39,251 nt of DNA from a virus: IMG/VR virus record IMGVR_UViG_3300017687_000002, positions 1 to 39,251 of that record, one strand, 5' to 3'. This document shows, one piece after another, positions 1 through 39,251 of the stretch. Position numbers and translations under genes: made by a program. The notes beneath the pieces are model-generated. The model searched no databases and was not told the DNA's origin. It was given only the letters and a program-made list of their open reading frames with translations. Within the stretch, counting starts at the first letter, position 1; each line of letters begins with the position of its first letter.

Positions 1-1
1 C

Positions 2-550
2 TACTGCGCCGACTGCGGGGTCGTGGAAGTGGCGAAGGACGGCTACCTGTGCCGGTCTTGCCGGGGCGCTCACCAGCAAAAGGGGAAGGTGGACGCCTTG
101 ACCAAAAAGCTTCAGGAAGAGAAAGAAAAGCTGAAGGCTCTGCAAAAGCCTTGCGCGATCTGCGGGACGATGTTCGTCCCCGCCACCTCCAGGACCCTTT
201 ATTGTTCGCCCCAGTGCGTGACCAAGGCCGGGACGATTCGGAGCGCCGAAAGCATGGCCAGGCTGGGCCGGAAGATGTTCGGCGGGACGATCCCGGAAGA
301 GGCCTATAACCGGCTGACCGGGCAAGCCCAGGACATGGGGGTCCCCGCCTCTGATATCCAGCGGGCCATGGTCGCCCATATCCTGAAGGGCATGGACCGG
401 GGTGACTTGGTCCTGACTTCCCATGAAGGGGAAGTTATGGTGGCCCCCGTGAGCTTGCCCCAGGCCCCTGACATGGTGTCCCCGGCCCAGGCCCAGGCCC
501 CTTGGTACAAGCGCCTGGCTTCGGCGGTCAACTATGCCTTCACTGGCTAA
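2..550 (+). CDS. Zinc-ribbon hypothetical protein, 5' partial
   Basis: The reading frame is open from the window edge, so the true start lies upstream; a GTG at 23 exists, but using it would cut off a cysteine pair. The visible part is about 182 residues. It opens with a CxxC pair (YCADCG), a second pair (LCRSCRG) about 16 residues later, then a charged Lys/Glu coiled-coil-like stretch, then a second cluster with CAICG and YCSPQC. This layout suggests two small zinc-binding modules. The C-terminal half is helical and Pro/Ala-rich with no recognised motif. It overlaps the next gene by 17 bp. Function unknown; a nucleic-acid-binding or regulatory phage protein is a guess. Confidence 0.7.
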   Translation, partial: YCADCGVVEVAKDGYLCRSCRGAHQQKGKVDALTKKLQEEKEKLKALQKPCAICGTMFVPATSRTLYCSPQCVTKAGTIRSAESMARLGRKMFGGTIPEEAYNRLTGQAQDMGVPASDIQRAMVAHILKGMDRGDLVLTSHEGEVMVAPVSLPQAPDMVSPAQAQAPWYKRLASAVNYAFTG

Positions 551-770
551 AGACGCCGGGCGGCTCCTGGCCGCCTTGGCCAATGTGGTGGTGGTGGTAG
601 CCCGGAGGGCTGGGCTTACCATCCTGATCCTGGCCGGGGTGGCCGGGGTCATCCTGGCCGGGGTCATCCTCTACTTGTTTGGGTGGCTGATCGGGATCGC
701 CCTGGCTGGGCTGGTCATCGGCTGGATCGCGTATCAAATCATCAAAGACTTTATAAGGGGATCAAAATGA
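534..770 (+). CDS. Small two-helix membrane protein
   Basis: This 78-residue protein has a basic, amphipathic N-terminus followed by two closely spaced hydrophobic segments (about residues 27-47 and 50-70) rich in Val, Ile, Leu and Gly, and ends with a basic tail. It starts inside the 3' end of the zinc-ribbon gene and its stop overlaps the next ATG (ATGA), so it is probably translationally coupled on both sides. Size and topology resemble small phage membrane proteins such as holin-like or superinfection-exclusion proteins, but no family motif is visible. Confidence 0.7.
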   Translation: MPSLAKDAGRLLAALANVVVVVARRAGLTILILAGVAGVILAGVILYLFGWLIGIALAGLVIGWIAYQIIKDFIRGSK

Positions 771-1219
771 TAAGTGGGATCATCGTGTTGGCGATCATCG
801 TGGGGCTGTTCCTCTTGCTTGACCGTAAGTGGAGGCGGGAAGCGGCAGTCGTGGCAATGGCCAGGGAGCGTGAAGTGGAGCTTCGTTTGGTGCGGGTCAA
901 ACTGTGTCAGTTAATGGGAGAGCTAATGGATAGCCTGAAGGAAGCGGTAGCCCAGGTCCAGCAGGAAGCCGAAGCCAAGGCTGAAGCTGAAGCCCTGGCC
1001 GAAGCTGAAGCCCTGGCCAAGGACTGCCCCTGTGCGGCCATGGAGTTCGGCGGGGAGCCCCGCGAAGGCTGCGACTCCTGCCCTTACGTCGTGTCAGAGG
1101 TGGCCCAGCCGTCCCTGGTGGACGTGGACGGCTCTACCTGTGGCCCTGATTGCCCCCATGTCCCCCCGTATCAAGGCCTGGGCTTTTGCGGCGGTTGCCC
1201 CTGGGAGCCCGTGGAATGA
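767..1219 (+). CDS. Membrane-anchored coiled-coil protein with Cys-rich tail
   Basis: The start is placed at ATG 767 because AAGGGG lies just upstream and it overlaps the preceding stop as ATGA; a longer frame open from 683 runs inside the previous gene. The 150-residue product has an N-terminal membrane helix (about residues 3-22), a long Glu/Ala/Lys coiled coil with AEAEAL repeats (about 50-85), and a cysteine-rich C-terminus with at least eight Cys (CPCAAM, CDSCPY, CGPDCPH, CGGCPW). The anchor plus coiled coil recalls a spanin or tethered periplasmic protein, but the Cys-rich tail is not typical of one. Function unknown. Confidence 0.65.
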   Translation: MISGIIVLAIIVGLFLLLDRKWRREAAVVAMAREREVELRLVRVKLCQLMGELMDSLKEAVAQVQQEAEAKAEAEALAEAEALAKDCPCAAMEFGGEPREGCDSCPYVVSEVAQPSLVDVDGSTCGPDCPHVPPYQGLGFCGGCPWEPVE

Positions 1220-1434
1220 TCATCCCTTCGATCATCCTGATCGTGGCCTACCTGATATGGAAGGACCATGACAGGCGGGCCAAGGTGGCCAAGGAAAAGA
1301 CAGAGCGAGAGTCAGCCGCCTGGGCCGCCTTACGGGGCGAACGCCTGGCCACCATCCAGGGCAATCGGGAAGCAATTAAAGCCCGTGACGGTCTGGGCAG
1401 GATGACCAGCCCAATCAAAAGGCGTGAAGCATGA
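1216..1434 (+). CDS. Small membrane-anchored protein
   Basis: This 72-residue protein starts at an ATG that overlaps the previous stop (ATGA). It has one N-terminal membrane helix (about residues 2-14) followed by a highly charged helix rich in Arg, Lys and Glu. It ends in TSPIKRREA, nearly the same tail as the next tiny gene. Its stop overlaps the next start by the same ATGA arrangement, making it part of a chain of five coupled junctions. No known family is recognised. Confidence 0.6.
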   Translation: MIIPSIILIVAYLIWKDHDRRAKVAKEKTERESAAWAALRGERLATIQGNREAIKARDGLGRMTSPIKRREA

Positions 1435-1565
1435 CCGGACCGATTATGGGGGCTTTGTTCCCGGCCCTGAAGGCACTGGTGGATGATCTCGCATTTTTCA
1501 TCCACAAGTGGAAGAGAGACAGGGTCATGGTATCGACCAGCCCGATCAAAAGGAAAAGAGCATGA
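1404..1565 (+). repeat. Diverged 31-bp direct repeat at two gene junctions
   Basis: The stretches 1404-1434 and 1535-1565 match at about 25 of 31 positions. Each encodes a TSPIKR-containing C-terminus and each ends in the ATGA stop/start overlap. This suggests that one of the two tiny genes arose by duplication of the other's 3' end, or that the junction itself is functionally constrained. Confidence 0.6.
1431..1565 (+). CDS. Tiny 44-residue protein in the coupled chain
   Basis: An ATG at 1431 overlaps the preceding stop, and the frame closes at 1565 with another ATGA overlap onto thyX. The product has a hydrophobic, possibly amphipathic N-terminal half (GALFPALKALVDDLAFF) and a basic tail ending STSPIKRKRA, which mirrors the tail of the preceding protein. 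Support comes from the exact overlap at both ends and the tail similarity; no family is recognised. It may act mainly to couple translation into thyX. Confidence 0.5.
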   Translation: MTGPIMGALFPALKALVDDLAFFIHKWKRDRVMVSTSPIKRKRA

Positions 1566-2254
1566 TTTTAGTCAACTCCAATCATACGATCGAATCGCCC
1601 CTTGACCCTGTGGGAGAGGTTGACGCCGTCGGCATGTACCGGGCCATAGAAGCCGCTGGGCGCACCTGCTACAAGAGTGAGCCCAGGGCAACGGCCCTTA
1701 TGCCACGTCGCTTTGTGAAGCACCTGGTGGACTCTGGGCATCATTCTGTCCTTGAACACGCCAACGTAACGGTCAGGTTCACCTGTGACCGGGGTGTGAC
1801 CCACGAACTGGTTCGCCACCGGCTGGCCGCCTATTCCCAGGAATCGACCCGCTACTGTAACTATGCCCAGGACAAGTTCGGCAATCAGTTGACCTTCGTG
1901 ATCCCCCACAAGGTGGGGGTATCCCCCGGCCAGTACAGTTCAAGGATCGATCTCCCAGACGGGCTTTACTCCATCGATGACATGACCTGGCTTTCCCTGA
2001 TGCTCCAGATCGAAGCCACCTATTTGGCCCTGGTGGACGGCGGCTGGGCTCCCCAGGACGCCCGGTCAATCCTGCCCAACTGCCTGAAGACTGAGATCGT
2101 CATGACCGCTAACTTGCGGGAATGGCGTCACGTCCTGTGGCTCAGGACGTCCAAGGCCGCCCACCCTGATATGCGGGCGCTCATGTTGCCCCTGCTCAAG
2201 GACTGGGCCAGTGAAATGCCTGAAATATTTGGCGATATACGAAAGGACCTGTAG
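1562..2254 (+). CDS. thyX: Flavin-dependent thymidylate synthase ThyX
   Basis: ThyX makes dTMP from dUMP using methylene-tetrahydrofolate, FAD and NADPH in the cytoplasm; phages carry it to support DNA synthesis. The signature RHR-x7-S motif is present at residues 85-95 (RHRLAAYSQES), followed by TRYCNYAQ. An upstream HHSVLEHANVTVRFTC segment and a downstream EWRHVLWLRTSKAAHPDMRAL region also match the family. The length of 230 residues is normal for ThyX. The start at ATG 1562 overlaps the upstream stop; a longer frame open from 1508 would run through the tiny gene. It is the last gene of the coupled chain. Confidence 0.95.
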   Translation: MILVNSNHTIESPLDPVGEVDAVGMYRAIEAAGRTCYKSEPRATALMPRRFVKHLVDSGHHSVLEHANVTVRFTCDRGVTHELVRHRLAAYSQESTRYCNYAQDKFGNQLTFVIPHKVGVSPGQYSSRIDLPDGLYSIDDMTWLSLMLQIEATYLALVDGGWAPQDARSILPNCLKTEIVMTANLREWRHVLWLRTSKAAHPDMRALMLPLLKDWASEMPEIFGDIRKDL

Positions 2255-2258
2255 CCAT

Positions 2259-2705
2259 ATGAAGCGCCTGATCCTGATTGCAGTCATGGCCGTGATCCTG
2301 GCCGCCCCGGCGTTGGGCTGGGCCGGGGAAGACTGGGGCATGGTCGGGGAAACTCCGGCTCCTGTGGTCAAGCACAATGAGGCGTTCTATCAAAAGGCGT
2401 GGTGTGACCAGGCCGGTGGCGTTAGGGAATTCATCTTCCCTGACCGGTCCCGTTGCGACTGCAAGACGGCAACCCACGCGATCGAATTCGACTGGGGCCA
2501 CAAGTGGGCCGAAGCGATAGGCCAGGCTCTGTCCTATGCGGCCAAGTCTGGCTTGATCCCTGGGATCGTCCTGATCGTGGATGATCCGGTGGGCAAGGAC
2601 GCGGCCTATATAGCCAGAGTTGAAGAGGTGATCGAATACTGGGCCCTGCCGATCAGGCTCTGGATCATGCAGAAAGTAGTTATGCCGGGAACAAGCGGGA
2701 ACTGA
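2259..2705 (+). CDS. Exported protein, possible nuclease-fold
   Basis: The start at ATG 2259 is chosen because it opens a clean Sec signal peptide (MKRLILIAVMAVILAAPALG, probable cleavage after GWA near residue 22); the frame is open further upstream but inside thyX. The 148-residue product has a mature part with DCKTATHAIEFDWG followed by KWAEAIGQALSYA and then GIVLIVDD. This order of acidic residues followed by an E-x-x-GQ helix resembles PD-(D/E)XK-like nuclease cores as I recall them, but the catalytic lysine is not obvious. A periplasmic location is inferred from the signal. It could act on incoming DNA, but this is speculative. Confidence 0.6.
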   Translation: MKRLILIAVMAVILAAPALGWAGEDWGMVGETPAPVVKHNEAFYQKAWCDQAGGVREFIFPDRSRCDCKTATHAIEFDWGHKWAEAIGQALSYAAKSGLIPGIVLIVDDPVGKDAAYIARVEEVIEYWALPIRLWIMQKVVMPGTSGN

Positions 2706-2872
2706 TCACCCCGTCCAGCCCGGAAGGGCTGGCCCCGGCTCCAGCTTATGCCCAGGGACCTGGGCACCAATTCACCCCGGCGCGTCGTGGGCGGCCCCTT
2801 TGTCAACATGGGGGGTAGGCCGCCAATCCTGGAAGGGTGGTCCTTCAAACAGGGCACGACGCGCCGGGGTTA
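2706..2872. other. Dense hairpin block: structured RNA or packaging (cos/pac) site
   Basis: This non-coding stretch contains a series of perfect inverted repeats. 2715-2721 pairs with 2726-2732 around a GGAA tetraloop. 2749-2755 pairs with 2760-2766. A 16-bp perfect arm at 2774-2789 pairs with 2855-2870. Inside that arm, 2790-2796 pairs with 2818-2824 and 2832-2836 with 2842-2846, giving a three-way-junction-like fold. No U-tract follows, so it is not a simple terminator. Its position before the terminase suits a packaging-initiation site; a structured leader or small RNA is the alternative. Confidence 0.65.
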
Positions 2873-2904
2873 TCTATTGTGAAGACCCCAGATCGGCATT
2901 TGTG

Positions 2905-2933
2905 TTGACCTGGGCCATGTTACGGCCTTACAT
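2905..2933 (+). promoter_or_regulatory. Candidate sigma-70-type promoter before the packaging operon
   Basis: TTGACC at 2905-2910 is followed after 17 bp by TTACAT at 2928-2933. The -35 is good and the -10 is weak. The last base of the -10 is the first base of the palindromic motif copy a, so a bound regulator would cover the start point. Confidence 0.35.
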
Positions 2934-2954
2934 TACAGTTAGCACTTCATGCAA
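2933..2954. promoter_or_regulatory. Operator-like palindrome, copy a
   Basis: One of eight copies with consensus TTACAGTAAGC followed by ACTTACTGTAA (here TTACAGTTAGC/ACTTCATGCAA). It lies just before the gene pair leading into the large terminase and overlaps the first possible ATG (2949) of the next frame, which argues for a later start there. Confidence 0.6.
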
Positions 2955-3200
2955 CCGAAGGGATATGGCACCTTGGCTGAAACGCAACTAGGCGATCGGG
3001 CTTTCGGTAGCAGGCCCCGCCCCGGCGATTTACGGGACGCGGTCATTTTCAAGGTCATGGGGCCAGGCTGCAAGGGTTGCGTAAAGGACCCCTGTCCAGC
3101 GCCCGAATGCCGCATGAAAGCATTTCACGCCTATTTCGCGGCAGTCAGGGAGGGGCTGGCCGATGAAAAGGCCCGAATCAGCATGATGCAATGGGAATGA
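2949..3200 (+). CDS. Small Cys-containing hypothetical protein upstream of terminase
   Basis: The frame from ATG 2949 gives 83 residues. Because that ATG lies inside the palindromic motif and has no ribosome-binding site, the TTG at 2973, preceded by AAGGGA at 2958-2963, may be the real start (75 residues). A cysteine cluster CKGCVKDPC-PAPEC sits in the middle and may bind metal. Position suggests a terminase small subunit, but no helix-turn-helix is evident and the protein is shorter than most of those. It ends 21 bp before the terminase. Confidence 0.55.
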   Translation: MQPKGYGTLAETQLGDRAFGSRPRPGDLRDAVIFKVMGPGCKGCVKDPCPAPECRMKAFHAYFAAVREGLADEKARISMMQWE

Positions 3201-3221
3201 CACCAGCGAGGGCCCGGCCAT

Positions 3222-4688
3222 ATGACCCCAATGGACCTTAATAGGGCGATCAAGTACATGGTTGAAGAGCTTCAGGCTCTTAATCGTATCGAACTGCGAA
3301 AATACCAGCTAATTGAAGCCTATAAGATTTTTGCCTCTATCCTCCTGGTCAGGGGCGAAGAGATCACCCAACTCTGGGCCCGCCAGATCGGCAAAACGGA
3401 GTTGGGCAAATGCATCATTATCACCTGCATGGTCCTTTTGCCTTCCATGGCCGTCGATCCCCACTGGTCCAGGCTCTTCCCTAAGCTGATTCAATACAAA
3501 GACGGGTTTTGGGTCGGCTTCGTGGCCCCCAAGTTGGACCTGGCCCGGATTCCCTTCAAGCGGATCAGGACCGCCCTGGGCAGAAGTCACCAGGGTTACC
3601 TGGCCCGGCACCTTCGCCGAATGCGGGTCTACATCGAAGTCAGTAACAACTCTGAATTGCTTCTAAGCAACGGGTCGCGGGCCCAGGCCATGAGTGGTTC
3701 GGAGTCGGCATTTGTGGAGGGCGAAACCTTCCACTATCTGCATATGGAAGAGGCCCAGGAGCTTAGTCAGTTTGTCGTTTATAAGAGCCTTCACCCCATG
3801 GTCGCGTCCACGAACGGGACCATCGTCAAGGTGGGGACGGCCAGCGTCAAGCGGGGAAGCTTTTTTGAGTCGATCCAGTTCAACAAGCGCAACAAGCCCC
3901 ATAACCATGGGGAATATGACTGGCGGTGGGGCTGTGAGGCGAATGACAACTACCGGATCAAGGTCCTTCAGGAGCGGGAGCGCCTAGGGGCCTTTTCCGA
4001 TGAATTCAGAATGGCTTATCTCCTGGAGTGGCTATTCAGATACGGCATGTTGTTCACGCCTGAAGTCTGGGACAAGATGATCGCCGACGGCCAGGCCGGG
4101 CGGCCCCATTTCCAGCGCGGCGAATTCACTAAAGGCAGGCGCAAAGTCTACGGCCTGGACCTGGCCAAGGTTCAAGACGCCACGGTCCTGACCATGGGCG
4201 AAGAGTGGGACAACCATATCAGGGTCATTGACTGGGTCTACCTGGAGGGCATGGACTACGAAGACCAGTGTGACGCCGTGGCCAGCGCGATCAAGGCCGT
4301 GGGCCTTGGGTCTATCGTGGTCGATCAGACCGGCGTGGGCGATCCAGTCATGGACATGCTTTACCGGCGGCTTCCCCGCCGGTCCCTTCACGGCCTGGTC
4401 TATAGCCTGTCCAGCAAGGACAAGCTGATGAAGCTGGGCCAGGCCGAATCTATCAATGGGCGGCTTTTCTACCCAGAAGGCAACCCCCTAAAAGACCCCG
4501 ACCTTCGCCGGTTCCACGAACAGTGCCTTGACTGTGAGGTCGAGCGCAAAGGCAACTTCACCGTCTACCACCACCCCACGGGCAACGATCGCAAGTGTCA
4601 TGACGACTTTGTGGATAGCGCCCTGAATATGGTTTACGCCGCCAAGGAAGTCCGGGACCCAAGCAGCTACGGTGGCACAACTTACTAG
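3222..4688 (+). CDS. terL: Terminase large subunit
   Basis: This is the ATP-driven motor and nuclease that cuts and packages phage DNA into proheads through the portal. A deviant Walker A (ARQIGKTE, residues 53-60, K58) and a Walker B followed by the catalytic Glu (HMEEAQE, 174-180) define the ATPase. The RuvC/RNase H-like nuclease shows GLDLAKVQDAT (D313), VVDQTGVGD (D368) and HDDFVDSALN (D461/D462) as the metal-binding acids. The length of 488 residues is typical. It is followed by a small protein and the portal, the standard head-module order. Confidence 0.93.
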   Translation: MTPMDLNRAIKYMVEELQALNRIELRKYQLIEAYKIFASILLVRGEEITQLWARQIGKTELGKCIIITCMVLLPSMAVDPHWSRLFPKLIQYKDGFWVGFVAPKLDLARIPFKRIRTALGRSHQGYLARHLRRMRVYIEVSNNSELLLSNGSRAQAMSGSESAFVEGETFHYLHMEEAQELSQFVVYKSLHPMVASTNGTIVKVGTASVKRGSFFESIQFNKRNKPHNHGEYDWRWGCEANDNYRIKVLQERERLGAFSDEFRMAYLLEWLFRYGMLFTPEVWDKMIADGQAGRPHFQRGEFTKGRRKVYGLDLAKVQDATVLTMGEEWDNHIRVIDWVYLEGMDYEDQCDAVASAIKAVGLGSIVVDQTGVGDPVMDMLYRRLPRRSLHGLVYSLSSKDKLMKLGQAESINGRLFYPEGNPLKDPDLRRFHEQCLDCEVERKGNFTVYHHPTGNDRKCHDDFVDSALNMVYAAKEVRDPSSYGGTTY

Positions 4689-4699
4689 GAGTCAGAGCA

Positions 4700-4987
4700 A
4701 TGCGGCTAGACGGCAACATGATCATTTGTGATCCCAACGATCCCCGTGACGCTGAATGGCTGGCCCAGCTTGTGGACCACGCGAATCAGCAGCGCGGGAT
4801 TCATTCGGCGATCAACTCACTGGCCAAGGCCTTGGGCGATTCTGAGGCGGCCATGACCGACATGGTAGCCGTGGCCGCTGAAGCCCTGGGCACCCAACTG
4901 ACCAATGGATTTTACGTCAGGGACCGGCTGAACGTCGTGGAACTGGCTGACGATGGCGACGGCATGACCGCTGTCACCATCCAGTAA
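4700..4987 (+). CDS. Hypothetical protein between terminase and portal
   Basis: A 95-residue protein preceded by TAGGAG, eleven bases after the terminase stop. It is acidic, mostly helical in appearance (HANQQRGIHSAINSLAKALG) and has a short C-terminal part that could form strands. No family recognised. A place between terminase and portal is common for small head-assembly or regulatory proteins. Confidence 0.7.
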   Translation: MRLDGNMIICDPNDPRDAEWLAQLVDHANQQRGIHSAINSLAKALGDSEAAMTDMVAVAAEALGTQLTNGFYVRDRLNVVELADDGDGMTAVTIQ

Positions 4988-5001
4988 GGCACAAAAACAT
5001 C

Positions 5002-6519
5002 ATGGCGAACAAAAAAAGCACCAGCATCTGTCATCCCCTTTACGACGCCCGGCTTGGGGATTGGAAATTCTTGCGGGATCACTATGAGGGCGGGCGGCAC
5101 TTCGCCACCAAGGGCTACCTTCAGCGCCACCCCTCTGAGTCTGACGACGGCTTCAAGTCCCGTAAGGATAGGGCGATTGATTACCGCAACTTTCCCGAAA
5201 TGGTGATCAGCATCTACATAACCCACCTGTGGCAAAAAGAGCCTTCACGGGCGGGCTTCCCCAAGCCTATTCAGGACTTGTTTACCAACGTGGACAACCG
5301 GGGCACCGACGCTGACACCTTTTTCAAGCGTACCGCCACCGACTCCATGGTGGAGGGGATCAGCTTTGTCCTGGTGGACATGCCCCGGATTCCCCAAGGG
5401 GCCCGCGTCCTGACCAAGGCCGATGAAATGAGCCTGAACCTACGGCCCTACCTGGTCCCCTACGGTCCCCAGCAAGTGGTGGACTGGTCGATCGAAACCA
5501 AGGACCCCGCCCGAATGGGGAAGTTCAACTGGGTTGTCTTGAAGGAAGACCTACTGATCCCCGAAGGCGGGGAAGACGTCCCCTTCACCAAGCGCAAGGA
5601 AGCCACCCAGTTCAAGGTCATCTATCGTGACCGGTGGGAAGTCTGGGTGAACGACGCCGAAGGCAACCCCGTCAAGACCGAAGAGGGGCCCCACGGCTTT
5701 GGCGAAGTCCCCCTGGTCCCCTTTTTCAACGTGAAGCGGGGGGACATGGATGGGGCCAGCGCGATCAAGGATATTGCCCCGCTGGCTTCCAAGCTGTTCA
5801 ACAAGCTGAGTCTATTGGATGAAGCTGAATACTGGGCTGGTATCCCGGTCCTGTTCATCTTCAGCAAGGCCGTGGTTACCAAACTGGGCCTGGGCCAGGT
5901 CAGGGCCGTGGGCCTGGACCCGGAAGACCGGGCTGAATACCTGCAACAGAGCGCTGACGCCATTGAGGCAATCAGGCGATCCTGCAACGGACTGGTCCAG
6001 CATATCCTGCGCCTGGCCCTAAAGCAGGTGTCCGAGCAAAAGGAAACTTCCCAGGTCGAATCAGCTGACAAGAAAAAGATGGACCGGGAAGAGTTCGTGG
6101 GCACCCTGGCCGACAAGGCCGCCAACTTTGAAGACGCCGAAAACCGGGTTTGGGCTTTCGTGGCCAAGGGCCTGAAGCAAACCTTGCCTGAAAACGCCAT
6201 GGCCACCTATAACCGGAAGTTTGAAGCTGACCGGATCGCTGAACAGCTTGAAGAGGCCGTCAGCGTCCAGGCCCTGAGCCTGCCCAGCAAGTCCTTCCAC
6301 CTGGAGTTTTACAAGCGCTTGACGGCGGCGATCCTTTCTGACGCCAAGCCTGACGACCTGGCCAAGATCGCCAAGGAACTGGAAGCCTGGTCTGCCGAAA
6401 ACCAGGACGACGCCATGGCCTCTTCGGCTGATCGGATTTACAAGGAAGTCCGGGCCAAGCTGGACGCCGAAACCCCTGGATCGGAGCCCCCGGCGGTCCA
6501 GCCCCCGGCGGCGAAGTAA
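5002..6519 (+). CDS. Portal protein (DUF4055/SPP1-like group)
   Basis: The portal forms the dodecameric ring at one capsid vertex through which DNA enters and leaves. The 505-residue length, the N-terminal HPLYDARLGDWKFLRDHYEG region, and the central LASKLFNKLSLLDEAEYWAG region (near residue 265) followed by IPVLFIF match DUF4055-type portals. The gene sits between the terminase and a minor head protein, as expected. The C-terminus ends in a Pro/Ala-rich tail. Assignment rests on remembered family features plus position. Confidence 0.85.
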   Translation: MANKKSTSICHPLYDARLGDWKFLRDHYEGGRHFATKGYLQRHPSESDDGFKSRKDRAIDYRNFPEMVISIYITHLWQKEPSRAGFPKPIQDLFTNVDNRGTDADTFFKRTATDSMVEGISFVLVDMPRIPQGARVLTKADEMSLNLRPYLVPYGPQQVVDWSIETKDPARMGKFNWVVLKEDLLIPEGGEDVPFTKRKEATQFKVIYRDRWEVWVNDAEGNPVKTEEGPHGFGEVPLVPFFNVKRGDMDGASAIKDIAPLASKLFNKLSLLDEAEYWAGIPVLFIFSKAVVTKLGLGQVRAVGLDPEDRAEYLQQSADAIEAIRRSCNGLVQHILRLALKQVSEQKETSQVESADKKKMDREEFVGTLADKAANFEDAENRVWAFVAKGLKQTLPENAMATYNRKFEADRIAEQLEEAVSVQALSLPSKSFHLEFYKRLTAAILSDAKPDDLAKIAKELEAWSAENQDDAMASSADRIYKEVRAKLDAETPGSEPPAVQPPAAK

Positions 6520-6525
6520 CCAGCC

Positions 6526-9500
6526 ATGGCGCAAGTACCGAAGCTAAGTGATCAGCCCCCTGACGCGGTTGACTACAACAAGTGGTCGAACGCCGAAGTT
6601 GAAAAGGTCAAGGCCTACTATGAAGCCGGGTTTAAAGGAATCCAGGCTGAACTGGCCCAGGTCCTTGCTAAACAGGCAACGGGTAAGCCGGTGGGCCCGG
6701 CTACCCAGCTTCGCCTGAAGTCGCTCCTGGAACACCTGAACGCCGAAGTGGCCAAGATGAACAAGGCGATCGGGAAGGCCGTGGTGGACATGATCGACCA
6801 GGCCGCCACCATGAGCAAGGCCGAAGTCCAAGACATGGCCCATAGCGAAGCCAGCTTTGCTATGTTCCAGTCTACCGGGGAAGCGTCCTACCTTCGGGAT
6901 ATCGCCCTGATCAAGGAAGTGGCGGCCAGTACGATCAATAGCTACGGCCACGCCATGGTCAGCGCCTGTGAGCAGCATATCAAGCTGGGCGTCGTCCAGC
7001 GTTCCCCCTGGCAGGAGATCGCAAACAAGGTCAGGGGCGAATACGGGGCGGCTGGTGAGCCCTGGGGCAACAATATGGGCAAGTACGGGTCTACCGGCGC
7101 GGCGGCCAAGGCCGCCCGGCTGGTCAGGACTGAGCTTTCCCGCATGAGGACGATCACCCATAAGCAATATACCGACAATGACAAGGACGTGATTGGGATC
7201 AGGGTCAACTTCGGCGGCGGGGCCTGCCCTGGTATCTGCCAGCCCAAGGCCGGGGCCTACTACTACCACGACAGGACCAAGAAACGGGGCAAGGGCCCCG
7301 ACGCCCGCGTGATCATGGCCAAGATGCCCTTCCACCCGAATTGCCGGTGTTTCGTCAATTACATTTACCGGCCCCTTGACTGGGAAGGCCTGGAAAAGCA
7401 GCTTTCCCAAGGTGACGCCTTTGGGGAGCTTCAGGCCATGATCCAGAACGTGGCGCTTTCCCCCGGAGCCACGTTCATGAGCCAGGCCCAGCTTATGGAC
7501 GTTCATGCCAAGATCAAAAAGGCCCATGGCCTGGGCCTGATTACCGACGCCGAACTGAATGACCTGACCGGCGGCTGGACGTCCCACGCCATGAAGTACC
7601 AGGACCTGGTGGCCGACTTGCCCCGTGCGACGCTCCAGACCCACGCCTACAGCGCCCTAGAACTGAATGGTGCGACTGATCAGCATACCTATCTGAGCAT
7701 GAAGGGCCTGAAGGACCTAGCCATGGCCGTCGATCCCGGCGCCCTGGCGGCCAAGGTCAGCGCGGCCAAGGAAGCCTTGGCCTGGCGTGATCTCCTGGCC
7801 AAGGACGTGGCCGACCTGAACAAGGTGGTCAACGGCCAACTGGACACCTACAAGGCGGTCATCGACGCGGCGGCCCAGGTCCAAAGCGTGAAGGCCAAGC
7901 TGGCCCAGAACGAGCCCCTAATCAGCAAGGCGGCGGTGGCCGATCTGGACGCCAAGGTCCCGCCCTTCACCAAGGACAACTGGGTCGGGTCCCTAACCAA
8001 GGCCGAAAAGGCCAAGGCCGTGGCCGAAAAGCTGGGCGGTGATCCGGTTGCACTAGAGGCCATGAGTCACCTCGCCCTGGGCAAGGCCCTGGCCGGGGAA
8101 ACTAAATTCCTCGACAGCGCCATGGACCTGATCACGGTCAGCGCCAAGGTGGCCACCTTCGACCCGTTCAAGGCGGCGGCAGAGTTGAAGGGGGCGGGCG
8201 GGGACAAGCTGTTCAGCGCCCTGGGCGCGGCGGCTGAATTGTCCATGGCCATGGGGACGGCCCAAGCGCTCCTGAATAGCGGGACCCTGACGGCCCAGTC
8301 CCACCTGATCCTGAAAGGCCAGATCAAAACCCTGGCCGCTGACTTCCAAAAGGCGGTTACCGCCGGGGTCACGGCCAAGGACCTGATGCCGGTTTTCCTG
8401 AAGGCCAGTGGCCTTCCCAGTGCGGCCAAGAGCTACACGACTAAGGCCGATATCGTGGCCCACTACCTGGCCGAAAGCAAAGCTGATCAGGCTAAGATTG
8501 TGACCAAGATCAAGGACTTATGGGAAGAGAGCAAGGCCAAGCAGGCGGCAAAGAAAGCGGCAAAGAAAGCGGCAGGCGCTGACGCGGCGGCGGCTCTGAT
8601 CAAGGCAGAGGCTGACGCGGCGGCCAAGGCTCAGGCCCAAGCCAAGGCAGAGGCTGACGCGGCGGCCAAGGCCAAAGCCAAGGCAGACGCCAAGCTTATG
8701 GCTGACTGGCTGAAGGCGGGCAAGGCAGAGGCCAAAGCCAAGGCCAAAGCCAAGGGGGACGCCACGGCGGCGGCCCTGGCCCCTCAGATCGAGAAAATGC
8801 AGGCGGCGGCCCAGGTTAAAAAGGATGCCTTCCTGGAAGCCAAGATCAAGGACCCCGACGGGACCATGGCGAAGGCCGTTACCGACTTCAAGCTGAAGAT
8901 CAAAACCACGACCTACGGCAACGCCCTGGACGCGGTCAAGGCTGACGTCATGCTTGTGGCCAAGACGGCCCTGAAGATGACCGATGCCCAGGCGGCGGCC
9001 TGGTTCGCCTCTGTCAAGGCCAAGCCCATGCAGGCGGGCCAGAACCTGGAAAAGGTCCTGGCCCAGGTCCTGGCGAACAAGAAAGCGGCCTTGGCCGCCC
9101 CGGCCCCTGAGCCCGCACCGGCCAAGGCAGTCGGCAAGTCCCCGGCAGAGTTGGCCGCCTGGGATGAAATGGCCAAGGTAGCGACCAACGCCGCCAAGCT
9201 TTACGACCAGGGGTCTGTTGCGATTGGCGACGTCAACAAGTACGTCGGGGACGCCTTCATGAAGGCGTATGCCCTGGCCCACCCCGGTTTATCTCAGACG
9301 GCGCTTAAGGCCGCCTGGGGGGAAATGAAAATTGGGCTTACCCCTGAATCTTTCGAGGGCGCGGCCCTAGCTTTTAAGGCCCCTGGGGCTGAAATCCCTT
9401 CGGTAAAGAACACCGTCATCGGGGCCGTAAAGGCCCCCAAGCCCGCACCGGCCCCGGTGCCCACCCCGGAGCCAAAAGCCGCTCCTGTGGCGGCTCAGGC

Positions 9501-12180
9501 CCCCGTGGCCCCTGTTCTGCCCGACGCCTACACCAGCCCGGTCAAGGCTGGGTTGACGGGCTATCATACGAAGTATTATGTCACGGGTCCCGACGGCGGG
9601 AAGTACCTGTTCAAGCCCCCGGCGGCGGGGGAATCCTTCCTGGCCTACGCTGATGCCTTCGCCGCGACCATCGCGGCCAAGGTCAACCCGACTGTGGCCG
9701 TCCCGGCCAAGGTGGTCACGGTTGGCGGCCTGGGCCTGGGTAGTGTTCAGCCCTGGATCGAAGGCCTGAAGGGCGTCAACAGCCTGACCAAGATTCCTAA
9801 GCCGGTCTTGGACCAGCTAATGGCCGAACACGTTGTGGACTGGTTCATTGGAAACCATGACACCCACGGGGCCCAGTTTTTCTTCAAGGGCACCGGCAAG
9901 AAAGCCACCCTGGTCCCTATCGACAAGGGCAACGCGGGCAAGTTCTGGTTTGACGGGAACGAAGTCCTGGGCAAGAGCTTTGACCCCATCGCCAAGGGCG
10001 GTAGCGTTTACTGGAAGGTCTACCAGGCGGCCAAGGCCAAGCTGATTCACCCCGACCCCAAGGCCACCCTGGACGCGATCAAGCGCCTGGAAGCCATGAC
10101 CGCCGAAGAGATCGTGGCGGCGGCCCAGCCCTACGTTGAAGCGCGGGCGGCCCAGACGGGCATGGACGCGGCCAAGGCTTACAAGATGCTCCTGAAGCGC
10201 CAGGCGACTGTCAGGCACGACTTTGAAGTCATGCTGAAGGACGTCTATGGCCCTGACTTCACCTTCGCTGATATCGAAGCCAGGATTGTGGCTGCGACCC
10301 CGGCCAAGGCCCCGGTCACCAAGGCGGCCAAGAAAGCGACCCAAAACAAAAAGATCGTGGTGGAGGACGTTGACGCGGCCATAGTGGCTAAGATCGTGGA
10401 ATCCAGGTCCAACGGCTACACCCTGCGCCGGGACAAGGGGGATATCGAAGACCTTCAGGTCCTGGCCTGGCAAGAAATTGGCCCGGCTGGTGAACCGATC
10501 GGCAAGCTTCACTTCAAGCTGAATGAAAAGGCCGGGTTGCGGATGGAAGAGATCATCAAGGCCAAGGCCAAGTTCGTGGAAGCCCCCAAGCAAGCCACGA
10601 CTGGGGCCAAGCCCCTGGCCGGTGATGTCTACTGGGCCGACATTCTTCCCGCGATTAAGACAGTCAACTACCACAACGCCAAGGGTGACTGGGAGTACAG
10701 TCCTAGCAAGCTTTCCCAGGCCCTGACCATGAAGGCTTCGCTCCTGAGCCTTTTGGAGACTGGGACGGCGGCCCATAAGAAAATGGCCAAGGCCTATCTG
10801 GACATTCTGGACACGCTGGCGGCCCATAGCGTGAAGGATGCGCCCCACCCCCAGATTCCCCAGGTAAACCAGTACAAGGAAGCGGTCAAGCCGCCCACGG
10901 CGGCAGAAAAGGCAGTCGCGGCGGCCAAGCTACAGGCAGAAATCGAAGCATCTGGCGGCTTTACTGTGGAGATCAAGCAAGTCCGGGTGGATAACAAGAA
11001 ACTGGAAAAGGGCTATTTGAAGCATACCGACGGCGGGGATTCTGAGCTAAGGTATTTTGAGCATATGAAGGAATACGTCCTGACCTACCCCGACGGGATG
11101 AAGATCACTTATCAGCCCCACGGGACCTTCCCGGAAACCTGGACCAATGCCCAGTTTGCTATGAGGGGAGACACCAACCTGACTATGCCCAAGGGGAAGG
11201 CCCTTACCCCGGCCATGATCGAAGAGGCTTTCACCCGCCTAGGCAAGCTTGGGGTCGATATGGCCAAGGCCCATCCTGACTATGTTGAACTGTTGTACCT
11301 GCAAAAGCAGGCCTATTACAGGAACATCGACCGGGAACCTGGCTATGCCCAAGTCTGGGGCGATCAAACCCTGGACCCCGGAGCCAAGGTCAAGGCGATC
11401 AAGGAATGGCTTCTGGCAGAGCATGGAATTAAGACCGACGGCAACCCCCTGTATCAGCCGAACGGCTTCGGGACGGCCTTGGGCAACGGTCCCCGCAACG
11501 TGGGCCGCTTCGACCTGACCCCGGCCCAGATCAAGGGCCTGGCCGATAAATACGTCCTGGTTCACCACCTGCATAGCGGGACCGTTCCTGAAGCGTTGGA
11601 CATAATCCTGAATAGCGGCGGTAGCCTGATCTCCACCCTGGACAAGGCCCGGCGCGGCGTGGGCCCCAAGGGTATGAGCCCGGCCCAGGACCTGGAGTCA
11701 GGCGGCGCGGCCTATGTCTTCACTAGGGTCAGGACCCGCGAGACTTGCGGCAAGCCGGGGTATCAGTATGACGAGCCCCACCTAGTCTTCAAGGCCACGG
11801 CGGCCTTACGCCTGGATAGCTTCCCGTCGCTTAGTGACCATTACGGGGACGTGGGCGGGCGGTCTGGCAACCTGGACGTGGTCAGGAAGCACCGGCAGAC
11901 GCTGCCCACCCAATGGCGCACCTTGGCGAATAGCCAGCACAACAGCAACGAAACCACCTTCAAACACGCTCTGAATTTGCTGGATGACGTCGAAGCTATT
12001 TTTGTGGGGAGCGCAACCCAGCGCCAGGAAGCCCTGGACGTTTTTAAAAAGCACGGGATCACCCACGTTACTGATGGCCGCTCCATCGAAGACGTGATCA
12101 TGACCAAACACGAATTTATGGAAAGGCCGCGTTCCTATGACCTGGACACCAAAAACCCGCTTAAGCACCTCACCAAGTGA
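6526..12180 (+). CDS. Giant minor head protein with kinase-like and ADP-ribosyltransferase-like regions
   Basis: At 1,884 residues this far exceeds a normal minor head protein (300-500). Residues about 1-285 look like an SPP1 gp7/Mu F head-morphogenesis domain (RTELSRM near 200, PFHPNCRCF near 269). A helical, Ala/Lys-rich region follows (about 290-860, extreme at 668-770), then Pro-rich linkers. Residues about 1003-1246 resemble a PI3/4-kinase- or HipA-like kinase: K1030 in YLFKPP, IGNHDTHGAQ (D1112) and VPIDKG (D1133). The C-terminus (about 1670-1884) resembles an ADP-ribosyltransferase-like fold: H1683 in HLHSGT, Y1730 in GGAAYVFTR and E1809 in NETTF. The function of the added domains is inferred; they could be ejected into the host. 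Confidence 0.85.
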   Translation: MAQVPKLSDQPPDAVDYNKWSNAEVEKVKAYYEAGFKGIQAELAQVLAKQATGKPVGPATQLRLKSLLEHLNAEVAKMNKAIGKAVVDMIDQAATMSKAEVQDMAHSEASFAMFQSTGEASYLRDIALIKEVAASTINSYGHAMVSACEQHIKLGVVQRSPWQEIANKVRGEYGAAGEPWGNNMGKYGSTGAAAKAARLVRTELSRMRTITHKQYTDNDKDVIGIRVNFGGGACPGICQPKAGAYYYHDRTKKRGKGPDARVIMAKMPFHPNCRCFVNYIYRPLDWEGLEKQLSQGDAFGELQAMIQNVALSPGATFMSQAQLMDVHAKIKKAHGLGLITDAELNDLTGGWTSHAMKYQDLVADLPRATLQTHAYSALELNGATDQHTYLSMKGLKDLAMAVDPGALAAKVSAAKEALAWRDLLAKDVADLNKVVNGQLDTYKAVIDAAAQVQSVKAKLAQNEPLISKAAVADLDAKVPPFTKDNWVGSLTKAEKAKAVAEKLGGDPVALEAMSHLALGKALAGETKFLDSAMDLITVSAKVATFDPFKAAAELKGAGGDKLFSALGAAAELSMAMGTAQALLNSGTLTAQSHLILKGQIKTLAADFQKAVTAGVTAKDLMPVFLKASGLPSAAKSYTTKADIVAHYLAESKADQAKIVTKIKDLWEESKAKQAAKKAAKKAAGADAAAALIKAEADAAAKAQAQAKAEADAAAKAKAKADAKLMADWLKAGKAEAKAKAKAKGDATAAALAPQIEKMQAAAQVKKDAFLEAKIKDPDGTMAKAVTDFKLKIKTTTYGNALDAVKADVMLVAKTALKMTDAQAAAWFASVKAKPMQAGQNLEKVLAQVLANKKAALAAPAPEPAPAKAVGKSPAELAAWDEMAKVATNAAKLYDQGSVAIGDVNKYVGDAFMKAYALAHPGLSQTALKAAWGEMKIGLTPESFEGAALAFKAPGAEIPSVKNTVIGAVKAPKPAPAPVPTPEPKAAPVAAQAPVAPVLPDAYTSPVKAGLTGYHTKYYVTGPDGGKYLFKPPAAGESFLAYADAFAATIAAKVNPTVAVPAKVVTVGGLGLGSVQPWIEGLKGVNSLTKIPKPVLDQLMAEHVVDWFIGNHDTHGAQFFFKGTGKKATLVPIDKGNAGKFWFDGNEVLGKSFDPIAKGGSVYWKVYQAAKAKLIHPDPKATLDAIKRLEAMTAEEIVAAAQPYVEARAAQTGMDAAKAYKMLLKRQATVRHDFEVMLKDVYGPDFTFADIEARIVAATPAKAPVTKAAKKATQNKKIVVEDVDAAIVAKIVESRSNGYTLRRDKGDIEDLQVLAWQEIGPAGEPIGKLHFKLNEKAGLRMEEIIKAKAKFVEAPKQATTGAKPLAGDVYWADILPAIKTVNYHNAKGDWEYSPSKLSQALTMKASLLSLLETGTAAHKKMAKAYLDILDTLAAHSVKDAPHPQIPQVNQYKEAVKPPTAAEKAVAAAKLQAEIEASGGFTVEIKQVRVDNKKLEKGYLKHTDGGDSELRYFEHMKEYVLTYPDGMKITYQPHGTFPETWTNAQFAMRGDTNLTMPKGKALTPAMIEEAFTRLGKLGVDMAKAHPDYVELLYLQKQAYYRNIDREPGYAQVWGDQTLDPGAKVKAIKEWLLAEHGIKTDGNPLYQPNGFGTALGNGPRNVGRFDLTPAQIKGLADKYVLVHHLHSGTVPEALDIILNSGGSLISTLDKARRGVGPKGMSPAQDLESGGAAYVFTRVRTRETCGKPGYQYDEPHLVFKATAALRLDSFPSLSDHYGDVGGRSGNLDVVRKHRQTLPTQWRTLANSQHNSNETTFKHALNLLDDVEAIFVGSATQRQEALDVFKKHGITHVTDGRSIEDVIMTKHEFMERPRSYDLDTKNPLKHLTK
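8601..8672 (+). repeat. Tandem 42-bp coding repeat (Ala/Lys-rich)
   Basis: A perfect 30-bp repeat occurs at 8601-8630 and 8643-8672, giving a 42-bp (14-residue) period that encodes AEADAAAKA units. It sits in the low-complexity helical section of the giant minor head protein and keeps frame, so it probably extends a helix or spacer. Confidence 0.8.
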
Positions 12181-12577
12181 GCTTGCCCGGCAGTTGAACG
12201 ATATGTCGGGTATGGGCATGTTTCTAAGCAAGGCCGAATGGAAGGTCCCGGTCCTGATCAGCGAAGTGGTGACCTTTGAGCCCATGGCAGACGGGGCCAT
12301 TGCCAGCTTGCTTCTGATTGAGCCCTTCGGGAATGGGCCCCAACACGCCCATGTCATGCAGCCGGTGGTCTGGACCCAGTTCCTGAACACCGATGGCACA
12401 CCTTTTTCCAACGCCCTGAAGGTCCTGAATGCCGACGGGGAAGAGTTCACCCTGTGCGAGATCGAAGACGATGAACGGGAACTGGAGATCATGGAAGCCT
12501 GGCATGAGTTCAGGGACCTGAATCCAGGCTACTGGGAGCAAATCGTGGGCGGCTTCACCTTGGGCAAAAGGATTTAG
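12137..12577 (+). CDS. Acidic hypothetical protein downstream of the giant head protein
   Basis: The frame starts at ATG 12137, overlapping the previous gene by 44 bp, with GGAAAGG just upstream; a second ATG at 12203 would avoid the overlap but has no visible ribosome-binding site. The 146-residue product is acidic (IEDDERELEIMEAWHEF) with mixed strand and helix. No family recognised. Its place right after an ADP-ribosyltransferase-like C-terminus would suit an immunity or chaperone partner, but this is only positional. Confidence 0.65.
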   Translation: MTWTPKTRLSTSPSELARQLNDMSGMGMFLSKAEWKVPVLISEVVTFEPMADGAIASLLLIEPFGNGPQHAHVMQPVVWTQFLNTDGTPFSNALKVLNADGEEFTLCEIEDDERELEIMEAWHEFRDLNPGYWEQIVGGFTLGKRI

Positions 12578-12584
12578 GGAGATC

Positions 12585-12968
12585 ATGGAGATCAAGCAAG
12601 ACATTCTGTTCTTTATTGAATCAGAATTCGGTGATGAAGGGTCAGACCCCATCGCCATTTGGGCCACTGACGGGGGAGTCCTGGAAATCCTCTACCGGCC
12701 TGGTCCCTACGGGGACCGGCTGGACGAATGGCAGGAAATTTTCTGGCCGGGCGGCGGGCCCTTGGTCCTTCCCCCGGCCCTGAAGCTGGACCTGGCGGGA
12801 ATGCGCCACCTGAGCCAGGGCGTCGGCTACTACTACGCCGGGTCAGCCGTTTTCCAGACCAAGGATGAAACCGGCGTCTTGGGCTTCACCACCTGGGCCC
12901 AGGAACACCTGGACGAATTGGAAGCCCGCTGCAAGGCGGCCTGGGTAAAGGGAAGTACGGTGATCTAA
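12585..12968 (+). CDS. Acidic hypothetical protein
   Basis: A 127-residue protein with GGGAG eight bases before the start. It is rich in acidic and aromatic residues (LFFIESEFGDEG, EWQEIFWPGGG) and contains YYYAGSAVF. Its stop overlaps the next ATG by one base (TAATG). No family recognised. With the preceding gene it forms a pair of small acidic proteins between the minor head gene and a neck-type gene. Confidence 0.65.
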   Translation: MEIKQDILFFIESEFGDEGSDPIAIWATDGGVLEILYRPGPYGDRLDEWQEIFWPGGGPLVLPPALKLDLAGMRHLSQGVGYYYAGSAVFQTKDETGVLGFTTWAQEHLDELEARCKAAWVKGSTVI

Positions 12969-13438
12969 TGGCCTTCAATGTAGTCTTCCAGATCGGCAAG
13001 TCCCCCAAAGGCGGGATCAGCATGACCGTGAACCAGATCATGACCCAAAGCGAGAACCGGAAGAACACGATCATCAAGTTCATGGAGCAAATTTTCAAGC
13101 TTGAAGGGGAAAGGATCGCCCGCCTGGCCCAGCGAATCCTGAATCCGATCTACACTGACCGGCGGGACTGGTACGTCAGCGGTCAGCTTCGGGACCGAAT
13201 CAAGTACACCACCAAGATCGGGGCCGTCCCGCCTGGGCTCAGGGCCGAACTAGGCGACGTCATGAACGGCATGTTCGTTGTGGTCTGGAATGAAGTCCCC
13301 TACGCCCGGCTTCGCCATTACACCAACAAGGCCCACCCTCAGACCATCGGTTACTTCACGATCGCATTTCACAAGTCGGTCAAGTCCCTTACCCTCCAGT
13401 TGGGCAAGTTGGCGAAGGCTTTACAGAACACCCCCTAA
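12968..13438 (+). CDS. Head-tail joining (HK97 gp10-like) candidate
   Basis: The 156-residue product has an N-terminal helix and a central region with SGQLRDRIKYTTKIG and a hallmark-like EVPYARLRHYTNKAHPQTIGYF. A YA-R-x-H/E-Y-T segment before a Pro and a GYF is typical of HK97 gp10/minor structural neck proteins that help join head and tail. Assignment is by motif memory and head-module location. Its position before, rather than after, the capsid gene is unusual but not rare. Confidence 0.5.
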   Translation: MAFNVVFQIGKSPKGGISMTVNQIMTQSENRKNTIIKFMEQIFKLEGERIARLAQRILNPIYTDRRDWYVSGQLRDRIKYTTKIGAVPPGLRAELGDVMNGMFVVVWNEVPYARLRHYTNKAHPQTIGYFTIAFHKSVKSLTLQLGKLAKALQNTP

Positions 13439-13483
13439 CAGCGCCTTTTTGGTTTGACAGCCCAGGCTCTTGCGTCGTAACTT

Positions 13484-13505
13484 ACTTAGTAAGCACTCAC
13501 TGTAA
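13484..13505. promoter_or_regulatory. Operator-like palindrome, copy b
   Basis: Reads ACTTAGTAAGC/ACTCACTGTAA; the right half is close to the consensus. TTGACA at 13454-13459 lies 30 bp upstream and could be a -35 for a promoter whose start the palindrome would cover. It precedes the scaffold gene by 51 bp. Confidence 0.6.
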
Positions 13506-13556
13506 TTGTATGGTGAGCCTAAAACTAATGAGTTCGACATAGGAGATATCCAACAA

Positions 13557-14348
13557 ATGGCTGACCCCATCAACACTCCGGGCGGGAACGCCCCCCCCGG
13601 TGCTGGAGCCCCCGACGGCGGGACCGGTGATCCCGGTCAAAATCAGGGCGGCGAAAAGACCTTTACCCAGGCTGACGTTGACCGGATCGTTAAGGAGCGG
13701 ATCGACCGCACCAAGGCGACCACGTCCAAAGCCCAGGACGCCCTGATCGCCCAGCTTAAAGACCTGGAAACGCGGGCATCCACCACCGCCGAAGAGAAAG
13801 CCGCCCTTCAGGCCCAGATCAGGACCATGGAAGAGGCGACCATGAGCGAAAAAGAAATCGCTGCCCGGCGGCTGAAGGACGCCGAAAATTCCCGTCAGCG
13901 TGAAGTGGCCGAAGCCAACGAGAAAGCCACCAGTTGGGAGTCCCGGTTCAAAGACGGCGCGGTTAAGCGGTCCCTGAGTGACGCCGCCGCGAAATTCAAC
14001 GCCTTTGACCCGTCCCAGATCGTGGGCCTCTTGGCAGGCACCGCTGAAGTGGAAGCTTTGAAGGACGACATGGGCAAGGAAACCGGCGAATACGCCGTCT
14101 TTGTTCGTGTCATGGTGGACGGCAAGCCCGAACGTCTACCCGCCGCCGAAGGCGTGGAAAAGTTCATGAGCGCCAACCCCAACCTGATCAAGGCAAACGT
14201 CCAGGGCGGTAGCGGCTCCCAGGGGAGTGTGAACGCCGAGGGTAAAAAGATTTTCAAGCGGACCCAGGTAGCCGACTACACTTTCTACCAGGAGAACAAG
14301 GCCGAAATCCTCTTGGCACAAGCCGAAGGGCGAATCGTCGAGGGGTAG
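13557..14348 (+). CDS. Capsid scaffold protein
   Basis: The start is ATG 13557, set by AGGAG at 13541-13545; an upstream in-frame TTG at 13506 touches the palindromic motif and is unlikely. The 263-residue product has a disordered Gly/Pro-rich N-terminus (about 1-35), a long coiled coil (about 35-130, with repeated Glu/Lys/Arg heptads), a globular middle and a C-terminal tail. This architecture, immediately before the major capsid gene, is that of an internal scaffold guiding prohead assembly. Confidence 0.85.
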   Translation: MADPINTPGGNAPPGAGAPDGGTGDPGQNQGGEKTFTQADVDRIVKERIDRTKATTSKAQDALIAQLKDLETRASTTAEEKAALQAQIRTMEEATMSEKEIAARRLKDAENSRQREVAEANEKATSWESRFKDGAVKRSLSDAAAKFNAFDPSQIVGLLAGTAEVEALKDDMGKETGEYAVFVRVMVDGKPERLPAAEGVEKFMSANPNLIKANVQGGSGSQGSVNAEGKKIFKRTQVADYTFYQENKAEILLAQAEGRIVEG

Positions 14349-14363
14349 TTTTTTGGGTAGCTC

Positions 14364-14385
14364 CTACAGCAAGCACTAACTTCAT
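14364..14385. promoter_or_regulatory. Operator-like palindrome, copy c
   Basis: Reads CTACAGCAAGC/ACTAACTTCAT, 35 bp before the major capsid start. A small hairpin (14386-14390 with 14396-14400) and AAGGAG follow, so this gap is a compact 5' control region for capsid synthesis. Confidence 0.55.
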
Positions 14386-14420
14386 ACGCCCGAAAGGCGT
14401 TACAGATCAAGGAGTCCATC

Positions 14421-15365
14421 GTGGCTGACAGCTATACGATCCACAATTCCACCGGCGCGGGCGGTCACGCCACGTTCATTCCCGAAATTTGGGCGAATGA
14501 GGCAATCGGCGTCCTGCACAAGGCCGCGATCATGCCCCAGCTTGTCCAGCGCAACTGGGAAAAAATGATCGCCAAGCAGGGCGACACCATCAACATTCCC
14601 AAGACCGGCACCCTGACCGTCAAGGACAAGGCGATCGACACCGTGATCGTCCCCGACCAGCCCCAGGGCTCCGTGGTGCAGATCACCCTGTCCAAGCACA
14701 AGGTGGTCAGCTTCCTGGTGGAGGACGTGGCCCAGGCCCAGTCCAGCCCGGATATCATCCTGTCCTATGTCCGGGACGGCATGAAAAAGATCGCCAAGCA
14801 GGTGGACCTGGACCTACTGGGCATGTACGCCAGTCTGGCAAACAGCGTGGGCACCGGCGGGGACGGTATGTGTGACTCCAGCTTCCTGGACTCGCTCCCG
14901 ATCCTGAACGCCAAGAACAAGCTGGATACCAACGAGGCCGATGACGAGGGCCGGTCCCTGGTGATCCACCCCGACGCCGAAGTGGAGCTTCTGCGTTGTG
15001 CCAAGTTCACCAGCGCCGAACGTATCGGCAACGCGAACGCCGTGATCCAGGGCATGATCGGCAAGATTTACGGCTTCAACGTCTTCACCGATCCCCGCGT
15101 CATCCAGACCACGGCGGGCACCCCGTCGGTCACCTCCACCCACAACATGGCCTTCATTCGGGACGCCATGGCCCTGGTGACCCGTCCCCTGCCCCTGCCC
15201 GCCGCCGGTCAGGGCGTCCAGGCGGCCTATGCCGCCGTGGACGGGATCGGCATTCGGATCACCTATGGCTGGTCCCAGCAGTACCTGGGCACCTTGGTGA
15301 CCATGGACATGCTGTACGGCTTCGGAGTCGTGCAGGACGAACTGGCCACCGAGTTGCTTTCCTAA
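14421..15365 (+). CDS. Major capsid protein
   Basis: This 314-residue protein starts with GTG after AAGGAG and forms the capsid shell. The N-terminal FIPEIWANEAIGVLHKAAIM region, the middle KTGTLTVKDKAIDT and KHKVVSFLVEDVAQ segments, and IHPDAEVELLRCAKF are typical of HK97-fold capsid proteins of the P22-coat/gp5-like group. The location after the scaffold agrees. Strong translation is suggested by its good ribosome-binding site. Confidence 0.9.
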   Translation: MADSYTIHNSTGAGGHATFIPEIWANEAIGVLHKAAIMPQLVQRNWEKMIAKQGDTINIPKTGTLTVKDKAIDTVIVPDQPQGSVVQITLSKHKVVSFLVEDVAQAQSSPDIILSYVRDGMKKIAKQVDLDLLGMYASLANSVGTGGDGMCDSSFLDSLPILNAKNKLDTNEADDEGRSLVIHPDAEVELLRCAKFTSAERIGNANAVIQGMIGKIYGFNVFTDPRVIQTTAGTPSVTSTHNMAFIRDAMALVTRPLPLPAAGQGVQAAYAAVDGIGIRITYGWSQQYLGTLVTMDMLYGFGVVQDELATELLS

Positions 15366-15418
15366 GCGACTTGAATCGCCCTGGCCCAAGCGGGCCGGGG
15401 CTCCCCACTGGGTGACGG

Positions 15419-15452
15419 CGCGGGGCTTGCTTCGCCTCCTAAAAGCCCCGCG
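15419..15452. terminator. Perfect hairpin after the major capsid gene, without U-tract
   Basis: CGCGGGGCTT at 15419-15428 pairs perfectly with AAGCCCCGCG at 15443-15452, with a 14-base loop. No run of T follows, so this is more likely an attenuator or an mRNA 3'-end stabiliser than a full terminator. Confidence 0.5.
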
Positions 15453-15483
15453 TCTGATCCCAAAACCAAAATGAGGCAAGCAA

Positions 15484-15879
15484 ATGTTGGTTAAGAATCC
15501 CCACGGGCGGGAAATCTCAGTCCCCGATTCCTGGGCCCACCCCAAGGTCTGGCGTAGCTACGCCGAAGCCGGTTTCATCATCCTGGAAGGCCCCGCCCCG
15601 GTCCAGCCCCCGGTTACCCCCGCGCCCGCCCCGGCCACCCCCGCGCCGGCTCAGGCCAAGGACGACACCTTCCCCGGCCAGTGCGAGTTCACCAAGGAAG
15701 ACGGCTCCCGTTGCCGGGTCAAGGCCGCTGACGACAGTCCGTATTGTTGGCGGCATAAGCTTGTCATGGATGAACTGGCCAAGGCCGCCGAAGCGCTGAA
15801 GAACGCGCCCCCGGCCCCCGAAGCCTACCCCGTGACCCCGGCGGCCACCCCGGTTCCCGAAGCCGACCCCGTAGGCTAG
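15484..15879 (+). CDS. Pro-rich protein with DUF5763-like zinc motif
   Basis: In this 131-residue protein C67, C77, C88 and H91 (spacing C-x9-C-x10-C-x2-H) form a compact metal-binding module like that seen in small DUF5763-type phage and bacterial proteins. The motif is flanked on both sides by Pro/Ala-rich low-complexity linkers. The N-terminal part (VPDSWAHPKVWRSYAEAGF) looks like a small folded tag. It lies between capsid and glycosyltransferase genes and may be a head-decoration or accessory protein. Confidence 0.7.
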   Translation: MLVKNPHGREISVPDSWAHPKVWRSYAEAGFIILEGPAPVQPPVTPAPAPATPAPAQAKDDTFPGQCEFTKEDGSRCRVKAADDSPYCWRHKLVMDELAKAAEALKNAPPAPEAYPVTPAATPVPEADPVG

Positions 15880-15882
15880 ACC

Positions 15883-16878
15883 TTGGAACTGAAATGCATC
15901 AATCCCAAGGGGCGGCTGGTAGCGATCCCTATTGAATGGTGGCCCGACGTCATTGACCAGGGCTTCACCCTTCCCCCCTATCGTTACTACGGCAACGAAG
16001 GGAGTGACCGCATTCTGGTCAAGCGCCCCATTGGCGGCCTGGGCGATATCGTGGACATGGAGCCCCTAATCAGGGGCCTTCATAAGGAATATCCTGACTG
16101 CAAGGTGGACGTGGCTATCCCGTCCTACCTTCACGCGGCGATCCCTGGGGCCGATCGTTATTACCAGTATTCGATCCAGCCCCCTGATTCCGAATATCGC
16201 ATGATCCTGGATATCAACTGCCCGATCAACGTCTATGAAATGCTGGTTATGGATCATGGTCCCTGGAAGGACCGGTCCACCATGTTTTGTAACATCGGCC
16301 TGGTCGAAGCCAGCAAGCCCCGCCTGCCCTATTCGGTAGGCCAGGGGCACAAGTGGCTAGAGTCCAGGGGGCTTGATTACAGGAAGCCGATCCTGGGCCT
16401 GCACCCCTATTCAACCGACCCGTCCCGCACCTGGCCCCACTGGCGCGAGTTTTTGCACCTGTGGAGCGCTCAGGGCGGCCAGTCGGTCCTGTTCACGCAA
16501 AAGCAGACGACCCTGCCCCTTCCCAAGAACATGGCCTGTGCGGTCAATGAGCCCCTTCAGACCGTGTTCGATATCATGAGCGCCCTCCCCATGGCGGTCT
16601 GTTCAGACAGCGGGCTTCTGCATGTTGCCGGGGCCGTAGGGACCCCGACCATTGGTCTTTTCGGCCCGACCCATGGGCCCACCGTTTCAGCCTGGTTTGA
16701 CAGCATCACGTTTCAGGGCCCTTGCTCCCATGGCGGGCCCTGCTATTGGGGCCCCCGTTATTGCGCGGGCCCTTCCCTGGTCACCACCCCTTGCCTGGCA
16801 GGGATTGAAGCCGAAGCGGTGGTCCAGCTTATCCAACAGACGGGGCCCTTCCCCGCCGGAAGCAAGGTAACGCCATGA
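15883..16878 (+). CDS. GT9-type glycosyltransferase (heptosyltransferase-like)
   Basis: The GT9 family transfers sugars from nucleotide donors and is best known for ADP-heptose addition to lipopolysaccharide. Here the N-terminal GGLGDIVDMEPLIRGL (near residue 51), the central GLHPYSTDPSRTWPHW and the C-terminal CSDSGLLHVAGAVGTPTIG then FGPTHG (near 240) match the GT-B fold of that family. The 331-residue length is normal. TTG 15883 is the only early start and the 3' end overlaps the next gene by 4 bp. It sits inside a structural module, so a virion or host-surface target is possible; the donor and acceptor are unknown. Confidence 0.85.
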   Translation: MELKCINPKGRLVAIPIEWWPDVIDQGFTLPPYRYYGNEGSDRILVKRPIGGLGDIVDMEPLIRGLHKEYPDCKVDVAIPSYLHAAIPGADRYYQYSIQPPDSEYRMILDINCPINVYEMLVMDHGPWKDRSTMFCNIGLVEASKPRLPYSVGQGHKWLESRGLDYRKPILGLHPYSTDPSRTWPHWREFLHLWSAQGGQSVLFTQKQTTLPLPKNMACAVNEPLQTVFDIMSALPMAVCSDSGLLHVAGAVGTPTIGLFGPTHGPTVSAWFDSITFQGPCSHGGPCYWGPRYCAGPSLVTTPCLAGIEAEAVVQLIQQTGPFPAGSKVTP

Positions 16879-17231
16879 GTGTGGTTAACTACCCGAAATT
16901 GGCCAAGGAACTGACCCGGTACACCGGGGACGGCGCTCTGGCAGAGGTTTACGCTCCTGACAAGGATCAGGTTATTGTGGCCGTCCTGGTCCACCTGCCC
17001 AGCATCGGCGGGGCTTCTGCCGGGGACGTCGTGGTCCAACTGGATGACGTTGAAGGGGCCCCCTTTGACACCGTCCTTTATACCAAAACCATGGACGCCG
17101 CCGCTGACGCGGTGTACCTGCCGACGCGCCCGCTTCCCCTTCCCAAGGGAAGCAAGTTGAACATTTCCTTCGACAACACGAACGCCCTTGTTTACGGCGT
17201 GACCGTCTGGGCCCAGGACTACCGGGGATAA
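16875..17231 (+). CDS. Small beta-rich structural protein
   Basis: The 118-residue protein is rich in Val, Leu and Asp and appears all-beta, with a tightly spaced run of strands (VIVAVLVHLPS, DVVVQLDDV) and a YGVTVWAQDY end. This resembles small capsid-decoration or tail-fibre-base jelly-roll proteins, but I recognise no family. Overlap with the glycosyltransferase gene (ATGA) and tight spacing to the fibre-like gene suggest joint expression and possibly a shared structure. Confidence 0.65.
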   Translation: MSVVNYPKLAKELTRYTGDGALAEVYAPDKDQVIVAVLVHLPSIGGASAGDVVVQLDDVEGAPFDTVLYTKTMDAAADAVYLPTRPLPLPKGSKLNISFDNTNALVYGVTVWAQDYRG

Positions 17232-17256
17232 CAGCGAAACACCAGGAGCCAACACC

Positions 17257-19791
17257 ATGAAACGTTTTTACACCCTGATTCTGGCCCTGGTCCTGACTCT
17301 AGCTGTGGCCAGCCCGACCCTGGCTGAAGAGTGGATCGACGGCGTATTGTCTGGTGGCGGGGGCTCCGGGACCGCTGACCTGACTGCGATCGCCGACGGC
17401 GACAACGTTGACCCGTCCATTGCCTTCGCCACCAACCCGCGCACCGGTCTATTCCTGAAAAGTTCCACTGAGATCGGCGTCACCATTGACGGCTCTGAGA
17501 TCGGCACCTTCGCCCCCACCGGCTGGACCGGCGGCGCTGGTGCGGGCGGCCCAGCCACCACCGGGCGCTTTATAGACGGGACTCTGGCCGATCCGGCTGA
17601 ATCTTGGGCCAATGACCTGGGTATGGGCTGGTACAGACCGGCCAGCGGGATTCAGGCCTGGGTCTATGGCGGGGCTGAAAAGTACCGCCTGACCGCGACC
17701 TACCTAAAAGACGTGGCCACGGCGGGCTGGCTCCTACAGGCAGGAGCCGGTGGCATCGCCGCCCCTCAGTATGCCTTCACCGGCCACCTGGCTGACGGCC
17801 TATTCCACACCGGCACTTCGGCGGGCCTGGCCTATGGCGGCCTGGCTCAGGTCACCATGGACGGGGCCACGGTCACGATCCCCAGCTTGACCCTGGCCAG
17901 CGGGGCCAGCGTGACCGAGCTTTCGAGTGACGATACTCTGGCCGGTGATAGTGAAACCGCCGTTCCCACCGAAGGGGCGGTCAAAGGCTACGTTGACGGG
18001 CGCTTCACGGCGCTGGTCCATGCTGACCTGGGGTCTATTGCTGGCAGCGGGGCCTATCACTTCAGCGAAGCCGAGCACACCGCCCTGGCCGCCTATGTGA
18101 CTTCTGGGGTGGCCCACGACGCCACCACCGGCCTGCAAGGCGGGACTACCGGCGAATACTACCACCTGACCAGCGCCGAATTGACGACCCTTCAGGGGCT
18201 GACCAAGGACCACGAAAGCCTGACCGGGCTCTTGGGTGGGACCACCGCCGAACACTACCATTTCACCTTTGCCCAGCATACGGTCCTAACCAACTTCGCC
18301 GCCGGGGGCAATGTGACCCTGGGCGATATCACCGCTGCTTCCCTGAACCTGGGGACCAACGAGACTTTGAATTTTGGCGACGCCTATCAGGGGCAACTTA
18401 AGTACAACGGCGCGACCTACCTTTCGGCCAACGCCGGAAACCTAGTCATCAGGACCATTGACGGCTCTGGCGTGGTGCGGCTCATGGTCGGCCCCGCCGG
18501 TGGCGAATATGCCCTGGTCGCCAACCCTGACAGCTCGCTTGAGGCTTTCCATAACGACGTGAAGCGTTGGGAAACCACGGCCAGCGGGACCATGCAACCG
18601 GCCAGCACCTATTTCAACTTTGGGGCCACGGCTGGCACCGGAGGTTATGGTCTGTGGGACGACGCCGGGGTGATCAAGTACAAGGATAGCGCGGGCACCT
18701 GGGTTGCCCTGAACACCCTTGGCGGGGGCGGCGCGGCCACCTGGGCAGACGGCACGGTTGTTAACCCCGGCCAATACTTCACCTCTGAAACCCAAACCGG
18801 TATCAGCCGCCCGGCGGCCTACACCATGGCCTTCAGCATTTCAGGGGCCCGGCGCTTCAGCATTCAGGACAAGGTCATCAGAATGTGCAAGGGCTCTGAC
18901 ACCAGCGAGGTCTGGAATAGCGCCTACTACAGCGGCCTTCGCCTTGGGTCCCTAACCAGCATGTACGCCAGGGACGACGGTCCTGGCACGTTCTACCTGT
19001 CCAACAACTCCTATCCCAGCACCGCCACGACTCAGACCGCCATTGCCTTGGGCAAGGGGGTCCAGATCGTCATGGACAACGGGATCATGTATTTCAATTA
19101 CGGCGTGAACGCGGCGGCGGGGGCCACTATGACCTTCCAGCAGCGCGTGATCATGGACGGCTACCGGGAAAGTTTTTACGTTCGCAACGGCAACTTTGGG
19201 GTAGGCGATATCGGCCTGGCCATGGGCACCACTACCCAAAGCGCCATGGGCTTCAAGATCAACGTTGCCCCCACCGTCGGGGTCACCGATATTGCCATGC
19301 TCTACGCCAAGGAAGTCGGCGGCTACGCCGAGCTAATGGGCATGGATGAACAGGGCTTTGAAACCCAGCTTACCGCCCACGCATTTGACAAAATCAAGGC
19401 CAAGGACGACCAGCCGGTCCCCTGGGTTTGGCATAGTCAAAACGCCTATCTGGGCCAGCGGGTAGATATCGACCTGATCGCCCTAGCTCAGGCCGTCCAG
19501 GATATGACCGGGAAGGAAATCATCTCCTACAGCGACATTGACCGCCGGGACTGGGCCGCTGATCAGGAAGCCGCCGTGACCGCCCAGAACATCGCCCTTG
19601 AAGGTGACCGGCGCAATAAGGTCAAGGGCAAGATTGCCCTGGGCCTGACTGAGGAAGAGGCCGAAGCGGCGGTCCCCGCCGTGAAGCTGAAGACTGTGAA
19701 GGCCCCGCCCGGCTGGCTTAAGGCCAGAACGGACAAAATGCCCAAGATCGTAACCACGGCCCCGGCCATCGAAGACGGGGCAACCTTTTAA
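17257..19791 (+). CDS. Fibre-like protein with Sec signal peptide
   Basis: The 844-residue protein begins with a clear Sec signal (MKRFYTLILALVLTLAVASP, probable cleavage after TLA at residue 23), which is odd for a virion part assembled in the cytoplasm. The body has fibre hallmarks: an AVPTEGAVKGYVD collar-like motif and H-rich repeats of the LQGGTTGEYYHL and LLGGTTAEHYHF type (about 279-348). Long beta-rich stretches and a helical C-terminal region follow (from about 740). Function as a tail-fibre or adhesin is inferred; export to the cell surface or periplasm is an alternative. Confidence 0.75.
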   Translation: MKRFYTLILALVLTLAVASPTLAEEWIDGVLSGGGGSGTADLTAIADGDNVDPSIAFATNPRTGLFLKSSTEIGVTIDGSEIGTFAPTGWTGGAGAGGPATTGRFIDGTLADPAESWANDLGMGWYRPASGIQAWVYGGAEKYRLTATYLKDVATAGWLLQAGAGGIAAPQYAFTGHLADGLFHTGTSAGLAYGGLAQVTMDGATVTIPSLTLASGASVTELSSDDTLAGDSETAVPTEGAVKGYVDGRFTALVHADLGSIAGSGAYHFSEAEHTALAAYVTSGVAHDATTGLQGGTTGEYYHLTSAELTTLQGLTKDHESLTGLLGGTTAEHYHFTFAQHTVLTNFAAGGNVTLGDITAASLNLGTNETLNFGDAYQGQLKYNGATYLSANAGNLVIRTIDGSGVVRLMVGPAGGEYALVANPDSSLEAFHNDVKRWETTASGTMQPASTYFNFGATAGTGGYGLWDDAGVIKYKDSAGTWVALNTLGGGGAATWADGTVVNPGQYFTSETQTGISRPAAYTMAFSISGARRFSIQDKVIRMCKGSDTSEVWNSAYYSGLRLGSLTSMYARDDGPGTFYLSNNSYPSTATTQTAIALGKGVQIVMDNGIMYFNYGVNAAAGATMTFQQRVIMDGYRESFYVRNGNFGVGDIGLAMGTTTQSAMGFKINVAPTVGVTDIAMLYAKEVGGYAELMGMDEQGFETQLTAHAFDKIKAKDDQPVPWVWHSQNAYLGQRVDIDLIALAQAVQDMTGKEIISYSDIDRRDWAADQEAAVTAQNIALEGDRRNKVKGKIALGLTEEEAEAAVPAVKLKTVKAPPGWLKARTDKMPKIVTTAPAIEDGATF

Positions 19792-19806
19792 CCAATGGAG
19801 GCTTTT

Positions 19807-20091
19807 GTGAGGCAAAGGATTTTTTTCGCGCTACTGTTTGCGGTCATCGTCGCTGTTTTTGCGACCAGCGCCATGGCCCAGCCCGCGATCCCGTCCCAGG
19901 ACCAGGTGAACATTGAGCGTCAGCTTTTTGCCACGGCGGCAGCGATCAACGCACGGGTGGAACTGGTTCGGAAGCTGAAGGCAGAAGTTTTGCTTTTGGA
20001 GCAGGATCAGGCGGCCTTGTTCGCCGCCCGTAAACAAGTCTTGGCCAGGGCTCCCAGGAAGAAACTACCCGACAAGGTGACCCCTGAGTGA
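19807..20091 (+). CDS. Small exported helical protein
   Basis: The start is GTG 19807, five bases after GGAGG at 19797-19801; the in-frame ATG 19795 has no ribosome-binding site. The 94-residue product starts with a basic Sec signal peptide (RQRIFFALLFAVIVAVFATS, cleavage probably after AMA), then a Lys/Glu/Leu coiled-coil-like segment. It follows the fibre-like exported protein directly, and a strong terminator ends the unit. Function unknown; a periplasmic partner of the neighbour is plausible. Confidence 0.75.
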   Translation: MRQRIFFALLFAVIVAVFATSAMAQPAIPSQDQVNIERQLFATAAAINARVELVRKLKAEVLLLEQDQAALFAARKQVLARAPRKKLPDKVTPE

Positions 20092-20097
20092 CCGGCG

Positions 20098-20131
20098 ACT
20101 TCGGGGGCTTTAGGGCCCCCGAAGTTTTTTT
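20098..20131 (+). terminator. Strong intrinsic terminator
   Basis: ACTTCGGGGGC at 20098-20108 pairs perfectly with GCCCCCGAAGT at 20115-20125, and seven T residues follow. It closes the unit that ends in the two exported-protein genes. Confidence 0.9.
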
Positions 20132-20153
20132 GTACCCATTAACTGTCTTGTGA

Positions 20154-20175
20154 TTACAGTAAGCGCTTGATAGAA
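20154..20175. promoter_or_regulatory. Operator-like palindrome, copy d
   Basis: Reads TTACAGTAAGC/GCTTGATAGAA, with an exact left half. It lies in the gap between the terminator and the connector gene at 20203. A TTGTGA, 17 bp, TAGAAT pair brackets it and may be a promoter with the palindrome in its spacer. Confidence 0.6.
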
Positions 20176-20202
20176 TAAAAACAACCATGAACGGGAGTCA
20201 CC

Positions 20203-20943
20203 ATGTCAATCACCCTGATCGCCGCCCCTGGAAGCCCCAAGGCGAATAGCTATGTGAGCTTGGACGCCGCCGGGGAGTTTTTCCAGGCCCGTTATGGCTA
20301 TGCCGCATGGGCGGCCCTGTCTAACGATGACCGGGCCCAGCTTCTGATCACGGCCAGCGGTCAGGTGGACACCCTTCGTTACTACGGGACCCCCGTGTTC
20401 ACTCAGGGCGGCTATACCGGCCAGGCCCAGGCCATGAAGTTCCCCCGCGTGGGCCACCGTTACTTCCAGGGCAACCTGGACGCGGCGGCCTCTGACGTCA
20501 GCGGGATCATGTCCGAACTGAGCGGCTACCCCGAATACATTGACGACTTCTGGAAGTATGGGGCCATCGTGATCCTGAGTGGGGCCCAGCAACGCGCCGT
20601 TCGCGCCGTGGCGGGCTTTATCGCTGCTACCAGTACGCTGACCTATGACACTTTTGGCGACGATCTGGGGGCCGTTCAGGCGCTCCTGATCGCCCCGCTT
20701 CCCCAGTTGCTTCGGGACGCCATCTGTTTGCAGGCCTGGCACCTGTACGAGCAAGGGACCCCGACCAACCCCCGGCGCAACCTACAGGCTGACGGCGTGG
20801 CTGGCTACAGCTTGCCGGGCATCTCGGAAACTTTTGTGTCCCCAAAGGCATCCGGCCAGACGGTCATGGGCCCGCTTTGTGTTCAAGCCTATGAGCTTTT
20901 GAACAGCGCCCAGATCATTGACCGGACCATTGACATTTTCTAG
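20203..20943 (+). CDS. Head-tail connector (DnaT-like/gp6-type adaptor)
   Basis: The 246-residue product contains ANSYVSLDAAGEFFQARYGY near its start, GQAQAMKFPRVGHRYF and a C-terminal PLCVQAYELLNSAQI. A SYV-x3-EA start with a W-x2-L segment and Phe-Pro-Arg is typical of DnaT-like/gp6 adaptor proteins that bind below the portal. Its location at the head of the neck and tail genes agrees. Confidence 0.7.
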   Translation: MSITLIAAPGSPKANSYVSLDAAGEFFQARYGYAAWAALSNDDRAQLLITASGQVDTLRYYGTPVFTQGGYTGQAQAMKFPRVGHRYFQGNLDAAASDVSGIMSELSGYPEYIDDFWKYGAIVILSGAQQRAVRAVAGFIAATSTLTYDTFGDDLGAVQALLIAPLPQLLRDAICLQAWHLYEQGTPTNPRRNLQADGVAGYSLPGISETFVSPKASGQTVMGPLCVQAYELLNSAQIIDRTIDIF

Positions 20944-20951
20944 GAGTCGCC

Positions 20952-21326
20952 TTGTACGAAGGACTGCGAAAAGCCGCGCAAGCGTTAGTTAGGACTCATG
21001 GCCAGGCCAGCGGGTGGACCGTCTACCTTGCCCAGCCTGCCGCCGTGGCCGCTGACGACTTCGGCTTTCCTTCGGCGGCCCAGGGGGCCCCGACCCAGAC
21101 GCGGATTTACCCCACGGTCAAAAAGGCGGGGGAAACTGATCGGGCTGTGACGGCGGGGACCTTGGAGCCTGGGGACTTGTACCTGACCCTTCCTTCGGGC
21201 CTGACCAGGGACGCCGATACCTATGTGTTGGCTGACGGCGTGGCCTACGACATTAAGAGCGTGACCCCCGACCCGATCAACGCCACTGAGGTCTGGGCCT
21301 GCAAGAAACGAAGGAAGAAACAATGA
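20952..21326 (+). CDS. Head-closure/stopper-type protein
   Basis: The 124-residue protein begins with TTG after TAGGAG and overlaps the next gene by 4 bp. It appears mostly beta, with a GDLYLTLPSG and DGVAYDIKSV pair near the end, like stopper proteins that plug the portal channel. Assignment depends largely on order: connector, stopper, tail terminator, tube. Confidence 0.55.
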   Translation: MYEGLRKAAQALVRTHGQASGWTVYLAQPAAVAADDFGFPSAAQGAPTQTRIYPTVKKAGETDRAVTAGTLEPGDLYLTLPSGLTRDADTYVLADGVAYDIKSVTPDPINATEVWACKKRRKKQ

Positions 21327-21805
21327 GTTTGGACCGGGCCATTGTCCAAAGCGTCGCCCGTAAGTTGGCGGCGGCCCTGCCCACCCTGGAAGCGGCCTTG
21401 GCCTGGCGTCCTGACCTTAGTCTGGAACGGGCCCGGCCCTTCGCCGTGGTCCGGCTCCTGACCACTGATCAGGAACGGGTCAGCTTCCCCTTCACCGGGG
21501 AAACTCAGGACTTCAGGGGGACCCTTTGGGTCACCGTTTTCAGCCGCGCACCGAATGAAGGCCTGTATGAGGTTCTTGATCTGCCCGGCCAGGTGCGGGA
21601 CGCCCTACTGACCGACGTGACTCTGTACGACTACAGCGGGGCAAGCCCCGTAAGTAAAGGCGCTTTCCTGGTGGAGGACCCCACGGTTCAGGACCTGGGC
21701 GCTGACGCGGCGGCGGCTGGTGACGACCTATTCAGATATGCCAGCGTCGTCACGGGAGAAATTAAAATCAGCCGTGTCAAAGGCGCGGCCTTTATTACCA
21801 GTTAG
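21323..21805 (+). CDS. Tail terminator protein candidate
   Basis: The 160-residue product has an N-terminal amphipathic helix (RAIVQSVARKLAAALPTLEAAL), beta segments around FAVVRLLTTDQERVSFPF and an LWVTVFSR strand, then helical LYEVLDLPGQVRDALL. This alpha/beta order is common in tail-terminator proteins that cap the tube. It lies immediately before the tube gene. ATGA overlap with the preceding gene supports an operon. Confidence 0.55.
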   Translation: MSLDRAIVQSVARKLAAALPTLEAALAWRPDLSLERARPFAVVRLLTTDQERVSFPFTGETQDFRGTLWVTVFSRAPNEGLYEVLDLPGQVRDALLTDVTLYDYSGASPVSKGAFLVEDPTVQDLGADAAAAGDDLFRYASVVTGEIKISRVKGAAFITS

Positions 21806-21817
21806 CACTTACTTCAT
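21796..21817. promoter_or_regulatory. Operator-like palindrome, copy h
   Basis: Reads TACCAGTTAGC/ACTTACTTCAT, with a GGAG ribosome-binding site directly after it and the tail-tube GTG eleven bases on. It overlaps the last codons of the preceding gene. Confidence 0.55.
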
Positions 21818-21828
21818 GGAGAAACACC

Positions 21829-22248
21829 GTGGCGATTTATAACGGAAAAGACGGCGCAGTTAAGGTCACCGGCAGCGGGACCGCTGCCGCCATTGGCGAG
21901 ATCAACACCTGGTCCCTGTCCACCAAGCTGGAACTGATCGAGACTCCCGAATTCGGCCAGAAGTGGAAGGAATTCGACGCGGGTCTGGGCGAGTGGACCG
22001 CCCAGTTCGAAGGGTCCTTCGACTACGCCGACGCGGAACAGAAATCCCTTCTGGACGCCCTGATCGCCAATTCCACCGGCGTCATGCTGACCGGGGCCGA
22101 CGCCCTTCAGCTTCACCTGAACGCGACCACCTTTTTCAGCGGCGTCTGCTACATCGTGGGCGCTGAGATCAAGGCGACCCACAACGACAAGGCCACCGTG
22201 GCCTTCAGCGTCCAGGGCAGCGGAGCCCCCGCCGTAACCACGTCCTAA
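21829..22248 (+). CDS. Major tail tube protein
   Basis: The 139-residue product starts with GTG after GGAGAAACACC. A first strand with YNGKDGAVKVTGSGTAAAIG followed by INTWSLSTKLELIET and WTAQFEGSFDYAD is typical of siphovirus tail tube proteins. The following gene encodes a frameshifted chaperone and then a tape measure, the order expected for a long non-contractile tail. No sheath gene is visible. Confidence 0.85.
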   Translation: MAIYNGKDGAVKVTGSGTAAAIGEINTWSLSTKLELIETPEFGQKWKEFDAGLGEWTAQFEGSFDYADAEQKSLLDALIANSTGVMLTGADALQLHLNATTFFSGVCYIVGAEIKATHNDKATVAFSVQGSGAPAVTTS

Positions 22249-22255
22249 CCTGATC

Positions 22256-22281
22256 GGGCGGGGCCCCGAAGGGCCCCGCCC
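22256..22281. terminator. Perfect hairpin after the tail tube gene, without U-tract
   Basis: GGGCGGGGCCC at 22256-22266 pairs with GGGCCCCGCCC at 22271-22281 around a CGAA loop. There is no T run, so it probably lowers or stabilises rather than stops transcription, giving more tube than chaperone mRNA. Confidence 0.6.
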
Positions 22282-22309
22282 ACCACCTAAACGCATAGGA
22301 GCGAAGCAA

Positions 22310-22723
22310 ATGGCAACCCCTAAAGGATTCCGCGAAAAACTGAAGGCCTTCGCCGAACTGAAGCACGGCGAAGTCAAATCCATGTTCATCGATGAGGTGG
22401 GCGAAACCGTCTTCTGGCGTCCCATGACCCTTAAGCAGCGGGGCATCATCCGCAAGCAGGCCATGGTGGACGTGGAAGTCCCCGACGACAAGGGCAAAAT
22501 GGTCACCCGCAAGGAACTGGACGCCGAAAAGTTCGACCTGTTCACCGTCGTGGCCATGGCCGAAGACGCTGACGGCAATCAGCTTTTCAGCCGCCTGGAC
22601 GTCCACTGGCTCCAGAACGTCCTGCCTTCGGAAACCCTGGCCAAAATCGCGGGCGCGATCAACGGCCTGGTCGTTTCCCCCGAAGCCATGGAGGACGCCG
22701 AAAAAAACTCGCCGACCCAGTAA
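22310..22723 (+). CDS. Tail assembly chaperone (G-like, unshifted product)
   Basis: The 137-residue product resembles the short form of the tail-assembly chaperones that bind the tape measure and tube protein: GFREKLKAFAELKHGEV, then FWRPMTLKQRGIIRKQ, then a C-terminal helix. It contains a slippery heptamer near its 3' end (see 22702-22708). Most ribosomes should stop at the TAA at 22721. Confidence 0.85.
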   Translation: MATPKGFREKLKAFAELKHGEVKSMFIDEVGETVFWRPMTLKQRGIIRKQAMVDVEVPDDKGKMVTRKELDAEKFDLFTVVAMAEDADGNQLFSRLDVHWLQNVLPSETLAKIAGAINGLVVSPEAMEDAEKNSPTQ

Positions 22724-22887
22724 CGCGCAACACGTTTGAACTTGCGTGGCAACTGGGCTGCACCGTTGAAGAGCTAGAAACCCGGCTTACCCAAGACGAA
22801 TTCATCCATTGGCTGGCCCTGGCCAAGATCAGGGCCAGGGAGAATCGGGAACTACAAGAAAAGGCCCAACAAAAATCATCCCGTTGA
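22310..22887 (+). CDS. Frameshifted tail assembly chaperone (GT-like)
   Basis: Slipping one base back at 22702-22708 joins 133 codons of the first frame to 59 codons of the -1 frame, giving about 192 residues ending at the TGA at 22885-22887. The extension reads LADPVTRNTFELAWQLG, then CTVEELETRL and FIHWLALAKI, which is typical of T-like extensions. The longer protein is usually made at a small percentage and recruits the tape measure. It needs no separate start codon. Confidence 0.85.
22702..22708 (+). promoter_or_regulatory. -1 ribosomal frameshift slippery heptamer
   Basis: The heptamer A AAA AAC lies exactly in the frame of the chaperone gene (GAA AAA AAC). It matches the canonical X XXY YYZ form. 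The -1 frame beyond it is open for 59 codons, as expected for a G/GT pair before a tape measure. Confidence 0.9.
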
Positions 22888-22947
22888 AGAGGCGCAACGG
22901 GCTGGCATTAAGGGCGGGCAACCGCCCCACCACAAGGATGAATCACC

Positions 22948-25900
22948 GTGGCCAGCAACAGCGCCGAAGCTTTTGGAGTCGTCCTAAAGGCATATGACGA
23001 CTTCAGCCGCACCTTCGATAAGTACAACCGGGACGTCGCCAAGCTAGGGGCCAATAGCCAAACCGCTGCCACTAAGGTCGGCGGGGCATGGGCCAAGGCC
23101 AGCGCGGGCCTTAAGCAATTCGCCATCCAGTCCCTGTCCATGGCCGCTGGCCAGGCCGTTTATGCAGTCTTGGCCAGCGGCATTCATAAAATTTCCGCTG
23201 CCATTGGCGACGGCCTACGCCGCCACCGGGAATTCCAGCAGGCCATGGCTAATGTGGGGGCCGTCGCCAACGCGACGGTTTCCGAAATGGACCAGCTACG
23301 CCGGGCGGCCATCGCACAGGCCGAAACCAGCGTCTTCACGGCCAAGCAAGCGGCAGACGCCCAGTATTACCTAGCCAGCGCGGGCATGAACGCGACCCAG
23401 ATCATGGAAGCCCAGCGCGGCGTCATGGACCTGGCCGCTGCTACCCAATCTGACCTTGCCATGACTTCGGAGACTGTGGCCGCTGCCCTTAGTCAGTTTG
23501 GCCTGGCCGCCGATCAGAGTGGCCGGGTTGCTGACGTCTTCACGAACGCGATCAGTGGGTCCCAGGCGACCATGGACAAGCTTCAGACGTCCATGCGATA
23601 CGCCGGTCCAGTCATGGGGGCCCTGGGCTATCAGATCGAAGAAACCACCGGCGGCCTTATGGCCCTGTTCAATGCGGGCTATGACGCCAGTCAGGCGGGT
23701 ACGATCTTGCGCGGGGCCATGTCCCGCCTGCTTAACCCGACCAAGCAAATGCGCGAGGTCATGAAAAAGTATGGCCTGAGCGTCTACGACTCCACCGGCA
23801 AGGTGAAGCCCTTCATTCAGGTCATTGAAGAGTTGGAAACGGCGGGCCTGGGCCCCAACGAAATGCTGAAGGTCTTCGGCCAGCGGGCGGGCCCCGGCAT
23901 GATCGCCCTGATGGAAGCCGGGGCTGATTCCGTTCGGAAGTACACCGAGCAAGTGAAGGTGGCGGGCGCGGCGGCTGACAAGGCTGGCCGCCAGATGGAC
24001 ACCATCGAAGGCGCAATGAAGAAACTGGAAAGCGCCTGGGAAGCCTTCGCCATCACGTTTGTGTCCAAGTTTGAAAAAGAAATCCAGTGGGCCTTGGAGG
24101 CATTTGCCAAGGGAATTCAATGGATTAGGGCCTTGATGATGGACAACGAGTTCATCGAAAAGGCCCTGAACGCCAAGCAGATCAATGCGGAAATGCTCAA
24201 GATTCAGGCCCGCGTTGACCTGATCACCAAAGCCCAAAAAGAGCAAAACGTCGCCGGTATGGGCTGGCTTGATCAGGTCAAGCTTCGCCTTCAGAACCTT
24301 AAGCTGACCGTGGGCGGCCAGACCGAGATCAACGCCCTATTGGCCCGGCGCAAAAAGGCCCAAGAGGCCCTGAACCTGCTTGGCAAAAACGAACTGGACA
24401 CCGCCAAAAAGGTTTCCAAGGAACTGGCCGCTAGGGAGCTTGCCCCACTTAAGGGCATGACCCGTGAAGAGAGCGACTACGCCCGTGACGCTTCCAGGCT
24501 GTACGGCAACGCCCTGGACGACCCCGAAGATGAAGCTTCTATTGAAGCCCGGAAAAAGGCCCGGCTGCAACTCAGCCGCGAGTTGGAACTGATCGGGAAA
24601 TCTGACTACGAACAGGAAATCTTGCGCCTGACCTGGGAGCGGGACAAGTACATCAATAGCACTGAGGACAAGGCAGCGGCCAACAGGCTGTTCAGTGCCA
24701 AGTCCAAGGCCCTACTAGACAAGACTGTCGAAGAGGCCATGGAGGCGGCCCAGAAAGTTGTCGATGAAGACGACAAGAAAAACGCCGCCCTAGTTGACGC
24801 CGATATCAAAAAGAACCTGGCAATCAGGGAAGCCGACAAGGACCTCCACGACAAGATCAGGGTCATGGGCCTGTCTGGCAAGGCCTTGGCCCTGGCAAAT
24901 CTGGAAATTGAACTAGAGAAGTACAGGGAAAAGACCGACAACGAAGTCCTGATTGAAGAGTACAAGCAAAAGCGCCTGGCCGAAATCGACAAGGAATTCC
25001 TGAAGAAAAAGGACACCGTTTTTCAGACCCTGCTTAAGGGCTGGGCTGACACCAATAAGGTCTTCATCGAATCCTTCAAGGGGGCTATGGACAGCATCAG
25101 GTCCAGCTTCCAGGGGACTGTGAAGGGCCTAATCTCTGGCGAGATTAATAACCTGGACGATGCCTGGCAAGCCCTGTGCGACAACATGGTGGAAATGTTC
25201 GCCAGCATGTTGGCCCAGCTTCTGACCGCAATCGCAGTCAGCGGGGTAGCTGAAGCAATCGCCGCGATCTTCAACATCGACCTGGGGGGCGACTCTGGGT
25301 CGATCTGGGGCGATCTGTTCGGCAAGAGCGGTAAGGGCGGTAGCGGCGTGGCCAGTGCCCTGGCCACCACGGCGGCCACCACGGCGGCCAAGCTGGGCGC
25401 TGAAGCCCTGGGTATCGATTTGTCGGCTACTGGACTGATCGATGCGGTCACCTCCCTGTTTGCTGAAGAGGCTGCCGCTGCCGGACTTGAAGCCGCCACG
25501 GCTTCAGCCACTGAAATGGCGGCGGCCTTCGGAGCCCCTGCCGCTGGTGAGTTCGCGGCGGCAGGGGCTACCAGCGCGGCGGGTGCGGCTGAAAGCGCCT
25601 TCGCAGCATACGGCGGGACCATGGCGGGCGGCGAATTCGCCGGGGCCGCCACCACGGCGGCAGGCGCGGCGGGCTCTGAAGCCGCCGTTAGCGGTGCGGC
25701 AAGCATGGCTGGCCTGGCCGCCACCTTTACCCCGATGGGCATTGCCCTAGGCCTGGGGTCCATCGGGGCGCTCCTGTCTAGCATGGGCTTCCTTATGGAC
25801 GGGCCCATGACCAAGGAAGAGGCCAAAGACAACTGGACGGGCGGGTCTGAAAAAGACGGCGGTCAGGCTAAGTTCCTGGAAACCATGGCCGCCCAGCTAA

Positions 25901-27084
25901 AAAGCGCTGAAGGGGCCATGACTTCTGTGGGGGAAGGCTTCGGATTTTTCTCCGAATCCGCCCAAGAGGCTTACACGGCCTTTGAAAAGCTGGGGACCGT
26001 TGCTGGTTACACCAGGGAACAGATGAACGCCGCATATGCGGCCCTAAGCCCCATGGCCCAAAAACTGCTTGATAGCGGCAAGGCGGCCAAGCAGACCGAA
26101 GGCCAAATTCGCAGTATGGCCTTGGCGATCGCCAAAGGCCGCGAAACCATGGACTGGACCAAGGAAACGATCGACGGCTTCCAGGCCAAAATCGACGCCT
26201 TGGCGGCCAGCTACGGTCTGAGTGGCGAAGCGGCCAAGCACTTCAGTGACGAAATCTGGAACGCTTCCCAGGATATGTATACCGGGACCGGCGTGGCCCT
26301 GGGGTACGGGAGCGCGATCAGCGACCTGGCCGCCGAAGTCGTGGGCTCCATGCAGTCCATGGCCAATGGGGCCGACGGGATCAACGCGATCACGAACGGG
26401 ATCGGCACTCTGGCCGACGCCATGACCGACCTGGCTACGGCTTCTGACCGGGCGGCGGCCAACACGAACACGATCGGGCTTGGCGGCGGGTCCAGTAAGG
26501 CTAAAGCCGGGCTCATGCACACCGGCGGCGCGGTTGAACGCTTCCATACCGGCGGCGGTCTGGCGGCCAGGCGCTTCCACAAGGGCGGCGGGCTTGCTTA
26601 CGATGAAGTCCCGATCATCGGCCAGGTGGGCGAATGGATGATCAAGCGCCAGGCGGTGGACTACTACGGGGCCGACACGCTGAAGGCCATCAACAGCATG
26701 AAGCTGCCCAAGAGCATCGCGGCGGGCCAGGTAGGTGACACTGACCGGGATCAGATTGCCGGGGCCAAGGCCCCGCGCTTCCACACCGGTGGCAGCTTGG
26801 GGAGCACCCCCCAACCCGTGGGGTCGATCGAAACTCTAGCCCAGCGCTTCCATGACGGCGGCTACCTGATTGGCCATACCGGCACGGCTGACGGTATGGC
26901 CGCCCGCCAAAGCGCTGCCCTGGTCGATCCTGGGGTCACCCGGTCCACCATGCCCGGCCAGGAAAAGACCACGGTCAACCTGCACCTGACCGTTGTGACT
27001 CCTGACGGGAAGGTCCTGAAGCGGGAAATCCTGGAGGATATCCAAAACCGTCAGGATCATGGGGAAGTGAGGATCGCAGCATGA
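22948..27084 (+). CDS. Tail tape measure protein
   Basis: This protein sets tail length and, in many phages, enters the host with the DNA. The 1,378 residues begin with GTG. A TP901-type domain (about 70-340) contains FQQAMANVGAVANAT and AGMNATQIMEAQRG. Helical coiled-coil parts follow (about 400-700). An Ala/Gly-rich hydrophobic section (about 748-951) could form membrane-inserting helices. The C-terminus has several RFHTGG/RFHKGG repeats (about 1190-1305). A length of about 1,400 residues suggests a tail of roughly 200 nm by the usual rule of about 1.5 angstrom per residue. It overlaps the next gene by 4 bp. Confidence 0.93.
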   Translation: MASNSAEAFGVVLKAYDDFSRTFDKYNRDVAKLGANSQTAATKVGGAWAKASAGLKQFAIQSLSMAAGQAVYAVLASGIHKISAAIGDGLRRHREFQQAMANVGAVANATVSEMDQLRRAAIAQAETSVFTAKQAADAQYYLASAGMNATQIMEAQRGVMDLAAATQSDLAMTSETVAAALSQFGLAADQSGRVADVFTNAISGSQATMDKLQTSMRYAGPVMGALGYQIEETTGGLMALFNAGYDASQAGTILRGAMSRLLNPTKQMREVMKKYGLSVYDSTGKVKPFIQVIEELETAGLGPNEMLKVFGQRAGPGMIALMEAGADSVRKYTEQVKVAGAAADKAGRQMDTIEGAMKKLESAWEAFAITFVSKFEKEIQWALEAFAKGIQWIRALMMDNEFIEKALNAKQINAEMLKIQARVDLITKAQKEQNVAGMGWLDQVKLRLQNLKLTVGGQTEINALLARRKKAQEALNLLGKNELDTAKKVSKELAARELAPLKGMTREESDYARDASRLYGNALDDPEDEASIEARKKARLQLSRELELIGKSDYEQEILRLTWERDKYINSTEDKAAANRLFSAKSKALLDKTVEEAMEAAQKVVDEDDKKNAALVDADIKKNLAIREADKDLHDKIRVMGLSGKALALANLEIELEKYREKTDNEVLIEEYKQKRLAEIDKEFLKKKDTVFQTLLKGWADTNKVFIESFKGAMDSIRSSFQGTVKGLISGEINNLDDAWQALCDNMVEMFASMLAQLLTAIAVSGVAEAIAAIFNIDLGGDSGSIWGDLFGKSGKGGSGVASALATTAATTAAKLGAEALGIDLSATGLIDAVTSLFAEEAAAAGLEAATASATEMAAAFGAPAAGEFAAAGATSAAGAAESAFAAYGGTMAGGEFAGAATTAAGAAGSEAAVSGAASMAGLAATFTPMGIALGLGSIGALLSSMGFLMDGPMTKEEAKDNWTGGSEKDGGQAKFLETMAAQLKSAEGAMTSVGEGFGFFSESAQEAYTAFEKLGTVAGYTREQMNAAYAALSPMAQKLLDSGKAAKQTEGQIRSMALAIAKGRETMDWTKETIDGFQAKIDALAASYGLSGEAAKHFSDEIWNASQDMYTGTGVALGYGSAISDLAAEVVGSMQSMANGADGINAITNGIGTLADAMTDLATASDRAAANTNTIGLGGGSSKAKAGLMHTGGAVERFHTGGGLAARRFHKGGGLAYDEVPIIGQVGEWMIKRQAVDYYGADTLKAINSMKLPKSIAAGQVGDTDRDQIAGAKAPRFHTGGSLGSTPQPVGSIETLAQRFHDGGYLIGHTGTADGMAARQSAALVDPGVTRSTMPGQEKTTVNLHLTVVTPDGKVLKREILEDIQNRQDHGEVRIAA

Positions 27085-28577
27085 GGCGGGCCAGTCAGAT
27101 TGTAACCTGGGACCAGTGGGTCAGCGACCCCACCGTGGATAAGGTCTACCTGGTTGAAGCCCAGGTCAGCAAACTGGTGGAGGGGGTCCCTACCCCCACC
27201 ACCCTTTACTGGGCAACCAAGGGCGTGGTCTTCAACAAGACGCCCTATTTGCCCTGTATCGACACGCTACCCCGTAGGTCGGTCAAGGCCCAGGAACTGT
27301 TTACGGGTCGATCCATGGCGTCCTGGGGCAACCTGGAGCTACTAAACGGCGAAGGGGAGCTTGACCCATATCTGGACAGCTACATTTTCAACGGCGGGAC
27401 CGTGGTGGTCAAGGCGGGCGGAGCGGCCCTACCTTACACCGAATACAAAACGATCTTCACCGGGATCATGGGGGCCCCCACCTGGGACCGGCGCATGATC
27501 TCCATTCCCCTGGAGGATCAGCAGGCGGCTCTGGACCGCAAAATGGTCCCGGTGAATGAGTACGCCACGGCCACCAATATGCCAGCGACCACCGTCGGCA
27601 AGGCGATCCTGGTCCCCTATGGGGTCTGCCGGGCGATCCCGGCCCAGTGCATTGACGACGTGAACCATATTTATCAATTCAGCGATCTGCCGGTTTATGC
27701 GATTACCGCCGTCTACATCAACGGCGTAGTGGACACGACTTACACCGGGGACGCGGCCAATGGGAAGCTTTCCTTCCCGGCTGACCCTGGCGGCGCGGTG
27801 ACCGTGTCGGTCCAGGGGGTCAAGAACGACGCCGGGACTGACTACCTGAAGACGATTGGGGAAATCACCTATCATCTTCTGACCACCTATGGCAGCCTGA
27901 CCGCCGGGGACTTTGAGACTGGGGCCCTGGCCGCCCTGGACGCGGCCTTCCCCTACACCCTGGGCCTGGCCCTTGTTGATAAGGAATCAGTCTTCACCGT
28001 CCTGGACAAGCTTTTCGCCGGGAACATTTGCTGGTGGACCTTCAACCGTGAGGGGAAGTTCACCTGTGGGGCCTTGGTTGACCCGGCCACCGTCGGGCTG
28101 ACCGTGGCCCAGGCCCTGGACAAGGCCCGCATTTACACCCCGAAGGTGGCCCATACGGCGAAGGTCCCGTGGAAGATCAGGGTCAACTATCAAAAGAACT
28201 GGGCCGGGGTCGTGAACGAGGGTGCGGCAACCGAAGAGGACCGGGCCTTTTTTGCCAACGAATGGCGAAGCGTGTCGGTTGAAGACAGTGCCATTGAAGA
28301 GTTGATCGGCGGGGCTATTGAAAAAGGCCCGCTTGACTCCTACATTGACGACCCCGATGACGCCGCCGAATGGGCGGCCACCCTGCTAGTTTTGCTAGGC
28401 CTACAGCGGCAAACGGCCCAGGTCACCATCAAGCAACTGGGCTTTGACCTTGACCTGGGGCAGGTGGTTGAATTAACTTATGACAGGTGGAACTGGTCCA
28501 CCGGGAAGAAATTTATCCTGGTCGGGATAGAAGAGAGTTGGAGCCCCACTTGGGCCCAGCTTATTTTATGGGGATAG
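27081..28577 (+). CDS. Tail tip/baseplate hub protein candidate
   Basis: The 498-residue protein follows the tape measure with an ATGA overlap, as distal-tail or hub proteins do. It is beta-rich, with WATKGVVFN, PLEDQQAALDRK, VYINGVVDTTYTG and a C-terminal VTIKQLGFDLDLGQVVELTYDRW that resembles tail-tube-like hub domains. No catalytic motif is visible. Confidence 0.65.
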   Translation: MRRASQIVTWDQWVSDPTVDKVYLVEAQVSKLVEGVPTPTTLYWATKGVVFNKTPYLPCIDTLPRRSVKAQELFTGRSMASWGNLELLNGEGELDPYLDSYIFNGGTVVVKAGGAALPYTEYKTIFTGIMGAPTWDRRMISIPLEDQQAALDRKMVPVNEYATATNMPATTVGKAILVPYGVCRAIPAQCIDDVNHIYQFSDLPVYAITAVYINGVVDTTYTGDAANGKLSFPADPGGAVTVSVQGVKNDAGTDYLKTIGEITYHLLTTYGSLTAGDFETGALAALDAAFPYTLGLALVDKESVFTVLDKLFAGNICWWTFNREGKFTCGALVDPATVGLTVAQALDKARIYTPKVAHTAKVPWKIRVNYQKNWAGVVNEGAATEEDRAFFANEWRSVSVEDSAIEELIGGAIEKGPLDSYIDDPDDAAEWAATLLVLLGLQRQTAQVTIKQLGFDLDLGQVVELTYDRWNWSTGKKFILVGIEESWSPTWAQLILWG

Positions 28578-28579
28578 GG

Positions 28580-28601
28580 TTACAGTAAGCACTAGGTGTA
28601 A
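28580..28601. promoter_or_regulatory. Operator-like palindrome, copy e
   Basis: Reads TTACAGTAAGC/ACTAGGTGTAA with an exact left half. The AGGTG within its right half probably also serves as ribosome-binding site for the ATG at 28605, so the motif must lie in the transcript. Confidence 0.6.
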
Positions 28602-28604
28602 TTT

Positions 28605-29468
28605 ATGGCAGTCAATGACCACTGTGTTTTTCTCTGGGACAACTACTGGGATGACGCCGTTTTGGCCGCGTCTTCAGAGGAAGCCACCTTGCCCGCTGAG
28701 TTGACCCAGGACCAGATCAGAACCTTTGTCTGGCAGTCCACCGGCTGCACCAGTGAATACCTCCGGGCCGCCCTGACAGCGGTTGAAGTCATCGACGCCG
28801 TAGCAATCACCAACTGCAACCTGAGCGGCGAAGGCCAGATCAGGCTCACCCTGTCCAGTGACAACACCTATGCAGGTGATCTTTACGATAGTGGCTGGCT
28901 TGACGCGGTTGAATGCATCTACGGATTCGGGGACGGCGGCTTCGGGGTTAGTGGCTTCGGCGGCCAGCCCCTGGAAGCTGATCTGGAGGATTACCCCGGC
29001 CTGATCTTCACCCACTTCCTCCCTGAAGGCGTGGAATCTGGCTTCGTGGATATCCAGTTCGCTGATCCCACCAATACCGACGGGTATCTCCAGGCGGGCC
29101 GGGTCTTCGTGACCAGCGCCCTGGTCCCCTCCAGGAACGTCATGCCCGGCTGGGAATGGACCCCGGCTGATGACTCAAAGATCGACTACAGCGACGGCGG
29201 CGTTGCCCACTCAGATACCGACCCCCAACGAACCGACCTGGCCTTCCAATTCCCGGTTGTCGATGACGCTGAACGGTTCGCCGAATTCGGCGTCATGTTC
29301 CGGCGTTGTGGAGTTAGGCGGGACCTGATCGTTTGCCTGACTCCTGACGACGCCCCCGTGAAGGCTCAGACAACCATCTACGGGCGGTTTGTGAAGGTCC
29401 CTACCCTGAGCAACGTCTACACCGACCTTAATCAGTTCGGCAAGATCAACTTCAGAGAAAGCCTATAA
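28605..29468 (+). CDS. Minor tail protein
   Basis: The 287-residue product starts three bases after motif e. It is beta-rich and acidic, with WDNYWDDAVLAASS near the start, a Gly/Phe-rich loop GFGDGGFGVSGFGG and a C-terminal beta region. No family recognised. Position between hub and fibre genes suggests a tail-tip component. Confidence 0.7.
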   Translation: MAVNDHCVFLWDNYWDDAVLAASSEEATLPAELTQDQIRTFVWQSTGCTSEYLRAALTAVEVIDAVAITNCNLSGEGQIRLTLSSDNTYAGDLYDSGWLDAVECIYGFGDGGFGVSGFGGQPLEADLEDYPGLIFTHFLPEGVESGFVDIQFADPTNTDGYLQAGRVFVTSALVPSRNVMPGWEWTPADDSKIDYSDGGVAHSDTDPQRTDLAFQFPVVDDAERFAEFGVMFRRCGVRRDLIVCLTPDDAPVKAQTTIYGRFVKVPTLSNVYTDLNQFGKINFRESL

Positions 29469-29470
29469 AA

Positions 29471-30235
29471 ATGTCCTTCACCCCGTCTGATTATCAACAG
29501 GTCAAGCGCGCCCCAAACTGGCACACCAGAATCAACAGCTTCATCGCTGACATCTACACCTGGGTCTTTGCCCAGCTGGCAGGAAAGGCGGCTTCAGACC
29601 ATACCCATGGCGCGGGCGGGACGGTTGTCGGGATCGGCACCACGGCGGGCCGGGCGGCGGTCACTGACGGCTATATCCAATCCGAAACTGACACCCTTCA
29701 GATTGAGCTACTTGACGCCTCTGGGGCCGTTCTGGCCACGACCCAGATGGAAGGCGACCCGCTCCCCCTGAACGAGCAGGCCAGCGACCCGACCCCGGTG
29801 GCCAACAAGGGCTTTATTTATCCGAAGGACGTGGCCGGGGTCACCGAAATCTTCTATATGGACAGCGCCGGGGCCGTTTCCCAGCTTACCAGCGGCGGGG
29901 CGATCAACGCCGTGGGCAAGTCGGTAGTCCGGTTCGCCTTTGTGGGCGATATCTACGACGGGGCCACCCTAGTCAAGATTCTGTCCTGTGTCGCGGGGAC
30001 CCTGATCGGCGTTTACGCCAAGATCGACGGGACCAGCGTGAGCGCCGACCTGAGCTTCTACAACGGAGCCGCCCTGATCAAAACCGTGACCGGCGTCACC
30101 GAAGCGGGAGCGGCCACGGTTACCGGCCTAGCCAATACCACCGTGGCGGCCCTATCTGACCTTTCAATCACCACCACGAACGTGACCGGCGGCCCCACCA
30201 ATCTTCGCGGTGGCTTCCTGATCCAGCTTTCTTAA
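29471..30235 (+). CDS. Tail fibre-type protein
   Basis: The 254-residue product starts two bases after the previous stop. An N-terminal helical part (YQQVKRAPNWHTRINSFIADI) is followed by SDHTHGAGG, a His motif common in fibre and baseplate-attachment proteins, and then by beta-rich sequence with repeated Thr/Ala/Gly. It may connect the tail tip to the glycine-rich adhesin. Confidence 0.65.
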   Translation: MSFTPSDYQQVKRAPNWHTRINSFIADIYTWVFAQLAGKAASDHTHGAGGTVVGIGTTAGRAAVTDGYIQSETDTLQIELLDASGAVLATTQMEGDPLPLNEQASDPTPVANKGFIYPKDVAGVTEIFYMDSAGAVSQLTSGGAINAVGKSVVRFAFVGDIYDGATLVKILSCVAGTLIGVYAKIDGTSVSADLSFYNGAALIKTVTGVTEAGAATVTGLANTTVAALSDLSITTTNVTGGPTNLRGGFLIQLS

Positions 30236-30246
30236 GGAGTGACCCC

Positions 30247-30897
30247 ATGGGCATCACGGTAAAAATCATCGACAAAAAGGAATGGCCTGGGGGCTACGAA
30301 ATCCACTATCAGAAGTTTCTGAATGGTGAGTTGGTCGCGCCCCTGGAGAAAGTCGCCTTTTCCCGTAGCACTCCCGTGGAAGAGGGGAAGCGACTGATCA
30401 AAGGGTATGTCGAGGCCATGGCGGCTGAAGAGGCCATGGACGTCCCCGACTGGTCCAGTGAAATGGGCCAGGAGTTTGCCCTTACCGATCTGGCCCCGAC
30501 CCCGATCCTGACCCTGGCAGAGGCCCAGACCGCCAAGCAGGCCAAGCTTGACCTGGACCTGAATACCTACCTGGCCGTCAAGCCCGACGGGCGGCCCCGC
30601 TACCCCGTCCAGCAGCTTATCGCCATGCTGGCCAGCCGCATGGAAGCCACTGACCAGTTGGCCAAGAATCCGGCCCAGGCCAAGGTGGACGACCTGACCA
30701 GCCGGGACAAGAAAATCAAGGACGTCTGGTCCTGGATCAACACCGTGTTTACCCATTATGGCCAGGCCCGCTATATGATCTACGCCGCCCAGACCACCGG
30801 GGCCCTGACCGAAGTGGCCTGGGACTTCAGCCAATTTGACGCGACCGACCCCGACGTCACGACCCCGGAAATCTGGGTCGCAACGGAAGAGGCCTAG
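30247..30897 (+). CDS. Hypothetical tail-associated protein
   Basis: This 216-residue protein has AAGGAG upstream. It begins with a beta part (GITVKIIDKKEWPGGYEIH), followed by helical regions such as LAEAQTAKQAKLDLDLNTYL. It resembles phage fibre-assembly or fibre-base proteins loosely, without a clear family. It lies between the fibre-type gene and the adhesin. Confidence 0.65.
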   Translation: MGITVKIIDKKEWPGGYEIHYQKFLNGELVAPLEKVAFSRSTPVEEGKRLIKGYVEAMAAEEAMDVPDWSSEMGQEFALTDLAPTPILTLAEAQTAKQAKLDLDLNTYLAVKPDGRPRYPVQQLIAMLASRMEATDQLAKNPAQAKVDDLTSRDKKIKDVWSWINTVFTHYGQARYMIYAAQTTGALTEVAWDFSQFDATDPDVTTPEIWVATEEA

Positions 30898-30900
30898 GCC

Positions 30901-32043
30901 ATGGCGACCTATCTAGGAGATCAGCTTGGGGCTGACCTGACCATTGTGGACGGGGACCACGTTTATGGCGTGGTCTACAACGTGGGTAGGCTCTACGTTC
31001 CCAGCGCGGCCTGGTTTTACGTCAACCTATACAACGGGACCGATCGCGGCCAGGCTGAAATCCATTGCCGGGACTGCTATATCGCTGGGACCTTTTCGGC
31101 CAATGCCGCCGGTTACTACGGTTATGAAAGCGGCGGCGGCGGGCCGGGCGGTGAAACCAAATCTCACGGCGGTTACACCGGGGGCCGTGGCGGCGGGCGC
31201 GACGGCGCGGCAGCGGCCAGCCCCTCGGGCACGGCGCAATGTGACTGTACCGGCCTGGGTTGTGGCGGCGCTTCTGGCCCGGCTGGTGTAGATGCGGGCT
31301 TCATCGGCAACGGCCCTTATCCCGGCACTGGCGGCGCTCCCGGCGCGGGCGGGTCCAACGGTAGCCCCGGCGGTCCCGGTGGGAAGGGCGGCTATGGGGC
31401 CAATGATCTGAATGGCGACATGACCACTGACAAAACGATCCGCATGGGCTCCGGTGGCGGCGCTGGCGCTGGCGCTGGCGGCTGCGGTGGGGCCACTGGC
31501 ACCTGTAACGGCTGCGGTGGGGGCGGTGCCCCCGGTGGGGCCAGTGGTGGCCGTGGCGGCGGCCTGGTGGCCATCTACGCCACTAACAGCATGAGGGTCC
31601 CCGGCAACATCTTCACCAAGGGCGGCCTGGGCCTGAACGGGACCGCCGGTAACGGTTGGTACGACTCCCGGCATGGCCGCCCCGGCGCGGCAGGAGCAAA
31701 CCGGACCGACGGCCAATCGACTGGCCTTGGCGGCGCGGCAGTCATGGGCGCAAACCCCAGTTGCGGTTACGGGTCCACCCGATACACGGGACGCGGTGGC
31801 GACAGTGGCCCCGGCGCGGGCGGTGGAACGCTTCTGTGCTGCACCGGCCCCTATGGGATCGTGGTGGACGGCGTGATTGACACCCGTGGCGGTGGGGACG
31901 ACGTGGTCAACTTCGGGAGCCTGAAGGTCTTCGGCCCCAGGGGCCGGGTCACTATCACCGGGTCCATTTACGCCGGTCACAACAGCGTTTATGGAGCCCC
32001 GCTTAACTCCCAAACCGAAGTATTCCAGCATGTTTGCTGTTAG
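30901..32043 (+). CDS. Glycine-rich, cysteine-containing tail adhesin candidate
   Basis: The 380-residue product has a non-Gly-rich head (about 1-75), then a long Gly-rich region (about 75-330) with GGAPGAGGSNG-type motifs, and a C-terminal beta part ending in CC. It has over a dozen cysteines, including CRDC, CDCTGLGCGG, CGGATGTCNGCG and LLCC. The Gly-rich, motif-repeating design recalls polyglycine-II sandwich adhesins (such as gp38 of S16), which sit at fibre tips and bind the host. Cysteines are unusual in that class. This is the most likely receptor-contact protein. Confidence 0.7.
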   Translation: MATYLGDQLGADLTIVDGDHVYGVVYNVGRLYVPSAAWFYVNLYNGTDRGQAEIHCRDCYIAGTFSANAAGYYGYESGGGGPGGETKSHGGYTGGRGGGRDGAAAASPSGTAQCDCTGLGCGGASGPAGVDAGFIGNGPYPGTGGAPGAGGSNGSPGGPGGKGGYGANDLNGDMTTDKTIRMGSGGGAGAGAGGCGGATGTCNGCGGGGAPGGASGGRGGGLVAIYATNSMRVPGNIFTKGGLGLNGTAGNGWYDSRHGRPGAAGANRTDGQSTGLGGAAVMGANPSCGYGSTRYTGRGGDSGPGAGGGTLLCCTGPYGIVVDGVIDTRGGGDDVVNFGSLKVFGPRGRVTITGSIYAGHNSVYGAPLNSQTEVFQHVCC

Positions 32044-32052
32044 GGGCCTGCC

Positions 32053-32346
32053 ATGAGTACCGAATCGATTATTCTTCAGGTCCTTTTGGGTATCCTGGCC
32101 TTCCTCCTGACCGTAGCCAGCGGCGTCACCCTTTACTATGTAAAGAGTAACGGGGATCGGGCCGATCTTAGGCTTCAGAAGATGGAAGAGGCCTTGACTG
32201 CCCTGACGGCCAAGGTCCTGGAAGACTACCCAAGCAAAGCTGATTGCGATCGGCGTCACCAGGAGCAAGCGGAACGGGAACGGGAGTATAGGGCCCGGAT
32301 CAGGCTCTTGGAACAAACGGCATTCAACAAGGGGGCCAAAGCGTGA
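32053..32346 (+). CDS. Small membrane protein with coiled-coil tail (lysis module)
   Basis: The 97-residue product has one N-terminal hydrophobic helix (about residues 6-28) and a long charged helix after it (LQKMEEALTALTAKVLED, then an Arg/Glu-rich part). The layout of helix plus coiled coil resembles an inner-membrane spanin or a holin-associated protein. Its stop overlaps the GTG of the peptidase gene (GTGA), typical of lysis cassettes. Confidence 0.65.
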   Translation: MSTESIILQVLLGILAFLLTVASGVTLYYVKSNGDRADLRLQKMEEALTALTAKVLEDYPSKADCDRRHQEQAEREREYRARIRLLEQTAFNKGAKA

Positions 32347-32816
32347 TCGACCTGACTGACAAGGCGATCCTGGCCCCACTTCCTGACGCACCCAACTTTT
32401 CCCTGTGGGAGCTAATCAGGAGTGAGGCCGCGCACCGGCTAGGGATCGACAACACCCCGTCCCTTGTATCGGCCCTGAACCTGGTCCTACTGGCCCAGCT
32501 TGTCCTTCAGCCCCTACGGGACAAGTTCGGCCCCCTGACTGTGACCAGTGGCTACAGGTCCAGGGACCTGAACCGGCACAAGGACGTACAGGGGGCCATA
32601 GACAGTGACCACCTATATGGCTATGCGGCAGATATAAAACCGGCGGGGACCCGGTTGTTTGAAATGGCCTCTTGGGCCAGGCTACACGTCCCCTTTAATC
32701 AAATCATCGTGGAGTATCCACCTGACGGTTGGCTCCACGTTTCTTACAAAGCAAGGCCCAACCTGAACAAGGGACAGGTCCTACTGAAAAGTTGGCGCGG
32801 CTATAGCGCCCTGTAA
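32343..32816 (+). CDS. Peptidase M15-type endolysin
   Basis: M15 enzymes are zinc D-Ala-D-Ala-type carboxypeptidases that cut peptidoglycan cross-links. The 157-residue product has TSGYRSRDLN (about 68-77), SDHLYGYAADI (H90, D97), PFNQIIVEY (E124) and WLHVSY (H132), which supply the Zn ligands and catalytic acid in the family order. The start is GTG. No signal peptide is visible, so it should need the neighbouring holin-like proteins. Confidence 0.9.
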   Translation: MIDLTDKAILAPLPDAPNFSLWELIRSEAAHRLGIDNTPSLVSALNLVLLAQLVLQPLRDKFGPLTVTSGYRSRDLNRHKDVQGAIDSDHLYGYAADIKPAGTRLFEMASWARLHVPFNQIIVEYPPDGWLHVSYKARPNLNKGQVLLKSWRGYSAL

Positions 32817-32838
32817 CTACATCAAGCACTTACTGCAT
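32817..32838. promoter_or_regulatory. Operator-like palindrome, copy f
   Basis: Reads CTACATCAAGC/ACTTACTGCAT. The ribosome-binding site GGAGG of the next gene begins four bases after it. Confidence 0.6.
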
Positions 32839-32851
32839 TTTGGAGGCTATA

Positions 32852-33133
32852 ATGGCAACCCCCGTTAAAGGCTGGAAAACCAGCGAATTCTGGATTCAAC
32901 TCGCAATTCAGGCCGTCAGCTTCCTGGCGGTCACCGGGACCCTGACCCCCGCCAGTGCCGACGCCCTGACCGGCGTGATCAGCCAACTGGGTGGACTGGC
33001 CGCCATGCTGATCGGCGGCGGCATCTATGCCAAGCAACGGGCCGACGTCAAGGCCATGGCCATGGCCAACGAAACCGACCTGGAACTGGCGAAGGTGGAC
33101 GCGCCCCCGGTCAACATCGCAAGCAAGGAGTAG
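32852..33133 (+). CDS. Holin-like membrane protein
   Basis: The start is ATG 32852, with GGAGG at 32842-32846; an in-frame TTG at 32840 overlaps that site and is unlikely. The 93-residue product has two hydrophobic stretches (about 10-30 and 44-62) separated by a Thr/Pro/Ala turn, with a charged tail, the layout of class II holins. It forms its own unit behind the palindromic motif, apart from the endolysin. Confidence 0.6.
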   Translation: MATPVKGWKTSEFWIQLAIQAVSFLAVTGTLTPASADALTGVISQLGGLAAMLIGGGIYAKQRADVKAMAMANETDLELAKVDAPPVNIASKE

Positions 33134-33136
33134 GAC

Positions 33137-33760
33137 ATGAGGCGCTTCATTCCGATCATCGGCCTGATCCTGGCCCTGGCCCTCTTCGGGGGGCTGGGTT
33201 GCGCCACTGTGGGGGACCTGGTTAAAACCGGGTCCACTGTAAAGCAGGAAGACGCTTCAGTGGAAGTCAAGGCCCTGAACGCTCAAAAGGCCTTTGTGAC
33301 TGCCCTTATGACCAACCTGGACAAGCTGGTAAATAAGGTCAGCGTCCCGGCTGGGATCGATCCGATCACCAAAAAGCAGGTGGTGGTGACGGTCACCATT
33401 GTGGATTCCAAGCTTTACGACGTCTTGCGGGCCCTGGGCGACTTCAGCGACTACAAGAGCGCCCCCGGCTTCTGGTCCTTCGCCATAAACCTGAGCGACA
33501 ACGTATTTGGCGGGATCAAGACCCTGGCCCCCTGGTATTTTGGGTCCAAAATGGTTGACAGTGTCATCGCCCGGAAGACCGGCGCGACCTACAACGGCAG
33601 CTTTAACAACGGGTCCCAAAGCCCCAACTACTTCGACACCAGCGGTTCCCGGATCAGCACCGGCGCGGCCCAGGCCACCAACAGCGGCGAAGGCTCCCCT
33701 TCGGCTCCTGGCGGGTCCAGTGACGCGGGGACGTCTTCCAGTTCCAGCACTCAGAAGTAA
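33137..33760 (+). CDS. Lipoprotein candidate
   Basis: The 207-residue product starts after AAGGAG and has a signal peptide with an atypical lipobox (GGLGC, Cys at about residue 22). A helical central part and a Ser/Gly-rich disordered tail follow. Its location in the lysis module would suit an outer-membrane spanin or an exclusion lipoprotein, but it is longer than usual spanins. Confidence 0.65.
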   Translation: MRRFIPIIGLILALALFGGLGCATVGDLVKTGSTVKQEDASVEVKALNAQKAFVTALMTNLDKLVNKVSVPAGIDPITKKQVVVTVTIVDSKLYDVLRALGDFSDYKSAPGFWSFAINLSDNVFGGIKTLAPWYFGSKMVDSVIARKTGATYNGSFNNGSQSPNYFDTSGSRISTGAAQATNSGEGSPSAPGGSSDAGTSSSSSTQK

Positions 33761-33766
33761 CGACCT

Positions 33767-34339
33767 GTGTTAGTCATCCTATCCCCCAGACCGGGCCAGT
33801 TTTGGCAACCTGGCGACATTATCTTCACGGCCCGGCCTGGGGAATATCTAACTTATTCGATCAGCGCCCATACCGACCCGAAAGCCTTAGAGGCCAAGCG
33901 CCTGGTAGCCACCCATAGCGGCGTGATCATTGACAACGCCACTGTAATGGAGTCCCGGCCTGAAGGCTTTATCAAACGCCCCTTGAGCGTCCACCTGAAC
34001 GACCCTGCCGAACTCTGTTGGGTTAAGCGCCCCAGTGGGCAGACCCCGGCCAGCGTGGCCCTAGGGGTCGATAAGGCGCGTTCCCTGGAAGGCGTCCCTT
34101 ACGACTGGGGACTTATGGCGGGCTATGCCCTTACCAACCCAGAAGACCGGAAGACGACCAAGCCCAGCATTTTTGAAGATGATGACCGGATGATCTGTTC
34201 TGAAGCCGTGGCCACGGTCCTAATGGCGGCGGCCCCTGCCCTTGCAGACCCCAATGTCGGGGCGGTCCTTGCCACCAGGCATCCAAGCTGGTGGTCACCC
34301 CAAGCGTTGAATATGGCTCTGGCCCTGTGGGAGTCGTAG
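33767..34339 (+). CDS. Permuted papain-like (YiiX/NlpC-P60-type) enzyme
   Basis: The 190-residue protein begins with GTG. PGDIIFT opens the fold, THSGVIID gives the catalytic-type His (H50), VMES the acid (E62), and MICSEAV the Cys (C144) after YDWG. This order (His before Cys) is that of circularly permuted papain-like hydrolases such as YiiX, which act on amide bonds in peptidoglycan or lipids. No signal peptide is visible. It may assist lysis or entry. Confidence 0.75.
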   Translation: MLVILSPRPGQFWQPGDIIFTARPGEYLTYSISAHTDPKALEAKRLVATHSGVIIDNATVMESRPEGFIKRPLSVHLNDPAELCWVKRPSGQTPASVALGVDKARSLEGVPYDWGLMAGYALTNPEDRKTTKPSIFEDDDRMICSEAVATVLMAAAPALADPNVGAVLATRHPSWWSPQALNMALALWES

Positions 34340-34348
34340 GAGTCCACC

Positions 34349-35146
34349 ATGGCGAAACGATCCCGAAGAATCCGGCCCCTAGAAATCTGGGTCGTGGCGG
34401 GGGACCTCCATATCCCCTTCCATGACCCAACGGCCCTAGCCCTGTTCATTGCGTTCTGCAAGTCGATCCAGCCTGACAGGGTGTTCCTGAATGGGGACAT
34501 TCTTGATTGCTGGGAAATATCCAAATTCGACAAGCCACTGTCGATCAAGCAACATCTGACTGACGAGCTAGATCAGGGCACGGCCTTTTTCAAAGCCCTA
34601 CGCTTGGCCGTCCCAGACGCCATGATCGACTGGCTCCTGGGCAACCATGAATTCCGCTGGGAACGTTTCCTGGGGAGCAAAGCCCCGGAGTTGTACGGCC
34701 TCAAGTACATGACCCTTGAAGAGCAAGTTGACTGTACCGCCCAGGGGGTCACCGTCCATAACGCCCACCTGCCTGAAACCATGGTCCAGGTGGGCAAACT
34801 CCTGATTGGGCACTTTGCCAAGGTCAACAAGCATTCAGCTTATACGGCCAAGAACCTACTAGATGAAAAGGGGATCAGCCTGATCCAAGCCCATACCCAC
34901 CGGATGGGGGCCCACTACAGGACCGACTACAACCGGACCCTGGTGGCGTTTGAAGGCGGTTGCCTGTGCAGTCTGGACCCGCCCTACCTGTCCCGGCCCA
35001 ACTGGCAACAGGGCTGGACCGTCGTGGCCAAGGACCCAGACAGCGACTTTTTCAAGCTGACTGCGGTGGAGATCATCAAGGGCCGGGTGATCTATGGCAA
35101 TCAGATGATCGAATCAGCCCCGCCGGTTAATTTGATTCCGGTATAA
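34349..35146 (+). CDS. Calcineurin-like metallophosphoesterase
   Basis: All five motifs of the family are present: GDLH (D19, H21), GDILD (D50, D53), GNHE (N99, H100), IGHF (H155) and AHTH (H182, H184). The 265-residue length is normal. Phage members act on nucleotides, RNA or DNA ends; the substrate here is unknown. It lies in a downstream accessory cluster with a nucleotide-pool gene. Confidence 0.92.
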   Translation: MAKRSRRIRPLEIWVVAGDLHIPFHDPTALALFIAFCKSIQPDRVFLNGDILDCWEISKFDKPLSIKQHLTDELDQGTAFFKALRLAVPDAMIDWLLGNHEFRWERFLGSKAPELYGLKYMTLEEQVDCTAQGVTVHNAHLPETMVQVGKLLIGHFAKVNKHSAYTAKNLLDEKGISLIQAHTHRMGAHYRTDYNRTLVAFEGGCLCSLDPPYLSRPNWQQGWTVVAKDPDSDFFKLTAVEIIKGRVIYGNQMIESAPPVNLIPV

Positions 35147-35168
35147 TTACAGTAACCACTTACTTTAA
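35142..35168 (+). promoter_or_regulatory. Perfect -10 box joined to operator-like palindrome, copy g
   Basis: TATAAT at 35142-35147 ends on the first base of the motif (TTACAGTAACC/ACTTACTTTAA, 35147-35168). No good -35 is visible. An AAGGAGG site follows directly before the GTG at 35179. If the box is used, the regulator would cover the transcription start. Confidence 0.6.
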
Positions 35169-35178
35169 GGAGGCCCGC

Positions 35179-35577
35179 GTGGCTGAAGTGAAGGGGCTTT
35201 CCCCCGATGCCGAAATTGAAACCAACACCCAAGGGGGCAAGCAAAGCGCCGTGGGCTATGCCTTCCACCTTTTACCCGTCAACGCCATGTTTGGTCTGGC
35301 CGGGGTCCTCAAGGAAGGGCTGGTCAAGTATGACCGCGACAACTGGCGCAAGATCAGCGCTGAAGAGCATATCAACCATATGATAGGCCACGCTTTAGGC
35401 ATCATGGCCGGGGACACCAGTGACGACCACTTCGGGCATATGCTCTGCCGGGCGGCCATGGCTTACGAGTGTCAGTCAGCCGGGAATATGTGGGAAGACG
35501 GCCACCCACCCCCCTTTCTAAGCGCAAAAGAAGAGCCCGCCACGGGCCAGATCATTCCCCAACCATCTAAGAGATAG
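35179..35577 (+). CDS. DUF5664 (MazG-like dNTP pyrophosphatase-family) protein
   Basis: The 132-residue product starts with GTG after AAGGAGG. GGKQSAVGYAFHLLPV (about 19-34), GLVKYDRDNWRKI (about 47-59) and HINHMIGHALG then SDDHFGHMLCRAAMA match the phage family annotated as dATP/dGTP diphosphohydrolase N-terminal (DUF5664), related to all-alpha NTP pyrophosphatases. A role in trimming or remodelling dNTP pools is plausible and fits with ThyX elsewhere on the phage. Confidence 0.8.
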   Translation: MAEVKGLSPDAEIETNTQGGKQSAVGYAFHLLPVNAMFGLAGVLKEGLVKYDRDNWRKISAEEHINHMIGHALGIMAGDTSDDHFGHMLCRAAMAYECQSAGNMWEDGHPPPFLSAKEEPATGQIIPQPSKR

Positions 35578-35588
35578 GACACGCAACA

Positions 35589-35825
35589 ATGACCGAATCG
35601 ATTCTGTTGACTTCCCAGGTGATTGCCAACCCCGACGCGGCCCAGGCTCTGTTTGAATTCGTGGTCCTGGACAAGCCCTGTTCGGCTTGCGCCAGTCAGG
35701 AAGTCAAGACCGTGTTGGACCTGGACAATGACCGGGCCGTCGAGAAATCCGTCTGCATGTTCGGGAACACCCCCCAGTTCGTGATCGAATCCCCCGACGG
35801 TTCGTCTTGTGCCCGCTGGGCATAA
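35589..35825 (+). CDS. Small hypothetical protein at phage right end
   Basis: The 78-residue product contains a CSAC pair, a later VCMFG and a final SSCARW. It looks like a small alpha/beta protein and may bind metal. No family recognised. It is the last phage gene before a strong terminator. Confidence 0.65.
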   Translation: MTESILLTSQVIANPDAAQALFEFVVLDKPCSACASQEVKTVLDLDNDRAVEKSVCMFGNTPQFVIESPDGSSCARWA

Positions 35826-35843
35826 AGCGCTTCATTCAAGCCA

Positions 35844-35869
35844 GGAGGCCCTTCGGGGCCTCTTTTTTT
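35844..35869 (+). terminator. Strong intrinsic terminator at phage right end
   Basis: GAGGCCC at 35845-35851 pairs with GGGCCTC at 35856-35862 around TTCG, followed by seven T. It ends the rightward phage transcription. Confidence 0.95.
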
Positions 35870-35965
35870 GTCACGGTTTTGTCACAGGAAAGGCGAATTT
35901 TGGCGTTTTGCGGCAGTCGTCACGTTCGTAACTAGCTGAAATCATTACCTGACATGCCAGAAATT

Positions 35966-36015
35966 TGCGTTCGGGACGCAGGGGTCGCTGGTTCAAATCC
36001 AGTCGTCCCGACCAA
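35966..36015 (+). repeat. attachment-site repeat, copy 1 (3' half of tRNA-Pro CGG)
   Basis: A 50-bp perfect match to copy 2 at 38046-38095. It runs from the anticodon stem (loop TTCGGGA, anticodon CGG) through the T arm (GGTTCAAATCC) and acceptor strand (CGTCCCGA) to CCA. The sequence to its left is phage, and no tRNA 5' half is present, so it is a fragment at an element boundary. The gap around it (35870-36145) holds no gene I can support. Confidence 0.92.
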
Positions 36016-36028
36016 TAATTTCAATGAG

Positions 36029-36058
36029 ATAGCCCAGGGAGCATGTTCCCTGGGCTAT
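36029..36058 (+). terminator. Perfect 12-bp hairpin after att copy 1
   Basis: ATAGCCCAGGGA at 36029-36040 pairs with TCCCTGGGCTAT at 36047-36058. Only a short T stretch follows. It may be a tRNA terminator carried with the attachment site, or a boundary hairpin. Confidence 0.6.
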
Positions 36059-36145
36059 ACTTTCGTGACAGTTCTGTGCCAAAGATGCTTGCATCCAGAA
36101 TGAATAGCCACCAGTAAGCCAACTAATGTCTAGGTAAAAATATTG

Positions 36146-36175
36146 TTGACAAGCGAAAAAAAAGCGTGCTATTCA
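36146..36175 (+). promoter_or_regulatory. Sigma-70 promoter with extended -10
   Basis: TTGACA at 36146-36151, an 18-bp spacer and TATTCA at 36170-36175, preceded by TGC (extended -10). Transcription should begin near 36182 and run into the structured leader of the NYN gene. Confidence 0.7.
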
Positions 36176-36181
36176 CTTGCG

Positions 36182-36295
36182 AGACTCCTGTGAGGTGCTC
36201 ATACTATATATGAAATCAACTTAGAAACTGTCCTGCTTCTTCGGAGGCAGGTCTGTTAACCGCCGGGGCCTGCGTGCAGTCCCCGGTATTTTTTT
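36182..36295 (+). ncRNA. Candidate small RNA or leader RNA before the NYN gene
   Basis: Between a strong promoter and an intrinsic terminator lies a segment of about 114 bases with no convincing reading frame. It contains a hairpin with a C(UUCG)G tetraloop (36232-36239 with 36244-36251), followed by the terminator hairpin. It may be a free-standing RNA or an attenuator leader. No match to a known RNA class is claimed. Confidence 0.5.
36263..36295 (+). terminator. Intrinsic terminator 7 bp before the NYN start
   Basis: CCGGGG at 36263-36268 pairs with CCCCGG at 36281-36286, with a small inner stem (CTG/CAG), followed by TATTTTTTT. The NYN ATG follows at 36303 without a clear ribosome-binding site, so expression should depend on read-through. 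Confidence 0.8.
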
Positions 36296-36302
36296 GTGAA
36301 CA

Positions 36303-36872
36303 ATGACTGAAGAACAAACCAAAAAGAAGGCTGCGCTGTTCATTGACGGAAGTAACCTTTATAAGCGACTGCAATATAGTGGGATTCGCAAGGGTAATAT
36401 CGACTACGCTCAATTTTCCCGAAACCTCATTCTAGATAGGCACTGGGTTGGCACTTATTTTTATATCGCGCCAGTTCGTAAGCAAGATGGGGTTGAAACT
36501 TATCAGGCCCAACAGCGTTTTTTCTCTGCACTTCGTGGGACCAAAGGCATCAATTTAAAGCTGGGCACCCTAGTGAAACGTCAGAACGAATGTGGCCAGT
36601 GTGGCTACAGACACGAATTCCTCCTGGAGAAGGGCGTTGATGTCCAGTTAGCTGTCGACATGATTGCCATGGCATCCCAGGACGCTTATGATGTGGCTTA
36701 TCTTGTCTCAGCCGATTCCGATTTTATTCCAGCGGTGGAAATGATTCGATATGATTATAAAAAACAAGTCTTTTGTGTCGCTCCCAAAGGTGCCAAATAC
36801 GGCAAGCTAGGTAATGCCTGCAACACAGCAATTCCAATTGACCAGAGTTTCATAGACGGTTGCCAAGTCTAA
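36303..36872 (+). CDS. NYN-domain (PIN-like) ribonuclease-like protein
   Basis: NYN/LabA-type proteins have a PIN-like fold with acidic residues that bind a metal and cut RNA. The 189-residue product has ALFIDGSNLY (D15), GVDVQLAVDM (D113, D119) and SADSDFIPAVEMI (D138, D140), the expected acidic set, plus a CGQC pair (C97, C100). The start is ATG 36303, with no Shine-Dalgarno and a terminator just ahead. It is more AT-rich than the phage genes. It converges on the integrase gene with 8 bp between their stops. It is probably cargo, possibly a defence or regulatory nuclease. Confidence 0.88.
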   Translation: MTEEQTKKKAALFIDGSNLYKRLQYSGIRKGNIDYAQFSRNLILDRHWVGTYFYIAPVRKQDGVETYQAQQRFFSALRGTKGINLKLGTLVKRQNECGQCGYRHEFLLEKGVDVQLAVDMIAMASQDAYDVAYLVSADSDFIPAVEMIRYDYKKQVFCVAPKGAKYGKLGNACNTAIPIDQSFIDGCQV

Positions 36873-36880
36873 TAAAATCT

Positions 36881-37933
36881 TTAACAACCGCCTAGCCTCT
36901 CCACAAATTCACCCCTCAAGTCTGGGACAACGTGTGCGTATAGTTCAGTTGTCCGCTCGGTAGAATGTCCCAGATAAGATGCTATCACATGCATAGGGCA
37001 GTTGGTCATAGCAAGACGGGTTGCGAATGTATGCCGAAAGGAGTGCCATCCTACCCCCGGCCTCCACAATTCAGTCTGCTTGAGCAAATCACGCAGGACC
37101 TTCGTGGCGTACCGTTCGTCTCTGTGACGTGTACCAAAGATGTAGGGGCCATTGAGGCCATTTTCAACGCCGCTTCGATACCATAAATCTAGTTCAACTT
37201 CGAGAAGACTTGCCATCGGCACTTGCCTGGACCTGTAAGTCTTTGTGTGGAAATCACCGCTGGCTCTCACTTGGATGTAGTGGGCAGCCCATACAACGTC
37301 ATCCCAAGACAGGTGGCATAACTCTGCCCTGCGCAACCCGGTGTACGTAGCGGTCAGAGCCATATAATAAAGCCAAGGTGGGCCACCACGGGCCCCCTCA
37401 AGAATCTTCTGCACTTCATCGGAGCGCCAATAAACCGGAGTTTGGTCTTTTGGTACACGAAATTTTTTAACCCGAGCAGCCGGATTCATTGCCAGGTATC
37501 CCCACTCGACCGCAAGCCCGAGGGCGTGCTTGATGGTTTCCAACTCCCTACTGACAGTCCTTGGGCTAACCAATTTACGTCTGGAAATTTTGTATTCCTC
37601 AACGGTCTTGGCCTTCAGGGCTCCCAGCCAAACAACACTTTCCGAGCCTAGAAAGGGCAAAAAGTGACACTCGATAGTGGTCTTGTCCCTTAAAAAGCTC
37701 TGATGCCGCTTGTTGGTTTCCGAATATTTGAGGTATTCAGCAAAGAATTCTGTAGCTGGTACAGATGTCGGGAGCGGTTCCCACTCTTCCTTAGCAGCCC
37801 TTGAGATCAGTATTGCGGCTCGCCGTGTCGCCTCGTCTCGGTTATTGGTCTTCAGGGAACGGCGCACCCTGATTCCCGAGGTGCAGAAATCCACCCAATA
37901 GGTCCCCTTTTTCCCCCGCTGGAATAGCTTCAT
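36881..37933 (-). CDS. int: Tyrosine recombinase (integrase)
   Basis: The 350-residue product catalyses site-specific recombination between attachment sites. All catalytic residues are visible: R201 (TGLRRAEL), K231 (HTKTYRSRQVP), H297 and R300 (HSFRHTFATR), H323 (LGHS) and Y332 (ELYAHV). An N-terminal arm-binding region (about 1-50) and a core-binding SAM-like domain (about 60-155) come first. Its 5' end is 113 bp from att copy 2 and it points leftward. It is the only integrase in the window, within the short interval between the repeats. Confidence 0.95.
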   Translation of the reverse strand: MKLFQRGKKGTYWVDFCTSGIRVRRSLKTNNRDEATRRAAILISRAAKEEWEPLPTSVPATEFFAEYLKYSETNKRHQSFLRDKTTIECHFLPFLGSESVVWLGALKAKTVEEYKISRRKLVSPRTVSRELETIKHALGLAVEWGYLAMNPAARVKKFRVPKDQTPVYWRSDEVQKILEGARGGPPWLYYMALTATYTGLRRAELCHLSWDDVVWAAHYIQVRASGDFHTKTYRSRQVPMASLLEVELDLWYRSGVENGLNGPYIFGTRHRDERYATKVLRDLLKQTELWRPGVGWHSFRHTFATRLAMTNCPMHVIASYLGHSTERTTELYAHVVPDLRGEFVERLGGC

Positions 37934-38045
37934 CGCCGGATAGGCCCTTTTGATTTTGTGTCAGATTTGCGCCAGAACCTTGGAAATATGTGCCCATTAT
38001 ATCACCTTAACATGCAGTATATACTTGAAATCATTCGGTTTTTAC

Positions 38046-38095
38046 TGCGTTCGGGACGCAGGGGTCGCTGGTTCAAATCCAGTCGTCCCGACCAA
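38046..38095 (+). repeat. attachment-site repeat, copy 2 (3' half of tRNA-Pro CGG)
   Basis: Identical to copy 1 over 50 bp. Here the base before the repeat is C, completing a 5-bp anticodon stem (CTGCG/CGCAG), but the D arm and acceptor 5' strand are still missing. A normal intrinsic terminator follows, so this copy probably marks the junction with the original host DNA (attR-type end). Confidence 0.92.
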
Positions 38096-38111
38096 ATAAA
38101 AGACCGCAAGT

Positions 38112-38146
38112 CAGGGGTTCCCAACCGGGAGCCCCTGCCTTATTTT
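38112..38146 (+). terminator. Host terminator after the tRNA fragment
   Basis: CAGGGGTTCCC at 38112-38122 pairs with GGGAGCCCCTG at 38127-38137 (one T-G pair), loop AACC, followed by CCTTATTTT. It likely ended the original tRNA-Pro transcript. Confidence 0.85.
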
Positions 38147-38561
38147 GGCCCGCCCGCTCCCAGCGGCCGGCCCCCGCGCCCGCCGCTGAAAATCCATTGA
38201 TCACGGCAATTTTTCAGGTTTTCGCAAGGCCCCGCACATGCCGGAACAGGGCCCGGACAGGACCGGCTTACTCCCTTGAATCGCAACTATTTGATCTTCC
38301 TATTCAACGGCAATATTGCCGGATAAAACCCAGAGACACAAAATTTTGCATGGCATACACTTGTATTGTTATTTAGTTTAACCAACTGGAATTTTTTTAC
38401 TTTAGAGTTTTAGCAATGGACTGATGTCCGTAACGGCCGGTCGGCAAAAAGGCAGGGGTGAGCCTGGACGCCTTCCAGCCGGCAAAGGTAGCGCTTGGGG
38501 TCAGGAGAAATCAAATGGCCAAGCGCGCTGCTTTTAATTTTACTCAGGAGAAAAAGGCATT
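38147..38561 (+). other. Host intergenic region and structured 5' leader of the porin gene
   Basis: No gene is supported here. The right part (about 38430-38530) has several self-complementary stretches, including GCGCTTGG at 38491-38498 with CCAAGCGC at 38519-38526. This hairpin lies 36 bp before the porin ATG, and CAGGAG follows at 38545-38550. A cis-acting mRNA structure is possible; no riboswitch class is recognised. Confidence 0.45.
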
Positions 38562-39251
38562 ATGAAAAGGCTAGTAATCATGGCTGTGGCGGCTATGATG
38601 GCACTGTCCGTGGCCATTCCGGCCATGGCGGTGGAGCCGTCCACCTACACCTTCGACATGGCTGCTCGTATGCTGACCGACATCGGCTGGCAGAGCAAGA
38701 GCGGCGAAATGTCCAAGAGCGGCAACGATGTCGGCACTTGGTTCGTAAACATGCCCGGCCACAGCTACCTGCGCGCCCGCTTCTACAGCGTGGACAAAAA
38801 CGTGGGTGGCCGTATCGAGCTGGGCCTCACCAGCTTGCAGCCCGAAGCCAGCGTCAGCCTGCGTTATGCGTACGGTTACTGGCGCGTAGGCAACTGCCGC
38901 ATCCTGGCCGGCCAGACCGACAACTGGTTCGGCTCCCTGGCCTACCACGTTCAGCAGTACGTGGGCTTGAACGAGAACTCCCACCTGTTGATGTTCGGTT
39001 GGGGCTTCGTGTGGCCCCATCGTGTACCGCAGGTGCAGTTCACCTACAACACCGACACCTGGGGCGTGCAGTTCGCCCTGGAAGAGCCCCGCAACAAGGG
39101 CACTTGGGCTGGCGCCACCAACGTGGACACCACCTTCATTCTGCCCCGCATGACCTTGACCTTCATGTTCAAGTACGGCGCTTTCATGACCCACCCCGGC
39201 ATCCTGTTCGTCAAGCACGACTATGAGGCCGGCGCGGGCGCTTCCGATGAG
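38562..39251 (+). CDS. Outer-membrane porin-like protein, 3' partial
   Basis: ATG 38562 follows CAGGAG and opens a frame that stays open to the window edge (230 codons). The product starts with a Sec signal (MKRLVIMAVAAMMALSVAI, cleavage after AMA near residue 23). It continues with alternating hydrophobic/polar strands rich in aromatic residues (SYLRARFYS, IELGLTSL, VSLRYAYGYWRVG, VQFTYNTDTWGVQFAL), typical of a beta barrel. It matches the general pattern of deltaproteobacterial porin-like proteins. It belongs to the host. Confidence 0.8.
   Translation, partial: MKRLVIMAVAAMMALSVAIPAMAVEPSTYTFDMAARMLTDIGWQSKSGEMSKSGNDVGTWFVNMPGHSYLRARFYSVDKNVGGRIELGLTSLQPEASVSLRYAYGYWRVGNCRILAGQTDNWFGSLAYHVQQYVGLNENSHLLMFGWGFVWPHRVPQVQFTYNTDTWGVQFALEEPRNKGTWAGATNVDTTFILPRMTLTFMFKYGAFMTHPGILFVKHDYEAGAGASDE

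Follow-up and report, generated by a model that had tools for sequence, protein, structure and literature searches.

Dyad sites at gene starts in the window

Scattered over a virus record of 39,251 bases (IMGVR_UViG_3300017687_000002, in full the window of this analysis) are eight copies of an imperfect 22-bp palindrome, all on the + strand and all running along the direction of transcription. The leftmost, TTACAGTTAGCACTTCATGCAA (2933–2954), stands before an 83-aa open reading frame (2949–3200), the possible start of which it overlaps with its end, and 267 bp before the start of the terminase gene. A promoter-like pair, TTGACC (2905)-18-TACATT (2929–2934), overlaps the first bases of this site. 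Preceding the scaffold-like gene (likely ATG 13557) is ACTTAGTAAGCACTCACTGTAA (13484–13505), composed of a poor left half and a strong right half, with TTGACA (13454)-18-TAACTT (13478–13483) directly upstream. The major capsid gene (GTG 14421) has CTACAGCAAGCACTAACTTCAT (14364–14385) in front of it.

The site before the head-tail adaptor gene (ATG 20203), TTACAGTAAGCGCTTGATAGAA (20154–20175), is spanned by TTGTGA (20148)-17-TAGAAT (20171–20176); as a strong intrinsic terminator with a 13-pair stem and a T run (20097–20126, + strand) lies just upstream, a new promoter is expected here. A terminator before every site was considered and rejected, the only strong one being that at 20154. The gene for the major tail protein (GTG 21829) is preceded by TACCAGTTAGCACTTACTTCAT (21796–21817), which contains the TAG stop codon of the preceding gene, and TTACAGTAAGCACTAGGTGTAA (28580–28601) ends 3 bp before the ATG at 28605, with a weak TTGGAG-18-TATTTT pair upstream. 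CTACATCAAGCACTTACTGCAT (32817–32838) immediately follows the endolysin gene and precedes the next small open reading frame. The last site, TTACAGTAACCACTTACTTTAA (35147–35168), precedes a dATP/dGTP diphosphohydrolase-like gene (GTG 35179) and adjoins a TCCGGTATAAT box (35137–35147, + strand), the same promoter box as at other sites of the prophage, whose TATAAT (35142–35147) shares its last base with the first of the site. With E. coli-type matrices, no promoter above background was found at 14364, 21796 or 32817.

A preliminary description of this DNA had reported the eight sites, the TATAAT at 35147 and the TTGAC hexamers upstream of 2933 and 13484 (at 2905 and 13454), and each is present as described. 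Its placement of all sites in gaps just before gene starts holds in general, with the reservations that 21796 includes a stop codon and that 2933 is 267 bp away from terminase.

The prophage and its host

The window represents about half of a prophage, and within its 39,251 bases no early-arm or immunity genes were recognised. A separate IMG/VR record, L006, is identical to window positions 1–14715 (base for base at L006:1399–16113) and extends 1,398 bases further left; L006:1–1397 match, again base for base, the terminal bases of the IMG/VR contig G410 (39,737 bases). L006 thus bridges G410 and the window, which are separated by a single base, and G410 supplies the missing left part. G410, along with G409, was located by a pattern scan with the site motif. 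Contigs were compared piecewise (window, L006 and G410), with no joined sequence built; coordinates given as 'rc' refer to the reverse complement of G410 (forward = 39738 − rc).

Repeat comparison places the right attachment site at 35966–36015, where 50 bp repeat the 3′ half of tRNA-Pro(CGG); the window holds a second copy of this stretch (38046–38095), and the intact tRNA-Pro(CGG) gene lies at the left end of G410 (L126:220–296). From attL to the first attR copy the prophage measures 75,456 bp (~75.5 kb). As the overlaps are identical and the attL/attR repeats and intact tRNA-Pro gene agree with them, window, L006 and G410 are parts of one prophage, which has its own integrase. In a relative of the host, Desulfarculaceae MAG contig JAIPDO010000024, an intact tRNA-Pro gene (L022:2479–2555) is located upstream of the same porin gene; this locus is the empty site, and the prophage is integrated in tRNA-Pro(CGG) of a Desulfarculaceae-type host (sulfate-reducer type, Desulfobacterota).

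A family of about 27 sites

With a weight matrix built from the eight sites, these score 23.9–33.7 and the next best match in the window 10.5, compared with a mean best score of 9.7 and a largest of 19.8 in first-order Markov sequences of the window's length (n = 100). Leave-one-out scores range from 12.7 to 32.7, the weakest site being 13484 (12.7), which taken alone is hardly separable from background. A de novo motif finder, applied to gene-start regions and blind to the coordinates, recovered the same family at 22.5 bits (16.2 in shuffled controls).

The matrix derived from window sites only detected 15 further sites in G410 at a score of at least 18, whereas dinucleotide shuffles gave 0.03 on average; among the 15 is a ninth site, L006:1092, located outside the window. 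A chance yield of about eight in shuffled sequence, which the preliminary description had named as grounds for abandoning the motif, is thus far from what is seen, the shuffles giving essentially none. A symmetrised matrix from 26 sites with a threshold of 12 finds 19 sites in G410, L006:1092 included, bringing the prophage total to ~27 rather than eight, weaker ones counted in, with the dyad-symmetric 22-bp consensus TTACAGTAAGCACTWACTGYAA.

Enrichment at gene starts is strong in the independent contig G410, of which called open reading frames fill ~94%; the sites are nevertheless nearly all at the starts of units, with one clear exception (rc7886, inside a small open reading frame). The copies form a network within one prophage, as had been proposed. 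Its earlier designation as a late-operon network proved too narrow, because the same sites precede early units (replication, recombination and others) as well as late ones and surround the likely immunity region.

Allowing up to three mismatches, the pattern has 8 matches in the prophage contigs and none in five host-family genomes (~20 Mb); the motif is specific to the phage. The initial pattern scan of IMG/VR returned seven single matches, which resemble one conserved sequence of low-GC phages.

Symmetry without covariation

Dyad symmetry is highly significant in nine sites (p = 2e-5), and for 26 sites none of 100,000 column permutations was as symmetric. Watson–Crick pairs across the dyad number 54 of 90, compared with 56.7 when halves are re-dealt at random, and 153 of 286 (167.5 re-dealt) in the set of 26. 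Complementarity within a site is therefore not above that between sites but rather below it, as expected if a good half tolerates a poor partner. The palindrome is imperfect, and in most window sites the left half is the better match.

An element acting at the RNA level, either a hairpin before the ribosome site that controls translation or a start-associated sequence, would suit the position of a palindrome near start codons and the conservation of what would be a GCAC loop. It is scarcely tenable, since the base changes do not compensate, structure prediction gives weaker folding for the sites than for random windows and several sites are too disrupted to pair; the hairpin itself is ruled out by the absent covariation. 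Strong dyad symmetry without compensating changes between halves instead identifies DNA sites for a dimer, which bears out the earlier reading on both counts, the non-compensating substitutions and the dimeric DNA-binding protein. Across the 26 aligned sites, positions 5 and 18 never vary and positions 9, 14 and 21 hardly do, a pattern that agrees with a dimer contacting two consecutive major grooves. The centre reads CA on the + strand in all window sites but one and is variable elsewhere in the prophage.

Linkage to promoters

Scores for bipartite sigma70-type promoters, obtained with E. coli-type matrices, are higher near the window sites than at the window's remaining gene starts (p = 0.001), and their mean near 26 sites exceeds that in shuffles (z = 5.7). 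The prophage (two contigs) has nine perfect copies of TCCGGTATAAT, and each of them adjoins a site: eight flank it upstream, and the ninth (rc11552) immediately follows it. Sites of this class are, however, partly recent duplicates and hence not independent. Among the 15 best-scoring sigma70-like promoters, eight are no more than 25 bp away from the centre of a site, and these eight include the top-scoring one of all (TTGACA-17-TATTAT, rc19911).

Two classes of promoter can be distinguished: one with the TCCGGTATAAT box, in which the final base of the −10 element is also the first of the site, and one with TTGACA-like boxes, in which the −10 element is within ~12 bp of it. Where it can be read, the direction of the boxes follows the genes in both arms. 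Judged from this geometry, transcription would start in or beside the site, and the linkage lends weight to the earlier suggestion that a bound protein would cover transcription starts.

Candidate regulators

Beside the densest cluster of sites, four within ~760 bp (rc19231, 19414, 19921 and 19968), is the gene for an HTH_3/Xre-type regulator, recognised by domain, PHROG and structure matches. The open reading frame comprises 107 aa (L127:552–875, + strand); the protein is probably of 95 aa, since a GTG with a good ribosome site is present at L127:588. It matches PF01381 with 33.9 bits (curated cut-off 23) and PHROG families of transcriptional repressors, and its closest solved structures are an immunity repressor (PDB 8bny) and a variant of the 434 repressor. 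No C-terminal peptidase or dimerisation domain like that of lambda CI or LexA was found in this 95–107-aa protein, which is too small to hold a cleavage domain of the LexA type.

The gene is oriented against the leftward early arm. One of the four clustered sites adjoins its own promoter, which suggests autoregulation, and the two sites nearest to the gene have diverged from the consensus. Gene and sites together have what looks like the arrangement of an immunity region, and this position points to the HTH_3 protein as the most likely site-binding protein.

The same sites could serve as operators for another binder, either the product of an unrecognised gene or, as the chief contender, a D5-like protein with two helix-turn-helix units (L127:2291–2617), which matches DNA-binding and regulator families and whose gene is immediately preceded by a site (rc17098). 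We regard this as rather unlikely: two different helix-turn-helix units suggest asymmetric binding, and it is the HTH_3 gene, not the D5-like one, that has the densest operator cluster and the gene arrangement of the immunity type.

Proposed repression promoter by promoter

We favour, with a probability of about 0.7, the interpretation that the ~27 sites serve a single lysogenic repressor as operators, through which it silences the prophage promoter by promoter. A phage-encoded dimer would bind each site and cover the −10 element or the transcription start, keeping host RNA polymerase off by occlusion, which is the most economical model. Early, replication, structural and lysis units would all be held off directly in the lysogen; genes for a DnaB-like helicase and DNA polymerase III alpha are among the replication genes present. 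At the sites without a visible promoter (14364, 21796 and 32817) the repressor may act on weak promoters or as a roadblock to read-through, and its loss would release all units together. Binding of the repressor, repression and autoregulation are what we infer from sequence.

More tentative, and held with less than even confidence, is the proposal of a single-layer shut-off, in which a tiny HTH_3 repressor lacking a cleavable domain would directly repress nearly every early and late unit via ~27 start-covering dyad operators. Such a system would have no relayed switch for late genes, and its induction would proceed other than by RecA-style self-cleavage.

A protein that acts chiefly as a barrier to elongating RNA polymerase between genes, as has been proposed for L5-type repressors, with promoter overlap secondary, would account for dispersed intergenic sites placed right after stop codons and before ribosome sites, for the uniform alignment of window sites with transcription and for the three that have no visible promoter. 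Dyad symmetry, centres that vary elsewhere in the prophage and the strong promoter linkage make this stoperator-type network unlikely, as does the asymmetric, monomer-bound nature of known stoperators (PMC9283540). The stoperator-like label of the preliminary description survives as an analogy only, a block of initiation being the better explanation for sites that are dyad-symmetric and in many cases on recognisable promoters. Quite improbable is a role in switching genes on, with the motif forming part of a phage-specific promoter for a phage activator, sigma factor or single-subunit RNA polymerase. The sites do precede transcription units, and their CACT core has, by eye, a faint likeness to T7-type promoters. 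Five of the nine sites in the window and L006, however, end 3–14 bp before a start codon, and the ribosome site either follows them at once or falls within them, so that transcription starting downstream of an upstream activator site could not be accommodated; the dyad symmetry fits a dimer, and ordinary sigma70 boxes accompany many sites.

A class II activator site was ruled out by spacing for at least five sites, and a T7-like promoter based on the CACT core was set aside given the dyad symmetry and the spacing to gene starts. No RNA polymerase domain, single-subunit type included, was found among the scanned proteins of the window and G410 (a subset of open reading frames). Use of the sites in partition, packaging or other genome maintenance would be in keeping with Cluster O mycobacteriophages, whose dispersed palindromes have no established use (PMC4351075), and with the ParB-like N-terminal domain encoded by the same phage. 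It is a very remote prospect for an integrated prophage that carries an integrase and bears the sites near-exclusively at unit starts, together with promoters.

Comparison with known dispersed sites

Operators of one lysogenic repressor, as preferred here, have precedents among temperate phages. Phage P1 likewise carries many operators dispersed over its genome, 22 of them bound by a single repressor of lytic genes, C1 (PMC8546580); these are asymmetric and 17 bp long (PMC8546580), unlike the 22-bp dyad sites, and P1 late genes are run via the activator Lpa, whereas here the late units bear sites themselves. Phages of the L5 type (Cluster A) have more than 20 transcription-aligned sites in promoters and short intergenic gaps (PMC9283540), an arrangement much like that of the prophage, but their sites are asymmetric, of 13 bp, and bound by a monomeric repressor with two DNA-binding domains (PMC9283540). 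For the phiC31 and L5 systems, 18–30 dispersed repressor sites are reported (PMC4557955); phiC31 shares the dispersal and differs in the phylum of its host. The SPBRE repeat of SPbeta was also noticed in silico in intergenic promoter regions before it became known as the binding site of the master repressor (PMC10516654). It comprises 15 bp at about ten places, and its protein MrpR has a tyrosine-recombinase fold rather than the HTH_3 domain of the present candidate.

Two further repeat families differ more in kind. Those of Cluster K are tied to gene starts, and the ESAS are imperfect inverted repeats thought to be protein-bound (PMC3203893); the SAS are asymmetric 13-bp repeats that contain the ribosome binding site, a description that does not apply to the prophage sites, and the ESAS have two 17-bp arms with a spacer and no known function. 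Genomes of Cluster O hold more than 30 dyad palindromes of 17 bp each, predicted to be dimer-bound (PMC4351075), and resemble the prophage in the number and symmetry of their sites; their palindromes, in contrast, are mostly off promoters, one third are inside genes, and the phages are not evidently temperate.

Like dispersed repressor operators, the prophage sites occur in many copies over early and late parts and stand at promoters or unit starts. By analogy, they would work as the dispersed repressor sites of P1, L5, phiC31 and SPbeta do, differing by 22-bp dyad operators on early and late promoters and probably also by the small HTH_3 protein. Strictly speaking they are not stoperators, and they do not represent a start-associated sequence either. 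Few phages are known to have dispersed operators, and the logic of such systems is understood best for the asymmetric, monomer-bound sites of mycobacteriophages; if this reading is true, genome-wide direct repression would have arisen on more than one occasion, from different proteins and with differently designed sites. The operator together with the TCCGGTATAAT box may offer a sequence handle for transcription units and immunity groups in phages of uncultured relatives of sulfate reducers.

Relatives

Searches of IMG/VR with the portal, terminase, capsid and tail proteins returned only the overlapping L006 and one distant contig (L007). No portal relative was found in genome_contigs, distant portal or capsid relatives are present in Desulfobacterota, and no close relative came to light that would show repressor and operator changing together. 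In the distant relatives, no de novo motif rose above controls apart from a start-proximal repeat in G002, the contig of L007, which stands before three genes of similar length, probably paralogues; none of these relatives had a convincing motif of the present kind.

Probable promoter-operator units

Identical copies of the 22-bp operator, the dyad-symmetric motif proposed to bind a repressor, lie at reverse-complement positions 27800, 31360 and 37869 of G410, the contig covering the left part of the prophage. That the three sites are identical, and that each has the same TCCGGTATAAT box upstream, suggests that the phage has recently duplicated a promoter-operator unit in its own genome. Elsewhere in the left part (handle L126), operators precede both a gene whose product resembles the CobT subunit (L126:16584-18494) and the adjoining gene for a probable AAA ATPase (L126:18599-19738). 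Proteins similar to the CobT-like product are present in Rhizobium, Vibrio and other phages.

The att-flanked stretch

Flanked by two identical 50-bp att copies towards the right end of the window (35966-38095) is a 2.08-kb stretch carrying genes for an NYN-domain protein (36303-36872) and a tyrosine integrase (36881-37933, minus strand). Since the prophage's own integrase is encoded near attL (L126:2549-3628), this stretch appears to be either a small integrative element in its own right or an insertion in tandem at the tRNA-Pro that the prophage also occupies.

Other genes

Downstream of the portal gene is a 1,884-residue protein (window 6526-12180), with a short minor-head/MuF-like match confined to the region near its N terminus and no match in PHROGs or Pfam outside that part. 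A short way downstream of the major capsid gene is a glycosyltransferase family 9 gene (window 15883-16878). The phage also carries a ThyX (Thy1) thymidylate synthase gene (window 1508-2254) and encodes a DNA polymerase III alpha subunit (L126:11958-15278) whose C-terminal end carries a uracil-DNA-glycosylase-like domain.

Follow-up and report, generated by a model that had tools for sequence, protein, structure and literature searches.

A hairpin RNA and terminator ahead of a viral NYN nuclease gene recur beside NYN genes of bacteria, phages, plasmids and archaea and suggest an undescribed RNA-controlled nuclease system

Introduction

To our knowledge, only a handful of toxin folds have an RNA antitoxin, namely the ToxN-like fold, the HEPN fold of AbiF and the AvcD deaminase. 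In type III toxin-antitoxin loci (ToxIN, CptIN and TenpIN) a single promoter is followed by an RNA, a rho-independent terminator and the toxin gene, as set out in PMC5086642. In the phage-borne AbiF locus of C. difficile a HEPN nuclease gene is preceded by an RNA of 98-132 nt, in which two hairpin motifs are described, and by a terminator (PMC12373285). According to PMC10511110, AvcID resembles the module described here in joining an RNA antitoxin to a protein outside the ToxN family, and differs from it in that the toxin is a deoxycytidylate deaminase and in that its authors' predictions place no terminator between RNA and gene. A NYN-family ribonuclease acting on small RNA is found in Bacteroides fragilis, where it is CRISPR-associated; for this protein crRNA trimming in a Cas10 system is proposed, and the abstract of PMC11346440 mentions no dedicated upstream hairpin RNA. 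Finally, the defence-candidate models HEC-09 and NYN of PADLOC, both of which match the protein studied here, name the protein alone, and we found no described RNA partner for them.

Here we describe a module at the right end of a 39,251-base virus record, IMGVR_UViG_3300017687_000002 (the whole of which is referred to as the window), where prophage late genes are followed by an RNA-NYN segment. With type III loci it shares a small structured RNA, a rho-independent terminator, a nuclease gene and a frequent location on mobile DNA, and the order of antitoxin-like RNA segment, terminator and ORF that a first-pass annotation had pointed out is real in the window and conserved next to NYN homologues. 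It departs from them in that the nuclease is NYN/PIN-like rather than ToxN-like and the RNA consists of two dissimilar hairpins with no tandem array of direct repeats, and for these two reasons the module lies outside the type III definition and is not a type III member. In addition, the RNA of the NYN family sits downstream on the other strand in some loci, and inhibition is something that we only infer here. Closer still is the likeness to AbiF/RCd22, a phage-borne system in which the nuclease gene follows a promoter, an RNA of about 100-130 nt that contains two hairpin motifs, and a terminator (PMC12373285); the differences are a HEPN nuclease in place of NYN, another RNA motif and a ribosome-binding site ahead of the AbiF gene, which the NYN gene of the window lacks.

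Results

The nuclease belongs to the NYN family

The protein encoded by the module matches PF01936 at 72.9 bits, against a curated cut-off of 24.2, and is recognized by both the PADLOC HEC-09 profile (E 1.1e-27, residues 8-182) and the PADLOC NYN model. Its AlphaFold model (mean pLDDT 92.3) has 2qip as nearest structure (Z 20.4, rmsd 2.8, 162 aligned) and superposes on the NYN domain of MARF1 (Z about 17, rmsd 2.4-2.5, 144-145 aligned), which places the protein in the NYN family and outside both the ToxN/CptN/TenpN fold and the HEPN nucleases typified by AbiF. Four acidic residues of the kind that marks a PIN-like active site, D15, D113, D138 and D140, are the same in every row of two alignments of relatives (12/12 and 20/20 rows), and we take them, from what is known of the NYN family, to be the catalytic residues. 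Peptide scans with the single protein found no NYN relatives in the genome and viral contigs, and the relatives used below came from alignment-guided scans of such contigs. They are located on phages, plasmids and integrative elements, and a single genome may carry as many as 11 (G009) or 7 (G017) paralogues.

Anatomy of the leader

Both the UUCG-capped hairpin and the intrinsic terminator reported 7 bp before the NYN start are found in the leader (Table 1), and the reported absence of a ribosome-binding site is borne out by the 7-nt spacer between T-tract and ATG, GTGAACA, in which we read no purine-rich Shine-Dalgarno site. The stretch holding both hairpins (36226-36295) folds at -33.4 kcal/mol (z = -4.7) and none of 200 dinucleotide shuffles equals this energy, so the two hairpins exceed what chance would give; the longer leader, 36183-36302, reaches z = -2.3, with 8 of 200 shuffles equal. 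The hairpins are spaced 11 nt core to core, and hairpin 1 lacks the mismatch of hairpin 2, which is at once the intrinsic terminator and a member of the NYN-associated hairpin family described below. A generic terminator scan of the window did not pick up this terminator, presumably because of the 1x1 mismatch and the TA ahead of the T-run; a looser finder did, at -16.8 kcal/mol.

Upstream of the hairpins, the promoter that the earlier annotation called strong is weaker than claimed. The -35 box is perfect and stands, but the -10 box, 18 nt on, matches the consensus at 3 of 6 positions, which we count against a dedicated partner RNA, and a sigma-70 scan of the window does not have the pair among its listed sites; a TG one base 5' of TATTCA would give an extended -10. 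A 114-base RNA is plausible if transcription starts where this candidate promoter would place it. No Rfam family matched the window at gathering score, and among 10 and 13 relatives Rfam reported only RNAI, tRNA and int-alpA, all away from the leader. A hidden protein antitoxin was considered and set aside, as every ORF in 36016-36302 is short (24-65 aa) and runs into the repeat, the hairpins or NYN.

Table 1. Features of the RNA-NYN module and of the segment that surrounds it (window coordinates)
Feature	Position	Strand	Details and basis
Direct repeat, left	35966-36015	+	50 bp, att-like, 3' part of tRNA-Pro(CGG); identical to right repeat
Inverted repeat	36029-36058	.	15 bp, just inside left repeat; sequence comparison
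Candidate promoter	36146-36175	+	TTGACA (36146-36151), 18 nt, TATTCA (36170-36175); sequence reading, absent from sigma-70 scan list
Predicted small RNA	36183-36295	+	start placed by candidate promoter, end at T-tract
Hairpin 1	36226-36257	+	core 36232-36251, 8 bp, UUCG loop; fold
Hairpin 2	36262-36287	+	7-bp lower stem, C-U 1x1 mismatch (36269/36280), 3-bp upper stem
Terminator T-tract	36289-36295	+	seven T; sequence reading
NYN-domain nuclease gene	36303-36872	+	189 aa, PADLOC HEC-09-like; profiles, AlphaFold model
Tyrosine integrase gene	36881-37933	-	convergent to NYN; PF00589 E 2.9e-23, phrog_1 E 1.8e-56
Direct repeat, right	38046-38095	+	50 bp, att-like; exact copy of left repeat

Terminators precede NYN genes well beyond chance

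Conservation of the hairpins beside NYN homologues had been named in advance as a point on which the proposal could fail, and the outcome is favourable: a terminator ends 0-60 nt upstream of 68 of 171 NYN genes, as against 73 of 1,064 other ORFs in the same loci (Fisher p 9e-27). The excess persists where the upstream gap is at least 120 nt (44/96 NYN genes against 27/375 other ORFs, Fisher p 2e-17) and where the upstream gene is divergent (20/45 against 14/175, Fisher p 6e-8), the latter comparison being informative because the neighbour's own terminator cannot account for the signal. Consensus promoters (at least 10/12) lie ahead of the terminator in 15 of 59 NYN cases and 2 of 68 controls. 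Of ten distant relatives read directly (L003-L012, nine plasmids and one phage contig; L013 was left out, as it starts too near the record edge), nine have a terminator whose end lies 9-28 nt upstream of the NYN start, the exception being the Streptomyces plasmid L011. The arrangement of RNA, terminator and NYN is thus conserved well beyond chance, though not everywhere, and the 103 of 171 NYN genes without such a terminator, among them most of those from Dehalococcoidia, are counted against a dedicated partner RNA.

A mismatch hairpin accompanies the NYN subfamily of the window

The relatives include the subfamily to which the window protein belongs (group II) and a second, HEC-09-like subfamily (group I). 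A 1x1 mismatch following 5-8 bp of stem is present in 13 of 28 group II terminators, in 10 of 69 controls and in none of 31 from group I, and the same hairpin, terminating or not, lies upstream of 36/137 group II genes, 6/86 group I genes and 80/1,237 control genes. In the remaining 101 of the 137 group II genes it was not found upstream, which again is counted against a partner RNA. The element consists of a 6-7 bp stem, the 1x1 mismatch, an upper stem and a UUA..CC flank, and the hairpins share a 5' flank (AUUAUCUC, AUAUACCC, GUUAACCG in the window, and similar) that was outside the search criteria. Of the 10 pairs in an alignment of 21 hairpins, 9 vary on both sides, a count biased toward pairing because the hairpins were picked for pairing. 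In L014, L023, L028 and L095 two units are present with an A/U-rich linker between them, and hairpins 1 and 2 of the window are similarly spaced. Several of the 11 NYN homologues of G009, the small bacterial genome to which L031 belongs, have a mismatch hairpin upstream.

A covariance model (R1) was built from these 21 rows, the window included, after six of 27 (L063, L087, L056, L076, L248 and L252) were removed; the hairpins of L177 and L238 were never in the alignment. R1 recovered L056, L076 and L248 at E <1e-4 and L063 and L087 only at E 0.4-0.6, and listed neither L252 nor L238. Hairpin 2 of the window, itself one of the training rows, scores 38 bits (E 3e-8). The model was run on 81, 90 and 61 loci, and the held-out loci that it found include L017 (E 4e-9), L269 (3e-8), L264 (4e-8), L023 (2e-6) and L033 (4e-6). 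Of 108 rows 73 were analysed; the others were opposite-strand shadows of the palindrome, further copies from loci that already had a row, or the weakest hits. Of the 73, 62 lie within 300 nt of NYN. By position relative to NYN, the same strand accounts for 47 upstream and 3 downstream rows, the opposite strand for 2 upstream and 10 downstream rows, and 11 rows are far. Among the far rows are hairpins that in fact adjoin NYN but overlap an ORF whose start was called too far upstream: L260, L263, L264 and L267 are the same genome places as L272, L278, L281 and L279, where they adjoin NYN, and L043 starts at its NYN frame.

In the window the element is in cis, as a part of the leader; in the family it is not always so. 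In the ten loci in which it is downstream on the opposite strand (L024, L032, L033, L045, L046, L094, L217, L246, L247 and L250) flank and loop are oriented as for an RNA transcribed from that strand, and because of this placement the element cannot be the 5' leader of NYN there. We also considered that the hairpins might be terminal inverted repeats of a transposable unit, and rejected this since, among the downstream-opposite loci, only L045 has the element on both sides of NYN.

R1 was then applied alone, with no protein information, to 87 whole DPANN genomes and found 18 places, of which 13 are less than 100 nt from a NYN frame; one of these (L276) adjoins a NYN gene that is cut by the contig end and falls below the reporting threshold of the protein search. 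The other five have no NYN in the stretch fetched and are counted against a partner RNA. In 25 genomes known to carry NYN, R1 has a place in 20, and 22 of 26 places, 24 of which were examined, adjoin NYN or a NYN fragment (18, plus L287 and the second copies in G003, G014 and G017); L304 and L305 are not beside NYN.

Group I has its own RNA

Group I is found on small plasmids of E. coli and Klebsiella (3.5-4.6 kb), on plasmids of Leptospira and on many phage contigs, and its RNA is a two-hairpin type of its own, different from the group II element. A second hairpin ends at most 3 nt from the terminator hairpin in 22/34 group I loci and 12/69 controls. Over 11 aligned members 9 of 16 pairs vary on both sides and 92% of cells pair; a 16-row alignment was partly misaligned, and L096, L143, L125, L168 and L107 were removed to reach the 11. 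The E. coli plasmids varied too little to show covariation, 12 of the 13 records being at least 95% identical.

A few NYN relatives are like type III loci in having tandem RNA repeats. In the 4.6-kb E. coli plasmid L007 a 33-nt hairpin unit is repeated 3.5 times (1081-1193) before terminator and NYN, which by its sequence is the most type III-like anatomy among the loci seen, and tandem units also occur in L023 (35 nt x 1.9; also L200) and L095 (45 nt x 2.1). Tandem repeats as a general feature upstream of NYN were rejected, 7/223 NYN upstream regions against 19/801 others giving no enrichment; this, like the two unlike hairpins of the window, is counted against a partner RNA.

The module lies in a 2-kb segment between tRNA repeats

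The first-pass annotation spoke of nuclease cargo, and the description fits: the two att-like repeats delimit 2,080 bp in which the only recognisable genes are the integrase and RNA-NYN. Another virus contig, L306, carries a complete tRNA-Pro(CGG) at 220-296, at the left end of its prophage; 49 bases in the 3' part of this tRNA are the same as in the window repeat, and the bases directly 3' of it match those after the internal repeat of the window. Because tRNA repeats flank NYN and integrase and the layout of L306 agrees, the segment appears to be a minimal integrative element, or what is left of one after shrinkage, inserted in tandem with the prophage. It could also be a deleted relative, given a left end that resembles L306. 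For a deleted second copy of the same phage we found no support, the sequences before the right-hand repeats agreeing over 19 bp only, at 79%.

Some further observations concern this region. L306 has a hairpin directly after its repeat, in the place of the inverted repeat of the window, and a minus-strand integrase-like ORF, a layout that parallels the small element. The 19-bp motif (35928-35946 and 38017-38035, 79% alike) lies at a similar distance before both right-hand att-like repeats and possibly represents integrase arm sites common to phage and small element. At the end of the prophage late region, 35179-35577 encodes a protein with the N-terminal domain of a dATP/dGTP diphosphohydrolase.

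Discussion

We propose a model in which a stand-alone structured small RNA is the dedicated partner that restrains the NYN nuclease, as addiction or phage-defence cargo, and to which we give about an even chance. The model is put forward because the anatomy equals that of type III operons and, more closely, that of the AbiF locus. Its foundations, the anatomy itself, the conservation of the RNA element beside NYN and a nuclease fold with invariant acidic residues, are observed; from these we infer expression, RNA-protein binding, inhibition, toxicity and biological role. The leader RNA, with two hairpins in the window of which the second would serve also as terminator, would be produced in excess, most transcripts stopping at the terminator, and the few that read through, or that start nearby, would yield the nuclease. 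The RNA would hold NYN inactive by binding it, the contact being, at a guess, made through the mismatch hairpin together with the UUA..CC flank. Upon loss of the RNA, whether by phage shut-off of host transcription or by loss of the element, the PIN-like RNase would be freed. In this the module would resemble type III toxin-antitoxin and AbiF/RCd22 loci, and the small integrative element would carry it for addiction or for defence against phage.

The alternative with most in its favour, which we nevertheless consider rather unlikely, is that the hairpins form a 5' leader or attenuator that NYN binds or cuts to control its own readthrough, with no role in trans. The RNA is upstream in cis in most loci (47/73 rows), a terminator 7 nt ahead of a start codon that lacks a Shine-Dalgarno site means that NYN is expressed through readthrough or antitermination, and NYN proteins are RNases, the CRISPR-associated one cutting ssRNA (PMC11346440). 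Against this stand the ten loci with the element downstream on the opposite strand (one of which, L045, does have one on each side) and the window leader itself, in which no competing antiterminator fold was found, the minimum-energy fold making up 0.53 of the ensemble and being identical to the centroid. The hairpin is moreover retained in DPANN archaea, where bacterial-type intrinsic terminators are not expected and where we know of no use for them. The ten loci and the DPANN occurrence are the reasons for which we favour a stand-alone RNA over the attenuator that the earlier annotation had offered as its second option; for the window itself, whose copy is in cis, the preference over an attenuator is less certain.

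It is improbable, in our judgement, that the RNA, instead of inhibiting NYN, activates or targets it as the cofactor in a defence ribonucleoprotein. Such a role would suit the match to the PADLOC HEC-09 and NYN defence-candidate models, the location of relatives on phages, plasmids and integrative elements and the many paralogues in several genomes, but the RNA has no variable guide-like segment, its conserved flank, stem and loop leaving little free sequence, and we found no published defence test. That the hairpins do no more than terminate or insulate, keeping readthrough out of a mobile-element gene of low expression, with a structure that reflects GC-rich termination only, is very improbable: upstream terminators do occur among control ORFs and the left att side may need insulating from the prophage late genes, but the enrichment holds with a divergent upstream gene, the position of the mismatch and the UUA..CC flank are conserved while neither is needed for termination, and R1 matches cluster in NYN neighbourhoods.

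In the open-access full-text literature, which leaves subscription papers and preprints mostly outside, we found no NYN protein paired with an upstream RNA or RNA antitoxin and no paper joining the terms type III toxin-antitoxin and NYN, in agreement with the initial remark that NYN proteins are not a known partner in loci of this kind. The architecture is known; what appears to be new is the nuclease superfamily, the RNA family, the archaeal occurrence and the variable position of the RNA gene. More broadly, NYN nucleases of at least two subfamilies may be the protein half of undescribed and widespread RNA-controlled modules, composed of an RNA antitoxin and a PIN-like RNase, which in bacteria are carried by phages, plasmids, chromosomes and small integrative elements and which occur in DPANN archaea as well, with the RNA gene shifted to the far side of NYN in some archaeal and other lineages, a generalization that in our estimate could fall either way. 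If true, NYN/PIN-like proteins would be a new nuclease superfamily among the partners of RNA antitoxins, and RNA-neutralised nucleases would probably reach archaea. It would also provide a testable function for HEC-09, a defence candidate for which we found none, and account for the lone nuclease gene on tiny plasmids and on the 2-kb element.

Two minor observations concern the surroundings of the element. In the DPANN locus L277 a textbook copy of the RNA element (1501-1545) has no NYN within 1.5 kb on either side, and the neighbouring ORFs are AbiE-like by eye. In L014, the closest bacterial NYN relative has an Rfam int-alpA RNA (2703-2774) about 1.2 kb upstream, which suggests a mobile-element context.
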